Assembly (NCBI GenBank): GCA_023228285.1
Contig: JALOBM010000003.1
Location: forward strand, 18,893-82,892
DNA: 64,000 nt
Source of the DNA: Candidatus Cloacimonadota bacterium
GTDB lineage: Bacteria; Cloacimonadota; Cloacimonadia; Cloacimonadales; Cloacimonadaceae
Reading direction: 5' to 3'
The notes under the pieces are model-generated. The model saw only the letters and a program-made list of their open reading frames with translations, was not told the origin of the DNA and did not search any database. Shown in pieces: positions 1-64,000 of the stretch. The stretch's first letter is position 1; each line of letters begins with the position of its first letter. Made by a program: the position numbers and the translations under genes.

Positions 1-2238
1 GGTGCGCCAAATTGTGAATCCGGAATGATGGCGGTTTTGGCATTGCCCGGCACGGAACTAAAAGACTTTAGTATATCAAAAGCCAAGATCCGGGGGATAC
101 ACTCCCATGGAATGCTATGCTCGGAACGTGAACTGGGTTTATCGGATAGTCATGCCGGAATAATCCGTTTACCGGACGACATCGCTATCGGAGAACTGGC
201 GGATGTTATCTTCGAATTACCGGATACGATTTATGAACTGGAGATTACTCCCAATCGCAGTGATCTTCTGGGTTACAAAGGTATAGCCCGCGATCTCTCG
301 GCCCGGCTTGGCGTGGCAGTGAAGGAGCCTGAGATCAAGCTTCCGCAATTGAAGCAGTCGGCACTAAAGCTTGGGTTGCACAATGAAGAACCCCAGCTTT
401 GTCCACGTTATACTGCCAGAGTGATTGAAGGTGTGAACGTAAAGGAATCGCCGCTATGGATGAAGATCGCATTGATAAAGAGCGGTTTACGGCCAATCAA
501 TAATCTGGTGGATATTACGAACTATGTGATGATGGAGACCGGTCATCCCCTGCATGCTTTCGATTACGATGTTTTGGCATCTCGCAAAGAAGACCAGGGT
601 TATCCGGATATTGTTGTGCGCAGAGCCAGCGAAGCTGAAGGCTTTGTAGCTTTGGATTCCAAAAGCTACAGACTGAATACCGAAGACTTGGTGATTGCAG
701 ATGGTAAGAGACCTTCTGCTTTGGCAGGTGTGATGGGTTCAAAGCTATCCGGGATCAACGCAAACACCTCAAACATCGTGTTGGAGAGTGCCGCTTTCCA
801 TCCCGGGAACATCCGCAAAACTTCATATAATCACAAAATCAGCTCCGATTCTTCCTACCGTTTTGAACGCCACCTATCTGCTCGCTATGCCAAAGAGATC
901 AGCGATAGAGCTACTCAGCTTCTGGTGGAACTTGGCTGTGCCAGCGCTATGGGTGAATTGATTGATAGCTATCCTCTCGTGGAAGAAGAGATCATCCTGG
1001 GAGTTCGTCCTTCCCGCTTTGAGCATCTGGTAGGCTTTAGCATAGATCCCTCTCAGATAAAAGAGATAATGCAGAAACTGGGTTTTGTGTATCTGAAAGA
1101 CGCAGCTTACATAAAGGGACCGGTGGCAGATCTGCAGAATCTGGCGGATCCGAAAAGCGAAAAAGACAATGCTCAATACTATCGTGTACCCGGTTACCGA
1201 AAGGATGTAAGCCGGGAAGCAGATATCCTGGAAGAGCTTGCAAGGCTTATCGGTTACGATAAAGTTCCTGTTAAAACTCCGCCCAAGCAAGTGATGGACC
1301 GTCATGCATACCGGATTCAGAAAAAAGCCGCAGAATGGATGGTGGCTTGGGGAGCTTATGAGACATTAAACTACAGTTTCACTGATCCTCTACAGATGCA
1401 AAACTTGGGGATGACCGATAGTGAACTGCCCTATATAGGCCTGATCAATCCGCAAAGTAGCAATCAATCCGTGATGCGGGTATCACTGGTACCACAACTC
1501 TTGACTAATCTTGCTTATAACTTGAACCATGCTGAACGTAATGTGAGACTCTTTGAACTGGGTAAAGTGTATCTCAAGACAGCGGACGGGCATGTGGAAC
1601 CCAGACATCTGGGAGCAATCTGCACAGGTAATGTACAAGATGAACATTATAGCGCAAAAAGCAGTCAATTGGGTTACGCTTGGGCGAAAGGCTGCTTTGA
1701 AGGCCTCTTGAATAGCATCGGTCTCGATTGGAAAAGTAAAAGTATCAAGCTGCCATATCTGGTTGAGGATGAGTCGTTTGCCTATTACTTCTCCGATCGT
1801 TTACTGGGTTACTTCGGCAGAATCACAGCCCCGGTCTTGGAAGCTTGGGGGATAGATGCAACCGTATTGAAACAAGAAGTATGGATAATGAACTGGGAGA
1901 TGGAGGAATTGATATCTGCCTCCAGAACGCAAAGCATTAGCTATCGTGATATTCCCCGTCATCCGGCTGTCATAAGAGATCTCTCTTTCTTGCTGGCCGA
2001 TGCATTTAGTTATTGCGAGATCAGGGAACATATCATGGCTTTGGATAAAGGGCTTGTATTGGATGTGCAAGTCTTCGATGAGTACCGTTCAAAGCAAATC
2101 CCGGAAGGTTTTAGAAGCCTAAGCTTGCATATAGTACTACAAGACCAAGAAAAAACATTGACAGATGAACGCGTTGATCATGTCATGACATTAATTCAAA
2201 ATACACTGACAGATAAATATGATTTAAGAATGAGGTAA
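1..2238 (+). CDS. pheT: Phenylalanyl-tRNA synthetase beta subunit, 5'-truncated by window edge
   Basis: Beta subunit of the cytoplasmic alpha2beta2 class II enzyme that charges tRNA-Phe. The frame is open from base 1 and begins inside the GAPN motif of the N-terminal OB-type tRNA-binding domain. About 50-60 residues are therefore missing to the left (745 codons seen; the family is about 790-800). The ATG at 25 is internal, not a start. Downstream come the B3/B4 editing region (HPLHAFD near visible residue 182), the degenerate synthetase core (SYRFERH) and a C-terminal ferredoxin-fold anticodon-binding domain (RHPAVIRDLSF). It runs directly into a coiled-coil gene and zapA, a common bacterial order. 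Identification is secure; only the N-terminus is unseen. Confidence 0.96.
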   Translation, partial: GAPNCESGMMAVLALPGTELKDFSISKAKIRGIHSHGMLCSERELGLSDSHAGIIRLPDDIAIGELADVIFELPDTIYELEITPNRSDLLGYKGIARDLSARLGVAVKEPEIKLPQLKQSALKLGLHNEEPQLCPRYTARVIEGVNVKESPLWMKIALIKSGLRPINNLVDITNYVMMETGHPLHAFDYDVLASRKEDQGYPDIVVRRASEAEGFVALDSKSYRLNTEDLVIADGKRPSALAGVMGSKLSGINANTSNIVLESAAFHPGNIRKTSYNHKISSDSSYRFERHLSARYAKEISDRATQLLVELGCASAMGELIDSYPLVEEEIILGVRPSRFEHLVGFSIDPSQIKEIMQKLGFVYLKDAAYIKGPVADLQNLADPKSEKDNAQYYRVPGYRKDVSREADILEELARLIGYDKVPVKTPPKQVMDRHAYRIQKKAAEWMVAWGAYETLNYSFTDPLQMQNLGMTDSELPYIGLINPQSSNQSVMRVSLVPQLLTNLAYNLNHAERNVRLFELGKVYLKTADGHVEPRHLGAICTGNVQDEHYSAKSSQLGYAWAKGCFEGLLNSIGLDWKSKSIKLPYLVEDESFAYYFSDRLLGYFGRITAPVLEAWGIDATVLKQEVWIMNWEMEELISASRTQSISYRDIPRHPAVIRDLSFLLADAFSYCEIREHIMALDKGLVLDVQVFDEYRSKQIPEGFRSLSLHIVLQDQEKTLTDERVDHVMTLIQNTLTDKYDLRMR

Positions 2239-2240
2239 GG

Positions 2241-2564
2241 ATGGAAAGCCCTATTGTAAACCTGCAGGAGAGATTGCAGAAACTGATCGATCAATACAGC
2301 GCAGATAAAAAGACTATGGAAGAGCTAAAAAAGCAGTATGCACAATTAAGAGAAGAAAATGTGCAACTGATGTCTCAGATCGAAGACTATGCCAAACAAC
2401 TGGGAGAGTCCGAGAGCAGTCTGAAGAGCCTGCAAATAGAGCATAAAGAACTGGAAAACAAACACAAAGAAATGCAAAATATGCTCTTTGGCATAGAGAG
2501 CTTTGCTGATGATGCCATAAAGAAAATCGACAACATATTTCCCAAGCTTCAGGAAAGTGAGTAA
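2241..2564 (+). CDS. Small coiled-coil protein between pheT and zapA
   Basis: A 107-residue, highly charged protein that is almost entirely heptad-patterned (about residues 5-90), with no signal peptide or membrane segment. It starts 2 bases after the pheT stop, with a GAGG-type ribosome site inside the end of pheT, and is followed 3 bases later by zapA. Small coiled-coil genes directly upstream of zapA are common, and a ZapB-like or other divisome-scaffold role is a reasonable guess from size, coiled coil and neighbour. No catalytic or family-defining motif is visible, so the function is inferred from context only. Confidence 0.75.
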   Translation: MESPIVNLQERLQKLIDQYSADKKTMEELKKQYAQLREENVQLMSQIEDYAKQLGESESSLKSLQIEHKELENKHKEMQNMLFGIESFADDAIKKIDNIFPKLQESE

Positions 2565-2567
2565 AAC

Positions 2568-2834
2568 ATGCAATCAGTAGAGGTGGAGATCTTTGGGCGT
2601 CGTTTTCGCCTGAGAAGTGACAATCCCACCCGCACAGAGAGGATTGCGGCAGAATTGTCGCAACAAATAACAGAACTATATGAAACATACGAACATCTGG
2701 ATTTTGCCCGGTTACTGCTCCTTGCGTGTTTTCAACGGGAAGAAAACCTACAGAAGGCCCTGGAAGAGAACGATACCCTGAAGAGTGAACTGAACCGAGT
2801 GAACCAAATGATCGAGAAAATGATGACATTATAA
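2568..2834 (+). CDS. zapA: Cell division protein ZapA
   Basis: An 88-residue protein with the ZapA architecture. A short N-terminal beta segment (VEVEIFGRRFRLRSDNP) is followed by an alpha-helical dimerisation and coiled-coil region to the C-terminus. ZapA binds FtsZ filaments at the division site and promotes bundling. Length and opening motif fit the family (about 90-110 residues). The gene is 3 bases downstream of the coiled-coil gene. The sequence right after its stop folds as a 6S RNA, the classic location of ssrS downstream of zapA. Confidence 0.85.
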   Translation: MQSVEVEIFGRRFRLRSDNPTRTERIAAELSQQITELYETYEHLDFARLLLLACFQREENLQKALEENDTLKSELNRVNQMIEKMMTL

Positions 2835-2839
2835 CATAT

Positions 2840-3007
2840 GCCTGCGGTATGCGTGATATGGATTGCATAAAAGCCATTCACTATGAAGGGAATCGAGCCA
2901 TGGGTAGCATGCGTGCCGACTTGTTTCGGATACATAAAGCCCACAAGGTAGATACCCACCTGCAAAACGGCTTTGTAAAAAGTCAAACATACACGGTACT
3001 CGCGGGC
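2840..3007 (+). ncRNA. ssrS: Probable 6S RNA (ssrS) between zapA and rny
   Basis: The ends form a long closing stem: GCCTGC at 2840-2845 pairs with GCGGGC at 3002-3007. It continues as GGTA with TACT and CGTG with CACG, separated by small bulges. The 5' strand (CTGCGGTATGCGTGA) and 3' strand (CGGTACTCGCGGG) resemble the terminal strands of E. coli 6S RNA (CTGAGATGTTCGCAA and CGGCATCTCGGAG). The interior is weakly paired, as expected for the open-promoter-like bubble. Size (about 168 nt) and position after zapA both fit. Known role: binds housekeeping RNA polymerase in stationary phase. Exact ends are estimated. A second hairpin at 3017-3042 follows but lacks a T-tract. Confidence 0.72.
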
Positions 3008-3066
3008 CATTAATTCCGCCCTTCCCTTTCTTGGGGAGGCGTAAATAGATCGAAGGAAATATTATT

Positions 3067-4632
3067 ATGCCAAATGCATACATCATGTTGGCAATAGGCC
3101 TTGTTTTGGGCTTTGCCATTGCCTTGGTGATATACCTTGCAAAGCGAAACTCTGCTTTCAAACTGATATCACAGAGCAACCAGATAGCAGAAAACATCCG
3201 AAGAACCGCACAAACGGAAGCGGAGAACGAAAAGAAGGCTGCTCTGCTGGAAGCCCGAGAAGATTGGTTCAAGCAAAAACGCATTCTTGACGAAGAAGTG
3301 AAAGAACGCCAGCGCGAACTGCGCTTGCAGGAAAAGAAGTACAATGAGCGCCTCAGTAGTTTGGATAAACGGCTAGACTCTCTGGATAAAAAGGAAAACA
3401 GCCTCAGCGAACAAGAACGAAAGCTAAAGAGCAAAGAAGAAGAAATTCAACAGCGTAAAACAGAATATGAAGCAGTGTTGAACGAACAGAAGCAGAAGTT
3501 GGCCGAAGTGGCAGGTCTCTCCCGCGAAGAAGCCTTGGAACGCCTGCGTCAGGAATTGATTACCACTGCCAGACAGGTTGCTGCAAACGATGCCAAATTG
3601 AGCATTGAACAGATCAAGCTGGACGCTTCCAAAAAGTCTGCCGAGATCCTTTCTACTGCTATACAACGGATGGCAGTGGATCACGTTTCAGAGACCACTG
3701 TTTCGGTAGTTTCTTTGCCTTCGGACGAGATGAAAGGACGTATTATTGGGCGTGAAGGCCGCAATATCCGTACTTTCGAGAAGGCTTCCGGAGTAGATCT
3801 GATCATCGATGACACTCCTGAAGCGGTAGTACTGTCTTGCTTTGATCCCGTACGGCGAGAAATTGCTCGTTTATCCTTGGAAAAGCTCATATCAGACGGC
3901 CGCATTCATCCCGGTAGAATCGAAGAAGTGATCTCAAAGACAACCAAAGAAATGGACGAAACCCTAGTTAAGATAGGTGAAAAAGCGGTATTGGAAACCA
4001 ATATTCACAACATCTCACCAAACCTGATTAAGGTGCTTGGTCGGCTCAATTACCGTACCTCATATGGTCAAAACGTACTGCAACATTCCATCGAAGCTGC
4101 ATGGATTTGCGGGATACTGGCCGCAGAACTGGGATTGGATCAGGAGATAGCCCGCAGAGCCGGATTGTTGCATGACATTGGGAAAGCGGTTGACCACGAA
4201 TTTGACGGCACTCATGCTATTATTGGAGCAAATCTGGCCCGTAAGAACGGGGAAGGAAAGCTAATTGTAAACGCCATAGAAGCGCATCACGAAGAGGTGG
4301 AAGCCATATCGGTGTTTGCTGCCTTGGTCCAAGCTTCCGATGCCATATCCGGAGCTCGTCCCGGAGCGCGTAGAGAAATGCTGGAAACCTATATGCAACG
4401 TCTGGCCAAGCTGGAAGAGATAGCAAACTCGGTGGAGGGTGTAAACAAATCTTACGCCATTCAAGCCGGTCGAGAACTGCGCATTATCGTGGAGCCTACG
4501 ATGGTAGAAGAGAATCAGACTCCGCTGTTAGCTACAGAAATCGCAGCATCCATCGAGAAACAAGTGCAGTATCCAGGGCAGATAAAAGTGACAGTGATCC
4601 GCGAGACGCGGCAGATAGCCATGGCAAAATAG
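3067..4632 (+). CDS. rny: Ribonuclease Y
   Basis: Membrane-anchored endoribonuclease that initiates mRNA decay. The 521 residues match the usual length. One N-terminal transmembrane helix (about 5-24) is followed by a long charged coiled coil (about 30-190), a KH RNA-binding domain with the GRIIGREGRNIR loop (about 221-232), and an HD domain with HDIGKA (about 367-372) supplying the metal ligands. The start at 3067 has an AGGAAA ribosome site 8-9 bases upstream. The gene follows the 6S RNA locus and abuts ymdB with no gap; the rny-ymdB pair is conserved in many bacteria. Confidence 0.96.
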   Translation: MPNAYIMLAIGLVLGFAIALVIYLAKRNSAFKLISQSNQIAENIRRTAQTEAENEKKAALLEAREDWFKQKRILDEEVKERQRELRLQEKKYNERLSSLDKRLDSLDKKENSLSEQERKLKSKEEEIQQRKTEYEAVLNEQKQKLAEVAGLSREEALERLRQELITTARQVAANDAKLSIEQIKLDASKKSAEILSTAIQRMAVDHVSETTVSVVSLPSDEMKGRIIGREGRNIRTFEKASGVDLIIDDTPEAVVLSCFDPVRREIARLSLEKLISDGRIHPGRIEEVISKTTKEMDETLVKIGEKAVLETNIHNISPNLIKVLGRLNYRTSYGQNVLQHSIEAAWICGILAAELGLDQEIARRAGLLHDIGKAVDHEFDGTHAIIGANLARKNGEGKLIVNAIEAHHEEVEAISVFAALVQASDAISGARPGARREMLETYMQRLAKLEEIANSVEGVNKSYAIQAGRELRIIVEPTMVEENQTPLLATEIAASIEKQVQYPGQIKVTVIRETRQIAMAK

Positions 4633-5412
4633 ATGCGAGTACTCTTCTTTGGCGATGTCTTTGGCAAACCCGGCAGAAGTATTTTATGTGCTCATCTGAA
4701 GAGCATGATCAGTGAATACCGAGTCGATTTTGTGATCGCCAATGGGGAGAATCTTGCCGATGGCAAAGGCCTAACCGAAAAGACCTTAAAGCCGCTGTTC
4801 GCAGCGGGTGTGGATGCTGTTACCAGCGGCAATCACCTTTGGGATCGCGAAGAGTCCCTGGATTATATAGTTCGCGAACCCAGAATTCTAAAACCCATGA
4901 ACTACCCCAGTGCGGCTCCGGGAAATTGCAATTTCCTTTTGCAGAAGGATGACTTGTGCTTGGAGATTATCTGCCTTACCGGACAGATATTTATGCCTCC
5001 CTGCAACTCTCCTTTTGAAGCTTTTGATAGCTTTTGGAGTGGGCGGAATACGGGGACGCCTTTGTTTGTAGATATCCATGCAGAATCCACTTCAGAGAAG
5101 CGCGCAATGGGATGGTATCTGGATGGAAAAGCTGCAGTGGTGGTGGGTACTCATACCCATATTCAGACTGCAGATGAGGAGATATTGCACGGCGGAACGG
5201 CTTATATTACAGATGTTGGCATGACGGGCGCTCACAACAGCGTGATCGGAGTCCGCAAAGAAATTATACTGGAAAAGCTGAGTACTTCAGTACCGCATCG
5301 CTTTGAATCTGCTGATGGAGGTCTAATGGTGAATGCGGTTATAATAGATCTGGATGATGTTGGGAAGCGAGCAACCCACATCTCGAGACTACGTTATCCG
5401 GTGGAGGTATAG
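4633..5412 (+). CDS. ymdB: YmdB-family metallophosphoesterase (2',3'-cNMP phosphodiesterase)
   Basis: A 259-residue calcineurin-like phosphoesterase of the YmdB/DR1281 family. Metal-binding motifs appear in order: GDVFGKPGR (7-15), ANGEN (36-40), GNHLWD (about 66-71) and GTHTHIQTADE (about 170-180). Characterised members hydrolyse 2',3'-cyclic nucleotides, and in Bacillus YmdB affects sporulation and biofilm gene expression. The ATG follows the rny stop immediately and the last base of its stop is the first base of the folD GTG start, so rny-ymdB-folD are very likely co-translated. Identity is firm; the physiological role here is unknown. Confidence 0.9.
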   Translation: MRVLFFGDVFGKPGRSILCAHLKSMISEYRVDFVIANGENLADGKGLTEKTLKPLFAAGVDAVTSGNHLWDREESLDYIVREPRILKPMNYPSAAPGNCNFLLQKDDLCLEIICLTGQIFMPPCNSPFEAFDSFWSGRNTGTPLFVDIHAESTSEKRAMGWYLDGKAAVVVGTHTHIQTADEEILHGGTAYITDVGMTGAHNSVIGVRKEIILEKLSTSVPHRFESADGGLMVNAVIIDLDDVGKRATHISRLRYPVEV

Positions 5413-6365
5413 TGCCAAAAGTATTATCCGGAAAAGCAATAGCATTGGCAATCAACAAGGTTTCCAAAAGCTTGGTGGCAGAGTATGATTTGAAGCCCAA
5501 GATGCTTTTGATTCAAGTGGGAGATGATCCCGCCAGCTCTTACTATGTACAAAGTATAGTGAATACAGCTGCAAAACTTGGTTGCGAGGCAGAATTGCTT
5601 GCTTTAGTAATAGATTGTGGGCAGGAAAAGCTACTGAAAATTATTGCTGAGGCAAACGATAATCCTGATATTCACGGGATCATGATCCAGAAACCCTTGC
5701 CCAAAGACATTGATGACAGCATAATAAACATCAGTGTGAGCCCAGATAAGGATTTGGACGCTCTGCATCCGGTGAATTTGGGTAAGATACTGATGGAGAA
5801 TGAGGTGTTTTTGCCCTGTACACCTGCTGCGGTTTATTATACCATGAGATATTATGGGATAGACCCCAAGGGGAAACACACTGTGATTCTGGGGCGTTCA
5901 AACGTGGTTGGTAAGCCATTGGCAAACATCTTGCTGTGGAAGAGACCTTTTGCAAACGCCACCGTAACAATATGCCACAGCCAAACCCGGAATCTGGAGC
6001 AAATATGCAGATCGGCAGACATTCTGATTTCCGCCATTGGCAAAGCGCATTTTGTGAAAGCTGATATGATTCGTGAAGGCTCAGTATTGATCGATGTGGG
6101 GATCAATGAGATTATTAGTCCTGATGGCAGCAGCTCTTTTGTGGGAGACGTGGATTATGATGCCTGTGCCAAAAAGGCTGGTTCTATTACTCCCGTACCC
6201 GGAGGAATTGGCCGTATAACCACTTCTGTTTTGTACTTAAACTTGGTAAAAGCAAACCTGATGGCAAGAAGAATAAATAAATATGTTGACGAAATCATAG
6301 ACGTCAATTTTAGTGAAGACCATAATAAAAAACACAACCTGATGTTTGGGAGGACCGATGAGTAA
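5412..6365 (+). CDS. folD: FolD-family methylenetetrahydrofolate dehydrogenase (catalytic Lys replaced)
   Basis: Bifunctional 5,10-methylene-THF dehydrogenase / methenyl-THF cyclohydrolase family of one-carbon metabolism; 317 residues, slightly long because of a charged C-terminal tail. It has the substrate-pocket Tyr (YYVQS, Tyr45), the IQKPLP loop, DKDLDALHP, the Rossmann motif GRSNVVGKP and the C-terminal ITPVPGGIG. The residue aligned with catalytic Lys54 of E. coli FolD (motif YVASK) is Ile49 here (YVQSI). Known mutants of that Lys lose cyclohydrolase activity, so this enzyme may be a dehydrogenase only. GTG start, overlapping the ymdB stop by one base. Its end overlaps the next gene by 8 bases. 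Confidence 0.9.
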   Translation: MPKVLSGKAIALAINKVSKSLVAEYDLKPKMLLIQVGDDPASSYYVQSIVNTAAKLGCEAELLALVIDCGQEKLLKIIAEANDNPDIHGIMIQKPLPKDIDDSIINISVSPDKDLDALHPVNLGKILMENEVFLPCTPAAVYYTMRYYGIDPKGKHTVILGRSNVVGKPLANILLWKRPFANATVTICHSQTRNLEQICRSADILISAIGKAHFVKADMIREGSVLIDVGINEIISPDGSSSFVGDVDYDACAKKAGSITPVPGGIGRITTSVLYLNLVKANLMARRINKYVDEIIDVNFSEDHNKKHNLMFGRTDE

Positions 6366-8880
6366 TAAGAGATATAATCTCTTGGCAATCATCATTTTAC
6401 TGGCAGTTACAGTGCTTTCTGTAACCGGATGTGGAAAGTCAGGAAGCAGATTTGAGAACCTGCCTCCGGAGATCAGCATTACTTCATATGAAGGCTGGAC
6501 TGACGACAATGTTCCCGCCACTGTGGACACACTATCTTTCAAGTATTCATTTCAACAGAAAATCTATTGGCATGCTACCGATCCTGATGGCGTAATAACC
6601 GGCTTTGCATTCCGCGTTTTGGACGAAAACATGGAACCCATTCCAACTCCCGGATACGAATACATCAGCAGTGCTGAAGATGGCATGATCCCTGATGTTA
6701 TCTTGCAGAGTGAGACACTCCAGGGCAATTCCAAAGAAGGCTGGGCGTATCACTATCTGCCAAGTGCGGACGAGAGCATACCATTGGACAGCCCTGAAGC
6801 TGATAGAACTATATGGACTACTCAGAAATATGCTGTCATCAACTTCCCCGCTGCAGATTCCTTGGGTAATCCTTTGAATCTGATTTGCCATTTTGAAGTG
6901 ATAGCAATCGACAACCGTGGTGATATCACTGCTCAATCTGCCTGGCGTAGATTCCGCACGGATACCGCCCGTCCCACTTGCCTGATGGATACCACCAAGG
7001 GTAATCCCAACGGCAAGGATGTGGGTAGCGGCATCAAACTGAAGTTTACCATGCATGATTCTGATCCATTTATTGATGAAGTTCCACATAGATTTGAATT
7101 TCGTATGATGAAGATCAACGAAGCTGGAGTGACGGTACCTGGGACAATGACAGATTGGATTAAAACAGATGATGCAGACCGGATAGACGAGTATCTGCTA
7201 ACTGGATTTACCGATCCCCCTCTGGTATATGACTATACAGAAGACGGCGTGGATTTGGGTACAATCACCAAGATTGAAGGCCGGGCGACTGATCTTGCCG
7301 GCGCAACATCACAGCCTGCTGTGGGAGACTCTACAAATTTTATTACCTTCAAAGTAAAGCCAGGCTTTAGCCCTCGCACTTTGCTGTACCACAAAAAAAT
7401 TATTGCCTTAGGTGATAACCATTTTGATGACTACAGCAACGATAGCTATAATGTTGATACTCCGCCTGTAAGTCTTTCCGGTGGTAGGACACGCTATGGA
7501 ACATCACTTTTCAAAGAAAATATCATCCCCGAAGGCGATACCTTGGCAACTGAGATTTACTCCGTGGTTCACAGCCCGAACCTGAAGATCTGGTTACGCT
7601 GGGGTTGGTGGGGTGAATATGTGAATGATAAAGACAATACATACCCCACACATGATGAAAACGATCCGACCTCATCAAAGTTCCCCAAAAAGGTTGATGT
7701 GGTGCTCAGCGATAACTCTCCAGATCAAGATAATCCTGTGAATTACTATAGCGAGATCACCCACTATGATCTTCGCTACGACGGTAATCCTTATGTATTC
7801 CCGCCTTTCCCTGGTGAAGAGTATAATTACATGGATGAAAATGGTAAGGTATGGCTGAGACTTCCGGTTTCCTCTCCGCTTAATCAGTCTATCGTCCTCA
7901 CTACAAATATGGTAGAGCCTGGGTTCCACAAATTTGAAGTTCGTTGCGTTGACATGCAGGGAATCGCTTCTGAGAATCCCGCTGTGATAAACTTTGTGAT
8001 CAGAGAACAGATAGATCCCGCAAATCGCAGTGGTGTTCTGATTGTGGATGACGATGAAGATAACGCAAATTATTCCCCCGATGCCATAGTAGATGAGCTC
8101 TACGGAGAAATGACCAGCGGATTGGGTCTTGCTGCCAGCGATATTGATGTAGTAAAGTACAGCCCCAATGGTGTGGGTTCATTACCGACAGATGGCCGCA
8201 AGCGAAAATTGGCCTACGGTTTGCTACAGAACTACAAAATGGTGATCTATCATTGTGATCATCCGACGGTCGGCGGCAACCTGAGTAATGAGAATGACGC
8301 TCTTGCTCTTTATATGACGAATGGAGGTAACTTGGTGATATCATATTCCCGCTTTATAAAATCCAAGCTGGAAGATATATCAGTACTTACCTACAAACCG
8401 GATACCGGCTCAGAATCAAGCTTGTTAAAGGCTCTTGGACTACCAAATGTTCCCAAGCTCAAGGAATTTATCAATCCCACCAATGATGTGTTCTTTATGA
8501 AAGCAGTTGGCAATACTCAACTTGGGTATCCAGATCTTGATCTGCGCTATGAATATGAATCGGACGATGAATGGATAAATCCGGTCGTAAACCTGTTACA
8601 GGGATTTGCCGGTATTGCTTATTTCGATGATTCAAACGGAGAACAAAACCACAATGGAGAAAACATCTACTCCATCGGAGCAAAACCTGTCGATTGGCCT
8701 GTACGTCCACCTACGCAAGAGCAGTTTGATTTTTACAACGGACGCTCAATTGGGATGAGACACATCAATGGCGAGAGCAACAAAATGTCCAGAGCTTACC
8801 TGTTTACTTTCCCGCTTTCCTACATGGAAATTGAGGATAGCAAAGCCTTGATCACGAAGATCTGGTCTGAATTAATGTAA
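6358..8880 (+). CDS. Large secreted lipoprotein of unknown function
   Basis: An 840-residue protein with a lipoprotein signal peptide (hydrophobic stretch, then lipobox VTGC about 25 residues in), so probably membrane-anchored outside the cytoplasm. The ATG at 6358 is preferred over an upstream TTG because GGAGGA lies 3-9 bases before it. The body looks like several beta-sandwich or fibronectin-like segments. Around residues 560-680 there is an alpha/beta region beginning VLIVDDDEDN, reminiscent of class I glutamine-amidotransferase-like or ThuA-like folds in surface proteins. No C-terminal sorting domain is visible. It overlaps folD by 8 bases and is followed by a clear terminator. Function not recognised. 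Confidence 0.8.
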   Translation: MSNKRYNLLAIIILLAVTVLSVTGCGKSGSRFENLPPEISITSYEGWTDDNVPATVDTLSFKYSFQQKIYWHATDPDGVITGFAFRVLDENMEPIPTPGYEYISSAEDGMIPDVILQSETLQGNSKEGWAYHYLPSADESIPLDSPEADRTIWTTQKYAVINFPAADSLGNPLNLICHFEVIAIDNRGDITAQSAWRRFRTDTARPTCLMDTTKGNPNGKDVGSGIKLKFTMHDSDPFIDEVPHRFEFRMMKINEAGVTVPGTMTDWIKTDDADRIDEYLLTGFTDPPLVYDYTEDGVDLGTITKIEGRATDLAGATSQPAVGDSTNFITFKVKPGFSPRTLLYHKKIIALGDNHFDDYSNDSYNVDTPPVSLSGGRTRYGTSLFKENIIPEGDTLATEIYSVVHSPNLKIWLRWGWWGEYVNDKDNTYPTHDENDPTSSKFPKKVDVVLSDNSPDQDNPVNYYSEITHYDLRYDGNPYVFPPFPGEEYNYMDENGKVWLRLPVSSPLNQSIVLTTNMVEPGFHKFEVRCVDMQGIASENPAVINFVIREQIDPANRSGVLIVDDDEDNANYSPDAIVDELYGEMTSGLGLAASDIDVVKYSPNGVGSLPTDGRKRKLAYGLLQNYKMVIYHCDHPTVGGNLSNENDALALYMTNGGNLVISYSRFIKSKLEDISVLTYKPDTGSESSLLKALGLPNVPKLKEFINPTNDVFFMKAVGNTQLGYPDLDLRYEYESDDEWINPVVNLLQGFAGIAYFDDSNGEQNHNGENIYSIGAKPVDWPVRPPTQEQFDFYNGRSIGMRHINGESNKMSRAYLFTFPLSYMEIEDSKALITKIWSELM

Positions 8881-8905
8881 TATCCCAAACAATTATATAG
8901 AAAGG

Positions 8906-8940
8906 AGAGACCGGCTCGCTTGGGCTGGTCTCTTTTCTTT
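8906..8940 (+). terminator. Rho-independent terminator after the lipoprotein gene
   Basis: Ten-base-pair stem AGAGACCGGC (8906-8915) with GCTGGTCTCT (8924-8933), one G-T pair, 8-nt loop, followed by TTTCTTT. It closes the rny-ymdB-folD-lipoprotein run. Confidence 0.88.
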
Positions 8941-8992
8941 GGATGATTCCATTGCTAAAAGTTAATACTGCCCTATGGTTCAATATGTGCCG

Positions 8993-9054
8993 AAGCTGAT
9001 ATAAAGCCGTTATAAAGCAGTGGCCACCCGATGATAACCCCATGATATCTGCTT
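8993..9054. repeat. Palindromic repeat P, copy 1
   Basis: 62-nt imperfect inverted repeat running from AAGCTGATAT to TGATATCTGCTT around a central AGTGGCCACC. It aligns without gaps to the copies at 20424, 31798 and 49123. It lies 52 bases beyond the terminator of the upstream lipoprotein gene. Confidence 0.85.
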
Positions 9055-9183
9055 TAGTACCCGTTTACATGCCAGTAGAGTAAAGAGATAGAAAATCTTC
9101 CACATTCGATAAAGCACTTAACTGGTTGATAGAATGATAGTTGTATACTACTGGTCACGTTTCATAGCTTCTTTAATCCCGAA

Positions 9184-9356
9184 TAATGCTCTGGAGTTCA
9201 AACACCTGTGCTATCTATCTCTGATAAAATAAGTTAAAGGGTAGCTTGGACTGTATGCAATGTATAGTATCCTCCCCAGTTATTTAAGTCCATTTAACCA
9301 TATAACATAGAGGTATACAATAAGATACATAAGGTCAAATGAACTCCATTGCATTA
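9184..9356 (+). mobile_element. MITE-like element E, copy 1
   Basis: 173-bp non-coding element with terminal inverted repeats: TAATGCTCTGGAGTT at the left end, and TAATGCAATGGAGTT when the right end is read in reverse complement (13 of 15 identical). The interior continues as a long imperfect inverted repeat around 9250-9270. A diverged copy in opposite orientation lies at 49282-49450, sharing blocks such as AAAATAAGTTAA, AAGTCCATTT, TATAACATA and GGTATACA. No transposase is present, so it would be a non-autonomous element. The right end lies 123 bases before the proS start. Confidence 0.72.
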
Positions 9357-9479
9357 CTTGAGTTTATAAACCCTGTCATACGAAAGCAGATAATTAGGCC
9401 GGGCCAGCGGATACTAAAGTTCATTGACAGAATGACTGCATTTATCAATGTGACATCAGGCAAAAATCATGGAGTATTG

Positions 9480-11003
9480 ATGAGCAAACAAAAGAAGACA
9501 GCTATAGAACCTACGCGAGAGCAAAATTATGCAGAATGGTACCAACAAGTTATTAAAAATGCTGATTTAGCAGAAAACAGCGATGTCCGCGGATGCATGG
9601 TTATAAAACCCTGGGGCTATGCAATATGGGAGAACATCCAGAGATCTCTAGATGTAATGTTTCGTGCTACAGGGCATCGTAATGCCTACTTCCCATTGTT
9701 TATCCCCAAATCCTACTTTGAAAAAGAAGCAGAGCATGTAGATGGTTTTGCCAAAGAATGTGCAGTGGTGACCCATTCGCGATTGGAGGATGACGGAGAG
9801 GGTGGTTTGAAGGTCGCAGGTGAATTGACCGAGCCGTTGATCGTGCGCCCAACCAGTGAAACAATCATCGGAGCATCATTTGCCAAGTGGGTAAATTCCT
9901 ACCGTGATCTTCCCCTGTTGATCAATCAATGGGCGAATATTGTGCGCTGGGAAATGCGTACCAGGCTTTTCTTGCGTACCACGGAGTTTCTCTGGCAAGA
10001 AGGGCACACAGTGCATGAAACAGCGGAAGACGCAATGGACGAAACTCTGAAGATGTTGGAAGTATATGCCAGATTTGCCGCTGAGTACCTGGCTCTACCG
10101 GTGATAACCGGAGAGAAAACAGAAGGGGAGAAATTTCCCGGAGCCGTTAATACCTATTGTATTGAAGCCATGATGCAGGATAGAAAAGCACTTCAAGCAG
10201 GAACATCCCACTTTTTGGGACAAAACTTTGCCAAGTCCTCCGGCATCAAATTTCAAGGTCGCAACGGAGAGTTTGAGTATGCCTGGACTACATCTTGGGG
10301 TGTATCAACACGCTTGATCGGAGCGCTGATAATGGCGCATAGCGATGATAATGGTTTGGCATTGCCACCAAAGATAGCACCTTCACATATAGCAATTATA
10401 CCGATCTTTCGAGATGAAGAAGAGAAAGCTGCGGTATTACAGTATTGCGAAAAGATCCAACAATTCTTCAGCAACGAGTACTTTGAGGACATCAGAATTT
10501 ACTATGAATTGGACGACAGGGATCTTACCGGTAGTGAACGGAATTGGTATTGGATCAAGAAAGGGATCCCGCTCAGAATCGAGATTGGTCCCAGAGATAT
10601 AGCCTCAGATTCTGTGATTGTTGCTCGCAGAGACCAAGAACCCCGCGAAAAACAAAGTGTTTCGCTGGCAGACTTAAAAGCTTATGTAATACAGAGTCTG
10701 AGCGAGATTCAGGAAAACTACTATCAGCGCGCACTGAGCTTTCGGAAAGAAAACACCAAGCAGATCGATGACAACAAAAAGTTCTATAAATTCTTCAGTC
10801 CCAAAAACGCTGAAATGCCAGAAATTCATGGTGGCTTTGCAGAATCTCACTGGTGCGGTGATGTAGCATGTGAAGAGAAAATAAAGGAAGATCTGAAAGT
10901 TACGATACGCTGTATCCCATTTGACGCTATTGAAGAAGAGGGGCGATGCATCTGTTGTGGCAAGACTTCCAAACGACGCGTAGTATTTGCCAAATCCTAT
11001 TGA
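9480..11003 (+). CDS. proS: Prolyl-tRNA synthetase, archaeal/eukaryotic-type
   Basis: Class II synthetase charging tRNA-Pro. The start at ATG 9480 (MSKQKK...) is preferred because GGAG lies 5 bases upstream and the protein then has 507 residues. The longer frame from 9339 would begin inside a repeat element. It is the short type without the bacterial editing insertion: the N-terminus reads EPTREQNYAEWY, and class II motif 2 carries RWEMRTRLFLRTTEFLWQEG. The C-terminal zinc-type domain contains HWCGDVACEEK and a CICCG cysteine pair and ends in Tyr, a hallmark of the archaeal/eukaryotic form. cinA starts 1 base after the stop. Confidence 0.94.
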   Translation: MSKQKKTAIEPTREQNYAEWYQQVIKNADLAENSDVRGCMVIKPWGYAIWENIQRSLDVMFRATGHRNAYFPLFIPKSYFEKEAEHVDGFAKECAVVTHSRLEDDGEGGLKVAGELTEPLIVRPTSETIIGASFAKWVNSYRDLPLLINQWANIVRWEMRTRLFLRTTEFLWQEGHTVHETAEDAMDETLKMLEVYARFAAEYLALPVITGEKTEGEKFPGAVNTYCIEAMMQDRKALQAGTSHFLGQNFAKSSGIKFQGRNGEFEYAWTTSWGVSTRLIGALIMAHSDDNGLALPPKIAPSHIAIIPIFRDEEEKAAVLQYCEKIQQFFSNEYFEDIRIYYELDDRDLTGSERNWYWIKKGIPLRIEIGPRDIASDSVIVARRDQEPREKQSVSLADLKAYVIQSLSEIQENYYQRALSFRKENTKQIDDNKKFYKFFSPKNAEMPEIHGGFAESHWCGDVACEEKIKEDLKVTIRCIPFDAIEEEGRCICCGKTSKRRVVFAKSY

Positions 11004-11004
11004 T

Positions 11005-12231
11005 ATGAAACTGAAAAGTGCGGTAATCAGCATCGGAAACGAGCTACTGATCGGGCGAACCCTGAACAGTAATCTCGCCTATCTGGGAGCGGGAATGGCG
11101 GAACTGGGCATACCGGTGGCGTACAGCTTGACCATCCAGGATGACTATGAGGCCATTCAAAAGGCAGTTCATGAGTGCTGGCAAAACTACGATGTTGTGA
11201 TTAGCACCGGAGGTTTGGGTCCTACTCAGGACGATATCACCAAAGCAGCTATTGCTGAATACTTTGGTAAGGATATGCACTTCTGCGAGAATATCTGGCA
11301 ACACATTCAGGATAGGTTTGCCCACCGCAATGTCACAATGCCCCTATCCAATCGCAGCCAGGCCATGGTGCCGGAAGGTTTTGAAGCTTTGAAGAACGAC
11401 AGGGGTACTGCTCCAGGTTTGCATTATAACACCGATGGGAAGCATATATTTGTGCTACAGGGTGTACCTCTGGAGATGCGGTATATGTTCGAAAACTACA
11501 TAAAGCCAATACTCAAACAAGCATATCACGAAGCTAAAGGGTTGGTGGTGCGAAATCTGCATACATATGGTATTGCTGAGTCTGCTTTGGCAGAATTGTT
11601 GGACCCCAAAGAGCTTCCGGAGGGAGTAAGCTTGGCTTGGCTTCCGCAAACAGGCAGAGTGGACTTGAGATTATACGGCGAGGATGCTGCGGCTATTGAG
11701 ATTGCGGAGCAGTATCTGCACAGGCAGACCGGTGACTATGTATGGGGCTATGAAGATACAGTTCCAGCAGAATATCTGCTGCAATTGTTGAAGAAAAAAG
11801 AGTATAGCCTGGCGGTTGCAGAATCATGTACTGGGGGACTGGTTCAGCGTTTTATTACGGATATTCCGGGTTCTTCAGATGTGTTCCTGGGCGGAGTGGT
11901 AAGCTATGCGAATCGGATAAAAGCCGAGCTCTTGAAGGTAGATGAGTCCATATTACGGAGTTTTGGTGCCGTAAGTGAAGAATGCGCGCGGGCTATGGCG
12001 CAGGGGATACAAAGATTGCTCCGGGCAGATGTTGTGGTAGCTGTTACCGGCATCGCTGGTCCTGATGGGGGTTCAACAGATAAACCTGTGGGTACAGTAT
12101 ACTACTGTTGGCGAATCCAGGATAAAGAATATGCTTTACACAAGGTGTTCAATGGCGATCGAGAAAGCATACGCTACAAAGCCGCTGAAGCAGCAATCTT
12201 GGAATTAGCAAATACACTAAGGAATGAGTAA
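11005..12231 (+). CDS. cinA: CinA family protein (competence/damage-inducible; pyridine nucleotide salvage)
   Basis: 408 residues with both domains of full-length CinA. The N-terminal molybdopterin-binding-like (COG1058) domain opens with ISIGNELLIGRT and has a TGGLGPTQDD loop. The C-terminal PncC-type NMN deamidase domain has AESCTGGLVQRFITDIPGSS and VTGIAGPDGG. Known activities are ADP-ribose pyrophosphatase (N-terminal) and NMN amidohydrolase (C-terminal) in NAD recycling. The start at 11005 is chosen over a TTG 18 bases upstream inside proS; no strong ribosome site is visible, so translation is probably coupled to proS. Its end overlaps purD by 8 bases. Confidence 0.93.
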   Translation: MKLKSAVISIGNELLIGRTLNSNLAYLGAGMAELGIPVAYSLTIQDDYEAIQKAVHECWQNYDVVISTGGLGPTQDDITKAAIAEYFGKDMHFCENIWQHIQDRFAHRNVTMPLSNRSQAMVPEGFEALKNDRGTAPGLHYNTDGKHIFVLQGVPLEMRYMFENYIKPILKQAYHEAKGLVVRNLHTYGIAESALAELLDPKELPEGVSLAWLPQTGRVDLRLYGEDAAAIEIAEQYLHRQTGDYVWGYEDTVPAEYLLQLLKKKEYSLAVAESCTGGLVQRFITDIPGSSDVFLGGVVSYANRIKAELLKVDESILRSFGAVSEECARAMAQGIQRLLRADVVVAVTGIAGPDGGSTDKPVGTVYYCWRIQDKEYALHKVFNGDRESIRYKAAEAAILELANTLRNE

Positions 12232-13474
12232 CGTGAAAGTATTGATACTGGGAAGCGGAGCCAGAGAGCATGCGATAGCGGATGCCTTTGACCGTAGTCC
12301 TAAAACAAGCAAAATTTACGTAAGTCCAGGGAACGATGGAATAGCAGAAAGCTTTGAGTGCATAAAGCTGGAGGGATTTGAAGAGATCAGGAACTTCTGT
12401 GAGAATACAGGGATAGATCTAGTCTTCATCGGGCCCGAACAGCCAATTGCAGAAGGTCTGTCGGATTACCTGAAACAGCACTCGATCATGGTGTTTGCTC
12501 CTTCAAAAGCCGCCGCTGCAATAGAATATTCCAAAGAATTTGCAAAAAGGATCATGGGCAAGTATCACGTACCAACAGCCAGGTATCGGATCATCCGAGA
12601 CATTAATGAAGCAGAGAGCATTCTGAAGTGCTTCAAGATGCCTGTAGTCCTGAAAGCTGATGGATTGGCAGCCGGTAAGGGAGTGGTGATATCTTCCGAT
12701 CTTAGCGAAGCGATTAAGTCGTGTAAAGTACTCCTGGAGCAGAATTGCGGAGCAAATGGAGTGCTGGCGGAAGAATATCTGGACGGCTGGGAAGTATCCC
12801 TTTTTGCTATCTGTGACGGCGAAAACTTCCGTACTACTCTTTTTGCTCAGGATCATAAACAGTTGTACGATGGTGATTTTGGGCCAAATACAGGGGGTAT
12901 GGGAGCATACTGTCCTGTACGCGAAGCTGAAGAATACCGGAAGTACATCGAAAATAAAATATTGGAACCAGTGCTAACTGCGTTAAGGGAAGAGCATTGC
13001 ACATATAGCGGGATATTGTATATGGGCTTGATGATTACTACTGAAGGGCCGAAAGTGATAGAATTCAACTGCCGTTTGGGAGATCCAGAAACTCAGGTGC
13101 TATTACCTCTTTTAAAGACTGATATCATGGATATATGTGTGGCCGCATGCGATGGTAAGGTTGATCAACTGAAGCTGGAATGGGACTCACGTTGCGCAGT
13201 CGGAGTGGTATTGGCTGCTCCGGGATATCCAGGCACTTATCGGAAAGACATTCCGATATCAATACCGCAGCTCGAATCCCAATTGTACTTTGCCGGAGTG
13301 AAAAAAACAGAAAGTGGTTTACGCAGTTCCGGAGGAAGGGTGTTGACAGTATTAGCAATTGCTGACAGTTTGGTCGAAGCACGTGATAAAGTCTATGCAG
13401 ATATAAATAAGATAAGTTTTCCGGAAATGGTCTATCGTAAAGATATCGGCCTTAGGGCAAACAAGCTTTCATGA
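12224..13474 (+). CDS. purD: Phosphoribosylamine-glycine ligase (GARS)
   Basis: ATP-grasp enzyme of de novo purine synthesis that joins glycine to 5-phosphoribosylamine. The 416 residues are close to the family norm (about 420). Landmarks are the N-terminal LGSGAREHAIA, the preATP-grasp GPEQPIAEGL, the lysine-containing KADGLAAGKGV loop, GPNTGGMGAY, and the metal-binding region ending in FNCRLGDPETQ. It overlaps cinA by 8 bases and its TGA overlaps the region of the C25 protease start. No other purine genes are in the window. Confidence 0.95.
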   Translation: MSNVKVLILGSGAREHAIADAFDRSPKTSKIYVSPGNDGIAESFECIKLEGFEEIRNFCENTGIDLVFIGPEQPIAEGLSDYLKQHSIMVFAPSKAAAAIEYSKEFAKRIMGKYHVPTARYRIIRDINEAESILKCFKMPVVLKADGLAAGKGVVISSDLSEAIKSCKVLLEQNCGANGVLAEEYLDGWEVSLFAICDGENFRTTLFAQDHKQLYDGDFGPNTGGMGAYCPVREAEEYRKYIENKILEPVLTALREEHCTYSGILYMGLMITTEGPKVIEFNCRLGDPETQVLLPLLKTDIMDICVAACDGKVDQLKLEWDSRCAVGVVLAAPGYPGTYRKDIPISIPQLESQLYFAGVKKTESGLRSSGGRVLTVLAIADSLVEARDKVYADINKISFPEMVYRKDIGLRANKLS

Positions 13475-13485
13475 AGGGAGTTATG

Positions 13486-16400
13486 ATGAGAAGACTATAT
13501 ATATGCTTGCTGATCTTGTTGCCGCTTGTTCTCTTGGCAAATCCCATCAGCGTGGTAAACGAAAACAAGGATACTATTACTCTGAAGTTTGTGATGCCCG
13601 AGTACAATCTAACAGAAATCAATGTAGATGGTTTGCGATTCAAACGTCTGATGATGGATGATGGTGTAAGCACAGCGGACGAAGGCTATCCCGAACTGAG
13701 GATGTTTAGCGTTCCTATCGCTGTTCCCATCGATGGCGGAGCTTCTGCCCGCTTGCTATCTTCAGTACAAAACACTGTAACTGAAGTATTGATCCATCCT
13801 GTTCCAACTATGGATTTGCGGGACGAAATGCCGGTGTACAGTTCCAAGAGAGATTTTCGTGCTTATTCAAAAGCAGGTATGTATCCCACACAGGTGTTGG
13901 AAGTATCCAAACCGGCTTTTGTGGGAGATCGGAGATTTGTGACTCTTCGAATATACCCCTTTCAGTATAATGCTGCCGGCAAAGAGCTGAGAGTATATCA
14001 AGAGATGGAGATCAGTGTAAATATCTCCGGAACTAAGAGCCCCGCACAGAACTGGCAGCTTGGCTACAGCCCGATTGATGTAGCAGGCGATGCTTTTTTT
14101 GTGAATAATGCCAGTTCCAAAGCATGGCGTCAGCTACCAAAACAGGATTATCAATACGAAAGCCCCAAGGGATCTGAGAATCACGTGTCTGATATCCAGA
14201 TAATCGTAGATAGCGAAGGCATATTCAAAGTTCAATACAGTAAGTTGAGAGATTTTATTGCGGAGATGACAGATTCACTGCAGGTGGAGATGAGTTGGAA
14301 CATCGACCAGGTGGATCCACGTAATCTGGAATTGAGAGATGAGTATGGGCAAGTACCGATACACTTCCATGGAGAAGAGGACGGTAGCTTCGATAATGGC
14401 GATTTCTTCGAGTTCTTTGGCGATCGGCATTACGGAGACGAACGCTATAGTGACGATTATACGGCCGAAAATGTTTATACTTTAGGTGTGACAGAAGGAT
14501 ATGGAGCCCGCATGGCCGTAGAAAACGGAGGTTTGATCAGCAGTAATCCGATGGAGTATATGCTGGCGGATGCATATCTGGAATCTGTCCATTTTGAAAA
14601 ACAATTGGTAAGCGATAAACTGGGAAGGGGATGGCAGAATAGTGATCAGGAGTTTTATCGTGAAGATGTGTGGTTTTGGGAAAAAATCAAGGCACCCAAT
14701 CTGGAAATAGTTCCCATCGAATTGGAGTATCCCATTGATAGTGCAGTCCGCAAGGGGAACACAGAAATAGCTTTACATGGCCTTACATATAATGATACTC
14801 TCTCGGTAGGGCAGGTCGATCACGATGCATCCATCAGGATAAATCAGGCTATGGTGAACACTCATTCCTGGATTGGGCAAACTGAGAAGATCTTTCTAAA
14901 CAAGGAACCGATTGCCAATTCGTTCTTTCACCACGGTACCAATAATGTCTATATCAGTCTTTCCGGAAACACAACGATGCTGGAGAAAGAACAGGTAATG
15001 TTGGATTACATCAAACTGCAGTATTGGAGAGAGTATAGAACCGACAGAGACTTCATTAAGTTTACTAAGCCCATTGATCGCCCCAATGGATTGTTCCAAT
15101 TTGATATAGGAGGGTTTTCGTCTCCCAATGTATCTGTTTACAAGATTGGCTCCAGTGTGTTTAACGGCTTACAAATAGAGCCTTTTACAATGGATGGTAC
15201 TGCTCCTTGGACCGTTAGTTTACAGGATAGTGTATCCTCAAATGCCGTCCTCTATTATGCCGTGGAAGAGGGTGCCAAAAAGAGCCCAAAACTACTGCGC
15301 ATGAACCTGCCCTCAGATCTGAAGAATCCGATGAATTCAGCAAATGTGGTCGTGATTACTCCATATCAGTTTATGGAATCGGAAGGGACTCAGATGCTGA
15401 CCGATCTCTGGTCTTCAGAAGGCCATACTGTGAAGACAGTAGATATTCAGGATATATATGATGAGTTCAACAACGGTATTGTGTCTGCCGAGGCAATTAA
15501 AGATTTTCTGACACACGCTTACAATCATTGGAGAACTCCCCGTTTGAGTCATGTAATTCTCTTGGGCGAAGGTATTGATGATACAAGGGACAACAGCCCT
15601 AGCCGCAAGTACAACCTGATTCCTGTAAAGAAGACTTGGACTTTCAAACATGGAGCAACTGCCAGCGATACCTGGTATGCCTGCATTGTGGGTGATGATT
15701 TGGTGCCGGATATCAGTCTTGCGCGCATCAATGTATGGACAGAAGAACAAATCTCAGACTATGCCCTGAAAGCTAAATCCTATCGAGACAATCTGTACAC
15801 CAACCGTCAATGGAACAACCATGTTACATTAACTGCTGGAGGCAAGATAGACGATGGAAACGACATCTTCTCTCAGCAATCCGAGAGAATCCGCCGCAGA
15901 AGCATCCCAGAACACTATCGCGTAACTAGGGTATATACCAGTACTCAAACCGTCAGCAGCGAATATTTTGGGGGCACATTTGACTTGAAAGACGCAATAA
16001 ATAGCGGTACTCAATTCGTCCAATTTATGGGGCACGGTGGCGGTCGTGTATGGGCAGATTACAACTTGTTTAACTTCAATGATGTGGCTACTTTGAACAA
16101 TCAAGTCCTTCCGGTAGTACTATCTTTGGCATGTTATGCCTCAGCATTTGATACAAACGGTGCTGCATCGATATCTGAAGCGCTTATTGCTCAACCAGAT
16201 AAAGGAGCAATCGTAACCTTGGGCTTTTCCGGATTGGGATACCTTATGCAGGATGAGGACTGGGGTCATGCCTTTAGTGAAGCTGCGTTCAAGATGGATT
16301 TCGATACCTTGGGAGAGGCATATGTATTTGCTCTGGCAAGGTACTATACGACCACTTCCAGCGCTGCCTCCAGATACGCCCTCACAAATGGGTCAGTCTA

Positions 16401-18507
16401 TTTGGGGGATCCTCTGATAAGCTTGAACAAACCGATAGTGCATAACACAGTGGTTACTCAGAACCACAATCCGGAACCAGGAGAGTCCTTGAGCGTGCAA
16501 GCCCAATTCCCTGCTGATGTAGCAAGGGCTCGGATGTATATCATGAACGAGAATGAGACCGTAAAAAACGTGCCATACGACATAGATCTGGTCTCAGGTG
16601 AGTTCCTATCCAACTATGAAATACCTCAGGGCTCCAGTAACTATACAAACAAGATAATGGTATCGGGATATTCACCGGCCAAACAATATATTGGCACCAC
16701 TTTCTACAGCGTGGGACGTCCTGCCGTAAAACACGAAGGATTTATTCCTGCCCAGCCTGTTTATACTGATTCTACGGTATTTATGGCAAGAGTCTTCAAT
16801 CCCCAGGACATCATGAGCTTATATGTGGCAGTAAGAACCGATAGTGTCTATTACCCCAAAACACAAACGTGGGAAGTGCTATGGGAGAACTATTCCATGA
16901 GTCCGGATGCTGAAGACAACACCTTGTGGAAGACCGACACGAAGCTTCGCAAATTTCCGACCAAGCGTGAAATACCATTCAAGTATTATATCACGGATAA
17001 GGATACGCTGGTTTTTGAAAGCCCATTGCAGTCTTTCCACGTAGCAGGTCCGGATCTATTCCTTCAGGAGATACTTCTAGATGCAAACGATGGTATTCCT
17101 GTACTGAAAGTAAAATCGACCAATGTGGGGAACGCAGCGTCGCTTACAACTGATTTGAGGCTGTTCAAGAGGGTTAGAGATGTTTGGATAATGGTTTCGG
17201 AGCAGGATTTTGCTCCTCTGGATGTGGAAGAATACCGTTGGGATACTATCTCATTGGAAGATTTACCCAATGGTAACCATCAATTGGAAGTGAGAGTGAA
17301 TACCACTTTTGTATTTCAGGAATGGGATTTCTTTGTAAACACAAACAACTACATTCCCATTGAAATACCTATGAATTACTTCAGTGTGGACAGCGGAGGA
17401 GCCAGCATCAACAGCCTAGACAACAACCTTACTTGTACTGTGCCTCCAGGATTTGTGAACTCCGGATCAGTTGGATTTGCTGTTAATGACTTGGATAATA
17501 TCCAATTGCTGAATCAGCCTGATCTTCAAACAATCCTGATGCAGAATCCTGCGGAAGGCAGCGATCTCCAATTGTCCATCCCGTATGAGATCAAGCTGTT
17601 GAATACCAGTCTGGTGGATTCTCTGGGTTTCTTCGATAATGGCAAAAAGCTGAACCTCACATTCAAGTACAGCTCAAATGACGATGATACGCAAGACTTT
17701 GAATCTGAATACAGCTTCAAGATATATCGTTACAATACCGACTATCAGAAGTGGATTCTGGTAGGCGGACACATGGATCTGTCGAATGACACCGTAAGTT
17801 TTGAGGTGGCAAGACAGGGTACCTATTGCATATTCCGGAATACGGACAATACACCTCCAACAATAGAAGTGAACGTTCAGGATCAGGAATTTACTGTAGG
17901 CGGCTACGTGGCGGGAGACGGAGTGATCTCGTTGCTGTTGAGCGATGCCAACGGTATCGATTTGATCGACAACAGAATCCATCTATCTTTGAATGGTTCA
18001 GAAATTCCCGAAACAGATTATGTGATCAGCATCAATAAAGAGAACATCAATCGGGTACCGGTGAAGTATCAGCTCGATCTGCAGAAGGGAGATCACAACC
18101 TCAAGGTTGTTTGTACAGATCTAAACGGTAATGTTATGTCCCGTGAAGCTCAATTCATCGTAAACGACGAATTCAACATACTGAATATTGCCAATTATCC
18201 CAATCCGGTATTAGGCCAGGCTCAAGATCCCAAGAATGATGGTCGGACTCGTTTCACATATGTACTAACCGACTCTGCGGATGAGGTTTACATTAAAGTA
18301 TATACTATTAGCGGCAGATTGGTGAAGACATTTAGGGATCTTCCTACGGGGGTGGGATATCATGAATATCCCAGAACCCTTTATGCATGGGACTGTAGGG
18401 ACGAACAAGGCTTCCTTCTGGCGAATGGGACTTACTTCTATAGAGTGGTTGCCCGCCGGGGGAACAAGAAAATCGAGAAGACCATGAAAATGGCCATTCT
18501 GAGATAA
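13486..18507 (+). CDS. Gingipain-like C25 cysteine protease with type IX sorting domain
   Basis: A secreted 1673-residue peptidase. A signal peptide (MRRLYICLLILLPLVLLA) is followed by a long N-terminal beta-rich region. The C25 (gingipain R-type) catalytic domain carries the His in MGHGGGR (about residue 849) and the Cys in SLACYAS (about residue 881). Further beta-sandwich domains follow. A final domain starts NIANYPNPV and ends in a FlgD-like/type A sorting fold (about 1565-1673). Such domains route proteins through the type IX secretion system. Several in-frame ATGs exist (13471, 13483, 13486); 13486 has GGAG at a sensible 5-base distance. porV follows 11 bases later, so it may be the PorU sortase or a cargo protease; the sequence alone does not separate these. 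Confidence 0.88.
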   Translation: MRRLYICLLILLPLVLLANPISVVNENKDTITLKFVMPEYNLTEINVDGLRFKRLMMDDGVSTADEGYPELRMFSVPIAVPIDGGASARLLSSVQNTVTEVLIHPVPTMDLRDEMPVYSSKRDFRAYSKAGMYPTQVLEVSKPAFVGDRRFVTLRIYPFQYNAAGKELRVYQEMEISVNISGTKSPAQNWQLGYSPIDVAGDAFFVNNASSKAWRQLPKQDYQYESPKGSENHVSDIQIIVDSEGIFKVQYSKLRDFIAEMTDSLQVEMSWNIDQVDPRNLELRDEYGQVPIHFHGEEDGSFDNGDFFEFFGDRHYGDERYSDDYTAENVYTLGVTEGYGARMAVENGGLISSNPMEYMLADAYLESVHFEKQLVSDKLGRGWQNSDQEFYREDVWFWEKIKAPNLEIVPIELEYPIDSAVRKGNTEIALHGLTYNDTLSVGQVDHDASIRINQAMVNTHSWIGQTEKIFLNKEPIANSFFHHGTNNVYISLSGNTTMLEKEQVMLDYIKLQYWREYRTDRDFIKFTKPIDRPNGLFQFDIGGFSSPNVSVYKIGSSVFNGLQIEPFTMDGTAPWTVSLQDSVSSNAVLYYAVEEGAKKSPKLLRMNLPSDLKNPMNSANVVVITPYQFMESEGTQMLTDLWSSEGHTVKTVDIQDIYDEFNNGIVSAEAIKDFLTHAYNHWRTPRLSHVILLGEGIDDTRDNSPSRKYNLIPVKKTWTFKHGATASDTWYACIVGDDLVPDISLARINVWTEEQISDYALKAKSYRDNLYTNRQWNNHVTLTAGGKIDDGNDIFSQQSERIRRRSIPEHYRVTRVYTSTQTVSSEYFGGTFDLKDAINSGTQFVQFMGHGGGRVWADYNLFNFNDVATLNNQVLPVVLSLACYASAFDTNGAASISEALIAQPDKGAIVTLGFSGLGYLMQDEDWGHAFSEAAFKMDFDTLGEAYVFALARYYTTTSSAASRYALTNGSVYLGDPLISLNKPIVHNTVVTQNHNPEPGESLSVQAQFPADVARARMYIMNENETVKNVPYDIDLVSGEFLSNYEIPQGSSNYTNKIMVSGYSPAKQYIGTTFYSVGRPAVKHEGFIPAQPVYTDSTVFMARVFNPQDIMSLYVAVRTDSVYYPKTQTWEVLWENYSMSPDAEDNTLWKTDTKLRKFPTKREIPFKYYITDKDTLVFESPLQSFHVAGPDLFLQEILLDANDGIPVLKVKSTNVGNAASLTTDLRLFKRVRDVWIMVSEQDFAPLDVEEYRWDTISLEDLPNGNHQLEVRVNTTFVFQEWDFFVNTNNYIPIEIPMNYFSVDSGGASINSLDNNLTCTVPPGFVNSGSVGFAVNDLDNIQLLNQPDLQTILMQNPAEGSDLQLSIPYEIKLLNTSLVDSLGFFDNGKKLNLTFKYSSNDDDTQDFESEYSFKIYRYNTDYQKWILVGGHMDLSNDTVSFEVARQGTYCIFRNTDNTPPTIEVNVQDQEFTVGGYVAGDGVISLLLSDANGIDLIDNRIHLSLNGSEIPETDYVISINKENINRVPVKYQLDLQKGDHNLKVVCTDLNGNVMSREAQFIVNDEFNILNIANYPNPVLGQAQDPKNDGRTRFTYVLTDSADEVYIKVYTISGRLVKTFRDLPTGVGYHEYPRTLYAWDCRDEQGFLLANGTYFYRVVARRGNKKIEKTMKMAILR

Positions 18508-18518
18508 GGGGAGCAGAG

Positions 18519-19526
18519 ATGAAGAAGATATTCTTTCTTGGCCTTATGAGCTTGTTCTGCTGTGCACCAGCTTTTGCGGGCAGATATGCCGGTGACTTCA
18601 TGATGATAGGCTCCGGAGTTCGCGCTTTGGGCATGGGTGGTGCTTTCTCGGCTCTGGCAGACGATGGTTCGGCGATCTATTGGAACAGCGGAGGGTTGTC
18701 CCAAATCCGCGATTCTGAAGTTCAGGTGATGCATGCTTTCCTGTACGGTAATTTGGCCAGCTATGATTATATGGGTTATGTGCAACCATTGCCGAATGAT
18801 GTATCAATTGCCTTTAACCTAACCAGATTGTCTGTGGACGATATCCCCATATTCGACGAGAGCCATCTGGAGGGGACAGTGGATCAGAGAATCCAAAGCA
18901 TTGCAAACCAATTGCCGGGAATACCGGACGGACACTTCCGATCAACGGACGATCTGTACCAGTTTGCGTTTTCCAAGAACATCAAGTTTGGTGTAAATAT
19001 GGGCTGGCAGTTCTTTGAGATACCTTTTGAACTCGGCTTGGGCGGCAATGTGAAATTCATTCAACGCAAACTGAAAGACAACTTGGGTACGGGTACTGGA
19101 TTTGATCTGGGAGTGAAGCTGCGTACCGATATGTCCGTACTGTTTGATGAGGATTACCTGGGCGATCTACATGTAGGTATCAATTTCCAAGATGTGGCAG
19201 GGACTACGATCAGCTGGGATACGAACAGCGAGATTCGGGATGAAGTTCTTTTCAATACCAAGGCCGGTGTCGCTCTGGTGCAGCCTTTGGAAAAGCTGAA
19301 AAGTACAATACTACTGGCCTATGACTACGATTATGTGTATGGCGGCACCAATCATTATGGGATAGAATGGAATTATGATAACAAAGCCAATCTGCGTTTG
19401 GGTTATTACGATACAAATTTCAGTTGTGGCGCCAGCGTGAAAGTATATGGTGTGATGCTGGATTATGCCCTTATCACAAACCCGGTTGGGATAACCAACA
19501 GACTGGGTTTGAGAATCAGTTTTTAG
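18519..19526 (+). CDS. porV: PorV/PorQ-family outer membrane protein (type IX secretion)
   Basis: 335 residues with a cleavable signal peptide (MKKIFFLGLMSLFCCAPAFA). The family signature just after it is GSGVRALGMGGAFSALADDG followed by IYWNSGGLSQ, typical of the FadL-like beta-barrel PorV/PorQ (UPF0164) family. The rest alternates aromatic and polar residues and ends in a C-terminal Phe (LGLRISF), as outer-membrane barrels do. In Bacteroidota, PorV shuttles type IX cargo to the PorU sortase. Its position directly after a C25 protease, 11 bases away, supports that role. PorQ cannot be ruled out. Confidence 0.85.
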   Translation: MKKIFFLGLMSLFCCAPAFAGRYAGDFMMIGSGVRALGMGGAFSALADDGSAIYWNSGGLSQIRDSEVQVMHAFLYGNLASYDYMGYVQPLPNDVSIAFNLTRLSVDDIPIFDESHLEGTVDQRIQSIANQLPGIPDGHFRSTDDLYQFAFSKNIKFGVNMGWQFFEIPFELGLGGNVKFIQRKLKDNLGTGTGFDLGVKLRTDMSVLFDEDYLGDLHVGINFQDVAGTTISWDTNSEIRDEVLFNTKAGVALVQPLEKLKSTILLAYDYDYVYGGTNHYGIEWNYDNKANLRLGYYDTNFSCGASVKVYGVMLDYALITNPVGITNRLGLRISF

Positions 19527-19534
19527 GAGTAATA

Positions 19535-20308
19535 ATGAGAAACATTATATGGATTGTTCTTATAGCCCTTATGTTGGGCTCCTGTTCGGGTGAAGACGAA
19601 ATCGGAAAGGATAACACTCCTCCGGTAAAGCCCGTTTTGATCGCTCACCGGGGTGATACCGGTGACGGTGTTTTCTTCTTGGACGAAGACACTTATATCA
19701 CATTGAACGATGAAAATAACGGTATCGACACCGTTCCAGAAGGTGACATGATCCACCTTACTTGGGAACCTTTTGTCGATAACGATCTAAGTTACTTGAA
19801 AATATACCGTTATTCCGATATCGAACCGGATCCGCTGGAGCTGGCTCAAGTCCCAGCAAGTAATCGGGACTATCTCGATCAAAATGACTTGGTGGAAAAG
19901 CACTGGTATTATTACTATATTGAACTGTTTGACATTAGCGGGAATAGCAGTATATCGGACACTGTGCATTATGCCATTCTGAGTAAGCCAGGATTGATAT
20001 CTCCGGAGAACAATGCGTATGTGAATCTTAATACTCCGGAAGGTCTCAGCTTTGTGTGGGGCTTAGCAGATGATAGTATTGGTTTCTATCGCGTTCTTGT
20101 ATGGGACGAGAACAACGATCTGCTTTGGAGTAATGATTTCGACTTGGCTACAGAAGATCCGCCTTTGTCTCTAAAGCTACCGCAGCTTAATCCCCCAATC
20201 GCATCGGGAAGCGTATTACGCTGGCGAGTAGATTACTTTGTTTTGGATGGGGATAAACAGATGTATATGGGCTCGGAATCCTTGGAACGGGTCTTTACTG
20301 TTTTATAA
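19535..20308 (+). CDS. Lipoprotein with fibronectin III-like folds
   Basis: 257 residues starting at the ATG at 19535, which has AGGAG 5 bases upstream. The longer open frame starting inside porV is rejected. The N-terminus MRNIIWIVLIALMLGSCSG is a lipoprotein signal with lipobox LGSC. The mature part looks like two fibronectin type III-like modules (about 45-150 and 155-257), with motifs such as IHLTWEPF and FVWGLADD. It is the last gene of the C25-porV group and may be a surface partner of that system. Function unknown. Confidence 0.8.
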   Translation: MRNIIWIVLIALMLGSCSGEDEIGKDNTPPVKPVLIAHRGDTGDGVFFLDEDTYITLNDENNGIDTVPEGDMIHLTWEPFVDNDLSYLKIYRYSDIEPDPLELAQVPASNRDYLDQNDLVEKHWYYYYIELFDISGNSSISDTVHYAILSKPGLISPENNAYVNLNTPEGLSFVWGLADDSIGFYRVLVWDENNDLLWSNDFDLATEDPPLSLKLPQLNPPIASGSVLRWRVDYFVLDGDKQMYMGSESLERVFTVL

Positions 20309-20734
20309 TCTAGTGACTCAAGGCATGAATGTTGTTTTGTTGTTGCACTGCCAAATTCCAATCTCCCAGATACTTCTGCCGATGATTCAGAAGCTTCATT
20401 CCTCTTTGGGTTATCGATACTTGAACCTGATATCATCGGGTGATCATCGGGTGAGCACAGGATGATAACACCTTGATATCAGCTTCAACACTGGATCGAA
20501 CAAAGGGGAAGATAAAAATGACTCAAAGGCTCCTTTCGGTCGCTGTAGAAATACGGAGATTGCCATCTCATGCTTGACATGACACTAGACTCGTCTTGGA
20601 AATCCCATGATTTGCTCAAGAGTGTAACCAGCCCGATGATGTACAATACAGGTACCACAAAACAACATTATAAGAAAATGCTTGACTGGAAAGACAAGCT
20701 TAGGATTTTTACGTAAAATGCGAAAGAGGAAAAT
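20309..20734. other. 426-bp gene-free stretch before the polysaccharide-export genes
   Basis: Contains repeat P copy 2 (20424-20485) and otherwise no convincing gene. A TTGACA (about 20575) and a TTGACT (about 20682) are present, but neither has a good -10 box at 16-18 bases, so no promoter is called. The sigma factor in this genome is Bacteroidota-like, so E. coli consensus may not apply. No T-tract terminator is seen after the lipoprotein gene. Confidence 0.6.
20424..20485. repeat. Palindromic repeat P, copy 2
   Basis: 62-nt imperfect inverted repeat, AACCTGATATCATC to TTGATATCAGCTT, aligning without gaps to the other three copies. Left flank CCTCTTTGGGTT and right flank AACAAAGGGGAAG are themselves roughly complementary, so the palindrome may extend to about 110 nt here. 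Confidence 0.85.
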
Positions 20735-21217
20735 GTGAAGAAGATTCTGTTTGCGATCCTATTGATCTGTATTGGTTTAAGTCTATTTGGTCAGACCACT
20801 TCGACCTTTACACCGTCGAGCAATATTTCGGCATATACATTCGATGGCAGTAGAAGTGGGGTAGAAAAGCTCAAGATGAATACATTTATTTTGGGCCAAG
20901 TAGCAAAACCAGGGCTCTATGTAGTGCCGGACGACACTGATTTTCTTACCTTGCTGGCTCTGGCCGGTGGTCCAAAGGAAGACGCAAAGCTCTCAAAAAT
21001 CAGGATAGTACGACCCAGCGAAGAAGGGGAAAAAGTAGTGTGGGTGAACTTTAAAAAGTACATGGAAACCGGAGATGCGGCATTGATTCCAGTAATGAAG
21101 CCCGGTGACACCATCGTCGTTTCCGGAACAATATTCTATGCATTCTCAAGAGTGGCAGATTTCCTCTCGAAAGCAGCAGTCACACTCAGCGTGTACAATC
21201 TTGTTACTGGATTATAA
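20735..21217 (+). CDS. Secreted SLBB-domain protein, polysaccharide-export type
   Basis: 160 residues starting with GTG at 20735 (GAGGA 4 bases upstream). It has a signal peptide (MKKILFAILLICIGLSLFG) and one SLBB domain (about 48-130: ILGQVAKPGLYVVPDDTDFL, then LALAGGPKEDAKLSKIRIVR), the soluble ligand-binding beta-grasp found in Wza-type exporters. A hydrophobic C-terminal segment follows. The Poly_export domain of full Wza is absent, so it is a minimal relative. It is 18 bases upstream of a Wzc-like tyrosine kinase, the usual partner, so a role in export or sensing of an extracellular polysaccharide is inferred. Confidence 0.82.
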   Translation: MKKILFAILLICIGLSLFGQTTSTFTPSSNISAYTFDGSRSGVEKLKMNTFILGQVAKPGLYVVPDDTDFLTLLALAGGPKEDAKLSKIRIVRPSEEGEKVVWVNFKKYMETGDAALIPVMKPGDTIVVSGTIFYAFSRVADFLSKAAVTLSVYNLVTGL

Positions 21218-21235
21218 TCTCTAAGGAAGGCATAA

Positions 21236-23524
21236 GTGGAAAATCAATATCAAAACCAACAGCCCTTGCAAGACGAAATTAAACTTTCAGATTATATACG
21301 GATAATCCTGCAATACCGCTATCTGATCGTATTGGTATTTGTGCTCGTGATGGCAGTTACAATTGTATATACTGCAAGACAAGACAAGATCTATTCAGCT
21401 TCTTCACGCATCATGCTGGAAGACCAGAATCAAGGAGCGGAATTCCTCTTTATGGGTGCTTCCGGGATGGGAAAAAACAGCATCAACAATCAGATTGAGA
21501 TCATAAAAAGCCGTCCCACTCTCACCTTAGCTTGGGAAATCATGAAAAAGTATCCCGATTGGGATCTTTTCCCCATAGCATCCCGTGAGAATCCTGCTGC
21601 GGCACTAGACGAAGTGAAGGTGGAATCCAAACGTGAAACAGATCTTCTCACTATTTCCATAGAATCCACTAGCCCGTCTGAAGCACAAGCCGCCGTGAAT
21701 GCCATAGCCGAAGCTATTCAGCAGCAAAACACTCAATTTGCGCGCTTGGAATACACTACTATCCGGGAGTTCCTGGAAACTCAGTTGGATGCCATCAGCA
21801 GGCGCTTACAGGCTTCTGAGAATGATTTGAGGGAGTTCAAGAACTTAAACCGCCTTACTGAATTAACCGCTGAAACAGAAAAACTGATCGAACAATCTTC
21901 CGAGCTTGAAGCCGAATTGGAGGCTTCTCTCACGGATATGGCCGTGAAAGCCAAAAGCCTGGACTTGATAACCAAGCAATTGCGAGATCAAGATTCCCTT
22001 TTGGTCGATATCGACAACATGATCAAGACGCCATACATCACAGAGTTGCGGAAACAAGTGGTGGAAACTCAAGCGCTCATCACCAAGCTACTCACCAAAA
22101 ACGAATATCCTCTGGATCATCCCCAGATATTACTCCTGAATCGTGAATTGGAGAATACGCGGGCAAACTTGGATCGGGAAATACGCAAGCTAGTAAGTGT
22201 ATCCATTTCCGCGGATCCTCTTTCCACCAGAAGTGACTTAGTAAATCGCTTGCTTCAGGCCAATGTGGATATGGAATTAGCCCGTACCAGAGTGAATGGC
22301 TTGGAACAAACTAAAGAGATGTATGAACAGCGCATTATCTCTTTACCCAACACCGAGCTTGAGTTGGCGAGACTTTCCCGGAACATGATGCTGGATAGTA
22401 AGATCCATGGCATTATGATGGAGAAGTATGAAGATGCCAAGATAGCCGAGCAAGCAAAAGTGGGAAATATCCGTATCATCGATTATGCTACTCGTCCGGA
22501 TGTTCCCATCAAACCCCGGGTATCGATGAACATTCTTGTCGGTATCATCCTGGGTCTTGGTTTGGGCGTTGGTGCTGCTTTCCTGGTACATTCTCTGGAT
22601 ACGAAACTGCGTACACTGGAAGACATGGAAAGCTTTGTAAGACTACCGATTGTGGGTACTATCCCCGTTATTCGTGAAGCTGAAAGCAAACTTGCTGAAT
22701 TTAACGATATGATCGAGAAAAGCGAGGGAGAAGCCCGGGCACAATTGGCAAAATCCATGCACTTCGTGATGCAGCAACTGGTTTCGCACTATGCTCCCAA
22801 ATCCCCCATTGCAGAAGCATATCGTACACTGCGTACAAACATTCTATCCCGTAAAGCCGAGGGCAGTACTTCCCTTTTGGTTACTTCCTCTGGTCCCAAA
22901 GAAGGTAAATCCACTTCTATAGCGAACCTTGCCATCACTTTGGCGCAGATGAACTCAAGAGTGGTTTTGGTGGATATGGATATGAGACGTCCTACCATTC
23001 ATACCAGGTTTGATCTGGATAAAGAGAACGGTTCCAGCGACTATCTTATCGATGCAGATTTGAAGGTGGAACAAGTGGTAAAAGAATCCGGCATCATGAA
23101 TCTGGATATCATTACCAGCGGATTTGTGCCGCCCAACCCCTCTGAATTGATTGCCTCAAACAGATTTGACCAGATGATCAGAGAGCTCAAATCCATGTAT
23201 GACTACATACTCTTTGATACTCCGCCCGTGATCGCTGTAACGGACGCTCTGATCCTTACCAAAAAGGTCGATATGACCTTTGTAGTTGTTCGGTGCGGAT
23301 TCACCGATAAGGGCATCATCAAACGCACTAAAGAACTAATGGAGAACATCGATGCCAGGATCGACGGAATCATCGTTAACGGCATCTACGTCCAAAAGTA
23401 CTATAACAAGCAGAACTACTACTATTATTACTACTATTATTACTATTACTATGGTGATGAGGTACCCAAAAAGCAACGGAAGAATGTTAACCGCTTCTTA
23501 CGCAAAAATAAATCTATTTCTTGA
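21236..23524 (+). CDS. Wzc-like polysaccharide co-polymerase / BY-kinase with 12-Tyr tail
   Basis: 762 residues, GTG start with AAGGAAGG upstream. A Wzz domain (TM1 about 30-48) is followed by a long coiled-coil periplasmic region (about 160-400), TM2 (about 425-448), and a cytoplasmic bacterial tyrosine kinase domain. The kinase has Walker A GPKEGKSTS (about 553-561), Walker A' VVLVDMDMRRP and Walker B YILFDTPP. The C-terminal tyrosine cluster is extreme: Tyr722-723 and then twelve consecutive Tyr (728-739), followed by a basic tail. Such clusters are autophosphorylated in trans and control polymer length and export. The last 41 bases overlap ispE. No glycosyltransferases are nearby. Confidence 0.92.
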   Translation: MENQYQNQQPLQDEIKLSDYIRIILQYRYLIVLVFVLVMAVTIVYTARQDKIYSASSRIMLEDQNQGAEFLFMGASGMGKNSINNQIEIIKSRPTLTLAWEIMKKYPDWDLFPIASRENPAAALDEVKVESKRETDLLTISIESTSPSEAQAAVNAIAEAIQQQNTQFARLEYTTIREFLETQLDAISRRLQASENDLREFKNLNRLTELTAETEKLIEQSSELEAELEASLTDMAVKAKSLDLITKQLRDQDSLLVDIDNMIKTPYITELRKQVVETQALITKLLTKNEYPLDHPQILLLNRELENTRANLDREIRKLVSVSISADPLSTRSDLVNRLLQANVDMELARTRVNGLEQTKEMYEQRIISLPNTELELARLSRNMMLDSKIHGIMMEKYEDAKIAEQAKVGNIRIIDYATRPDVPIKPRVSMNILVGIILGLGLGVGAAFLVHSLDTKLRTLEDMESFVRLPIVGTIPVIREAESKLAEFNDMIEKSEGEARAQLAKSMHFVMQQLVSHYAPKSPIAEAYRTLRTNILSRKAEGSTSLLVTSSGPKEGKSTSIANLAITLAQMNSRVVLVDMDMRRPTIHTRFDLDKENGSSDYLIDADLKVEQVVKESGIMNLDIITSGFVPPNPSELIASNRFDQMIRELKSMYDYILFDTPPVIAVTDALILTKKVDMTFVVVRCGFTDKGIIKRTKELMENIDARIDGIIVNGIYVQKYYNKQNYYYYYYYYYYYYGDEVPKKQRKNVNRFLRKNKSIS

Positions 23525-24329
23525 GATACTGGGACGCCTTCCCGGTAACTACCACCAGGTCAATACTGTACTCAGCAGTATTGACCTTTTTGACAGTATC
23601 AAATATGCTTTGACAAAAAGTAGGGCCATAATACTGTGGTCTTCTATTGCTGAACTAGACGGTCAAAGCAATCTCATCTACCGGATAGCCAAGTATTTAC
23701 AAGATGAGTACAAAGTTGACTGCGGTGTGGATATTCACTTGAAAAAGAGGATTCCCATAGCAGCCGGTTTAGGTGGAGGAAGCTCCAATGCTGCTAATGC
23801 TATTGAGTCACTTGATCGCCTTTGGCAATTGAACCTTGATCCGGCTGCAAAAGAACGCATTGCTGCCATGTTTGGCAGCGATATCAACTTCTTTCTGCAC
23901 GGCGGAACGGCCCTTGGTGAAAATAGAGGTGAAAAGATATCCCCAATGGATGATATCAAGATTGATAACATTTTGTTGGTGAATCCCGGCATTGCTATCT
24001 CTGCCGGTACTGCTTATGGCGCTGTGGAACTCCCTGTTCCCGGCGAGGCAAAGCTGTTTGATGCCCTTCACCCTATTGCCACGATGTATAACAGACTTGA
24101 ACCCGGTGTACGCAAGCTATACCCAGAAGTTGATCGCTTATTGATCGAGCTTGATGATTTCGGTGCAATCAAGAGTATGTTAAGCGGAAGTGGTTCCACC
24201 TGCTTTGGAATTTTTGAAGACGTAAAGACAGCTGAGTTATGCGCAGCTCACTTTGCACAAAAGGGTTATTTTACCCATCTAACCAGAACCAAAACACGAA
24301 GAGAGTACCAAAGATGTTTTCAAAGTTAA
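23484..24329 (+). CDS. ispE: 4-diphosphocytidyl-2-C-methyl-D-erythritol kinase
   Basis: GHMP-family kinase of the non-mevalonate (MEP) isoprenoid pathway. The start at ATG 23484 gives 281 residues, the family norm, and begins MLTASYAKINLFLEILGRLP, the conserved IspE opening. The longer frame upstream is the shadow of the Tyr-rich end of the kinase gene. The ATP-binding GHMP motif IPIAAGLGGGSSNAAN is at about 88-103 and the C-terminal LSGSGSTCFGIF is present. It overlaps the kinase gene by 41 bases and prs by 16, so the genes are tightly coupled. Confidence 0.93.
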   Translation: MLTASYAKINLFLEILGRLPGNYHQVNTVLSSIDLFDSIKYALTKSRAIILWSSIAELDGQSNLIYRIAKYLQDEYKVDCGVDIHLKKRIPIAAGLGGGSSNAANAIESLDRLWQLNLDPAAKERIAAMFGSDINFFLHGGTALGENRGEKISPMDDIKIDNILLVNPGIAISAGTAYGAVELPVPGEAKLFDALHPIATMYNRLEPGVRKLYPEVDRLLIELDDFGAIKSMLSGSGSTCFGIFEDVKTAELCAAHFAQKGYFTHLTRTKTRREYQRCFQS

Positions 24330-25261
24330 AACTAATCACGGGTAATGCGAACCTACCTTTAGCGGAGGAAGTAGCAAGACATGCAGGCATCCCTTTGGGC
24401 GACATAGATTTGTTTAAGTTTTCGAACGACGAATCCTTCGTGAAGATCAACGACAATGTGCGAGGTGCTGATGTCTTTGTGATCCAGCCCACCAGTTATC
24501 CGGTAAACGATAACCTGATGGATTTGCTGATTATTATTGACGCTCTGAAACGAGCCAGTGCCCAAAGAATCAACTGCGTGATACCCTATTATGCTTATGC
24601 TCGCAGCGACAAGAAAGACCAGCCCCGAGTGCCAATCACGGCAAAACTGGTGGCTGATCTCATTACTGTGGCAGGAGCAGATCGCGTGGTTACGGTTGAT
24701 TTGCATGCTGACCAGATTCAGGGATTCTTCAATATCCCAGTGGATCATCTCTATGCCATTCCGTCTTTTGCTCGCTATTTTAAGAGCATAATGCAGATGG
24801 AAGACATCGTAGTGGTTTCTCCTGATTCTGGAGGGGCAAACCGCGCACGAGCACTGGCCAAGAGGCTTAATTGTGGCCTGGCAATCGGAGATAAAAGACG
24901 TAGCGGAAACAACGATCAAACAGAGCTGTTGAACATCATTGGTGACGTTGCCGGGAAGACAGCTATCCTATACGACGACATCATCGATACAGGAGGCAGT
25001 TTGATCAAAGTTGCCAAAGCATTGCAGGAACAAGGAGCCAAAAAGATCTTTGCCGCTTGCACTCACGGAGTATTATCCGGCAAAGCGGTTAACCTCATAG
25101 AAGCATCTCCTATTGAGAAGCTTTTTGTTACAAACACGATCAAGCTGGATGAACACAAACGAAGCTGCCAGAAGATTGTACAACTCTCCATTGCGGAAAT
25201 GTTGGCAATTGCCATCAAAAAAATCCACATTGGTGAATCCATAAGCCTGTTATTTAGATAG
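24314..25261 (+). CDS. prs: Ribose-phosphate pyrophosphokinase
   Basis: PRPP synthase, which makes 5-phosphoribosyl diphosphate for nucleotide, His and Trp synthesis. The start at ATG 24314 gives 315 residues, the usual length; the upstream extension is ispE read in another frame. Motifs: the N-terminal LKLITGNANLPLAEEVA, PYYAYARSDKKDQPR (ATP flexible region), the VDLHADQIQGFF metal site and the PRPP-binding loop ILYDDIIDTGGS. It overlaps ispE by 16 bases and is followed 19 bases later by rplY, an order seen in many bacteria (ispE-prs-rplY-pth). Confidence 0.95.
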   Translation: MFSKLKLITGNANLPLAEEVARHAGIPLGDIDLFKFSNDESFVKINDNVRGADVFVIQPTSYPVNDNLMDLLIIIDALKRASAQRINCVIPYYAYARSDKKDQPRVPITAKLVADLITVAGADRVVTVDLHADQIQGFFNIPVDHLYAIPSFARYFKSIMQMEDIVVVSPDSGGANRARALAKRLNCGLAIGDKRRSGNNDQTELLNIIGDVAGKTAILYDDIIDTGGSLIKVAKALQEQGAKKIFAACTHGVLSGKAVNLIEASPIEKLFVTNTIKLDEHKRSCQKIVQLSIAEMLAIAIKKIHIGESISLLFR

Positions 25262-25280
25262 TAAATAAATGGAGGAATAA

Positions 25281-25889
25281 ATGATATTTACTCTTACCGC
25301 AGAAACAAGAAACACCGTAAAGAAAAGTGACCTTACTCAGTTACGCGCCAGCGGAATGATCCCAGCAGTTCTATATGGTGGAGGAATGGAAGCGCTGAAG
25401 CTTTCCATAAACAGCAATGAATTTATAAAGTGCTACAAAAAGAGCTTTACGGATCTGGCCTTCTACGAGCTGAATCTGGATGGCAAGAAGTACCACACTA
25501 TATTGAAAGACAAGCAAATGCACCCTGTACGCAGAGACTTTTTGCATCTTGATTTCTTCGTAGTGGATGCAGAAAGCACCATCGAAGTAGATATCCCCGT
25601 AGCCTACACGGGAGAAGCAGCCGGAATCAAGGAAGGCGGTTTCATGGATATAATCCAACGTACGGTAAAAGTGGTATGCAAAGCTAATGACGTTCCAGAA
25701 GGTTTGGAACTGAATGTAAGCGAAATGAAAGTTGGAGATACCAAACATATCGGAGATCTGCCCAAGGGAACTTGGCATTACAAAGAGGCCGATGATGTCA
25801 CTCTTGTGGTTATCCATGCGAAAGCATCAGCCCTACCTGATACTCCCGCTGAAGAAGCTCCTTCTGCAGAGAAAAAAGAAGAAGCTTAG
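25281..25889 (+). CDS. rplY: 50S ribosomal protein L25/CTC
   Basis: Binds 5S rRNA in the large subunit. The 202 residues put it in the long CTC (general stress protein) form: an N-terminal L25 domain (about 3-92, LTAETRNTVKKSDLTQLRAS at the start) plus the C-terminal TL5-type beta domain (VDIPVAYTGEAAGIKEGGF, GDLPKG) and an acidic Ala/Glu tail. GGAGG lies 6 bases before the ATG. It sits between prs and pth, its usual place. Confidence 0.94.
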   Translation: MIFTLTAETRNTVKKSDLTQLRASGMIPAVLYGGGMEALKLSINSNEFIKCYKKSFTDLAFYELNLDGKKYHTILKDKQMHPVRRDFLHLDFFVVDAESTIEVDIPVAYTGEAAGIKEGGFMDIIQRTVKVVCKANDVPEGLELNVSEMKVGDTKHIGDLPKGTWHYKEADDVTLVVIHAKASALPDTPAEEAPSAEKKEEA

Positions 25890-25897
25890 AACGCAGA

Positions 25898-26500
25898 ATG
25901 AAGTTGATCCTGGCTTTGGGGAATCATCCTCCCCGCTACCAAAAGACCAGACACAATATTGGTTTTATTGCTTTGAACCGATGGGCTCTTACGCATAACT
26001 TGAGCTTCAGTCATAGTGAGCTTTACGATTATATTGTGTATAGACAGGTAGTAGCGATCAAACCCAGGACCTTCATGAATCTAGTTGAAAAGGCTCTCAA
26101 AGAGGTACTATTACGCTGGAAAATCTCCGAGATTCTAGTTTTGCACGATGATATCGAACTGGCTCCAGCACATCTGCGGATTCGCAGCGGTGGGGGAGAT
26201 GGCGGGCACAACGGCCTGAAATCCCTATTCAATGTGATGCCTCCTTCAGACCTGAAGAGAATCAGGATTGGAATTGGGCGCTCACAAAGCCTTCCAGCCG
26301 ACAAATATGTCCTGGACGAATTTGCCGATGAAGAGCTGGCTGCTTATGACGAGAGTCTATCCTTGGTGTCCAGATTTCTAGATACCTATGTAAGTGATGA
26401 CTTCAACGCTATGTTGAACGAATATAGTAAATGGAAAAAATCCTATTCCGATGGCAAGAACGTCGGAATCAAAAGTCCAAAGGAGGAAAAGGATGATTAA
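25898..26500 (+). CDS. pth: Peptidyl-tRNA hydrolase
   Basis: Releases peptides from prematurely dropped peptidyl-tRNA. 200 residues. Active-site signatures are N-terminal LILALGNHPPRYQKTRHNIG (the catalytic His in TRHN, about residue 19), KPRTFMN, the LHDD segment with the Asp and the GGGDGGHNGLKS loop. The C-terminal tail is lysine-rich. The opening reads GNHPPRY where most homologues have GNPGxxY. It overlaps rpsF by 8 bases. Confidence 0.94.
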   Translation: MKLILALGNHPPRYQKTRHNIGFIALNRWALTHNLSFSHSELYDYIVYRQVVAIKPRTFMNLVEKALKEVLLRWKISEILVLHDDIELAPAHLRIRSGGGDGGHNGLKSLFNVMPPSDLKRIRIGIGRSQSLPADKYVLDEFADEELAAYDESLSLVSRFLDTYVSDDFNAMLNEYSKWKKSYSDGKNVGIKSPKEEKDD

Positions 26501-26786
26501 AGATTACGAACTCATGATGATTTTATCTCCAAAGCTTTCCGCTGAAAAAGCAGATGCAGCCCATGATGCTGCTCTTAGCCTTTTGCGTGAAGCCGGTGCT
26601 GAGATCATCAAGACTGATGCTTGGGGAAAGCGCATGCTTGCGTATCCCATCGAAAAGCATCTGGAAGCGTATTATTATGTGAACTACATGAAGATGGACA
26701 GCCTTGCTGTAAAGGCCATCAAACAGCAGTTCAACATCAATGAAAACATAATCCGACATATGTTCGTTGCTCATGACGAGAAATAG
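26493..26786 (+). CDS. rpsF: 30S ribosomal protein S6
   Basis: 97 residues from the ATG at 26493, with a strong AGGAGG 6 bases upstream; the longer in-frame extension inside pth is rejected. It starts MIKDYELMMILSPKLSAEKA, the usual S6 opening, followed by the KTDAWGKRMLAYPIEKH core. S6 binds S18 and 16S rRNA in the platform of the small subunit. First of the rpsF-ssb-rpsR-rplI set. Confidence 0.96.
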   Translation: MIKDYELMMILSPKLSAEKADAAHDAALSLLREAGAEIIKTDAWGKRMLAYPIEKHLEAYYYVNYMKMDSLAVKAIKQQFNINENIIRHMFVAHDEK

Positions 26787-26794
26787 GAGGAATT

Positions 26795-27241
26795 ATGGCA
26801 GACCTAAGATTACCCAGACTAAACAAGTTCATCTGCAGTGGCCGTATAGCCAATGATTTGGAACTGAAATTTACCCCCAAGGGTACCCCTGTAATCCGTA
26901 TCACTCTGGCTTCAGACAGATCTTATAAAGACGACTCTGACCAGTGGCAGACAGTAACAAGCTGGATCGATTGCGTAGCTTGGAATAAAACTGCCGAGAT
27001 GATTGCCAACACTGCCCACAAGGGTAGCGCGATCATCGTTGAAGGTCGTATTGACACCAGGAACTGGACTGATCAAAACAACCAAAACCGCAAAAGCACT
27101 GAAGTAAATGTCGAAGCAGTGCACTTCCTTGAATGGCCTCTCCGCGATGGAGAAGCTCCTCAAGGTCACAATGAAGCGCCAATGCCAAGCGAAGCGCCAG
27201 CTCATTCCAAAAGTGTCACCGACGATGATGTCCCATTTTAG
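26795..27241 (+). CDS. ssb: Single-stranded DNA-binding protein
   Basis: 148-residue SSB with one OB fold (about 6-115: [49 protein letters not shown]). A Pro/Ala/Glu-rich linker leads to the acidic protein-interaction tip DDDVPF. It works in replication, repair and recombination. It sits between rpsF and rpsR as in most bacteria, with GGAGG before the ATG. Confidence 0.96.
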
Positions 27242-27249
27242 GAGAAACA

Positions 27250-27486
27250 ATGAATTTCAGCGATAGAAAGAAAAAGTTCACTCGCCGTAAATACTGTAAG
27301 TTCTGTGCCAATCCTGATCTTGTAATCGATTACAAGAACATCGATCTGATGCGTCAATACACTTCTGACGTTGGTAAGATCGAAGCAGCACGTCTCACCG
27401 GAACCTGCGCCAAACACCAGCGCAAGCTTACCACCGAGATCAAACGTGCCCGTCAGATGGCTCTGATCCCTTACGTTGTAGAATAA
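27250..27486 (+). CDS. rpsR: 30S ribosomal protein S18
   Basis: 78 residues, basic, with the S18 core [20 protein letters not shown] and the C-terminal [20 protein letters not shown]. An N-terminal YCKFCANPD pair of cysteines suggests the zinc-binding variant. It starts 8 bases after ssb with AGGAG. Partner of S6 on the ribosome platform. Confidence 0.96.
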
Positions 27487-27491
27487 ATACG

Positions 27492-28328
27492 ATGTTCCTG
27501 CTACCCTTCCTGAGCGGAACTATGTCGCTATTGAGTCCCTTCCTGGGGATGATAATGGTGATGTATATCAGCGCCAAAATGTTGGGCCCTGCTTTGGTAT
27601 CTCCGCAAAGAGCGATAGTATTGTTCTTTGTGATGCCGATCCTGGTTCTGCTGATGGACGGACGTCACGGAGACATTCCACTGATTGCTTCTGATGCGAT
27701 TTTTGGAGTGGGTTTGGTGATCTACGTTTTTTTGCTTACTCTCAGGCGCAATCAGGTGCTCAGTGAGGCTTTACTTGCTGGGATATTAGTGATAATAGTT
27801 TATTCACTTGCCAGGATGTACATCTTTGGCGGGATCCTAAGCAAGGCCTATTTGGAAGGGATGCAGATGATACAGGAGCAGATGCCAGCTTTCCTGGATA
27901 ATGAATACACGCAGCTTAGCGCCAGGATGTGGGAAAACTTGATGCCCGCATTCTGGGGTGTAGGGCAGATTGTTGCCCTTTTGATCGGCTATATCATCTT
28001 TCACCGCACAATCCATATACCGTTTGTGCCGGCGGATATGAAATTCACAGTATTCTACAATATCCTGATTTTGGCATCGCTTCCCTTGTATATGTTTGAA
28101 GCTACAAAGACAGTATTTGTAAACACTCTGATCCTACTCTGCACCGTGCCCTTGACCCAGGGTTTCTTCCTGGCCTGGACATTCGTATCCAGAATAGTAT
28201 CTAATAATATCATAAAAAGCATAATCATGTTTGTATTGCTGATATATGCTTTTATTCCGCTCATTCTCATCGGTTTTGCCGATAGCTGGATGAGTAGCAA
28301 CAAAACGCGTGGAGGAAATACCGCATGA
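27492..28328 (+). CDS. DUF2232-type multi-pass membrane protein
   Basis: 278 residues with about eight hydrophobic segments and few charged loops; no signal peptide. A gene of this size and hydrophobicity between rpsR and rplI is typical of the DUF2232/YybS-like family, whose function is unknown. It begins 5 bases after rpsR and overlaps rplI by 4 (ATGA), so it is co-translated with ribosomal protein genes. The family call rests on position and topology, not on a clear motif. Confidence 0.78.
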   Translation: MFLLPFLSGTMSLLSPFLGMIMVMYISAKMLGPALVSPQRAIVLFFVMPILVLLMDGRHGDIPLIASDAIFGVGLVIYVFLLTLRRNQVLSEALLAGILVIIVYSLARMYIFGGILSKAYLEGMQMIQEQMPAFLDNEYTQLSARMWENLMPAFWGVGQIVALLIGYIIFHRTIHIPFVPADMKFTVFYNILILASLPLYMFEATKTVFVNTLILLCTVPLTQGFFLAWTFVSRIVSNNIIKSIIMFVLLIYAFIPLILIGFADSWMSSNKTRGGNTA

Positions 28329-28780
28329 AAGTAATCTTGCTCGAAAACATAGAAAAATTGGGTAATCAAGGCGAAGTAGTAAACGTAAAACGGGGATATG
28401 CCAGAAACTATCTAGTCCCTAGGGACTTCGCTCGTTACGCCACACCTTATAATATGAAACGCTTGGGCAGTATTCAGGAAGAGCTCAAAGCAATAGAAGA
28501 AAAAAATATCCTGGAGTTAAAAAACCTTGCCGAAAAAATAGCTTCTGTAAAACTGACATTTAACCGCAAAGTGGATGAACAGGGAAACATGTTTGGCTCA
28601 GTTTCAGAGAACGATATCGTTCATGCCCTGAAAGCAGAGGGAGTGGACATACACCGTTCAACGGTGCAAATGGAGCACCATATCAAGGAACTGGGAGATC
28701 ATAGCATTTCCATCAGGCTACACAAAGAGGTAGTCACAAATCTGGCTTTTGTGGTTCAAGCAGAAACCGAAGTTGAATAA
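28325..28780 (+). CDS. rplI: 50S ribosomal protein L9
   Basis: 151 residues. The N-terminal rRNA-binding domain opens MKVILLENIEKLGNQGEVVN and continues VKRGYARNYLVPRDFA, followed by the long connecting helix and a C-terminal domain (ITSV-like FGSVSENDI). Length is normal. It overlaps the DUF2232 gene by 4 bases, with GGAGGAAA upstream. Confidence 0.96.
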   Translation: MKVILLENIEKLGNQGEVVNVKRGYARNYLVPRDFARYATPYNMKRLGSIQEELKAIEEKNILELKNLAEKIASVKLTFNRKVDEQGNMFGSVSENDIVHALKAEGVDIHRSTVQMEHHIKELGDHSISIRLHKEVVTNLAFVVQAETEVE

Positions 28781-28798
28781 TATTCCCGGGAGGTTCCC

Positions 28799-29374
28799 AT
28801 GCATGATACATTGTACAAGATCAAGCAGATAGCCACAGTGGTTATCTTCATCGCGGTTCTATCCACGGTGGGGATGATTACCGAGCGTCCGATTATGATG
28901 CTTGCATACGCTGCATTCTTTCTGGTGTTGAGTGTACTTGTATATTTTTCACTGAAGAACAATCAAAGACACTTTGAGGTAACGTATCGTTCAAACAAAG
29001 GCCTTAAAAGGATAGTGGCTGCGATTCTGATGATCCTGGCCATTGTAACACCTTTGATTATCGCTACACGTACCAGTGTGATCAGTCTGCCGCAAACCCT
29101 GAGCTCCGGTGTTGTGATTCCCATGATGCTTGGTCTCAGCATTCTGTTTATCCTGATGATCTTGGTAACCGTGTACCTGATCAACAGAAAAGGTACGACC
29201 GCGGCCAAACGTGCCATCGGATACATAGTATTTATTATCGCTTCTATGATCCCCGGTTTGCTGATGTCCCTCGTGGACAGCACCACCATGGGTATCGGAT
29301 CGGTTTACTATGTAGCTATGGCAGTATTGATCCTGGCTTACAACGCCTTTGGTCTTTACTTCAACCAAGAATAA
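28799..29374 (+). CDS. Hypothetical membrane protein, about six helices
   Basis: 191 residues with hydrophobic stretches near 12-30, 33-53, 68-88, 98-125, 138-156 and 165-186, and short polar loops. No family signature recognised. It is 18 bases downstream of rplI with a GGGAGG ribosome site and is the last gene before a terminator at 29387, so it closes the ribosomal operon. Function unknown. Confidence 0.75.
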   Translation: MHDTLYKIKQIATVVIFIAVLSTVGMITERPIMMLAYAAFFLVLSVLVYFSLKNNQRHFEVTYRSNKGLKRIVAAILMILAIVTPLIIATRTSVISLPQTLSSGVVIPMMLGLSILFILMILVTVYLINRKGTTAAKRAIGYIVFIIASMIPGLLMSLVDSTTMGIGSVYYVAMAVLILAYNAFGLYFNQE

Positions 29375-29386
29375 CACAGTATTAAG

Positions 29387-29433
29387 CGGGAGTATGTCAT
29401 TTTGGGGCAGTACTCCCGTTTACTTCTCTTTTT
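29387..29433 (+). terminator. Terminator between the rplI unit and the DciA-like gene
   Basis: Eight-base-pair perfect stem CGGGAGTA (29387-29394) with TACTCCCG (29411-29418), 16-nt loop, then a T-rich tract (TTTACTTCTCTTTTTC). It ends 4 bases before the next ATG, so it may act as an attenuator for the dciA-rpe-ffh genes. Confidence 0.75.
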
Positions 29434-29437
29434 CAGA

Positions 29438-29740
29438 ATGACTTTCGTTCTTGCTAATCAGCGTTTCAACAAGATAATCTACCAAATAGCAGGCGAAAAA
29501 TACAATCGATTTATCCATGTTTACTTGGGATGGAAGAAGATTGTCGGTCCTCTCTTGGCTGAACGGTCACAACCCATCAAGCTGGAGAATGATGTATTGT
29601 TCGTTGGTGTTCAGAATAGTTCCTGGATGCAGGAATTGGTCTTATTGAAGACGGATATCATCGCCAAATATGCCAATTATGGTGAGCAACTACAAGACAT
29701 CATATACCTAATCCAAAGCCCCGGTAAAAGAAAAAAATGA
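29438..29740 (+). CDS. dciA: DUF721/DciA-like protein
   Basis: 100 residues from ATG 29438; the longer frame from a TTG at 29402 would run through the terminator hairpin. It has the DUF721 core: a WKKIVGPLLAERSQPIKLEN segment and then LFVGVQNSSWMQELVLLK. DciA proteins load or stimulate the replicative helicase DnaB in bacteria lacking DnaC/DnaI. The N-terminal half is short, so it is a minimal DUF721 member and the DciA function is inferred. Its TGA overlaps the rpe ATG. Confidence 0.72.
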   Translation: MTFVLANQRFNKIIYQIAGEKYNRFIHVYLGWKKIVGPLLAERSQPIKLENDVLFVGVQNSSWMQELVLLKTDIIAKYANYGEQLQDIIYLIQSPGKRKK

Positions 29741-30378
29741 GCGTACAAATTGCCGCATCCGTACTTTCTGCAGATTTTGGCCATCTCGCCGCTGAGATAA
29801 AGAAGCTGCAAGCAACCGACATAATCCATCTGGATCTGATGGACGGTCATTATGTACCCAATCTCAGTTTCGGATATCCCCTCATCTCAGCGATTCGAAG
29901 CCTTAGCGATAAAGCTCTTGATGCTCACCTGATGGTTACAAATCCTGATGTCTATGTGGAACCGCTGGCCGAGATCGGCATCCAATACCTTTCTTTTCAT
30001 CAGGAAACAGTGTATCACAGTCATCGCATGGTACAAAAGATCAAATCCCTCGGTATCAAAGCCGGGATCGCACTCAATCCTGCCACTCCCGTGAACACTT
30101 TGGATGATATCCTGCCAGAACTGGATTTCGTGCTGGTAATGAGTGTAAATCCGGGTTATTCAGCTCAGAAATTCATTCCCCACGCCATCGATAAAATCGC
30201 TCAACTCAAAGCTCTGAAAGTGAAGTATCCCAATCTGCTGATTGAAGTGGACGGAGGAGTGAATGGCAACAACTGCAGGGAGCTTAGGGAAGCCGGAGCT
30301 GACATCCTGGTATCTGCATCTTATATCTTTGCTTCGCAGGATTACACTGCGTCTATACACACATTGAAGGGAGAGTAA
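29737..30378 (+). CDS. rpe: Ribulose-phosphate 3-epimerase
   Basis: 213-residue TIM-barrel epimerase interconverting ribulose-5-P and xylulose-5-P in the pentose phosphate pathway. Motifs: ASVLSADFGHL, the metal site HLDLMDGHYVPN, VMSVNPGYSAQKFIP and EVDGGVNGNN. Length is normal. The start overlaps the DciA-like gene (ATGA), and ffh begins on the base after its stop. Confidence 0.95.
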   Translation: MSVQIAASVLSADFGHLAAEIKKLQATDIIHLDLMDGHYVPNLSFGYPLISAIRSLSDKALDAHLMVTNPDVYVEPLAEIGIQYLSFHQETVYHSHRMVQKIKSLGIKAGIALNPATPVNTLDDILPELDFVLVMSVNPGYSAQKFIPHAIDKIAQLKALKVKYPNLLIEVDGGVNGNNCRELREAGADILVSASYIFASQDYTASIHTLKGE

Positions 30379-31710
30379 ATGTTTAGCAGCCTGTCCGAAC
30401 GCCTGGACTCCATATTTCGCAACCTGAAAGGTAGTGGCTACCTTACCGAGCAGAACATCAAAGACAGTATGCGCGAGATTCGTCTAGCGTTGCTTGAAGC
30501 GGATGTGAATTTCAAGATCGTAAAGAAATTCATAGCAGAAGTAGAGAGCAGGGCAGTAGGCGCTGAAGTCATGAAATCCCTTACTCCTGGCCAGCAAATC
30601 GTAAAGATCGTTCATGAACAACTCATTGCCCTGATGGACACTGAGGGCTTTGAAATGAAGGTCTATAACAATAAACTCACAAAAATTATGATGGTGGGAT
30701 TGCAAGGTTCCGGCAAAACCACGGCTTGCGCGAAACTGGCTGCTATGTATCGCAAAAAAGGGATTAAGCCGATGATGGTGGCATGCGATGTCTATCGTCC
30801 TGCTGCTATCGAACAGCTCAAAGTACTTGGCCGTCAGATCGATATCCCCGTTGTTGCCGACGAGAGCAAAGATGTCCTGGTGATTGCGGAAAAAGCCCTT
30901 AAAGAAGCCTATACTGCATTTACCAATCTTCTCATTTTCGATACTGCCGGACGCTTGCACATCGATGAAGAAATGATGAATGAGGTAGCGCGTCTGAAAG
31001 ACCATGTGAAGCCCGATTATATCTTCTTTGTAGCTGATGCTATGACCGGACAGGATGCCGTGACGGTTGCCAATGAATTCTATGATAAATTAAAGTTCGA
31101 CGGTGTAATACTCACCAAGCTGGATGGAGATGCCCGCGGAGGTGCAGCGCTGTCCATTAAAGCTGTAACCGGTAGGCCTTTGGCCTTTATGGGAACCGGC
31201 GAGAAGATCCCCGATCTGGAAGTGTTTCATGCAGATAGGATGGCTTCACGCATCCTCGGTATGGGCGATGTGCTCAGCCTCATCGAAAAAGCGGAAGAAA
31301 GCCTGAACGCTGCAGAAGAAGAAAAGCTTGCCCGCAAGATGTTGAAGAACCAGTTTACCTTAAACGACTTTCTAAAACAGCTTCAAAGTATCAAGAAAAT
31401 GGGTCCGTTGGAGTCCATCATCAAGATGATTCCAGGGATCGGCTCAAAGCTGCCTGCAGATCTGAAAATCGATGATAATGCCTTAAAACACGTGGAAGCT
31501 ATCATCCAATCCATGACTAATATGGAGCGTGAGAAGCCGGAAATTTTGAACGGAAGCAGAAGACTGCGCATTTCCAAGGGTTGTGGACGTCCCGTAATGG
31601 AAGTGAACCGCTTGATGCGTCAATTTGAAGACATGAAAAAAATGATGAAAAAGATGAACAGTCCCAAAGGTATGAAACAGTTGGAATCCATGATGAAGGG
31701 ACAGCAGTAG
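30379..31710 (+). CDS. ffh: Signal recognition particle protein Ffh
   Basis: GTPase subunit of SRP that targets nascent membrane proteins to FtsY and SecYEG. 443 residues: N domain (1-90), G domain with P-loop GLQGSGKTT (about 107-115), DVYRPAA, DTAGRLH and TKLDGDARGG, then a Met-rich M domain (about 320-443) with RISKGCGRPVMEVNRLMRQF for 4.5S RNA binding and a KMMKKM tail. Immediately after rpe, followed by a terminator. Confidence 0.96.
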   Translation: MFSSLSERLDSIFRNLKGSGYLTEQNIKDSMREIRLALLEADVNFKIVKKFIAEVESRAVGAEVMKSLTPGQQIVKIVHEQLIALMDTEGFEMKVYNNKLTKIMMVGLQGSGKTTACAKLAAMYRKKGIKPMMVACDVYRPAAIEQLKVLGRQIDIPVVADESKDVLVIAEKALKEAYTAFTNLLIFDTAGRLHIDEEMMNEVARLKDHVKPDYIFFVADAMTGQDAVTVANEFYDKLKFDGVILTKLDGDARGGAALSIKAVTGRPLAFMGTGEKIPDLEVFHADRMASRILGMGDVLSLIEKAEESLNAAEEEKLARKMLKNQFTLNDFLKQLQSIKKMGPLESIIKMIPGIGSKLPADLKIDDNALKHVEAIIQSMTNMEREKPEILNGSRRLRISKGCGRPVMEVNRLMRQFEDMKKMMKKMNSPKGMKQLESMMKGQQ

Positions 31711-31739
31711 AGCCGGATACCCATCCAATATTATGCTTT

Positions 31740-31776
31740 GGTCGTGATTCCCAGTTGATCACGGCCTTTGTCTTTG
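31740..31776 (+). terminator. Terminator after ffh
   Basis: Nine-base-pair stem GGTCGTGAT (31740-31748) with ATCACGGCC (31758-31766), one G-T pair, 9-nt loop, then TTTGTCTTT. Ends the dciA-rpe-ffh unit. Confidence 0.75.
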
Positions 31777-31797
31777 CCAATAGATTAGGCTATGATC

Positions 31798-31859
31798 AAG
31801 CTGATATTATCCCGTTATCATCTAGTGTTCACTCGATCATCACTGCATGATATCTCGAT
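31798..31859. repeat. Palindromic repeat P, copy 3
   Basis: 62-nt copy between the convergent ends of ffh and the kinase-fold gene. The left arm AAGCTGATATTATC and centre AGTGTTCACTCGAT are well kept; the right arm is the most diverged of the four at its end (TGATATCTCGAT). A purine-rich flank follows (CAAAGAGAGAGAAGAC). Confidence 0.8.
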
Positions 31860-31927
31860 CGCTACAGCTTGACCCAAAGAGAGAGAAGACGGGGAGAGAA
31901 ATTCCGGGCGGCAGGGAAATCTGATCG

Positions 31928-32548
31928 CTACACTATATCATGAAGCCAGTCTCTGTTACGCTTGCTTTGAACGGAAGGTATCATCCCGCGATGGCGGATT
32001 CGGCGCTTGTCGAAACGTTTGATGCTCTGTTGCAAGCAGCCTGTCCAGAGCTGATGGTTCAGTTGGATTTGATCCTGATAACGGTCAAGAAAGGGAGCGG
32101 CGATACTGACGAAATCTGTATATTCATATTCTTCCGCCCAAAATAACAAGAGGTGCGAGACATCGGTCTCGGGGAAGTCCTCTCTGCTATCCGAAAAATC
32201 CACAAAGTAGTAATCGGTACCACAAAGGATGATGTTCTTCGGTTGGTTATCTATGTGGCATATGCATTTATGTCCTTCCATACTCGCAGTGTGAAAATCT
32301 GCTATTGCAGAACCGAGATGGGCGGAATCAAAGCCCAACTGATCCATATATGAGGAGGCTTTTATCCTTTGAGTGCTAATATACCATAGCGATTCCCCTA
32401 TTTTCTCGGATTTTCCATGGCTGAGTAATAGGGGGACATGAGGCAGATTGAGATTGTAAACCTTCAATTCGGCTTCATAGCACTTCGGATCGCTAAAGGT
32501 CTTGATGATTTCTTTTGGATATAGTACGATATTGGGTCTGTCTATCAT
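31928..32548 (-). CDS. Kinase-fold (APH-like) phosphotransferase, unknown substrate
   Basis: 206 residues resembling aminoglycoside/choline kinase-like proteins. The catalytic-loop analogue is CHIDNQPKNIIL (about 98-109; HxDxxxxN pattern) and the metal-binding motif is VDFSD (about 118-122) where DFE/DFG is usual. The N-lobe is short with no obvious glycine loop, so activity is uncertain. Substrate cannot be told. It starts in a TAATG overlap with the beta-propeller gene upstream, so it is the last gene of the cysS group and ends facing ffh. Confidence 0.7.
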   Translation of the reverse strand: MIDRPNIVLYPKEIIKTFSDPKCYEAELKVYNLNLPHVPLLLSHGKSEKIGESLWYISTQRIKASSYMDQLGFDSAHLGSAIADFHTASMEGHKCICHIDNQPKNIILCGTDYYFVDFSDSREDFPETDVSHLLLFWAEEYEYTDFVSIAAPFLDRYQDQIQLNHQLWTGCLQQSIKRFDKRRIRHRGMIPSVQSKRNRDWLHDIV

Positions 32549-33363
32549 TAATTAAGGGTGATTCGCTCGATTTTGTTTTGCTTTAGCATAGGCACAATCA
32601 GTTCGTTTGAGGGCAGATGATAATAGATGTCTGCAGCACTGTCATATCCCTTCAGGTCTGTGATAAAACGATTCTGCTCCTGCGGGATTTCGATGATCAT
32701 CTGTTCTTTCCAGGAGCTGAAATAGATACGTCCCAGGTCATCAATGGCGATGCCATCCAGATTGGAGTACATGGTATCCTTAAAAATACTGACGCTCATA
32801 TCCCGGGTGTCCAGGCTGAGGATGGGAGATTGTTCCTTATTACCTACGATGAACATCTGCCAGCGGGGGCGATCGTAGATGATGCCGTTTGGCGCTGAGA
32901 TGAGTTCGTGAGAAATCCGCTGCTGTGTCTTGGATTGGGGATCATACACGAATACGCTGTTGCCGGGAGTGTCCGTAATATAGAGTTTACCATATTCATC
33001 CATAGCGATGTCGTTCAAACCCACCGCGTCATTAATGGGGTAGCTTTCGATTATCTTGGCTTCGCTAACGCTCACCACATGAATCTGAGCAGGATCGGTT
33101 ACATAGAGCAAATCACCTACCAGCAGTAGCCCTTTGGGAGCTTCGAACCCTTCTTTGATGAACTCGCTGTATTGTCCCTGGTTATCCATCGCCACGATGC
33201 TGCCGTCTCCCACGTTCGAGATCAGGAAGCGTTCGCCTACAGAATCGTAAGCCACACTCTCGGGTTTGTTCAAGTAGTTGTCTTTACCACCTGCGAGTAC
33301 GTAGATTAATGCTGCTACGATAGCCAGGATCACTATTATCAATATGATGTATTTTTTTTTCAT
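32548..33363 (-). CDS. Membrane-anchored NHL/SMP-30-type beta-propeller protein
   Basis: 271 residues from ATG 33363. The N-terminal signal anchor (MKKKYIILIIVILAIVAALI) is followed by a periplasmic or extracellular beta-propeller with repeated blades such as ESVAYDSVGERFLISN, LNDIAMDEYGKLYITD and LDGIAIDDLGRIYFS. The pattern fits NHL or SMP-30/gluconolactonase-like folds. No catalytic metal site is obvious, so binding rather than catalysis is as likely. The ATG overlaps the cysS stop (ATGA). Function unknown. Confidence 0.78.
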   Translation of the reverse strand: MKKKYIILIIVILAIVAALIYVLAGGKDNYLNKPESVAYDSVGERFLISNVGDGSIVAMDNQGQYSEFIKEGFEAPKGLLLVGDLLYVTDPAQIHVVSVSEAKIIESYPINDAVGLNDIAMDEYGKLYITDTPGNSVFVYDPQSKTQQRISHELISAPNGIIYDRPRWQMFIVGNKEQSPILSLDTRDMSVSIFKDTMYSNLDGIAIDDLGRIYFSSWKEQMIIEIPQEQNRFITDLKGYDSAADIYYHLPSNELIVPMLKQNKIERITLN

Positions 33364-34751
33364 GTTTCTTTTATACTCCATGTGCTGCCTTGTGTACTGT
33401 CTTTTATCTCTATACCAAGCTTCTGCAGGTCATCGCGGATTTTATCCGAGCGCAGCCAATTCTTCTCTGTTCTGGCTTCTGCCCGGTAGGAAAGGATCAA
33501 TTCGATCAAAGAACCGGAAAGATCAGGTATGCTTTCGCTTTTAGCTTGGGTTTCTTTTTGGAAAAATCCAAGAACTCTTCCCAGTTTAAGTAACATCGCT
33601 GATGCTTCCTTGCAGATTATCGGATCATTTGCCTGTTTTTTGGCTATATGACTCAGATCAAAGAGGATGGCTATTGCCTTAGCAGTGTTAAAATCGTCAT
33701 CCATCGCAGCTTTGAACTCCTGCTCCAGAGCAAGGATCGCTTTATCCTGATTCATGAGTTGCAGGAGATCGTAATAATCATGTCCGCCCATTGCTTTATG
33801 CAGGTTTTGCATGGCTTTGTGAGATTCCTCAATCAGTTCCCGGGTAAAATCGATGGGAGAGCGGTAATGCTTTGATAGGAAGAAATGTCGGATGTCTTCA
33901 GCATCATATTCCTGAAGGATATCACGTGCGGTAAAGAAGTTCTTCAGACTCTTACTCATCTTTTCGCCGTCCACATTCAAGAAACCGTTGTGCATCCAAT
34001 AGCGTGCCAAGGGTTGTCCGGAGAGTGCAATCGCTTGTGCATTTTCGTTCTCATGATGGGGAAAAACCAGATCGATGCCTCCGCCATGGATGTCGAAAGT
34101 GGTACCCAGATAGTGCCGGCTCATCACCACGCATTCGGTATGCCAACCGGGGCGGCCGTTGCCCCAGGGACTTTGCCAGAAGGGTTCTCCGGGTTTGCTG
34201 GCTTTCCACAAAGTGAAGTCCGCGGGATGCTTTTTGGCGGTATTTTCCGCAACTCTGGCACCTGCCATCTGATCGTCTACTTGCTTGCCAGAGAGACTGC
34301 CATATTCGGGCAAAGAAGCTGTATCGAAATACACATCTCCGTTTACTTCGTAAGCAAATCCCTTCTTCTGCAGATCGTGGATCAACTCAATAATCTGGGG
34401 CATAGTATCAGTGGCTCTAGGCTGATGGTTTGGGGCTTTGATGCCCAGAGCTGCGCAATCTTCCAAAAAGGCCTGAGTATATTTCCCGGCGATATCCCGG
34501 AATTCACGTCCTTCACTTTTCGATTGCTCAATGATCTTGTCGTCTATATCGGTGATGTTTTGGACATAAGTCACATCGTAGTTCAGGTATTCAAAATAGC
34601 GGCGCACTACATCAAAAAAGATGAAGGCACGAGCGTTTCCGATGTGAAAGTAATTGTAAACCGTAGGACCACAGGCATACAGCTTTAGTTTTCCCGGTTC
34701 CAGGGGAATGAACTCTTCTTTCATGCGGGATTGGGTATTATAGATTTTCAT
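33360..34751 (-). CDS. cysS: Cysteinyl-tRNA synthetase
   Basis: Class I synthetase charging tRNA-Cys. 463 residues, normal length. N-terminal CGPTVYNYFHIGNAR (zinc Cys and the HIGN signature), TYVQNITDIDDKII, GWHTECVVMS, HHENENAQ and the KMSKS loop (GEKMSKSLKNF), followed by a helical anticodon domain. It overlaps the propeller gene by 4 bases and is 10 bases downstream of the large C25 gene. The long frame on the opposite strand here is a shadow. Confidence 0.96.
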   Translation of the reverse strand: MKIYNTQSRMKEEFIPLEPGKLKLYACGPTVYNYFHIGNARAFIFFDVVRRYFEYLNYDVTYVQNITDIDDKIIEQSKSEGREFRDIAGKYTQAFLEDCAALGIKAPNHQPRATDTMPQIIELIHDLQKKGFAYEVNGDVYFDTASLPEYGSLSGKQVDDQMAGARVAENTAKKHPADFTLWKASKPGEPFWQSPWGNGRPGWHTECVVMSRHYLGTTFDIHGGGIDLVFPHHENENAQAIALSGQPLARYWMHNGFLNVDGEKMSKSLKNFFTARDILQEYDAEDIRHFFLSKHYRSPIDFTRELIEESHKAMQNLHKAMGGHDYYDLLQLMNQDKAILALEQEFKAAMDDDFNTAKAIAILFDLSHIAKKQANDPIICKEASAMLLKLGRVLGFFQKETQAKSESIPDLSGSLIELILSYRAEARTEKNWLRSDKIRDDLQKLGIEIKDSTQGSTWSIKET

Positions 34752-34761
34752 ATTTTATCCG

Positions 34762-37700
34762 TTATTTATAAACCACAAAGCGGTCACGAGCTTCAATGCT
34801 TTTGCCATCCTGCGTTTTGGCCTTTACACGGAAGAAATAGGTATTATTGGCCAATTTATCGTTAAATTGGTCTCTGCCATCAAAGGGGATTTTGTTAAAT
34901 CCTTGCTGGGCAGTTGTCTCAATGCGACGAATGCGTCTTCCGCTCATGGTAAATATTTCCACAGTTACTTCTGCGCTTTCGGAAATTATGAAAGTGATGT
35001 GGGCATCCTTCTTCATGGGATTGGGATAGATCAGCAGATTCTGTAATGATATGGGGCCGCTATCTTTGGCGATGAAATGCGTAGTGGCTACAGAGGGAAG
35101 ATTGAAGTTGTCAAAAGCGATAAGTTGGATTGTGTGAGGTCCCTCGTCCAGCGTTGGCATTGGAAATGTGAGCGTACCCGATACAGCAGAATCAACATCA
35201 TAGGTGAAATATCCGGTTACTACTAATGGCTGCAATGAGTTGTCAATCACCAAAAGGATGTTGTGACCAGCACTTCCGGTTACGTTTATTCCATTGCTAT
35301 CCGCAATTTTTGCATAGAGTACAGGGGAAGTATTCACGGTATCACCAGCACGGAAGTCGTAAGATCCCAGGAATATGTCAATCGCAGGCGGAGCTTCATT
35401 CGGCATGGAATCCGGCAGTACTTCATCAGAGAGATTGAGGGGGTGATAATAACTGATGTAGTCAGTATTACTGGCATTGTCCCAGAGATAGCTGAGTACC
35501 AATCCACTGTTTCCGCTTAAGACATCGTCGGGAACCCAGAAACCACCATGAAAACTGGATTCTTTTACTGTTACACTACCATTGAAAATGGGATTGCCCT
35601 TTTTACTGATGTCAATACCGGCAAAGGTATATTCTGAATCGGAATTGTAAGCTTTAAACAAGGCTTCTCCACTAATGCCTTTTTCGTTCATATGGCCGGA
35701 AAAACTAGCATGTTGGCGGGAGTGAAAGAGATTTTTATCTTTTCCTCCAGATATTGGTCTGATAGAAGGGATGCTTTGCGGGGGTACTGTGTATAGGTTC
35801 GGATCCCCCAGAATTATATACATGGCGTCGTTGTTTACGCTTTGCGTATAAGTGGTTTTTGCGGCTGTGAGCGCTGTGCCCAGAGGCATCCGGGAATTTG
35901 TCATATTTGGGATAAAGAGTTCCATCAGATCATTGTTTGGATCTGGGAAGCTCTTCCGGGTAGCAGCAACGGACGCTATAGCGCCGCCATTATTGACAAG
36001 AATAGTTTTTTGGCCCAGGCTTTCGTAAGACCAATGGTCGAATGCACTTATCTCACAGGATGCGGCGATAAAGAGGGGCAGCATATCCGGATTGCGGAAT
36101 TTCCCTATGTCTGTAGAACCCGTAAAGTAGTTTTGCATACCCAGTGTGTCAAAAGAACCGTGACCGATATAATACCAGATCAACTTGCCTTCATTGATCT
36201 CTTCAAACATCTCGTCCCTTACCCGGGGTTTGTTCAAAAACTCATCGGTGTCGTACTCAGCAGCAAAGATCTTGGTGTTCAATACCTGGGGATTTATGAA
36301 CGTGGAAAGTGACTGCATGTCTCTGGTATGTTGCCAGTCCATAGTATTGGTGCCGTTTACGTTGTCATCAGCAAGGAAAAGCAAGCTGTTGCGCCACAAT
36401 CCCGGTTTGGGTTCTTGAGTATAGCGTCTGAAGTTTTCCATCATGATGTTCAAATCAGACAAAGTGCTTACCGGGTATCTCCCGATGGCAATTTCGGGGT
36501 GATTCAGGTTTGTGAGCATGCCGAAATAGTCGTCCGAAGTGATATAATTTGTAGGATGTTGGAATATCATCACTTTGTTTTTTCCAGCGGCGACCCGGGA
36601 GTAATTTCGCCAATCCATGGTACCCATTCCCAATAGAGTGAGCGATCGTATCTTGGGTTCCGGAAGGTTGTGATAAAGATACCGGAGGAACTGCCGGATA
36701 GCCATGGGATCGGGATAACCACCATTGAATTGGTTCATGATGTCAGATTGAAGTACTACTCTGGTGGCCATGCCCCAGTTTTGCCTATACATCTCTGCTA
36801 GTTCTTCTGCTTTCCCCGCGAACTCTTCGGGTACTACTATCACGCTTTCCACAGGATCCTTGGGAGCAGTAAGATCCTTTGGCTCGAGCACAGTGATAGA
36901 TGCAGGGCTATAGAGTTCTGCAGGACGGGATACATAGAATTTGGTGTCGGCATTTGAGCGTGTAATAAAATGAAACGAATCGGATTCGGGCATTATGTTT
37001 ATGTTGCTGATATTGTTGCCAGGCATTACCTTGTAAACTGTAATGTCTGAGGCATATCCGTTAAATATATACTTCACGGGCAGCATGAAATTGTTTTCCA
37101 CTGCATTCACTGTATATTGCTCGTTTTTTTTGATTAATTTGCGAGCGTAGCTAACGCTGTAGTAATCCAGATTGATGTTGTTCGACGAGTTTCTGATCAC
37201 TCTGATGGTAATCGTGTTGCTTCCTGCTACAAAGTATTGGGTTGATCTGGAGAACTTGAAGATCGTAGAACCATACCATGTATGTACGTTGGTATTGGTT
37301 TCAGAGCTGGGAACCAAGTTCCCATTCACATATACGCTAATCTGGTTTGTGACGGCGCCCGTTCCGGAATCCTGACGCATACGCATTATCAATTGTTGAT
37401 CAATACTGGGATCCAGATCAGGAAGATCTATATCGAAAGAGTAATCCATAGTGGTATTGCCATTCATTCTGGCCATATACCAGGTATATCCGGTTATGGA
37501 GGGGCGGTAGGACTCTTGTTCAATATGTACGTTTGCCGTGTGATAATCGGTGCTGTCATTATAGGCGAACACGACGTCGTCCTGTTGGATTCGGAGAGGG
37601 GGACTGGGGAAGTTTCCGGCAAAACTAAGCCAGTATATACCATTGTGAGAGTATGGATTATGATAGATGCTCTGATCGGAGGTTTGTAAAATGGAGTTCT

Positions 37701-38625
37701 TCACGTATCCGGTACGATCCTCTCCATAGAATACTATGTAATCTGAAGCATCAAAACTGCCATCATCTGCGCCTACTACTTGGATTGGTATCTCGGAAAA
37801 TCTGTCTCCTGGCATAATCTCGGTTTGGTCTTGATACTGCCCTGTCGTACCGAAGAGTCTGAAACTACGGGGATCAATGTCTTCAAGAAGAAAGTCACTT
37901 AGTTGAGATCTGTTGATGCGGAACATACCGGTCTTGTCCACTTCAATCTTTGCCCACCAGGGGGATTGAGAAAAGTCTGCGTATTGAACATCAGTGCGGT
38001 AGGTTTTCAACCAATACTTGGCATTATCTTTATTCAAGACCTGATTGAAGAAAACATCGCTCATGTGATCTGAGCGGAGGATGCCTTTCTGGTCTGTATT
38101 TCCTGCTATCTGCACATTTATTCTGGCAGTTTTAATTACTTCCAGACCCAGATTACCGTCGTAGATGAAGGGATTGATGATAAACACCATATAGGGGTGA
38201 TCCCGGAAAGAATGAAGCCCGACACTGTACAATGCGCTTTGCTCGTAGGTGGTATACAGACTTTCGTTTATTTCATACAGATAGTCGGATATACCCTCAC
38301 TAGAAATCGGTGTGGGAACAGGCTTTATCCTCTTATTAAGGGAGATACGGGTCTTTGTGCTGGAGATTATTGTAGCACTGGCGCTGCCATCTGAAGGAAC
38401 GCCTATCTTGAATTCCAGAGTCGGTATGGAAGGAGAGCCGGGTATCTCCGGATAAGCTCCTTCGCGATAGCGTAGGGAACTGAAGTCTGGGCCCTCCGCA
38501 ATATCGTAGTCATCGAGGATAAAATCCAAGGTTATTTCATCGCTGCTTTGATCTACCACTGTGATGCTTGCTTGCATCCATATAATGGAGAACAACATAC
38601 TCAGTGCTAAAATGATCCGTTTCAT
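34762..38625 (-). CDS. C25 cysteine peptidase-like protein, PorU candidate (type IX secretion)
   Basis: 1287 residues with a signal peptide (MKRIILALSMLFSIIWMQAS). A beta-rich N-terminal region precedes a C25 domain carrying the His in YYIGHGSFD and the Cys in IAASCEISAFD (about 860-910). Ig-like segments follow, then a C-terminal FlgD-like sorting domain starting NLLIYPNPM (last about 90 residues). Size and layout match PorU, the sortase that removes sorting domains of type IX cargo, better than those of the 1673-residue C25 protein near porV. It is not next to porV, so assignment is by architecture. GAAGGA lies before the ATG, which overlaps the stop of the small OadG-like gene. Confidence 0.82.
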   Translation of the reverse strand: MKRIILALSMLFSIIWMQASITVVDQSSDEITLDFILDDYDIAEGPDFSSLRYREGAYPEIPGSPSIPTLEFKIGVPSDGSASATIISSTKTRISLNKRIKPVPTPISSEGISDYLYEINESLYTTYEQSALYSVGLHSFRDHPYMVFIINPFIYDGNLGLEVIKTARINVQIAGNTDQKGILRSDHMSDVFFNQVLNKDNAKYWLKTYRTDVQYADFSQSPWWAKIEVDKTGMFRINRSQLSDFLLEDIDPRSFRLFGTTGQYQDQTEIMPGDRFSEIPIQVVGADDGSFDASDYIVFYGEDRTGYVKNSILQTSDQSIYHNPYSHNGIYWLSFAGNFPSPPLRIQQDDVVFAYNDSTDYHTANVHIEQESYRPSITGYTWYMARMNGNTTMDYSFDIDLPDLDPSIDQQLIMRMRQDSGTGAVTNQISVYVNGNLVPSSETNTNVHTWYGSTIFKFSRSTQYFVAGSNTITIRVIRNSSNNINLDYYSVSYARKLIKKNEQYTVNAVENNFMLPVKYIFNGYASDITVYKVMPGNNISNINIMPESDSFHFITRSNADTKFYVSRPAELYSPASITVLEPKDLTAPKDPVESVIVVPEEFAGKAEELAEMYRQNWGMATRVVLQSDIMNQFNGGYPDPMAIRQFLRYLYHNLPEPKIRSLTLLGMGTMDWRNYSRVAAGKNKVMIFQHPTNYITSDDYFGMLTNLNHPEIAIGRYPVSTLSDLNIMMENFRRYTQEPKPGLWRNSLLFLADDNVNGTNTMDWQHTRDMQSLSTFINPQVLNTKIFAAEYDTDEFLNKPRVRDEMFEEINEGKLIWYYIGHGSFDTLGMQNYFTGSTDIGKFRNPDMLPLFIAASCEISAFDHWSYESLGQKTILVNNGGAIASVAATRKSFPDPNNDLMELFIPNMTNSRMPLGTALTAAKTTYTQSVNNDAMYIILGDPNLYTVPPQSIPSIRPISGGKDKNLFHSRQHASFSGHMNEKGISGEALFKAYNSDSEYTFAGIDISKKGNPIFNGSVTVKESSFHGGFWVPDDVLSGNSGLVLSYLWDNASNTDYISYYHPLNLSDEVLPDSMPNEAPPAIDIFLGSYDFRAGDTVNTSPVLYAKIADSNGINVTGSAGHNILLVIDNSLQPLVVTGYFTYDVDSAVSGTLTFPMPTLDEGPHTIQLIAFDNFNLPSVATTHFIAKDSGPISLQNLLIYPNPMKKDAHITFIISESAEVTVEIFTMSGRRIRRIETTAQQGFNKIPFDGRDQFNDKLANNTYFFRVKAKTQDGKSIEARDRFVVYK

Positions 38626-38774
38626 TTGTCCTTCTTTGGGGTAAATATCTTCTCCAAACCATAGATCAACAGGTAGAATATTCCGGTAAACACAAATATC
38701 CCCAGCATGCCCTGGCCCATCATCCAGAGCGAGTATTGTATCGTTTCAGGTTTACTAAGCAGTAGTTGCAACAT
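38622..38774 (-). CDS. 50-residue OadG-like single-helix membrane protein
   Basis: A short gene (51 codons with stop) that is easy to miss. ATG at 38774 with AGAGGAT upstream; the TGA forms an ATGA overlap with the C25 gene start. The protein begins MLQLLLSKPETIQYSLWMM and has one helix, including GQGMLGIFVFTGIFYLLIYG, then a basic tail ending KKDK. This GxGM-hydrophobic pattern resembles the gamma (OadG) subunit of sodium-pumping decarboxylases and small OadG-related proteins. No alpha or beta decarboxylase gene is in the window. It sits 15 bases after rlmH, so it is well placed in the operon; function is a guess. Confidence 0.65.
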   Translation of the reverse strand: MLQLLLSKPETIQYSLWMMGQGMLGIFVFTGIFYLLIYGLEKIFTPKKDK

Positions 38775-38789
38775 AAGGCATATCCTCTT

Positions 38790-39257
38790 TCATTCTATAT
38801 GATACTGTCGGCCATTCTTGATCATCATGGCACGATATATTTGCTCGATCAGAACCAAGCGTGCAATTCGATGAGTGAAGGTGAGGCTCGACAAACTAAG
38901 ACAAACATCGGCAGAGGCTTTCAGCTCGTCGCTGCTGCCATATACTCCACCAATCACAAAAACAATACGTTTACCGATAGATATATTAGTCAGAAACTGC
39001 GAAAAATCAAGAGAAGTTTTCATTGTACCTTTCTCATCCAACAATACCAGATAATCTCCGGTCTCGATTCTAGATAACACTTCTTGTCCTTCTTTCTTGA
39101 TTACTAAATCTTTATTTCCGGTTTCTTTGATGCTAACATCGGGCAGTTGCACGATATCCAATTTGCAGTATGGCTTTATTCTCTTCAGGTACTCCGAAAT
39201 AGCTACCGTCAGCCAGCTGTCTTTGTCTTTGCCCAGCTGTATGATTCTGATCTTCAT
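38790..39257 (-). CDS. rlmH: 23S rRNA (pseudouridine1915-N3)-methyltransferase
   Basis: SPOUT-class methyltransferase acting on helix 69 of 23S rRNA in the assembled 70S ribosome. 155 residues: IRIIQLGKDKDSWL start, LLDEKGTMKTS, the knot motif FVIGGVYGSSDELK and the conserved C-terminal segment THRIARLVLIEQIYRA ending RQYHIE. Length is normal. ATGA overlap with ptb upstream. Confidence 0.94.
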   Translation of the reverse strand: MKIRIIQLGKDKDSWLTVAISEYLKRIKPYCKLDIVQLPDVSIKETGNKDLVIKKEGQEVLSRIETGDYLVLLDEKGTMKTSLDFSQFLTNISIGKRIVFVIGGVYGSSDELKASADVCLSLSSLTFTHRIARLVLIEQIYRAMMIKNGRQYHIE

Positions 39258-40156
39258 CTTATCATGGAAGCCAGAGCCAGTGCCATGCAGAGCATCTTTA
39301 TTTCACCGTCATCTGCTCTGGACGGTATCAGGATAGGGGCTTTTGTGCCCATTACCACATGAGCTACGCGGTACTTGCAATAGTAGGTCAACATCTTTCC
39401 GTAGATGTTGCCTGCTTCGATATTTGGTACAATCATGATGTCGGCATTTCCGCCAACTGGGCTGTTAATACCCTTCATCTTTGCGGCCTTGATATCCACA
39501 GCGTTGTCGAAAGCAAGAGGTCCTTCGATGATACATCCGGGTATCTGATTGCGTTCGTTCATTTTGGAGATCATCGCAGCATCCATAGTTGCCGGCATTT
39601 TTGGATTTACAACTTCAACTGCTGAAAGGATTGCTACTTTAGGGTTGGGATTGCCCAGATAGTGGGCTACCTGAACTGCATTCCTGATGATGGCGATCTT
39701 TTCAGAGAGGTCTGGCATGAGGTTGATTCCTCCATCGCTCATCAGCTTGATTCCTTCCGGATGCTCATAAGCCAAAACATCAGATATCACATCACTGGTA
39801 CGCAGTCCTTTCTCTTTATCCAATACTGCACGCAGCAACATTGATGTGTCGGTCTTACCCTTCAATATAATGTCGGCTTTGTTCTCTCTTGCCAGAGCTA
39901 CTGATGTCTTTGCAGCAAGAACAAGGTCTTTTCCTGTGTCCACTATCTCAAAACTATGAGAGTGTTCCGGAGCCAAGCGCTGGAGCAGTTCCCGGATGGA
40001 CGGAGCATCACCCACAAGGATGCTTTCTGCCAGGGATTCCTCTTTAGCCAGGATAGCAGCGTCCAATACGCTTTCGGTGTGTGCAGCGGCGATAACAACA
40101 GTGCCACGGCGGGAATCTTTCACTTTTTGTACAAGCTCATTAAAATCTTTAATCAT
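39254..40156 (-). CDS. ptb: Phosphate butyryltransferase family enzyme
   Basis: 300 residues of the phosphate acetyl/butyryltransferase family, which exchanges CoA for phosphate on short acyl-CoAs (butyryl-, isobutyryl-, isovaleryl-CoA). This lets the cell make ATP through an acyl kinase. Seen: ADIILKGKTDTSMLLRAVLD, SDGGINLMPDL, NPKMPATMDAAMISKM, GPLAFDNAVD and NIEAGNIYGKMLTY. The short length without an N-terminal DRTGG domain and the SDGGINL motif favour Ptb over Pta. No butyrate kinase gene is visible here. It fits amino-acid or peptide fermentation. Overlaps rlmH by 4 bases. Confidence 0.88.
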   Translation of the reverse strand: MIKDFNELVQKVKDSRRGTVVIAAAHTESVLDAAILAKEESLAESILVGDAPSIRELLQRLAPEHSHSFEIVDTGKDLVLAAKTSVALARENKADIILKGKTDTSMLLRAVLDKEKGLRTSDVISDVLAYEHPEGIKLMSDGGINLMPDLSEKIAIIRNAVQVAHYLGNPNPKVAILSAVEVVNPKMPATMDAAMISKMNERNQIPGCIIEGPLAFDNAVDIKAAKMKGINSPVGGNADIMIVPNIEAGNIYGKMLTYYCKYRVAHVVMGTKAPILIPSRADDGEIKMLCMALALASMIR

Positions 40157-40173
40157 TTAGAAAGCTCCTTTGG

Positions 40174-41061
40174 CTAATAATTATAACGGTCTATGAATTC
40201 ATCCACAAAGGCATCTTCTTCCGGTTTCAGTTCCACAAGAATTTTCTTCAGGGCTTCCTTCTGGATCTGTCGGACGCGTTCCCTGGAAAGTCCCATTACT
40301 TCTGCGATTTGAGCGAAATTCTTGGTCTCATGCTTATCATTTAGGCCAAAGTAAGTTCGGATGATCTCCGCTTCGCGGTGTTCCAATTTATCGATAGCAT
40401 TGTGGATGCGTGATGTAAGTTTATCTTGTTGGTATAGTTGTTGCGGATCCAGGGTGTCTTTATCTTCCAGAAGATCCCTGGTAGTGTAGTCTTGAAAGTC
40501 TGTGGTTTGCATGATATCGTCATAAGATGAAGTATCCGGCATCTGTTCTTTGAGCAAATCCACTGATTTTTCTGTGATGTTTAGTCTGTCGGCTATCTCT
40601 TCTGAGCTGGCTTTTTCCCCGGTCTCTGCAAACACTCTCTCCTGAGTAGCCTTGATGCGGTGTGCAGTACTGGATTTTCCCAAGGGGACACGAATAAGAG
40701 ACGATTTCTCGGAAACTGCCAGCATAATCCGTTGTTTGATCCACCAAATAGCATAAGAGATCAACTTGATATCCTTATCTGGATCGAACTTCTCTATGGC
40801 TTTGATAAGGCCGATGTTGCCTTCACTGATCAATTCCGATAGAGACAAGCCCCGATTCTGATAACGGGCGGCGATCTTGACCACAAATTTCAGATTCGCC
40901 TGAATGAGGCGGTTCATCGCTTCAGCATCTCCATTGCGGGCTTTCTTCCCCAATTCATGCTCTTCATGCCTGCTCAAGGGCTTGAACTTTGAAATCTCAT
41001 TCAGATAGCTCTGCAGAGCTTTATCTGCAAAGACACTATCTCTTCTCACTCTTCTGGGCAT
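40174..41061 (-). CDS. RNA polymerase sigma-70 factor, short RpoD/RpoS type
   Basis: 295 residues from the ATG at 41061 (a GTG at 41073, overlapping the upstream stop, is an equally possible start). Region 1.2 (LQSYLNEISKFKPLSRHEE), region 2 with NLKFVVKIAARYQNRGLSL, ELISEGNIGLIKAIEKFDP and ISYAIWWIKQRI, region 3, and region 4 helix-turn-helix (FAQIAEVMGLSRERVRQIQ). It lacks the long region 1.1, as do the about 290-residue primary sigma factors of Bacteroidota and Chlorobiota. It may be the housekeeping sigma of this organism or an RpoS-like paralogue. Directly after a LysM/M23 peptidase gene. Confidence 0.9.
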   Translation of the reverse strand: MPRRVRRDSVFADKALQSYLNEISKFKPLSRHEEHELGKKARNGDAEAMNRLIQANLKFVVKIAARYQNRGLSLSELISEGNIGLIKAIEKFDPDKDIKLISYAIWWIKQRIMLAVSEKSSLIRVPLGKSSTAHRIKATQERVFAETGEKASSEEIADRLNITEKSVDLLKEQMPDTSSYDDIMQTTDFQDYTTRDLLEDKDTLDPQQLYQQDKLTSRIHNAIDKLEHREAEIIRTYFGLNDKHETKNFAQIAEVMGLSRERVRQIQKEALKKILVELKPEEDAFVDEFIDRYNY

Positions 41062-41069
41062 ATTCAAAA

Positions 41070-42299
41070 TCACCCTTGTCCCAGAGGTAGAACTTTTCGA
41101 GGATTGATTGCTTTACCTTTGATGCGATACTCAAAGTGTAAGTGTGACCCAGTAGCGTTTCCAGTAGATCCGACCGTTGCAATCTGTTGACCCTTTTGGA
41201 TCTTATCGCCCACTGCCACGAGATTCTTTTCATTGTGGGCATACACGGTCATCACAAAATCTGGATGCTCAATGACCACAACATTACCATAGGCTCCCTG
41301 CACACCGGAGTAAACCACGGTTCCATCCAAAACTGCGTAGATGGGAGTTCCGTTCTTTGCTCCGAGATCTATCCCCTTGTGTGGTCTGCCATTGCGCAAA
41401 CCGTATTCTGAGAGTATCTTCCCTTCCACAGGCATTATTAGATCATCTCGTATCTTGTCTTTGTTGATGATGTCTGCTTCGGTGAGTGATACTCCGGAAG
41501 GTGTAGATCCTCCGGGTCTGGGGCTTCCTGCCAGATATATCTTTTGTCCTACCCGGATATCGTTTGAAAGCAGGGAGTTGATCCTTTTGATCTCATCCAC
41601 GGTCATGTTGTTTTCCCGGGCGATCTTGAAGAGAGTGTCTTTGGGTTGAACTATATACACCTTTTCTATGACTTCAGTATCTGCATCTGATGTTGGTGGC
41701 GTAGTAACCGGGATCTGCGGTTTGATCTCATTTACATCAGTGTCTTCATTGTCACTTTCAGACTTTGGTGCCTTGTAGGGATCCTTTATGATGATCCGTT
41801 GTCCGGGGTAAATGGATACTTTTTCAGTTTCAAAGCTGTTCCACTTCAGCATTTCATGGAAGCTGATGTTATGGTTTTTGGCAATTCTAAAGAGGTTATC
41901 TCCCCTTTGTACTTTATAAAAGTAGTCTGCGGGAAGAGATGATCTTTGAAATGTGGGAGCTGGATCAGGAGCCGGAGTTGGAGTAGGTGAAGCTACTGTA
42001 GCTGGGCCTTGTTGAACGGGTTGCGTGGCTTGCGGTTTATCCCTTTCTACAGGAGCAGGGGTGGAAACAGGAGTTGTCTCTGAGACACGTACTTTCAGTA
42101 CTTGACCAATGGATAAGTTGGTGGTGCTTAACTGATTCAAGTCCTGAATTTCCTGCACAGTCATTCCGTACTTTCTGGCCAGGCCGTAGAGAGTATCGCC
42201 GCGTTTTACAATATGGTTCTGCACTTGTGCCAATGCCATTACCGGAATCATCAATAAAACCAGCACAAGGCAGCGTATTCTATCCAATTTCAAAATCAT
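41070..42299 (-). CDS. LysM-repeat M23 peptidoglycan endopeptidase (NlpD/MepM-like)
   Basis: 409 residues. Signal peptide, then three LysM peptidoglycan-binding modules (about 28-72, 126-170, 212-256; each with a GDTLYGLA, GDNLFRIA or KDTLFKIA core) separated by Pro/Thr-rich linkers, and a C-terminal M23 (LytM) domain. Zinc ligands are intact: HKGIDLG (about 307-313) and the HLHFE motif (about 389-393). It is therefore probably an active cell-wall hydrolase rather than a degenerate activator. Upstream of the sigma gene, echoing the nlpD-rpoS arrangement of gammaproteobacteria and often following pcm/surE there. Start overlaps acyP by 20 bases. Confidence 0.92.
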   Translation of the reverse strand: MILKLDRIRCLVLVLLMIPVMALAQVQNHIVKRGDTLYGLARKYGMTVQEIQDLNQLSTTNLSIGQVLKVRVSETTPVSTPAPVERDKPQATQPVQQGPATVASPTPTPAPDPAPTFQRSSLPADYFYKVQRGDNLFRIAKNHNISFHEMLKWNSFETEKVSIYPGQRIIIKDPYKAPKSESDNEDTDVNEIKPQIPVTTPPTSDADTEVIEKVYIVQPKDTLFKIARENNMTVDEIKRINSLLSNDIRVGQKIYLAGSPRPGGSTPSGVSLTEADIINKDKIRDDLIMPVEGKILSEYGLRNGRPHKGIDLGAKNGTPIYAVLDGTVVYSGVQGAYGNVVVIEHPDFVMTVYAHNEKNLVAVGDKIQKGQQIATVGSTGNATGSHLHFEYRIKGKAINPRKVLPLGQG

Positions 42300-42549
42300 G
42301 ATACCTGTTTTCAGTGTTCATTATTTCTTTTGTGATCTGCTCTACCCGGGAAAAGCCATTTCCCCTGCGTAGCATTTCACAAAAGCTGTCGATCAGAAAT
42401 TCATCAGCCTCAGCTACGATGTACACGCTTCGGTCAGGCAGATTGCGGACATATCCCGTAATCCCCATTTGCAGAGCGCTTTCTCTCGCATGATAGCGAT
42501 ATCCAACTCCCTGTACCCGGCCTCGAACGTGAATCTCGTAAATCGGCAT
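42280..42549 (-). CDS. acyP: Acylphosphatase
   Basis: 89 residues with the acylphosphatase signature GRVQGVGYRYHARESA (catalytic Arg in the GVGYR loop) and GYVRNLPDRSVYIVAEA (Asn in YVRN). Hydrolyses the carboxyl-phosphate bond of acyl phosphates. Ends EIG rather than the usual Y/F. First gene of the acyP-LysM-sigma-ptb-rlmH run. Confidence 0.93.
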   Translation of the reverse strand: MPIYEIHVRGRVQGVGYRYHARESALQMGITGYVRNLPDRSVYIVAEADEFLIDSFCEMLRRGNGFSRVEQITKEIMNTENRYHDFEIG

Positions 42550-42829
42550 AATTACTCACTTTCAGATTTAGGTTCTTTCTATTTCAGACTATGATATTTG
42601 TCAAGGATTCGTTTCAATACGGAATGTGCTCAATTGATATATCAGAAATCTGCAAAGATAGAGAAAGCAAACGACCGGGTTTCTGCTTTTCGCGGGTTTT
42701 ATCCACTTTCGCGTTTGCGGGGATGAAAGGTACAAACTGGTACTTGAAATAGATAGCTTTGATAGTACTCAAAAAAGAATCGATGTAACTGCTCAACCTG
42801 GTGCTGGCTCTTTATCAGGCATTAAGGGA

Positions 42830-43855
42830 CTATACAAATTCTGCCTTCAATTCACGTAACATCAAGTCTCTCATGGCTTCCTGCGGGTCTTTATCCTCGT
42901 ACAAGATTCTATATACCTGAGTTACGATCGGCATCTCGACATCTAGCTTTTTCGCCAGTTGATACACACTACGGGTGCTGGCAACACCTTCAGCTACCAT
43001 CTGCATGGAAGCTTGAACCTCCGCAAGAGTTTTACCTTTGCCAATCTCGTAGCCTACATAGCGATTTCGGCTATTGGGACTGATGGCTGTGGTAATAAGG
43101 TCTCCGATACCAGAGAGACCTAGAAAAGTCTCTGGTTGAGCATTCATGCTTTTTCCGAAGCGACTAATTTCTACGATTCCTCTTGTCAGAAGTGCGCCCA
43201 TAGTATTGTCCCCAAAGCCCAATCCGCTTACAATCCCAGCTGCAATGGCAATGATGTTTTTGATTGCTCCGCCAATCTCCACTCCGATAATATCTGAGCT
43301 TCTATAGGTTCTGAAGTAATGATTGGAAAATACTCCCTGGAGTCTTTTCAAGAGCTCTTCATCACTACCGGCGATCACTACTGTGGTTGGTACCTCACGA
43401 GCCACTTCTTCGGCGTGACTGGGTCCGGAAAGGGCACAAATCTTGTTGTGTACGGTTTTGGGCAGCTCTTCAATGAGTATCCTATCGATGGTTTTCAAGG
43501 TATTTTCTTCGATGCCTTTGGCAACATTCACGATTGCCATCAAATCCCGTCGGAGCCAGATCCTGGCGGCAATGTCGGAAGGAATGGAACGAAGAGTATT
43601 GCGAATGAATTGGGAAGGAGTAGCCAGGAGCATAATATCACTGCAGAAATCAGCAACATCCGCAAAAGAATCGCTGAATGCGATGCTTTCCGGCAGGCTA
43701 ATTCCTTTTAACAGAACTGGATTGGCATGGTTTTCTTTGAGCGACGCCAAAAAATCTGGATTGTACTCCCACACCAAGAGTTCATGCCCGTTTTCTGCCA
43801 GTAACTTGGCCAGAGCCAAGCCCCAACCTCCGCCACCGATGATGGATATCTTCAT
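42830..43855 (-). CDS. gpsA: Glycerol-3-phosphate dehydrogenase [NAD(P)+]
   Basis: Makes sn-glycerol-3-phosphate for phospholipid synthesis. 341 residues; N-terminal Rossmann GGGGWGLALAKLLAENGH, LATPSQFIRNTL, AKGIE, ALSGPSHAEEVA and the C-terminal catalytic segment VEIGGAIKNIIAIAAG (Lys) with GLSGIGDLITT and SRNRYVG. Length is normal. ATGA overlap with the acidic 104-residue gene upstream. The 280-bp gap after it holds no convincing gene. Confidence 0.95.
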   Translation of the reverse strand: MKISIIGGGGWGLALAKLLAENGHELLVWEYNPDFLASLKENHANPVLLKGISLPESIAFSDSFADVADFCSDIMLLATPSQFIRNTLRSIPSDIAARIWLRRDLMAIVNVAKGIEENTLKTIDRILIEELPKTVHNKICALSGPSHAEEVAREVPTTVVIAGSDEELLKRLQGVFSNHYFRTYRSSDIIGVEIGGAIKNIIAIAAGIVSGLGFGDNTMGALLTRGIVEISRFGKSMNAQPETFLGLSGIGDLITTAISPNSRNRYVGYEIGKGKTLAEVQASMQMVAEGVASTRSVYQLAKKLDVEMPIVTQVYRILYEDKDPQEAMRDLMLRELKAEFV

Positions 43856-44166
43856 TTCTTTATCAGGTCGCAGAATGCTATTAGATCCTCATCATCTTCA
43901 TCGTCATCAAAATCATCGTCTTCGTCTTCGTCTGCCACCCAATCCGGACAAAACAGGAGATCTTCTTCAAAATCCCAACCGTCCACATTAACAAAGCCGA
44001 ATTTATCCAGAGTCTCTTCTTCCCAAAAGGAATAGTGGCACACACCGTCGGCATTTGCCCACACCAGAACCGGATTTTTAAAGTGACGTAATTCTATTTT
44101 ATGATTCTCGACCAGATCCAAGAATTCCTTGATCTTTTTGCGATCTTTTTCTTGGTGAAACTCCAT
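43852..44166 (-). CDS. Acidic hypothetical protein with Asp/Glu-rich C-terminus
   Basis: 104 residues. The N-terminal two thirds are mixed helix/beta with FKNPVLVWANADGVCHYSFW and GWDFEEDLLFCPDW. Residues about 80-94 are almost all Asp/Glu before the tail LIAFCDLIKK. No signal peptide, no known motif. Its stop overlaps the gpsA start (ATGA) and it follows the outer-membrane barrel gene by 16 bases, so it is a real operon member. Function unknown. Confidence 0.78.
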   Translation of the reverse strand: MEFHQEKDRKKIKEFLDLVENHKIELRHFKNPVLVWANADGVCHYSFWEEETLDKFGFVNVDGWDFEEDLLFCPDWVADEDEDDDFDDDEDDEDLIAFCDLIKK

Positions 44167-44182
44167 GATGTACCTCGCTGTT

Positions 44183-45319
44183 CTAAAATTTATGACTTAC
44201 CGAGGCGGAGAAGCGGTTCTCGCTGAATTCTTTTAAGCGGAGCACGCTCTCATTCGGAGATTCTACATTCCTGTATATGTGCAAGTAGTCAAGTGATAAT
44301 TTCCAATCCGGATGCAGCTTCAGGTCCAAGCCGGCAGTTGTGTTGTAGATACAATACTCCCGCCCGCCATACCATTGGCTGTCTCCCTGGTAAAAGCGGT
44401 CTTCACGACTTAACTCCAGATAGGGTTGCCAACTCTGATTTTTGGTGCTATCACCGCTGAAGGGCATTTCCTTCATCCGCAGAACACAGCGATAGATATT
44501 GCTGTCGTAGCTGCCATCGTCATCGTTCAGTTCATCATAACGCGTGTTATCGTAGGTTCGGAAAGCATAGGATCCTTGCAGTGTGAAAGCGGGGAAGTGG
44601 TATCTGGCGCCGAGTTCTGTGGTGAGCCTGTTGCCATCCGCTTCGCTGAAGTATTTGTTATAATACAAGTCTTCATAACGGAGGTTCCCAAAAGCCGTAA
44701 AGTGCTTCATTGGACGGATAATAATATCTCCCCGATAGAGGTTTCTTGAATAGGAGTATTGCTCGTGGTCTCCGCTACCGTCACTATCTTTGTAATGACG
44801 GTAATAAATATGGGGATAGTAGCCATACAGAGCGCTAATACTCCAATAGTGGCGATCAACACGGATTCTGGCAATGCTGTCTGTGCGATACTTATCTTTA
44901 TTACTCAGGTTTTGGCTGATGGTTCCGGTAACGGAAGGCGTAAATGTCCACCAGCGATAAGGGATTGGATACGCTAAATCCACTCTTGTGAAGAGATTCA
45001 AGTCGTCAGTGGTTTCTGCCCAATCGAGGGCTGAACTACCGTTTTCCCATCTGGACAAATCATCATCTGACAACTGGAACAGATTATCCGAGTAACCCGC
45101 TCCAAGGCTTATCTCTCCTTCCAACTGGGCATGTGCCATGCCAAATGCAAGCAGAAACAGACTCAGGCATAAGATGATGGGGCGGAAGTTCTTTTTTCGA
45201 GCAAGACTGCGGGGGTTTCGCACTTTCTTCTCCTCAGGATACTTCATATCCTCTTGCTGATCCGGGTATATCTCGCGTTGAGATTTGGTCTCGCTACTGA
45301 TTTCTTCTGTAAAACTCAT
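44183..45319 (-). CDS. Outer-membrane beta-barrel protein linked to poly-gamma-glutamate genes
   Basis: 378 residues. An unusually long charged N-terminus (about 45 residues) precedes a signal-like hydrophobic segment ending FGMAHAQ; a later start at ATG 45247 would give a normal signal peptide. The mature part is rich in alternating aromatic/polar beta strands (SLGAGYSDNLFQL, ALYGYYPHIYYRHY, LEL, LDYLHIYRN) and ends SASVSHKF with a C-terminal Phe, the outer-membrane barrel signature. It lies downstream of pgsB-pgsC-pgsW and a secreted protein with 4-16 base gaps, so a role in moving or anchoring polymer at the outer membrane is inferred. Confidence 0.8.
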   Translation of the reverse strand: MSFTEEISSETKSQREIYPDQQEDMKYPEEKKVRNPRSLARKKNFRPIILCLSLFLLAFGMAHAQLEGEISLGAGYSDNLFQLSDDDLSRWENGSSALDWAETTDDLNLFTRVDLAYPIPYRWWTFTPSVTGTISQNLSNKDKYRTDSIARIRVDRHYWSISALYGYYPHIYYRHYKDSDGSGDHEQYSYSRNLYRGDIIIRPMKHFTAFGNLRYEDLYYNKYFSEADGNRLTTELGARYHFPAFTLQGSYAFRTYDNTRYDELNDDDGSYDSNIYRCVLRMKEMPFSGDSTKNQSWQPYLELSREDRFYQGDSQWYGGREYCIYNTTAGLDLKLHPDWKLSLDYLHIYRNVESPNESVLRLKEFSENRFSASVSHKF

Positions 45320-45323
45320 GAAT

Positions 45324-46148
45324 CTACCTGTTCTTTAGTAGATAGGGACGAGCCATGAACATATGTTCTGATTCTGCCCTCAATTCATATTGGCTACTGC
45401 CGTCATTAGCAGGCAAATCAATCTTTTTCCCTATGGTGAGATAGTTTACTCCCTGAGCACTGTATTTCGTGCTGCGAGACAGTCCGAATTCATATTCTTC
45501 CACCTTCTTACCGTTGTGCCACAGGCTGAATTTGGGCAAGGTACGGTCTGTAAGCCGGGCACGCACATACACTATACCGTCTTTGGCGTTGTTATGTGTA
45601 AAGCGGAATGCCTGTGTACTGTTGAAGGTATAGTATTCGCTGGTTGTGGAATTGTGGGAGATGTCTATCATACCGGCATGAGCATTAATTACCCGGTTTG
45701 GCACGGTCACCGGTTTCACTTTTGGTATGATCTTTTCCATCTCGTAAGCACGTAAATATATGCTGCGTTGATAGCAGAGCAATTCGATTTTTTCAGCACC
45801 TTCGGGGATCTCAAATTCGATATTGTTATAGATGTAGTATCCATCCAAGCGCTGGTTCAAGCTTAGTTCAAAGGGAATGCGATCTTTGCCGACCAGGATA
45901 AAAATCTGCGGTTTACGGAGGTTTTCTATGCTGAAACTGCGGATTTGGATGCGCTCAATTCCTTCGGTTCTCAGCGTCATGGTCTTTTCGGGCAGACTGC
46001 GATAAAACCAATGCTTAGCGTCTTCAAAATTGCGGATTCTACGGCTGCCGGGATTCTCAAAATCCATGATGCGGGTGCGATAATTTTGCCCAAAAGCTGT
46101 TAACGCCATGAGGCAAAAGAGGATCAGGAAGCTGATTTTCTTTGTCAT
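45324..46148 (-). CDS. Secreted hypothetical protein in the pgs operon
   Basis: 274 residues with a cleavable signal peptide (MTKKISFLILFCLMALTAFG) and no lipobox. The mature part is beta-rich and basic, with IQIRSFSIENLRKPQIFILV, YYIYNNIEFEIPEGAEKIEL and YVRARLTDRTLPKFSLWHNG. No family recognised. It starts 15 bases after pgsW and is followed 4 bases later by the outer-membrane barrel, so it may be a periplasmic link of the same export path. Function is inference from context. Confidence 0.75.
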   Translation of the reverse strand: MTKKISFLILFCLMALTAFGQNYRTRIMDFENPGSRRIRNFEDAKHWFYRSLPEKTMTLRTEGIERIQIRSFSIENLRKPQIFILVGKDRIPFELSLNQRLDGYYIYNNIEFEIPEGAEKIELLCYQRSIYLRAYEMEKIIPKVKPVTVPNRVINAHAGMIDISHNSTTSEYYTFNSTQAFRFTHNNAKDGIVYVRARLTDRTLPKFSLWHNGKKVEEYEFGLSRSTKYSAQGVNYLTIGKKIDLPANDGSSQYELRAESEHMFMARPYLLKNR

Positions 46149-46163
46149 TTATATAAAAGTCTC

Positions 46164-47291
46164 CTATAACTCGTCGTCCGGATCCACGATGTTTGCCATA
46201 AAACGTCTATCGTGGCGGTCAAAGATGATTACCAAGATGATGGCCAGTATCAATAGTGCAAGACAGATCGAAGCGACAGTAACATTCAGAATGGTAGAGC
46301 TGAATACCGATCCTTCTCCTGGAACTGGTTTTCTCTCCATAGTAAGGTGAAGGTTGTACTTGTCAGCCCATCTCAGAATACGGCGAATATGAAGTACGGG
46401 TACGTTTTGCTTTGCCATCTTCATCATTACGCCTTCTATCTCAAAATCGCGTTCGGCCAGCTTTGTGTTCAGTCCTTCAGGGATCAACCGGGCATTGGGT
46501 TCACTGCCTACATTGGCCAAACCTGCACCGATATTTACAAAGAGGCTATAGCGGTTGGTATCTCCCAAAAGCTCTTCATAAGCTTTCATGTGCAAGTCTA
46601 TGTTGTCATTCAAACTTGAACCCAGCAACAGCGGTACTCCGTTTCTGCTCATGGCTTCCCGAAGAGATTGGAGACCGAAGTCCGACAGACCGATACCGCG
46701 GTCTTCACTGCCGCCGATGGAAGCATATTTGCTGCTAAACTTCAGTAGTCCATTATCCTTCAAAATCCTTTCCATATCCAGCCATGTCATTTCCTCACGG
46801 TTGGCTCCGTAGGAGGCTGAAGAAAGCGATACGATGATCTGCGGGTCCAATTCCAGAACGCTGATAGCGGCGTATAACGCCAAGTTTACTGCCGGGTTGC
46901 TGCCTGTGATACCTACGGCTATCTTGTCGCCTTTTTTGACACGGGATAGTTCTTCCACAAATATGGCAGCGATATTGGGATTGATAGCAGCTTGTTTCTC
47001 CGAAAGCAGACCCCGGTCTGTAGTGATGGAAGAAAGCCGCTGACCAATCAAACCGCTGTGGAAAGGATCGTTGATGGGATCGATCTCAATACCGCGAGCC
47101 ATAATCTCTGTTTCCAGGATGTCCAGATAATCCTGCATCAGATTGACTGCGGCCAGTTTCTCTTCATAATTGTCGGTGCGAATCTCCACATAGTTGTTAC
47201 TGGCTATAAGATACAGAACCACAGATAACACAAAGAGCATTATCAGTGACCAGCCGGATTTCAGGTTGGGACGGTACATTCTGTGATTCAT
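46164..47291 (-). CDS. pgsW: Poly-gamma-glutamate system protein PgsW
   Basis: 375 residues from ATG 47291, which has GGAGGT 5 bases upstream. An N-terminal TM helix (about 13-32), an extracytoplasmic region and a C-terminal TM helix (about 335-357) facing a short basic/acidic tail. The central part has VKKGDKIAVGITGSNPAVNL and IIVSLSSASYGANREEMTW, and then LFVNIGAGLANVG; this layout belongs to the poly-gamma-glutamate system protein family found beside pgsB/pgsC in place of pgsA in many genomes. Biochemical role is unknown. It begins 1 base after the pgsC stop. Confidence 0.85.
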   Translation of the reverse strand: MNHRMYRPNLKSGWSLIMLFVLSVVLYLIASNNYVEIRTDNYEEKLAAVNLMQDYLDILETEIMARGIEIDPINDPFHSGLIGQRLSSITTDRGLLSEKQAAINPNIAAIFVEELSRVKKGDKIAVGITGSNPAVNLALYAAISVLELDPQIIVSLSSASYGANREEMTWLDMERILKDNGLLKFSSKYASIGGSEDRGIGLSDFGLQSLREAMSRNGVPLLLGSSLNDNIDLHMKAYEELLGDTNRYSLFVNIGAGLANVGSEPNARLIPEGLNTKLAERDFEIEGVMMKMAKQNVPVLHIRRILRWADKYNLHLTMERKPVPGEGSVFSSTILNVTVASICLALLILAIILVIIFDRHDRRFMANIVDPDDEL

Positions 47292-47292
47292 C

Positions 47293-47748
47293 TTAGACCT
47301 CCCCGCCAAATATCACAATCAACAATAGTTTCACCAATACCGCAGCGATGGTTATTGTAGAAAGAGTCTTCCAAAATCCCTGACGCTCAAACCAGTTTGC
47401 GATCAAGCCGGGGATGATATATCCGATAGATTGCATTTGCAATTGGTGAATAGTAAGTTCATGAAAAACCAAAAGTCTGGAAGCCCAGCCCAGGATGAAT
47501 CCGATCAATATGCTTAGTACCATTCTGCGTTTGCCAAAGAGCAGGGTAAATCTTCCCACCAAACGGATGATCCCCCAAGTAAGCAAACTGATAACCAAGG
47601 TACCCAATATCTGCATTGGTTTGTCTAAATAGAGCGCAATATAGCCGGGGACTACAATTCCGCCAGCAGATGCTCCCAACAATTCAGAAAAGATCAGACT
47701 AATGATAACGCCGAGTCCTACTGCGGCTTGTACTACTGCATCAACCAC
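47293..47748 (-). CDS. pgsC: Poly-gamma-glutamate biosynthesis membrane protein PgsC/CapC
   Basis: 151 residues, four or five hydrophobic helices. Typical PgsC start with GLGVIISLIFSELLGASAGG and IVVPGYIALYLDKP, then RRMVLSILIGFILGW and IGYIIPGLIANWFERQG. PgsC forms the membrane ligase/translocation complex with PgsB. It overlaps pgsB by 8 bases and is followed by pgsW, so the three are one translational unit. Confidence 0.92.
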   Translation of the reverse strand: MVDAVVQAAVGLGVIISLIFSELLGASAGGIVVPGYIALYLDKPMQILGTLVISLLTWGIIRLVGRFTLLFGKRRMVLSILIGFILGWASRLLVFHELTIHQLQMQSIGYIIPGLIANWFERQGFWKTLSTITIAAVLVKLLLIVIFGGEV

Positions 47749-48934
47749 GACCAGCTCCTTTATTTACTTTTGCTATTTTATGTTTGAAATGCGCCACTAT
47801 CTGAGCGCCATATTTGACCTCACCGGCTATATTCCCGATTCCCAAGACATGAGATTCCTTTTGGGTTAGATCCCAAACTTTTTGGTAGATATCTTCGGTG
47901 AGTGGTTGCCCCATTGCAAATAGCTTGTCTTTGGGAATGCCATGACTTAGAGCATAATTCTCTACCTTTTCAGGAATCTCTCCGGTAAGTAATACATAAT
48001 CATATTTCACTTGCGATAGAGCGTCGATAAGCTGCTGAGATCGGAATAGACGATCCGCACGGGAATTCACGATTATTATAGTTTGCTCACCGTTCAAATT
48101 GCCGGTAACCATGTTAATAATATAGACTGTGGATTCCGGATCGTTTGCGGCGAAGACATTGTAAAAATGGATGTCTTTTCCCCTGTCTTCAATCAAGTAC
48201 TTTTTCAGAGCGCCCGGATCCGGATTTGCGCTCTGCATTCCAGCGAGAGCCACATCCCGGGGTACTCCGGCTTCAGCACATACTGCCAAAGCAAGCTGAA
48301 CGTTTTCTTTGTGCTCAATATAACGGAATCTGCTCATCTCTTCGTCTGTGACATCAGTGGGTAATATCTTGTGAATCTTGGTGTTACGGCTTTCAGCTAC
48401 TTTTTTCAGAATGTGAAACTGGCTGTTTTCTGCCGTATAACACACTCCACCCACCGGAATCGAATTCGATAGGCTCATGGTGACACTTTGTACAGTTCCG
48501 CCCATCAGATCCAAATGATCGGGACGGCTGTTTGTTATTACCGAAATTGTGCTTTTTACAAACTTGCGTTCAGTAATCCATTGGAATACTGGATTCACAG
48601 CCATACATTCGATTACAATCGCATCGGGCTTTTCACTTGCAGCATAGCGGAAGATATATTTCTGCTCGATGATGTTCGCCCCTTGCAAGCGAATGATGGC
48701 GGCCTCTCTGCCATCGGGGAGCACTACTCGGGGTAAAGTTCCGGTAATCTTGGCGATGGTCTTTTTGCCCCCGGCACGCAAGCCAGCGGCAATCAACCTT
48801 GTAACGCTGGATTTTCCTCTGGTGCCGTTCACATGGATTCGCACAGGGATAGCCAGTACTTTATGCACATGTCTGCGATACTCCAATATCCAATGCAAGA
48901 TCAGGATAATGGTCGCAATGATCAGTATTGTCAT
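47741..48934 (-). CDS. pgsB: Poly-gamma-glutamate synthase PgsB/CapB
   Basis: 397-residue ATP-dependent amide ligase of the Mur ligase type that polymerises glutamate through gamma-carboxyl linkages. An N-terminal membrane helix (2-16) is followed by the P-loop HVNGTRGKSSVTRLIAAGLR (about 34-53), VIECMAVNP, SVITNSRPDHLDLMG and a C-terminal ligase part with NVFAANDPEST and VNSRADRLFRSQQL. First gene of the operon; a candidate promoter lies at 48991-49019. Confidence 0.93.
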   Translation of the reverse strand: MTILIIATIILILHWILEYRRHVHKVLAIPVRIHVNGTRGKSSVTRLIAAGLRAGGKKTIAKITGTLPRVVLPDGREAAIIRLQGANIIEQKYIFRYAASEKPDAIVIECMAVNPVFQWITERKFVKSTISVITNSRPDHLDLMGGTVQSVTMSLSNSIPVGGVCYTAENSQFHILKKVAESRNTKIHKILPTDVTDEEMSRFRYIEHKENVQLALAVCAEAGVPRDVALAGMQSANPDPGALKKYLIEDRGKDIHFYNVFAANDPESTVYIINMVTGNLNGEQTIIIVNSRADRLFRSQQLIDALSQVKYDYVLLTGEIPEKVENYALSHGIPKDKLFAMGQPLTEDIYQKVWDLTQKESHVLGIGNIAGEVKYGAQIVAHFKHKIAKVNKGAGRG

Positions 48935-48990
48935 CTATTCCTCATAGTAGAAATGTCTGATTACGCTACTACTCTCGCTCATTTCGGGGT

Positions 48991-49019
48991 AGTATAACCT
49001 AAAGAATGTAATGGAGCAA
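48991..49019 (-). promoter_or_regulatory. Candidate promoter for the pgsBCW operon
   Basis: On the minus strand, TTGCTC (49019-49014) and TATACT (48996-48991) are separated by 17 bases, 57 bases upstream of the pgsB ATG. It matches sigma-70-type spacing, but the local sigma factor may prefer other sequences. Prediction only. Confidence 0.4.
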
Positions 49020-49122
49020 TATCCATTCCACTAGCAGGAAAATATCCTTTTCTTTTCAGAACTGATCGAAGATGCCTGTATAAACAAATCCCGGTTCTCT
49101 CCCTCTTGATCTTCGAAGGATG

Positions 49123-49184
49123 AAGCTGTTATAATCGGGTAATGATCCAGTGGTCACTCGATGATAACGGCTTTATATCTGCTT
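49123..49184. repeat. Palindromic repeat P, copy 4
   Basis: 62-nt copy, AAGCTGTTATAATCGG to TTTATATCTGCTT around AGTGGTCACT. Left flank CTCCCTCTTGATCTTCG and right flank TGCTTGAAGCAGGGAGG are partly complementary, extending the inverted repeat to roughly 110 nt. Confidence 0.85.
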
Positions 49185-49281
49185 TGTCACTGCTTGAAGC
49201 AGGGAGGAAGGATAGCAAGCAGATGCCGCAGATCAAGCTGATTTACGAAGATTTTTTGTCCAAGTTATGCTTAATCTTGGA

Positions 49282-49450
49282 TAATGCGAATGGATTTCAC
49301 TAGACCTTACGTATCTTACTGTATACCTATATGTTATACGGTCAAATGGACTTCAATACATGGGGTGGAAACTATGTATTGTCCAAACCATCTCTTAACT
49401 TATTTTGACAGAGACAGATGACATAGGTGGCTAGAACTCCAGTGCATTAT
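49282..49450 (-). mobile_element. MITE-like element E, copy 2 (inverted relative to copy 1)
   Basis: 169-bp copy. On the minus strand it starts TAATGCACTGGAGTTCTA and its other end, reverse-complemented, reads TAATGCGAATGGATTTCA. It shares ordered blocks with 9184-9356: AAAATAAGTTAA, TTGGAC, AAGTCCATTT, TATAACATA, GGTATACA, TAAGATAC. It lies just downstream of the PEPCK-like gene terminator. No coding capacity. Confidence 0.72.
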
Positions 49451-49464
49451 ATGGGTCAATTACA

Positions 49465-49491
49465 AAAGGCCTTCCACCAGGGAAGGCCTTG
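49465..49491 (-). terminator. Terminator of the PEPCK-like gene
   Basis: Ten-base-pair perfect stem on the minus strand, AAGGCCTTCC (49491-49482) with GGAAGGCCTT (49476-49467), 5-nt loop, followed by TT and a short T-containing tail. Lies 16 bases after the stop. Confidence 0.8.
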
Positions 49492-49506
49492 TATGATGAG
49501 TCTGTA

Positions 49507-51237
49507 TTATGCTTTTATTTGAAGCGCTTTTAGAAGCTCCGCTTGAATTTCAGGACGCTCCTTGAGGTCGCTTTCTCTCAAGAAGTCGATGCGCTGCTGG
49601 AATCTGTCTTTCAGAAGGCTGATGTAGTTATCCATATTGCCGCGTTTTGCAGGATTGTAGGTCTCATAATATCCGGGCAAGAGCTTTTCGATTGAATCTT
49701 TGGAAGGGATCAACGCACCTGGTAACAGACTCCATTCTTCCCATTCAATCTGATCGGTAAGGATAGCTGTCTGCAGAGTGAGAGAAGTCTTCAACGGGAT
49801 AGCTTCCAGTTCGCTATCGGAGGTTTTCCAATAACCACGGGAGTTGAAGCAATAGAAATCGGCACCATTATCGGCAACATTCAGAAAAGCTTCCACATCA
49901 CGATAGAGCTCATAAACACGGAAAGGATTGGCAAATGGCTCGAACACCAGTTTCTTTAATTCATCTTCAGTTACGTTTTCGGCGCGGTTACGCTGAGTCA
50001 TCAAAGCCGCTCCCATGGAGATTGCGAGATACTTGTTTGTAAGCTTTAATGCGGGAGGTAAAACGCTGTCTTTCATAAGCCATACCAAGGCTTTGGGGAA
50101 GGCACAGCGGTTCACATAATTGCCCAGCAGGCTGCGATCCAGAAGTGCACGGCCGTTTTGGTTGCGCAGATCCTGACCCACTGGGATGCGTTTGCCGTCG
50201 ATATTGAGTATGGCGTGGTTCATCAAGGCAAGAGCATATTTCCAGTCCGGATGGTCGATGGGGCGGGAGTCTGTCTTGTCAAAGAGGGTAGGTTCCCAAG
50301 CACGACATACTTTTTGTTCCAAGTCTATCTGGAAAGCATCGTCGTGCAATACTACCTTGGAAAATCCTTTGGGCAGCGTACCAGCGTTATCATGTGAATT
50401 TGTGTGGCTGGATTTTCCGGTTCCGGATAGTCCGTAGAATGCAATCGAGCGCTTACCGAATTTGTGATAGGCAGAGTCTTCGCAGGTACTGAAATCAATT
50501 TCTTTGATTCCGCCGTGACAAGCAGCCATCCCGATACGGATGCCGGAGGTCCATGCCATGGTAAGGGTTCCCTTTTTGCGTTCGCCAAAGTAGCGCATTC
50601 CCAAGTTCACCATCACATTGTGTTTTTCATCAACGAGAGCCAGTTGAGGAGCGCCGACATTGTTGTAGAACGGATCGTCGCAAGTCCATTCATTGAAGGC
50701 GATGAGGATGATGTCCTGAATGGGTAGCTTGGGGCTGGCAGCATACTTCTTTGCTACCGACTCATAGGGAGAGAAGTTCAATAGCCAGTTGAATACATTG
50801 GCGACGTCACTTTCGGTAGTGATAAAAGTAGCCTTGATCATCACATCCTGATCCATGCCCAACACTGCTTCGGCTTTAATCAGAGGATAGTGTTGCATCT
50901 GCCAAACAGCTTCGCGTAGATCACCTTCCAGCTTGTTCTTTTTGCTGGCATCAAGGCGGTGGTAAAAGCGTCTGGCTTTGGCTGTTCTGCCCAGGATGTT
51001 TCCATGACAATCGTCCAAGACCTTTGCATCAGCGGGAAGATTGTGCATTTTGACATATTCAGGGTACATCGGAATGTCCGTGACGGTCACACCGGGTTGG
51101 TTCTTCGCCATTTCATAGGCTTCTCGAATGTCAATTTTGCGCACTTTGTGGTTGTTCATCAATGTCTCCGCTATTGCGCGAATCGGGGACATCGCTTTTA
51201 GATCGCTGTAGTATTCAGCACTGCTCTTGCTTGCCAT
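49507..51237 (-). CDS. Divergent ATP-type phosphoenolpyruvate carboxykinase family protein
   Basis: 576 residues (classic ATP-PEPCK is about 520-540). The kinase-1 P-loop is FYGLSGTGKSSHTNS (about 266-280), metal-binding HDDAFQID follows, and MKDSVLPPALKLTNKY matches the VLPP-KL element of ATP-PEPCK. The N-terminal half is unlike textbook PckA, with a charged extension and a LIAFNEWTCDDPFYNN segment. The classic enzyme interconverts oxaloacetate and PEP; here only the nucleotide-binding half clearly supports that, so substrate is uncertain. Monocistronic: GGAGGAATA before the ATG, its own terminator, and 84 bases to the next gene. Confidence 0.75.
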   Translation of the reverse strand: MASKSSAEYYSDLKAMSPIRAIAETLMNNHKVRKIDIREAYEMAKNQPGVTVTDIPMYPEYVKMHNLPADAKVLDDCHGNILGRTAKARRFYHRLDASKKNKLEGDLREAVWQMQHYPLIKAEAVLGMDQDVMIKATFITTESDVANVFNWLLNFSPYESVAKKYAASPKLPIQDIILIAFNEWTCDDPFYNNVGAPQLALVDEKHNVMVNLGMRYFGERKKGTLTMAWTSGIRIGMAACHGGIKEIDFSTCEDSAYHKFGKRSIAFYGLSGTGKSSHTNSHDNAGTLPKGFSKVVLHDDAFQIDLEQKVCRAWEPTLFDKTDSRPIDHPDWKYALALMNHAILNIDGKRIPVGQDLRNQNGRALLDRSLLGNYVNRCAFPKALVWLMKDSVLPPALKLTNKYLAISMGAALMTQRNRAENVTEDELKKLVFEPFANPFRVYELYRDVEAFLNVADNGADFYCFNSRGYWKTSDSELEAIPLKTSLTLQTAILTDQIEWEEWSLLPGALIPSKDSIEKLLPGYYETYNPAKRGNMDNYISLLKDRFQQRIDFLRESDLKERPEIQAELLKALQIKA

Positions 51238-51321
51238 TATTCCTCCATCTATGGCTGATATTTAGTATCAAGTTTGTTAATTGGCATTTAAAACCTTTAT
51301 GCTTTCATGTCAAGCAGAGTA

Positions 51322-52500
51322 TTAAATAATTCCCAATTCCTTACCGATCATCCGGAATTTGTCCAGGGCCATATCCAGTTGTTCGCGGGTGTGAGTTGCC
51401 ATGAAGGAACAGCGGATCAGACAGCCGTTTGGCGGCACTGCTGGGGGAATCACGGGATTTATGAATACACCTTCTTCTCCCAAGCGAGCCCACATTTGGA
51501 AGGCACGCATCATGTCGCCCACATATAATGGTATCACAGGAGTACAGCTGGACCCTGTGTCGTATCCCATTGCCTTGAACTCCTGCATCATATAATCGGT
51601 ATTCTCCCAAAGCTTTGCTATGCGTTCAGGTTCTTCTTCCATAATCTTGAGGGCAGCCAAAACACTGGCCGTAGAAGCAGGAGGAAGCGATGCGCTAAAG
51701 ATTAAAGCGCGGGATTTATGCTTCAAATAGTGAATCAGCGGCTCATCTGCTGCGATGAATCCACCCACTGAAGCCAAAGATTTGCTGAATGTTCCCATGA
51801 TGAAGTCGGTCTTTGCCGTCAGGCCAAAATGAGCTGTAGCTCCGGCTCCCTTTTCGCCTAAAACACCCAGAGAATGTGCTTCATCAACCATCAGGATAGC
51901 GCCGTATTTATCTGCCAAAGCGGATATTTGGGGCAGATTGGCAATATCACCTTCCATCGAGAATATGCCATCCACAACAATAAGTGCGGATTTACCTCCC
52001 AGCTTTTGTAAACAGCGTTCCAGGGAGTTCATGTCATTGTGATTGTAACGCACCATAATGCCGTCCGACAGTTTACAGCCGTCGATGATGGAAGCGTGAT
52101 CGTATTTATCAGTAACGATATATTCGTTTTTGCCTACCATGGCAGAGATGCAGCCTACGTTTGCCTGATAACCCGTGGGATATGCCAGGGCTGCTTCCTT
52201 TCCAACCAGGAGTGCCAATTCTGCTTCCAGCTCCAGATGGATATCCAAAGTGCCGTTCAGGAATCTGGAACCGGCACATCCGCTACCATACTTCTTCATG
52301 GCTTGGATGCCGGCTTCCTTCACTTTGGGGTGGTTGGTAAGGCCTAAATAGCTGTTTGAACCCATCATAAGCATTTTTTTACCGTTGCAAATTACTTCGG
52401 TGTCCTGCTCGGAGGATATCTCCCTAAAATATGGATAGTAGCCCAAAGCCATGGCTTTACGGGCATCGGTGAAATTGAAACACTTATCCAATATGCTCAT
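51322..52500 (-). CDS. spt: Serine palmitoyltransferase-like alpha-oxoamine synthase
   Basis: 392-residue PLP enzyme that condenses an amino acid with an acyl-CoA. Family marks: TGYQANVG, DKYDHASIIDG, VDGIFSMEGDIANLP, VDEAHSLGVLG and the PLP lysine in TFSKSLASVGGF (Lys240). Within the family (Kbl, BioF, HemA, Spt), the N-terminal YYPYFREI, GSGCAGSRFLNGTLDIH and GVFINPVIPPAVPPN closely resemble Bacteroides serine palmitoyltransferase. This suggests sphingolipid-type lipid synthesis. Kbl/BioF cannot be excluded without a tree; no thiolase, tdh or bio genes are nearby. Confidence 0.8.
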   Translation of the reverse strand: MSILDKCFNFTDARKAMALGYYPYFREISSEQDTEVICNGKKMLMMGSNSYLGLTNHPKVKEAGIQAMKKYGSGCAGSRFLNGTLDIHLELEAELALLVGKEAALAYPTGYQANVGCISAMVGKNEYIVTDKYDHASIIDGCKLSDGIMVRYNHNDMNSLERCLQKLGGKSALIVVDGIFSMEGDIANLPQISALADKYGAILMVDEAHSLGVLGEKGAGATAHFGLTAKTDFIMGTFSKSLASVGGFIAADEPLIHYLKHKSRALIFSASLPPASTASVLAALKIMEEEPERIAKLWENTDYMMQEFKAMGYDTGSSCTPVIPLYVGDMMRAFQMWARLGEEGVFINPVIPPAVPPNGCLIRCSFMATHTREQLDMALDKFRMIGKELGII

Positions 52501-52510
52501 CAGTTTCCTC

Positions 52511-53572
52511 TTATATTATTCGATATACTTTCAAATTCTTATACAACACACTTACTATACTATAGATCAGAAAAACCAGGGGTACGGAAATCAGCATCCA
52601 TAGTATGCCACCATACCATCCGCCGGCAAGAACAGTAAGCAGTACCAGCAGCGGGTGCATATTTATGGTGGTTCCAACAACTACAGGGTAAACGATATTA
52701 TTATCTATTACTTGCACAAGCCACATGGCAAAAGCGGCATATACCATCTGCAGGAAAGGGCCACCTGCAAAGAATACGGTGAAGACAGCTAACGCTCCAC
52801 CAAAGAAGGGTCCGAAATAGGGAATGATATTGGCAAATCCTGCTGAAATACCGATTAACACGGGATTGCTGACCCCTACAATACTCAGTGCTGTGGAAGC
52901 CATAATGCTCACGGCAATCACTTCAAACAGCATGGCGCGCAAGTATGTTCCCACAGTTTTATCTATCTTACTCAGCAAAATGATCGCAAGCTCGAAATAG
53001 CGGTTTGAACTTAGTCCCAACATACTTCTACGAATCTTGTGCTTGTCTTGTAGTAAGAAAAAGCTGATCAGGGGAACCATTCCAATGAACGAGACGGCGC
53101 CGATGATGGAAGAATAATTGTCCAGAAGGAATTTTGGCAGGTAAGCCAAAAAATCTACGGCACTGTCCAATACACTCGTAAGCCAGGTGGCGGCATCCAA
53201 TCCGGGAATCTGAGCGTCCAGATTGAGGGCATATTCGTAAATACTGTTTACAAATGGAATCTGGATCAGATAATCCACATTCATGACCTCTTCATGACCC
53301 AAAATAGCAAGCAGGCTGTTGCCTTGAGCAATCAACTCCGGAATCAGACGGCTGGTAAACCAGGCAAGAATGCCCAGAATGCTAAGGTACAAGGCAATCA
53401 CTCCCAGCCAACGGGGCCAATGCTTGTATTCCAGCCAGGTAACTGCAGGATCCAGGATATATGTGAAGATCACGGCAAAGATCAAATAGATGAATACCCA
53501 GCGGTAAAAGATTAAGCCGGCAACAAACAGAATGCCCAGGATAAGGTTGAAAATCAGCTTAGTCCAATTCAT
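52511..53572 (-). CDS. AI-2E/PerM-family transporter
   Basis: 353 residues from ATG 53572 (a TTG at 53596 would extend it 8 residues into the neighbour). About eight membrane helices; typical family features are VTWLEYKHWPRWLGVIALYL near the N-terminus, the large loop, and the C-terminal conserved segments PVLIGISAGFANIIPYFGPF and VVGTTINMHPLLVLLTVLAG. Family members export autoinducer-2 or act as Na+/H+ antiporters; substrate not predictable. It overlaps the cNMP-binding gene by 14 bases. Confidence 0.88.
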   Translation of the reverse strand: MNWTKLIFNLILGILFVAGLIFYRWVFIYLIFAVIFTYILDPAVTWLEYKHWPRWLGVIALYLSILGILAWFTSRLIPELIAQGNSLLAILGHEEVMNVDYLIQIPFVNSIYEYALNLDAQIPGLDAATWLTSVLDSAVDFLAYLPKFLLDNYSSIIGAVSFIGMVPLISFFLLQDKHKIRRSMLGLSSNRYFELAIILLSKIDKTVGTYLRAMLFEVIAVSIMASTALSIVGVSNPVLIGISAGFANIIPYFGPFFGGALAVFTVFFAGGPFLQMVYAAFAMWLVQVIDNNIVYPVVVGTTINMHPLLVLLTVLAGGWYGGILWMLISVPLVFLIYSIVSVLYKNLKVYRII

Positions 53573-54041
53573 GTTCTTTAGTGCCTGCCAGATCAAATAT
53601 GAAGTGGCAAAACTCTTGGTTTATGGCAGATAGGATCTTCAATCCTGCTCGAGGCTTCAATTCCACAAACGAGCTAAGATCGGATTTGGAAATCACATGT
53701 GCCTCAATATCTGTCTTGGCTGTTGCGGTGCTGCTGCGCTGGTTACCATGGTACATATCCAGGATGCCCAGATGTCCCCCCGGACCTACTGTCTTGTTCA
53801 ATTTACTGCCGTAGATGCCACTCAGCTCAATCTCTCCGCTTTGCACAAAATAGATCACTTCCAGAGGGTAGCCCTCTTCGTAGATCAATTCGCCAGCTTT
53901 GAAACTGCGTGTATGTATCAGCTCATTTAGTAGATATAGCTCAAAATCATTTAAATCTGCAAAAACCTGGTATTGTTTGAGTTCCAGATGTTTGCGAGAT
54001 GCTGTAAAGCGGTTCTTTAACCATCTGAAGAAGCTGTCCAT
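53559..54041 (-). CDS. Cyclic nucleotide-binding domain protein
   Basis: 160 residues with a single cNMP-binding beta-roll (about 22-140): FADLNDFELYLLNELIHTRS, then GELIYEEGYPLEVIYFVQSG and a GPGGHLGILDMYHGNQRS segment where the phosphate-binding cassette sits. No DNA-binding helix-turn-helix follows, so it is not a Crp-type regulator. It may regulate the adjacent permease. Preceded by pcm with 3 bases between. Confidence 0.83.
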   Translation of the reverse strand: MDSFFRWLKNRFTASRKHLELKQYQVFADLNDFELYLLNELIHTRSFKAGELIYEEGYPLEVIYFVQSGEIELSGIYGSKLNKTVGPGGHLGILDMYHGNQRSSTATAKTDIEAHVISKSDLSSFVELKPRAGLKILSAINQEFCHFIFDLAGTKEHELD

Positions 54042-54044
54042 TTA

Positions 54045-54686
54045 TTACCTCCCACTCCTCACAAGGGGGACAAACGCGCAGGATACGTTCTTTCGATATC
54101 TAAGTTCTCCGTTTTCACGATGGATGATGTAAAGAGTTTGAGCTCCGGCTTCACCCACTGGAACTGCCATAATCCCGCCTTCCGCCAGTTGCTCGCACAA
54201 TCGGGAAGGTACTTCATCAGCAGCGGCAGATACTATAATCTTGTTGAATTCGATGTAGGGGGGATATGCTTGTTGCCAACCCTGCCAGCCATCACCGATG
54301 CGGAAATAAAGGTTGCGGAATCCGGCAGCTCTCAGGGTTTTCTGTGCCCTAAGAGAAAGGCCGTCCAAAAGCTCCACCGAACACACTTCTTTTACAATGC
54401 TTGCCAAAAGCGCAGTTTGATAACCACTGCCTGTACCAATTTCCAATACGATATCGGCGGGGCTAAGCCTCAGTTCACTAAGCATCAGGGCGATCATAGT
54501 CGGCTGAGAGATGGTTTGGGCTTCTAAGATCGGCAGAGGTTGATTGCGATAGGCATATTCACGGTATTCAGGTAACACATAGTCCTCTCTGGGTATCTTG
54601 GCAAATGCCTCCAAGACCAAGGGATCGGAAATCCCGGAATTCTTTAGCTTTTTAACCAGTTGCAGCCTCTGATCTTCAAAACGCAT
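54045..54686 (-). CDS. pcm: Protein-L-isoaspartate O-methyltransferase
   Basis: Repairs isoaspartyl residues using SAM. 213 residues; MRFEDQRLQLVKKLKNSGI, the PREDYVLPEY segment, PLPILEAQTISQPTMIALM, motif I VLEIGTGSGYQTALLA and VPSRLCEQLAEGGIMAVPVG are all typical. It starts 1 base after the surE stop. The surE-pcm pair is a conserved stationary-phase cluster. Confidence 0.94.
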   Translation of the reverse strand: MRFEDQRLQLVKKLKNSGISDPLVLEAFAKIPREDYVLPEYREYAYRNQPLPILEAQTISQPTMIALMLSELRLSPADIVLEIGTGSGYQTALLASIVKEVCSVELLDGLSLRAQKTLRAAGFRNLYFRIGDGWQGWQQAYPPYIEFNKIIVSAAADEVPSRLCEQLAEGGIMAVPVGEAGAQTLYIIHRENGELRYRKNVSCAFVPLVRSGR

Positions 54687-54687
54687 T

Positions 54688-55458
54688 TTAGTGAGTAAAC
54701 TCCAATAGCTTCTGTGATTCGATCCAGCTCAAGATGGGTGGGAAGGCTTCAGCTTTGTTTAGCTCGAATCCCAAGGGTGTAATGGATATGTAACCGTCGT
54801 TTACAGCTTCTGAATCTGTGCCCGGCTCACGATCCCATTGGGGAACATCTCCACCTATTCGATAGCTGAAGCTGTCTTCGGCATCCGATACTATGGAAAT
54901 AAAATTGTAATACTTACGATGCCCGGTGCGGGTAAGACGAACACCTTTTACATCTTCAAAAGGGATATTGGGGAAATTGACGTTGAGCACTTCATAAGGT
55001 TTTGCTAGATTATCGATGCCATGTCCCAGAAGCTTCATGAACCACTTTGTGGCAGAATCGAAGTTTTGGCACTTGTAGGCATTTATGGACAGAGCAATGG
55101 CACGCTGACCAAACATGGCAGCTTCCACCGCTGCAGACACAGTGCCAGAATAGAGAACGTCTTCTCCCATGTTTTGCCCGGCATTGATCCCGGAGACTAC
55201 CAAATCTATCTTGTCTTTAATTATCTTCTGTAAAGCTATTACCACACAATCCACTGGGGTCCCGCCAATCGCCCATTCATTCTTCCCAATACGTGTGGCT
55301 GTGATGTCTTTCCTGAGTGTGATGGAGTGAGATGCGGCGCTGCGTTCACTGTCGGGAGCAACAATAATCAGTTCGTGTCCTGCTTCAGCCAAGGCTGCTT
55401 GTAAACTGCGGATTCCGGGTGCGTTGATACCATCATCATTTACCAGTAGTATTCTCAA
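54688..55458 (-). CDS. surE: 5'/3'-nucleotidase SurE
   Basis: 256-residue survival-protein nucleotidase. N-terminal MRILLVNDDGINAPGIRSL with the DD metal site, VAPDSERSAASHSIT (Ser/Asn site), GTPVDCVVIAL, DLVVSGINAGQNMGEDVLYSGTVS split across the metal site, and LNVNFPN. Hydrolyses nucleoside monophosphates in stationary phase. Followed by pcm; preceded 10 bases earlier by a small membrane protein gene. Confidence 0.95.
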   Translation of the reverse strand: MRILLVNDDGINAPGIRSLQAALAEAGHELIIVAPDSERSAASHSITLRKDITATRIGKNEWAIGGTPVDCVVIALQKIIKDKIDLVVSGINAGQNMGEDVLYSGTVSAAVEAAMFGQRAIALSINAYKCQNFDSATKWFMKLLGHGIDNLAKPYEVLNVNFPNIPFEDVKGVRLTRTGHRKYYNFISIVSDAEDSFSYRIGGDVPQWDREPGTDSEAVNDGYISITPLGFELNKAEAFPPILSWIESQKLLEFTH

Positions 55459-55468
55459 TGCATTCTCC

Positions 55469-55822
55469 TTAGAATAAGATATTCGGTCTGATGAGCATTA
55501 GTGCCACTCCAACCGCCAGTATTCCTAATAGCAGTAAGAAAGGCCAAGAGCTGCAGACTATGTGCCAAAGGCTGGGACGCATCCATCTGCGACGGTGCTT
55601 TTTGCGGATGTAGTGTGGAGGGCGTTGAATCCGGAATGGCCGGTGTCTGGTTACAGCATCCCGCATACCTAGTTGTGCCTGTGTGAGCCACTTAACATGT
55701 GATTTCTCATCCAGGTATGGCTTGTACCCCAAGCTCAAATAGTGGTTTATGCGAGCTTGGCTGAAGCCTTCAACTTCCTGTGGATCAAGCTCTTTAACAA
55801 TCTTAGTCCGTTTTCTACTCAT
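55469..55822 (-). CDS. Basic hypothetical protein with C-terminal membrane anchor
   Basis: 117 residues. A charged, Arg/Lys-rich cytoplasmic part (KKHRRRWMRP near 74-83) with a LDPQEVEGFSQARINHYLSL segment, and a single C-terminal helix (about 87-110, WPFLLLLGILAVGVALMLI) that could anchor the tail. No family recognised. It lies between the tRNA-Leu terminator and surE with 10 bases to surE, so it heads the surE-pcm unit. Function unknown. Confidence 0.75.
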   Translation of the reverse strand: MSRKRTKIVKELDPQEVEGFSQARINHYLSLGYKPYLDEKSHVKWLTQAQLGMRDAVTRHRPFRIQRPPHYIRKKHRRRWMRPSLWHIVCSSWPFLLLLGILAVGVALMLIRPNILF

Positions 55823-55914
55823 TTATGCTCCTGTTTTTCTTATCTCTTTTTGGTACAGGCTATTTGTCAAGGGAATTTTAGACTTTGGCTTTGGTATTTC
55901 CACCGGTTCAATGT

Positions 55915-55946
55915 AAAAATAAGCCTCCACTTGGGAGGCTTATTTT
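55915..55946 (-). terminator. Terminator directly after tRNA-Leu
   Basis: Thirteen-base-pair perfect stem AAAATAAGCCTCC (minus strand 55946-55934) with its complement (55928-55916), 5-nt loop, A/T-rich base so the 3' arm ends in TTTT. It begins on the base next to the encoded CCA. Confidence 0.85.
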
Positions 55947-56034
55947 TGGTGCAGAAGGCGGGATTTGAACCCGCACACCCGTTACAGGCACAAGATCCTT
56001 AGTCTTGCGTGTCTGCCAATTCCACCACTTCTGC
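55947..56034 (-). tRNA. tRNA-Leu, anticodon AAG
   Basis: 88 nt including encoded CCA. Acceptor GCAGAAG/CTTCTGC; D arm with GTGG and AATTGGCAGA; anticodon stem CAAGA/TCTTG with a 7-nt loop CTAAGGA giving anticodon AAG (codon CUU); long class II variable arm TGCCTGTAACGGGTG; T arm GCGGG-TTCAAAT-CCCGC; discriminator A. A34 is unusual for a bacterial tRNA-Leu. It lies 7 bases downstream of secG. Confidence 0.95.
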
Positions 56035-56041
56035 GAAAGCT

Positions 56042-56398
56042 CTATTCGCCCTGAACAGGCTGTGAGGGAGTCTCTGCCGGTGCGGGAACTGCAGCGGGTT
56101 CAGCGGGAGCTTCAGTATCAGCAAGTTTGCTTTGACGTTGCTGCACTTCTTCCAGGCTACCACCGCGAAGATCCTTTACCAGAAAAGCAAGCAGGATGCA
56201 TGATGCGGCAAATACAAGAGCCAGGATCTGAGTCCATTTCTTTAGCATCTGAGACGCACCGCTACCGCCAAACACATTCATTGCAGCTCCACCAAGGTTG
56301 GCATCAAGACCACCTTTGGAAGTCTGCGCAAGGATCACCAGCACCAGTACGATGCTGATAATCACATGAATGATCAGGGCTATTGTGTATAAAACCAT
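56042..56398 (-). CDS. secG: Preprotein translocase subunit SecG
   Basis: 118 residues: two transmembrane helices (about 4-24 and 53-72) around the conserved loop LAQTSKGGLDANLGGAAMNV and FGGSGASQMLKKWT. A Pro/Ala/Glu-rich C-terminal tail follows. SecG is the accessory subunit of SecYEG. A tRNA-Leu directly after secG is a common arrangement. Length is at the upper end of normal because of the tail. Confidence 0.93.
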   Translation of the reverse strand: MVLYTIALIIHVIISIVLVLVILAQTSKGGLDANLGGAAMNVFGGSGASQMLKKWTQILALVFAASCILLAFLVKDLRGGSLEEVQQRQSKLADTEAPAEPAAVPAPAETPSQPVQGE

Positions 56399-56428
56399 TT
56401 ATCTATCCTCAAATTAGTGTTCTATTCT

Positions 56429-56680
56429 TTACGTTTGAGCACTCAAATTCTGATTGCCGTTTCTGTCAATATTTATTTTAGACAGGACAACTATAACCAT
56501 AGCTGAAAGCATTAGAAATGCAACCGTTACGTTTCTAGTGGACAACGCTTCTGCTAGAAAAAGATGTGAACCCAATAGCGCAAACACTCCTGCTAGGCTC
56601 TGACTGCCCTTGCTTTGTGACACAAAGGCAAAGCCCCATAACGCTGCAGTGCGCAACATCAGCAGGTATGACCCCATCAA
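56429..56680 (-). pseudogene. Remnant of an EamA/DMT-type transporter
   Basis: An 83-codon frame. Its first 25 residues (SYLLMLRTAALWGFAFVSQSKG without the rest of the half) look like the N-terminal helix of a drug/metabolite transporter. It then jumps directly to a segment matching the C-terminal end of such proteins (VFALLGSHLFLAEALSTRNV and the last helix). A full EamA transporter has about 280-300 residues and ten helices, so an internal deletion of about 200 codons is the simplest reading. Start is TTG or ATG (56677). It could still be expressed as a small membrane protein. Positioned between secG and a solute-binding lipoprotein gene. Confidence 0.55.
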
Positions 56681-56689
56681 TTGACGGTA

Positions 56690-57430
56690 TTAGTAGTCAA
56701 ACCACTTACTGTGGAGTCTGGCTAATTCTCCGTTTGCTTTGATGGTATTGAAAGCCTTCTGCCATTTTTCCACTATCTTTACGTTTGTGATCTTGGATAT
56801 GGCTATGTAGTAATCTGTAGATAGCAGCTCCAAAACTGGTGTGAAAGTATCCGGTTCCACTTCCGCTTCTCTGCACAATTCCGCCAGAGTGACATCTGTG
56901 AATACTGCCAGATCAGCTTGCTTATTTGCCAGAAGCTTTACAGACTGAATCGGATCTTTGTTGCTTACTATGTTTTTGAAGCCAAGCTCCCTGAGGTGTT
57001 GTTCTGTAAACCAATTGGTAGTAGTGGCTATGGATTTGTAGGTTTTGGCTTTTTCAACATCATTTGGTACCAACATCCTGTCGCGATGGCAATAGAAGCT
57101 TGCCACGTTTGATCCCAGAGGACCTATGAAGTGGAACAATTCTTCCCGCTCCGGAGTCTTGTCCATAGTGAACAAAACTACATTCTCTTCACTAAGGGCT
57201 GTGGCATAGGCGTCCTCCCAACTGGTTAGCTGAATGGGAAAATCTGTACCCAGTTCAGCTTGGATGGCATTTACTACATCGGTTCCAAATCCGGTTACTT
57301 CCTCATTTTGAATGAAGGTGAGAGGAGGATAGTTTTCAGTGAGAAGCCTGAGCTCTTCCGGTGCTTTGTAGCACGAGCTGATGGTCAGCACTGCGATTAC
57401 AAGCGATAGACATACAAGTGATTTGTACAT
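56690..57430 (-). CDS. Family 3 solute-binding lipoprotein
   Basis: 246 residues. Lipoprotein signal (MYKSLVCLSLVIAVLTISSC, lipobox ISSC) and a type II periplasmic binding fold of the amino-acid-binding (SBP_bac_3) family: NYPPLTFIQNEEVTGFGTDV, VVLFTMDKTPEREELFHFIG, KTYKSIATTTNWFTEQHL and an ADLAVFTDVTLAEL segment. No permease or ATPase gene is adjacent, so it may be an orphan binding protein or serve a transporter elsewhere. Ligand not predictable. Confidence 0.88.
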   Translation of the reverse strand: MYKSLVCLSLVIAVLTISSCYKAPEELRLLTENYPPLTFIQNEEVTGFGTDVVNAIQAELGTDFPIQLTSWEDAYATALSEENVVLFTMDKTPEREELFHFIGPLGSNVASFYCHRDRMLVPNDVEKAKTYKSIATTTNWFTEQHLRELGFKNIVSNKDPIQSVKLLANKQADLAVFTDVTLAELCREAEVEPDTFTPVLELLSTDYYIAISKITNVKIVEKWQKAFNTIKANGELARLHSKWFDY

Positions 57431-57439
57431 TTCTTGCTC

Positions 57440-58618
57440 CTATGCTGGGCATTTATTTGATTTATTGGCAACACTAGGCCTTATTGAGTTGCGAATTTCA
57501 ATCTTCGCCAATCTGGAATCCAGATCCCCGTTCTTTATGCTTTTGGACCAATGAGCTCGTAGGCGAAGCTTTGGGATCAATTCCTTTGATCCGCAAAGGA
57601 TATAGGCTGTGCTTCCTTTGCAATGCTGTTTCAAATAATCGCCCAGTGCAGAGTATAGTATGCCAACGTCATCATGATTTCCCAGACGCACTCCATAAGG
57701 GGGATTGCTGAAGATGATGCCGCAAAAATCCCCGGAATAGCTCTCGAAGCGCATGGTCTCAAATTTTACCCGATCTCCAAAGGGTAATAGTCTCAGGTTT
57801 TCTTCCGCTGCCCTGATTGCTGTCTCATTGATATCTGATCCTCTGATCAATCCTTGAGGTAATTCACGTATCCCGGCATTTGCCTGCTTCACGACCTCTT
57901 GCCACAATCCGGAGTCAAAAGCCGGCATCAGCTCCAGCCTGCTATGATTCCTCAGATAGCCTGCGGGAATCCTGCAATACAGCATCAAAGCTTCCGCCAG
58001 GATCGTTCCGCTACCGCACATGGGATCCCACAAGGGCATTTCCTGATCCCAAGAGCCCATTTGGATGATCGCTGCTGCCAGAGTCTCCTGTAGGGGAGCT
58101 TCCACAGAGGCTTTCCGATAGCCCCGCTTGTGTAGGCTTTGCCCCAAAATATCCAATGAGATAGTCACTTTATTGTCATGAATATGCAGATTGAAGAGGA
58201 TGTCCGGCTCTTTGTTTGTGAAAGCAGGACGTTCGCCAAAGCGTTCCCGGAAGTTATCGCAGATTGCATCTTTGAGGATTTGTCCTGCATACAATGAATG
58301 TCTGGTGAATGAGTTGCTTACGTTTGTATCGATTCCGAAGCTTTGACTCAGCCCAAACATCGTATGCCAGGGGATATTTTTAAACGCTTGCTGATATAGA
58401 TATTTGATGCTGTGGCAGTCAAAATGCAGAAGCGGCATCAGCACCCGTTGTATGAGCCGCGCTTCATACAAAATGCGATACAGGCTTTCTTTGCTGCAGC
58501 AGAAATGGAGTCCCCGGGGAATATCCCAGATTATCCGGGCACCAAAATTCTCCAATTCCAAGCGGGCAATTTTTTCCAAGCTGCCCGATACTACAGCAAA
58601 ATAATGATCTTGTTCCAA
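57440..58618 (-). CDS. THUMP-domain class I RNA methyltransferase (RlmL/UPF0020-type)
   Basis: 392 residues. N-terminal ferredoxin-like/THUMP region (about 1-160) followed by a SAM-dependent methylase domain: PLWDPMCGSGTILAEALML (about 197-215), RGSDINETAIRAAEENL and the catalytic FSNPPYGVRLG (NPPY for N2-guanine methylation). It resembles the N-terminal half of RlmL (23S rRNA m2G2445) and related enzymes; the exact target is unknown. It lies 9 bases upstream of the solute-binding gene and 17 bases after the acyl-CoA synthetase gene. Confidence 0.88.
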   Translation of the reverse strand: MEQDHYFAVVSGSLEKIARLELENFGARIIWDIPRGLHFCCSKESLYRILYEARLIQRVLMPLLHFDCHSIKYLYQQAFKNIPWHTMFGLSQSFGIDTNVSNSFTRHSLYAGQILKDAICDNFRERFGERPAFTNKEPDILFNLHIHDNKVTISLDILGQSLHKRGYRKASVEAPLQETLAAAIIQMGSWDQEMPLWDPMCGSGTILAEALMLYCRIPAGYLRNHSRLELMPAFDSGLWQEVVKQANAGIRELPQGLIRGSDINETAIRAAEENLRLLPFGDRVKFETMRFESYSGDFCGIIFSNPPYGVRLGNHDDVGILYSALGDYLKQHCKGSTAYILCGSKELIPKLRLRAHWSKSIKNGDLDSRLAKIEIRNSIRPSVANKSNKCPA

Positions 58619-58635
58619 TTTACATATCTTATATC

Positions 58636-60276
58636 TTAGGAATACAGGTAGCGCTTAATCTTCTGGGTAGGCGTCTTCTGGAAGGGTTCACTGGCGATCT
58701 GAACTTTGATGATACGGCTAAAATCCGCCAGTTGTTTGTTCACTTCACTACGATTTTTTTCCATCAGTTTCGGAATCTGGCTTTCTGGGATGTGGTCGTT
58801 GTCCAAAGCCTCGAAATCCGGATATATCATTACATGAAGCTGACGATTGCGTTCCAATACCAGCGATTCGCCCACATAGGGCATGTTGTTCATTTTTTGC
58901 TCCACCAGTTCCGGATAGATGTTTTCACCGCTGGGACCCAATATCACGTTTTTGCTGCGACCGCGGATATACACAAAGCCATCTTTATCTATAGTACCGA
59001 TGTCGCCTGTGTATAACCAGCCATCCCGCAACACTTCAGCGGTAGCTTCATCAAACTTGTAATATCCCTTGAAGACCTGTTCACCCCTCAGTTTTATTTC
59101 TCCGGGGATTGTATGAGGGTCTTCAGACTCTACCTTGATCTGCAAAAATTCCACTTGTTTGCCACTGGATTCAAAACGGTGTTCATTCCAGTTTGCATAT
59201 GAGATCAGGGGTCCGCACTCGGTCATACCGTAACCGATGGTGAAGGGAAATTTGATCTTTTTCATAAAGTGTTCCACTTCTGCATTCATAGGTGCTCCAC
59301 CGGTGATAAGTTCGCGGATGTTTCCGCCAAAAGCCTGCATCAGTGTATCGTGGATCTTTTTAAGAATGATGTTTTTCAGTACGGGAATCTTTAGCAAAAC
59401 CCTCATTTTAGGGGATTCGATAACGGGTTGAAGCTGTTTTTTATATATCTTCTCGATCAATAGCGGTACGGTAAGCACAATCTCTGGTTGTAGGTCTTTC
59501 ATTGCGGCAAGCAGCAATTTGGGCGCAGGAATCCTATCCAGGAAGTTGATATGATTGCCTCGCGTAACCGGGTATAGTAAGTCGAAACTGCAAGCATAGG
59601 CATGTGCTAATGGTAAAAAGGCAAGTACTTTTGCACCCACATTGAACAACAAGTGATTGTGTGCAACTATCAAGTTTGCCAGCAAGCTGCGGTGAGGCAG
59701 CATCACACCCTTGGAAAAACCGGTGGTACCGCTGGTGTATATGATGGAGGCGATATCTTCGTTATCGCAGACATCCTCAATATCGAAACTGTCTTTATCC
59801 AGAGAGCTGGATGAACTGAATTCGGTAAAGTTCATGAGGGTAAACGGATGCTTCGAAAACTTCTCTTCCAGAATAGTGAAATCATCCAAAGACAATACAA
59901 AACGGACGTTTCTTAACTGATCGCCATCGATATTGTCGTATTTATCTTTGGAAATGAAGGCCAATTCGGCATCGCTGTGATTGATAATGTGCTGAGTGTC
60001 TTCGGGAGAAAAATTGGCCAGTATAGGCACAATCGTTGCACCATAAGTGACTGCGCTCAACCACACCAGACCCCAGTTACTGCAGTTCTTTCCCGCCAGG
60101 GCAATCTTGGTTCCTTTCTTTATATCCATATCTTTGAATATTCTGTGTAACCATAGTATCCGACCAGCTACATCTGCATAGCTTATTGAGGGGCCGGGAT
60201 AATTTGTAAACGCGGGAAGATCCCAATATTCACGAATGGATTTAACAATTTTTACAATCAACTTCTCGTCTATCAT
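58636..60276 (-). CDS. AMP-forming long-chain acyl-CoA synthetase
   Basis: 546 residues from ATG 60276, which has GGAAAG upstream; the longer frame to 60378 has no support. ANL-superfamily adenylation enzyme with P-loop-like IIYTSGTTGFSKGVMLPHRS (about 183-202), FLPLAHAYA, GYGMTECGPLISYA and TGDIGTIDKDGF, ending with the C-terminal lysine in TPTQKIKRYL. Activates fatty acids to acyl-CoA. No partner genes beside it. Confidence 0.9.
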   Translation of the reverse strand: MIDEKLIVKIVKSIREYWDLPAFTNYPGPSISYADVAGRILWLHRIFKDMDIKKGTKIALAGKNCSNWGLVWLSAVTYGATIVPILANFSPEDTQHIINHSDAELAFISKDKYDNIDGDQLRNVRFVLSLDDFTILEEKFSKHPFTLMNFTEFSSSSSLDKDSFDIEDVCDNEDIASIIYTSGTTGFSKGVMLPHRSLLANLIVAHNHLLFNVGAKVLAFLPLAHAYACSFDLLYPVTRGNHINFLDRIPAPKLLLAAMKDLQPEIVLTVPLLIEKIYKKQLQPVIESPKMRVLLKIPVLKNIILKKIHDTLMQAFGGNIRELITGGAPMNAEVEHFMKKIKFPFTIGYGMTECGPLISYANWNEHRFESSGKQVEFLQIKVESEDPHTIPGEIKLRGEQVFKGYYKFDEATAEVLRDGWLYTGDIGTIDKDGFVYIRGRSKNVILGPSGENIYPELVEQKMNNMPYVGESLVLERNRQLHVMIYPDFEALDNDHIPESQIPKLMEKNRSEVNKQLADFSRIIKVQIASEPFQKTPTQKIKRYLYS

Positions 60277-60480
60277 TCTGCTTTCCTTCTCTGCTGTATT
60301 TGATACCAATCGGGCATGGTTCTCAGACCTTTTTTTTAATGGCAATTGCAAGAAAGACTGCTGCTCAAGCTTTGTCAAGTAAAAGATGATTTTTCATGCT
60401 TCTAGCAACAGCGAAAGATAAAGGTGATAAAGCAAGATGCCGCTAGTAAGGGGCACCGATACGTGCTTGTTCCCGCTATT

Positions 60481-61272
60481 CTATGGCATTGTCCTAATTC
60501 CGTTTATTCTGTCGTAGAATCTACGCACAAAAGCCGAAGCTCTGGGAAATGCCAGTGGTGGAGTAATGTCTTGAGCCAGATAACACATAAAAGCGGTGGC
60601 CAGAGCGCAGCCCGTGCCATGACTATAGTGCCAATTGTGCGCTGTAAATGTATGCAGATGGCAGTCTCTTGGGCTTACATAGGCTTCAGTGAGTTCTTGC
60701 ACCGTGCTTTCGCTTTCGGGACTGATAACTGCCTCGGCTAGCCGGTGCCCGCCAGTTAGCAACACGCTTGCCCCGCTTTTGTGACACAGATCCTGTGCTG
60801 CGAGGAGTGCATCTTGGATATTGCTGATCCGGTGCGCACTCAGTATCTCAAGTTCGGGGATGTTTGGGCAGATGAAATGTGCTTTATCTGCCAGCTTGTG
60901 CAGGCAAAAAAGGTTTTCTTCATCTATGAAGGCTTGACCGCTGCTGGGAGCGATTACCGGATCCAGGATCACGCGATAACCGGAGCTCTTGTCCAAAAAA
61001 TCAGCGCATAATTCCATTTTCTCTACGCTAGCCAGGGCACCAATTTTAACGAAGCGGATGTCGGGACTTTGAGTAAGCTGTTTTAATGCCCCGAGAAAGG
61101 CCTCGCGGGGCACATTGTGAATAGCTTTTAGCCCCAGTGAATCCTGGATGGTGATGGCTCCCACGCAGCATTGCAAACGGAAGCCAAACAGTGCCGCGAT
61201 TCGAATGTCCTGGTTTATCCCGGCGCCACCGCTACTATCGATGGCGCCGATTGTTGCCATCACATCAGGCAT
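60481..61272 (-). CDS. thiD: Hydroxymethylpyrimidine (phosphate) kinase
   Basis: Ribokinase-fold kinase that phosphorylates HMP and HMP-P for thiamine. 263 residues from ATG 61272 (a second ATG at 61260 fits equally). Signatures: TIGAIDSSGGAGINQDI, VGAITIQDSLGL, LDPVIAPSSGQAF, PNIPELEIL and SHGTGCALATAFMCYLA. The usual AGSDSSGGAG reads GAIDSSGGAG, a conservative variant. It overlaps thiC by 8 bases and is the last gene of the thi operon. Confidence 0.9.
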   Translation of the reverse strand: MPDVMATIGAIDSSGGAGINQDIRIAALFGFRLQCCVGAITIQDSLGLKAIHNVPREAFLGALKQLTQSPDIRFVKIGALASVEKMELCADFLDKSSGYRVILDPVIAPSSGQAFIDEENLFCLHKLADKAHFICPNIPELEILSAHRISNIQDALLAAQDLCHKSGASVLLTGGHRLAEAVISPESESTVQELTEAYVSPRDCHLHTFTAHNWHYSHGTGCALATAFMCYLAQDITPPLAFPRASAFVRRFYDRINGIRTMP

Positions 61273-62545
61273 GAATATCCGCTTTGTCGGTTTTGATGGC
61301 ACACAGGTTGCCGCACATACTGCAGCGATCCTCTTGGCTGTGAGAGGTATCATACTTACGTTTTTGTGCCAATTCAGGATCCACGCAGTTTTGGAAGATG
61401 GTATCCCAATCCATTTGTCGACGCGCTTTGGCGATTGTATTGTCGATGTGTACCGCTCCGGGACAGCCCTTGGCTATATCGGCGATATGAGCGGCAATGC
61501 GGGAAGCGATGATGCCCTGTTTCACATCTTCCAAATCCGGCAGGCAGAGGTGTTCTGCGGGAGTAACGTAACACAGAAAATCCGCTCCGGCTGAAGCTGC
61601 TAAAGCACCGCCGATGGCGCCGCTGATGTGATCGTAGCCACAGGCAAAATCTGTGGGTAGAGGGCCCAAAACGTAGAATGGGGCATTATCGCAGAGCTTT
61701 TTCTGCAATCTTACGTTTGCTTCGATATCCGTGAGTGGCACATGTCCCGGGCCTTCCACCATCACTTGTACATTGGCATCACGAGCGCGTTTCACCAATT
61801 CTGCCAATACGATCAGCTCGGAAATCTGAGTGGAATCTGTGGCATCGAAGATGGCCCCGGGGCGGAAGCCATCGCCCAAGCTGAGGCAAAGGTCGTGCTT
61901 TTTACAGATGCTCAACAATCTGTCGTAATCTTCATACAGAGGGTTTTCTTTGCCGCTGTGCATCATCCAGCGTTTGAGCAGCGATCCTCCCCGGCTCACG
62001 ATGCCCAAAAGGCGTTTGTCGTTTGAATGTGCCAGCAGGCTCCATCGGTTTATACCGGCGTGAACGGTTACAAAATCTACGCCTTGCTCCGCTTGATCCT
62101 GGATTTCTTCAAAGAGCATATTCGGCTCGAAGTCGCGGATATCTTTACCTTTTTTGTCCAGTTCCGAAGCCACCGCATAGATGGGCACAGTGCCTAGGAT
62201 TAACGGGCTTTCTTTCAGCATTGTCTTACGAATCTCTTTCAGGTTCCCACCGGTGGAGAGATCCATCACGCTATGAGCGCCGAATTTATCGCAAAGGGCA
62301 AGCTTTTCCAGTTCCAGCGAGAGCTCGCACTGCAGGTCTGATGTTCCAATATTGGCGTTGATTTTGGTGCGGGTATTGTTGCCGATAGCGGTGGGTCTGG
62401 CATTGCGGTTTCGATTGTGAGGTATCACCACTTCGCCTTTCGCGATCAGTTTCATCAGTTCTCGGCAGTCGATCTGCTCATCTATAGCTACGCATTGCAT
62501 TTCCTTAGTCATCTTGCCTTGTTTGGCCATATCTATCTGTGTCAT
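61265..62545 (-). CDS. thiC: Phosphomethylpyrimidine synthase
   Basis: Radical-SAM enzyme converting AIR to HMP-P. 426 residues from ATG 62545 (the longer frame lies in thiE); this is the short form without the plant/enterobacterial N-terminal extension. Seen: HNRNRNARPTAIGNNTRTKI, DLSTGGNLKEIRK, VTVHAGIN, GDGFRPGAIFDATD, VEGPGHVPL, HISGAIGGALAASAGADFLC and the C-terminal iron-sulfur motif CSMCGNLCAIK. Its start overlaps thiE (ATGA) with a strong AGGAG 8 bases upstream. Confidence 0.95.
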   Translation of the reverse strand: MTQIDMAKQGKMTKEMQCVAIDEQIDCRELMKLIAKGEVVIPHNRNRNARPTAIGNNTRTKINANIGTSDLQCELSLELEKLALCDKFGAHSVMDLSTGGNLKEIRKTMLKESPLILGTVPIYAVASELDKKGKDIRDFEPNMLFEEIQDQAEQGVDFVTVHAGINRWSLLAHSNDKRLLGIVSRGGSLLKRWMMHSGKENPLYEDYDRLLSICKKHDLCLSLGDGFRPGAIFDATDSTQISELIVLAELVKRARDANVQVMVEGPGHVPLTDIEANVRLQKKLCDNAPFYVLGPLPTDFACGYDHISGAIGGALAASAGADFLCYVTPAEHLCLPDLEDVKQGIIASRIAAHIADIAKGCPGAVHIDNTIAKARRQMDWDTIFQNCVDPELAQKRKYDTSHSQEDRCSMCGNLCAIKTDKADIHA

Positions 62546-63195
62546 GATTGTGTCTCCTTTAGGATTGTGTAGAATTGTATAATTTTTCTCTTCAGTTCGC
62601 TTGCCGTGGCAGAAGAGCCGAAGTGTCTGATAAAGCATAGGTTGCGAGCTCCGCTTGCCAATACTTCCGGCATATTGTGAGGGAAGATTCCCCCTATTGC
62701 CACAAGCGGTACTGGAGCTTGCTGGATTACATAGTGTAGGTTTTCGGTGCCAAGGGGAGCATCGGGAATCTTTTTTGCCACAGTAGAGTATATGGGGCCA
62801 AAGCTCATGTAGTCCGGTGCTTTCAGCTCACCCGCATATTTCATCTGTGATATCATTGTCATGGCTTCATTGAGGTTGTGAGTAGAAACTCCGATTATCT
62901 TGTCGTCAGGTAGTTTATTTCGGGCTTCTGTCCAGGGATCATCCTCCGGCCCAAGGTGTAGGCCGTCGGCATCTGATAAACGGCAGAGCTCGATGTTGTC
63001 GTTTACGATGAGACGGGTTTTGCTGCCTTTGCAAATGGATACCAGGTCTTTGGCCAGTGCCAGCAGGTTTTCGAAGGGCATCTCTTTGTCTCTTAGCTGA
63101 ATGAATGGAACTTCCATCTCCACGCACAGCCTGGTAAATTCACGATAACCCAAATCGGGTGAAGTCATTACTATATATAGTCCAAAGTCCTGCAT
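62542..63195 (-). CDS. thiE: Thiamine-phosphate synthase
   Basis: 217-residue TIM barrel joining HMP-PP and thiazole phosphate. VPFIQLRDKEMPFENLLALA, LIVNDNIELCRLSDADGLHL, IIGVSTHNLNEA, YMSFGPIYSTVAKKIPDAPL and VAIGGIFPHNMPEV are all typical. It starts 3 bases after thi4 and overlaps thiC by 4 bases. Confidence 0.94.
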   Translation of the reverse strand: MQDFGLYIVMTSPDLGYREFTRLCVEMEVPFIQLRDKEMPFENLLALAKDLVSICKGSKTRLIVNDNIELCRLSDADGLHLGPEDDPWTEARNKLPDDKIIGVSTHNLNEAMTMISQMKYAGELKAPDYMSFGPIYSTVAKKIPDAPLGTENLHYVIQQAPVPLVAIGGIFPHNMPEVLASGARNLCFIRHFGSSATASELKRKIIQFYTILKETQS

Positions 63196-63198
63196 CGA

Positions 63199-63972
63199 TC
63201 AGTCCTTTCCCAGAGCGGAGCTTATCAATTTGGCGGCTTTCATCCCGGAAAGCAGCATCCCGCCAAAGATTGGCCCCATGCGATTGCTACCGCTTACCCC
63301 GCAGGCAGCCATGCCGCTCACATACAATCCGGGATATAGTTCTGATGTGTATTGAATACAGGCTTTCTCGCCCGCTTCTGCATTCATCGATCTTTCTCCC
63401 CGGATTCCTGTCTGAGGCAGCTTAAGAGTTACCTGATTCTTGTTCACCAGAACTTTTACTACTTCTGAGGGGTGTCCCGTCGCGTCCAAAACGATTGTAG
63501 CCAGCAGTGAAAGCGGATCCACGTGCATATCCAGGCGTTTTATGGGAGTCCAGTTTACCACTACTCCCCGGACTCTATCTTCTTTTACCCGTACATCTTC
63601 CATGCACATACCGGAAAATATGGCACAACCGTTATGACTAGCGTGGTAGATGAGTGCGGAAGTGGCTTCGGCGGCATCGGCTACATAGAATCCAGGCTTG
63701 TGTTCTCGATGATTGATGCCGTATTTTTGCAGGATAAAGCGGGCTTCTTCTTGGATTACGATGCTATTGAACAGCATGGCACCGCCCCACATGCCTCCGC
63801 CGGGGGCCAATTTACTTTCGATGAGACAGGTTTTGATGTTTTTGGATCCCAGTTCCGCGGCGCAGATAAGGCCTGATGGCCCCGCACCTACAATAATTAC
63901 GTCGTTTTCAAGATGTAGAGACAGTTTGTTGAACCACTCTTGACAGATGGCTGTGGAAATAGTTTTTTCCAT
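63199..63972 (-). CDS. thi4: Thi4-family thiazole synthase, His-type
   Basis: 257 residues. FAD/NAD-type Rossmann IIVGAGPSGLICAAELGSKN (26-45), GGGMWGGAMLFN, VDP and the C-terminal PGLYVSGMAACGVSGSNRMG and FGGMLLSGMKAA. In yeast Thi4 the sulfur-donating Cys lies in a CMDP motif; here the same position is His150 (HVDP), as in archaeal enzymes that use free sulfide and turn over many times. It makes the thiazole moiety from NAD and glycine, replacing thiG/thiS/thiF, none of which is here. First gene of thi4-thiE-thiC-thiD; its upstream region runs off the window (28 nt), so a riboswitch cannot be assessed. Confidence 0.93.
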   Translation of the reverse strand: MEKTISTAICQEWFNKLSLHLENDVIIVGAGPSGLICAAELGSKNIKTCLIESKLAPGGGMWGGAMLFNSIVIQEEARFILQKYGINHREHKPGFYVADAAEATSALIYHASHNGCAIFSGMCMEDVRVKEDRVRGVVVNWTPIKRLDMHVDPLSLLATIVLDATGHPSEVVKVLVNKNQVTLKLPQTGIRGERSMNAEAGEKACIQYTSELYPGLYVSGMAACGVSGSNRMGPIFGGMLLSGMKAAKLISSALGKD

Positions 63973-64000
63973 GTGTTTCCCCTTATCATTATTCTGGGGG

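What the first reader, a model, noticed from the sequence alone, without database searches (positions are those of the whole stretch)
8993..49184. Four ungapped copies of a 62-nt palindromic repeat in the four large gaps
Copies at 8993-9054, 20424-20485, 31798-31859 and 49123-49184 align base for base with no length change. The consensus runs from AAGCTGATAT, through GTTATCATC and a central AGTGGTCACT, to CGATGATAAC and ATGATATCTGCTT. The two halves are inverted complements. All copies lie outside genes, downstream of a gene 3' end, and none lies inside a coding region here. The fixed length together with drifting sequence suggests a conserved structure or a protein-binding site rather than recent copying. 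It could be a REP-like element, a nucleoid or segregation site, or a transcript-end structure. It resembles no named repeat I can recall.
Basis: seen in the sequence. Interest (0 to 1): 0.8.

Follow-up and report, generated by a model that had tools for sequence, protein, structure and literature searches.

The report
Evenly spaced chromosome-wide 11-bp palindromic sites
The four repeats belong to a set of well over a hundred similar DNA sites placed at strikingly even intervals of roughly 13,000 bases around this bacterium's chromosome, and related bacteria carry sites of the same build and spacing but often of a different sequence, which points to an unknown protein that organises the chromosome.

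Summary
The four copies are real and are the visible edge of a chromosome-wide system. In 1.16 Mb read of this 2.06-Mb genome there are 82 full-length 62-nt copies and one weak one; none of the 82 overlaps a predicted gene and no isolated half-copy was found. Each copy is an inverted array of 11-bp units. Spacing is far more even than random intergenic placement: mean 13.0 kb, minimum 5.0 kb; 0 of 5000 simulations were as even. Linker positions are anti-complementary, so a hairpin is not what is selected. UBA5210 and G005 (same genus) have related sites. G008, G001/G002 (same genus) and the complete genome G020 (another genus) carry 11-bp arrays of unrelated sequence, again spaced; the G001/G002 family was predicted from architecture at one locus. 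REP/RAYT is rejected: G002, G005 and G008 have sites and no Y1 transposase match. Best reading: binding sites of a fast-evolving, sequence-specific oligomeric protein that anchors or partitions the chromosome into ~13-kb segments. Main rival: a mobile element with target immunity. The binding protein is not identified.

The parts
8993..9054 (.). Site 1: 62-nt palindromic 11-bp-unit array, after the gene ending at 8880 and before the prolyl-tRNA synthetase gene
20424..20485 (.). Site 2: same, subfamily AACCTGATAT..., with conserved outer flanks
31798..31859 (.). Site 3: same, between convergent genes (Ffh/SRP54 gene ending 31710 and the minus-strand ORF 31928-32548)
49123..49184 (.). Site 4: same, between the PEPCK-like gene (3' end 49507, minus) and the Mur-ligase-like gene (5' end 48934, minus)
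8969..9086 (.). Approximate full extent of site 1 with its pyrimidine-rich left and purine-rich right flank (outer limits inferred from the family profile, about 25-35 nt beyond the core)
49289..49429 (-). Block B, a second intergenic repeat (related stretch 9203-9350 on the plus strand). With the DNA beside sites 1 and 4 as query, 21 places match in 1.16 Mb, 16 of them within 300 nt of a site

Best explanation
Each copy is a double-stranded DNA binding site for a sequence-specific, oligomeric protein. The subunits line up on one face of the helix, one per 11-bp unit (A-W-S-S-N-G-W-T-A-T-N in this genome), in two inverted halves around a GTGnnCAC centre. About 140 such sites divide the chromosome into segments of about 13 kb with a floor near 5 kb, and the protein uses them to anchor, bridge or partition the nucleoid, so natural selection keeps both the sites and their spacing. 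The binding protein changes specificity quickly, so that congeneric species can have sites of unrelated sequence but the same build. Shown: architecture, copy number, intergenic placement, spacing, species-specific sequence, no selection for a hairpin. Inferred: the protein, its oligomeric binding, and the role in chromosome organisation.
For: 82 copies above 58 bits in 1.16 Mb, one at 27.7, nothing else above 5; Markov-shuffled and reversed DNA below -46 bits. 84 bits of information, 29 of 62 positions at 95% or more. No isolated half-site above the threshold: the two hits outside known cores are 11 nt off a known site. Identity at lag 11 is 0.62 (G003 0.54, G005 0.47) against at most 0.35 at lags 8-10 and 12-15. 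Spacing: 63 intervals, mean 13.0 kb, CV 0.43, minimum 5.04 kb; a null drawn from intergenic gaps gives a mean CV of 0.75 and 15 intervals under 5 kb, observed 0; 0 of 5000 as even. G003: 41 sites in 486 kb, CV 0.37, minimum 5.9 kb, 0 of 5000. G008: own sequence family, 100 pattern matches against 0 control, minimum interval 9.2 kb. G020, complete chromosome: one family at 44 places, minimum 10.6 kb, where a uniform draw gives 7.7 intervals under 10 kb. G001 and G002: a family predicted from one locus, 65 and 61 matches, 0 control. Five linker pairs anti-complementary, binomial p 3e-6 to 3e-11, copies treated as independent.
Against: No binding protein was found. One subfamily (25 copies) is similar over about 135 nt including flanks, single pairs over some 260 nt, and five cores are identical, which shows copying of some kind. 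Only 5 of 11 relatives' sites in orthologous gaps are shared with this genome (pooled one-sided p 0.037, small numbers), so sites also come and go. One column pair (5/58) is complementary more often than expected, 52 of 82 against 37, and in G003 positions 13-16 show no anti-complementarity because they are nearly fixed. One of 41 G003 sites overlaps a predicted gene start by a few bases. ParB is present in ordinary form, so ordinary segregation is not replaced.
Confidence: 0.5

Rival explanations
1. A non-autonomous mobile element (MITE-like) moved by a transposase with target immunity of the Mu, Tn7 or Tn3 kind. Immunity keeps new insertions several kb from old ones and so makes the spacing even; each species carries its own family.
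For: Mu cis-immunity in vivo is strongest around 5 kb and decays over 5-25 kb (PMC7350765, passages), close to the floor seen here. Subfamily with conserved flanks and identical cores. Several G001/G002 elements end in an inverted CTTCCCTATTGG / CCAATAGGGAAG or close variants. In the six G003 gap pairs where one genome has a site and the other none, the gap with the site is 76-198 nt longer; the two G005 pairs differ by +310 and -119 nt. Families differ by species.
Against: One weak and no truncated copies in 1.16 Mb although copies differ by about 20%. Some shared orthologous positions between species whose proteins are 78% identical at the median. rve transposases are sparse and of mixed kinds; this 96.8%-complete genome has one match, in a 302-aa frame. 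No obvious target duplication in the ten G001/G002 loci, looked at by eye and partly masked.
Confidence: 0.25
2. A wrapping site for a general DNA topology enzyme or bender (gyrase, HU), as reported for BIME-2 and gyrase: phased flexible steps bend the DNA, and the sites relieve supercoils every ~13 kb.
For: 11-bp phasing over 60-110 bp, symmetrical arms, sites nearer to the upstream 3' end than to the downstream start in 31 of 40 co-directional cases, domain-like spacing. BIME-2 binding of gyrase: PMC2817692, passage.
Against: Base-specific invariance at 29 positions and complete change of sequence between congeners are not expected of a conserved enzyme with weak sequence preference (established knowledge, not tested).
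Confidence: 0.1
3. A self-marker: a site that stops or redirects a processive defence nuclease or helicase (Chi-like), with even spacing because each site protects a stretch, and fast sequence change through an arms race.
For: Even spacing; species-specific sequence; no exact match in viral contigs for the joint own/UBA5210 pattern.
Against: The site is long and palindromic, unlike Chi. Defence genes were not searched for. The absence from viruses is an exact-pattern test of one family only.
Confidence: 0.06
4. REP/BIME-type elements spread by a RAYT (Y1 tyrosine transposase).
For: Intergenic, palindromic, more than 100 copies, species-specific sequence; this genome does have one Y1_Tnp match.
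Against: No Y1_Tnp match in G002 (90% complete), G005 and G008 (99%), all with sites. No site in the 2-kb locus around the Y1_Tnp match of this genome. No hairpin selection, even spacing.
Confidence: 0.02
5. A structured RNA or transcription terminator at transcript ends.
For: Two of four copies fold well (plus strand z -4.1 and -4.5, minus strand -4.1 and -3.9).
Against: The other two fold no better than shuffles on either strand; complementarity is below expectation at linkers; 22 of 77 copies lie between divergent genes; no Rfam match at the sites.
Confidence: 0.02

Closest known systems
Dispersed nucleoid sites: matS (MatP) and SlmA sites of E. coli
   Same: Short palindromic DNA sites scattered over a chromosome, read by one specific protein that organises the chromosome or division
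   Different: 12-13 bp; 23 matS sites within Ter, 50 SlmA sites with none in Ter (PMC3116907, passages); here 62-110 bp, about 140 sites, even spacing with a hard floor, sequence changing between congeners
SegB sites of Sulfolobales archaea
   Same: Palindromic sites scattered over the chromosome, linking organisation and segregation
   Different: 13 bp, 39 peaks, 83.7% inside genes and clustered near segAB in S. solfataricus (PMC12284271, passages); here 0 of 82 in predicted genes and evenly spread
ParR/parC plasmid centromeres
   Same: Arrays of short repeats (R1 ParR needs at least two 11-bp repeats) whose sequence differs between families and sets specificity (PMC9426499, passages)
   Different: A plasmid centromere of direct repeats upstream of parM; here over a hundred inverted arrays on a chromosome, and no ParM/ParR was looked for
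REP/BIME with RAYT
   Same: Intergenic, palindromic, over 100 copies, sequence specific to the host (PMC2817692, abstract and passages)
   Different: Table entries there are about 21-37 nt with a GT(A/G)G head and a RAYT; sites here are longer, lack hairpin selection, occur without RAYT and are evenly spaced along the chromosome
MITEs and transposons with target immunity (Mu, Tn3, Tn7)
   Same: Inverted-repeat element in many intergenic places; immunity gives a minimum spacing
   Different: Hardly any decayed copies, no identified transposase, partly conserved positions

Membership tests
REP/RAYT | A RAYT (Y1 transposase) gene in each genome with the repeats | tested here: not met
   0 Y1_Tnp matches in G002, G005 and G008, which have sites
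REP/RAYT | rayt gene flanked by two inverted REPs | tested here: not met
   no site in the 2-kb locus L119 around the only Y1_Tnp match of this genome; one side is cut short by the contig end
REP/RAYT | Hairpin with compensatory changes | tested here: not met
   complementary pairs at linkers below expectation (13-50: 16 of 82 against 41); one pair, 5-58, above it (52 against 37)
MITE | Terminal inverted repeats | tested here: inconclusive
   the whole element is an inverted array; outer CTTCC/GGAAG ends in G001/G002 and similar ones in G020
MITE | Target-site duplication and empty sites | tested here: inconclusive
   none seen by eye in 10 loci, some with masked flanks; gap lengths differ, junctions not aligned
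MITE | Copies of all ages, including decayed and truncated ones (expected of neutral copies) | tested here: not met
   83 hits above 5 bits: 82 above 58, one at 27.7; no isolated halves
matS/SBS-type nucleoid site | Dispersed palindromic sites bound by one specific protein | not testable with these tools
   sites shown; protein unknown
parS/ParB | Match to the parS consensus and clustering | tested here: not met
   the site does not resemble parS (consensus recalled) and is spread evenly; one ParB per genus member searched; matches to parS with up to 2 mismatches are about as frequent as the reversed control, this genome has one with 1 mismatch at C1:127410
ParR/parC-like iteron array | Tandem ~11-bp repeats | tested here: met
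   lag-11 identity 0.47-0.62, other lags at most 0.35
ParR/parC-like iteron array | Adjacent parM/parR genes | not tested
   no search made
Rfam RNA family | Match to a described RNA family | tested here: not met
   window matches at gathering score are one tRNA and one 6S RNA only

The most novel reading that the evidence does not exclude
Cloacimonadota chromosomes carry a distributed, centromere-like anchoring system: over a hundred iteron arrays of fixed build, one every ~13 kb, held at even spacing by selection and read by a protein whose specificity is rewritten between sister species, a bacterial counterpart of holocentric chromosomes with their fast-evolving repeats.
Probability: 0.3. 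Interest if true: 0.95.

Novelty: categorically new. Interest (0 to 1): 0.86.

Why it matters
Evenly spaced, sequence-specific sites over a whole bacterial chromosome are not a feature of any of the families compared above, and here build and spacing are kept while the sequence is replaced. If they are nucleoid anchors or domain boundaries, they make the old question of what sets the ~10-kb scale of bacterial chromosome domains directly testable: the sites can be listed, mapped onto contact maps, and used as bait for the protein. If they come instead from a mobile element with target immunity, they would be a natural record of immunity acting on a whole chromosome. 'Categorically new' refers to the observed combination; the function is not settled.

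Tried and rejected
Hairpin RNA or cruciform: rejected by negative covariation and weak folds. Rfam: only a tRNA and 6S RNA. Link of site orientation to gene direction (34 co-directional cases with a clear orientation: 20 against 14) or GC skew (70 cases: 40 against 30): none convincing. ParB/parS: not the same site. RAYT: rejected. rve transposases: 27 of 34 genomes have a match, sparse and of mixed kinds, no common partner evident. Sequence models R1 and R2 found nothing in G008, G001 and G002; only the sequence-free detector led to them. A threshold on palindromy alone was too weak. A looser combined threshold gave many chance peaks (696 for 82 known). At z >= 8.5, lag 11 gave 81 peaks covering 79 of 82 known sites over the 19 own contigs, lag 10 three peaks and lag 12 one. 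In G008 the same cut found only 5 of the 14 sites of contig C1 plus one other place, so its sensitivity varies by family. Papers: looked for such repeats in print (Cloacimonadota or Cloacimonas with palindromes or repeats; regularly, evenly or periodically spaced palindromes with chromosome organisation). I saw their listings only (titles and abstract starts, for example 20 of 2,294) and noticed no description; two searches looked for comparison systems. A 2025 survey of REPs (PMC12306157) does not contain the word Cloacimon- (term search of its text). The held library lacks most subscription journals.
Full report
OBSERVATION. The four copies at 8993, 20424, 31798 and 49123 align over 62 nt without gaps, 42-47 of 62 identical pairwise. 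A scan that knows nothing of their sequence, only palindromy plus identity at lag 11, returns these four places and no others in the window, none in one shuffle of the window and none in 50 kb of E. coli K-12. Of the eight neighbouring proteins scanned against Pfam, six have a match, among them prolyl-tRNA synthetase, Ffh, a PEPCK-like and a Mur-ligase-like protein.

GENOME. The window is part of contig C3 of a 2.06-Mb genome in 90 contigs. The half-site pattern with up to 3 mismatches has 134 forward and 139 reverse matches, and 0 and 0 when read backwards. A full site can match once on each strand, so this is about 140 sites; the density found below gives about 145. I read 19 contigs, whole or in part, 1.16 Mb. 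An iterated position matrix finds 82 sites above 58 bits, one at 27.7 (left out of the counts of 82) and nothing else above 5 bits; 500 kb of Markov-shuffled DNA and the reversed contigs stay below -46 bits. None of the 82 overlaps a gene predicted by my own simple caller (940 genes, 90% coding).

ANATOMY. The site is built of 11-bp units, A-W-S-S-N-G-W-T-A-T-N, just under three per half, inverted around GTGnnCAC. Identity at lag 11 within halves is 0.62; at lags 8-10 and 12-15 it is 0.14-0.33. 29 of 62 positions are at least 95% fixed; total information is 84 bits. The variable letters are mostly in the linkers, and at five linker pairs the two halves are complementary less often than expected: columns 13/50, 16 of 82 against 41; 14/49, 15 against 40; 16/47, 9 against 27; 26/37, 9 against 37; 31/32, 8 against 27 (binomial p 3e-6 to 3e-11, treating copies as independent, which related copies are not). 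One pair, 5/58, goes the other way, 52 against 37; most of the rest are at expectation because they hardly vary. A hairpin in RNA or DNA is therefore not what is selected. Fold energies agree: two of four copies are no better than shuffles on either strand, two fold well. In G003 the anti-complementarity is seen only near the centre (25/38, 9 of 33 against 17; 31/32, 5 against 9.5), since positions 14 and 15 are nearly fixed there. Beyond the core lie a further 11-bp-like unit and an outer pyrimidine-rich (left) and purine-rich (right) flank. A subfamily of 25 copies has similar flanks from about -40 to +95 nt, single pairs over some 260 nt.

SPACING. 63 intervals within contigs: mean 13.0 kb, CV 0.43, range 5.0-30.3 kb. 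As a null I drew the same number of sites per contig from the 187 intergenic gaps of at least 185 nt, weighted by how often gaps of that length hold a site. For the 77 sites in such gaps (58 intervals) the observed CV is 0.43 with no interval under 5 kb; the draws gave a mean CV of 0.75 and a mean of 15 intervals under 5 kb (never fewer than 6); 0 of 5000 were as even. Unoccupied gaps of 400 nt or more (40) lie a median 4.0 kb from the nearest site; occupied ones a median 10.4 kb from the next site.

RELATIVES. With the sequence model R1 only G003 of 58 other genomes responded. It is Cloacimonetes bacterium UBA5210. It has 41 sites in 486 kb, 62 nt, minimum interval 5.9 kb, CV 0.37, again 0 of 5000 null draws as even; one of the 41 overlaps a predicted gene start by a few bases. 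A joint model R2 also found two matches in G005 and one in G009, of 40 genomes. G005 has a diverged version: 8 strong sites in 190 kb, with intervals of 18.0, 17.3, 14.5 and 36.9 kb; a weak candidate lies inside the longest. The sequence-free detector then showed unrelated sequence families of the same build. G008: 16 sites in 240 kb, mean 15.3 kb, CV 0.25, minimum 11.0 kb; 100 genome-wide matches to its pattern, 0 control, and at most one match in each of the other 33 genomes searched. From the 92 of those 100 that share a contig with another, 67 intervals have a mean of 16.7 kb, CV 0.42 and a minimum of 9.2 kb. G020, another genus of the family, one complete contig of 2,246,820 bases: one family at 44 places after merging strands, minimum interval 10.6 kb, where a uniform draw (not an intergenic one) gives 7.7 intervals under 10 kb; 0 of 20000 draws were as extreme. 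In the 200 kb read of it, 8 places pass z >= 8.5 at lag 11 (2, 0, 0 and 0 at lags 9, 10, 12 and 13): six of this family and two of another 11-bp sequence; two more arrays I picked by eye from lower scores, and the ten together have a minimum interval of 10.6 kb. A locus of G001 fetched for another reason showed an 11-bp array. I predicted a genome-wide family from it and found 65 matches in G001 and 61 in G002, 0 control, none in 18 other genomes. Their intervals, from the 32 and 31 sites on contigs with at least two, are 9.6 kb and 6.8 kb at minimum, with CV 0.51 and 0.62; means and CV there are inflated because the pattern misses diverged sites. So 6 of 12 genomes of this genus, plus one of another genus, are shown to have such a family. 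For the other six genus members only loci of about 3 kb or none were read; G011 holds one copy of the G008-type site and G009 one match to R2.

POSITIONS. Where two neighbouring genes are neighbours in both genomes and the gaps are at least 100 nt or hold a site, G003 and this genome both have a site in 4 gaps, only G003 in 5, only this genome in 1, neither in 8 (one-sided p 0.15). With G005: 1, 1, 1 and 10. Pooled one-sided Fisher p is 0.037; the weak own site at C13:16483 and the weak G005 site at C6:20516 are counted as sites here. So there is some retention and much turnover.

MECHANISM. Fixed length, one-face phasing, 84 bits of sequence, hardly any decayed copies and even spacing point to a selected protein-binding site whose function depends on distance along the chromosome. 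I favour a chromosome-organising protein (0.5). The strongest rival is an element with target immunity (0.25): Mu immunity has the right range (passages), and copying is visible in one subfamily, but decayed copies and a common transposase are missing. RAYT is excluded by the absence of Y1_Tnp matches from G002, G005 and G008. A single ParB is present in this genome and in each of the 11 other genus members searched; parS-like matches are no more frequent than the control in this genome, with one 1-mismatch site. No exact match to the joint pattern exists in the viral contigs, and in the species collection only UBA5210 has one (records near this genome may be left out there).

LIMITS. Gene calls are home-made; genomes other than G020 are fragmented, and contigs sometimes begin near sites, but G020 shows a floor on a complete chromosome. 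The binding protein was not found. The identity of G020 with Candidatus Cloacimonas acidaminovorans is recalled from its length, not taken from a call.

Noticed in passing
window 9203-9350 (+) and 49289-49429 (-): A second intergenic repeat (block B), 84% identical over 93 nt between the two places. With the DNA beside sites 1 and 4 as query, 21 places match in the 1.16 Mb read, 16 of them within 300 nt of a site; a similar stretch also shows beside a UBA5210 site (by eye).
   Followed up: partly
G020 contig C1, 101454 and 160766: A near-perfect palindrome of 11-bp units of another sequence, one copy about 850 nt from an rve transposase match, within the otherwise even series of sites.
   Followed up: no
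own genome C13:16483: The only weak copy (27.7 bits) sits in the gap orthologous to a strong UBA5210 site, so weak copies can still be true sites.
   Followed up: yes
window 2836-3012 (+): 6S RNA (Rfam RF00013, 56.1 bits).
   Followed up: no
G001/G002 loci L239-L248 and G020 sites: Outer ends like CTTCC.../...GGAAG are shared between genera although the inner units differ, which suggests a second conserved contact or element end.
   Followed up: partly
several own contigs (C2, C4, C5, C8, C16): Contigs of this assembly begin within about 510 nt of a site, as if flanking repeats broke the assembly.
   Followed up: no
G008 contig C1, about 121321: The one strong lag-11 palindrome of that contig that is not a family member holds inverted TTATCCAC-type words, like DnaA boxes (motif recalled), so it may be the replication origin.
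   Followed up: no
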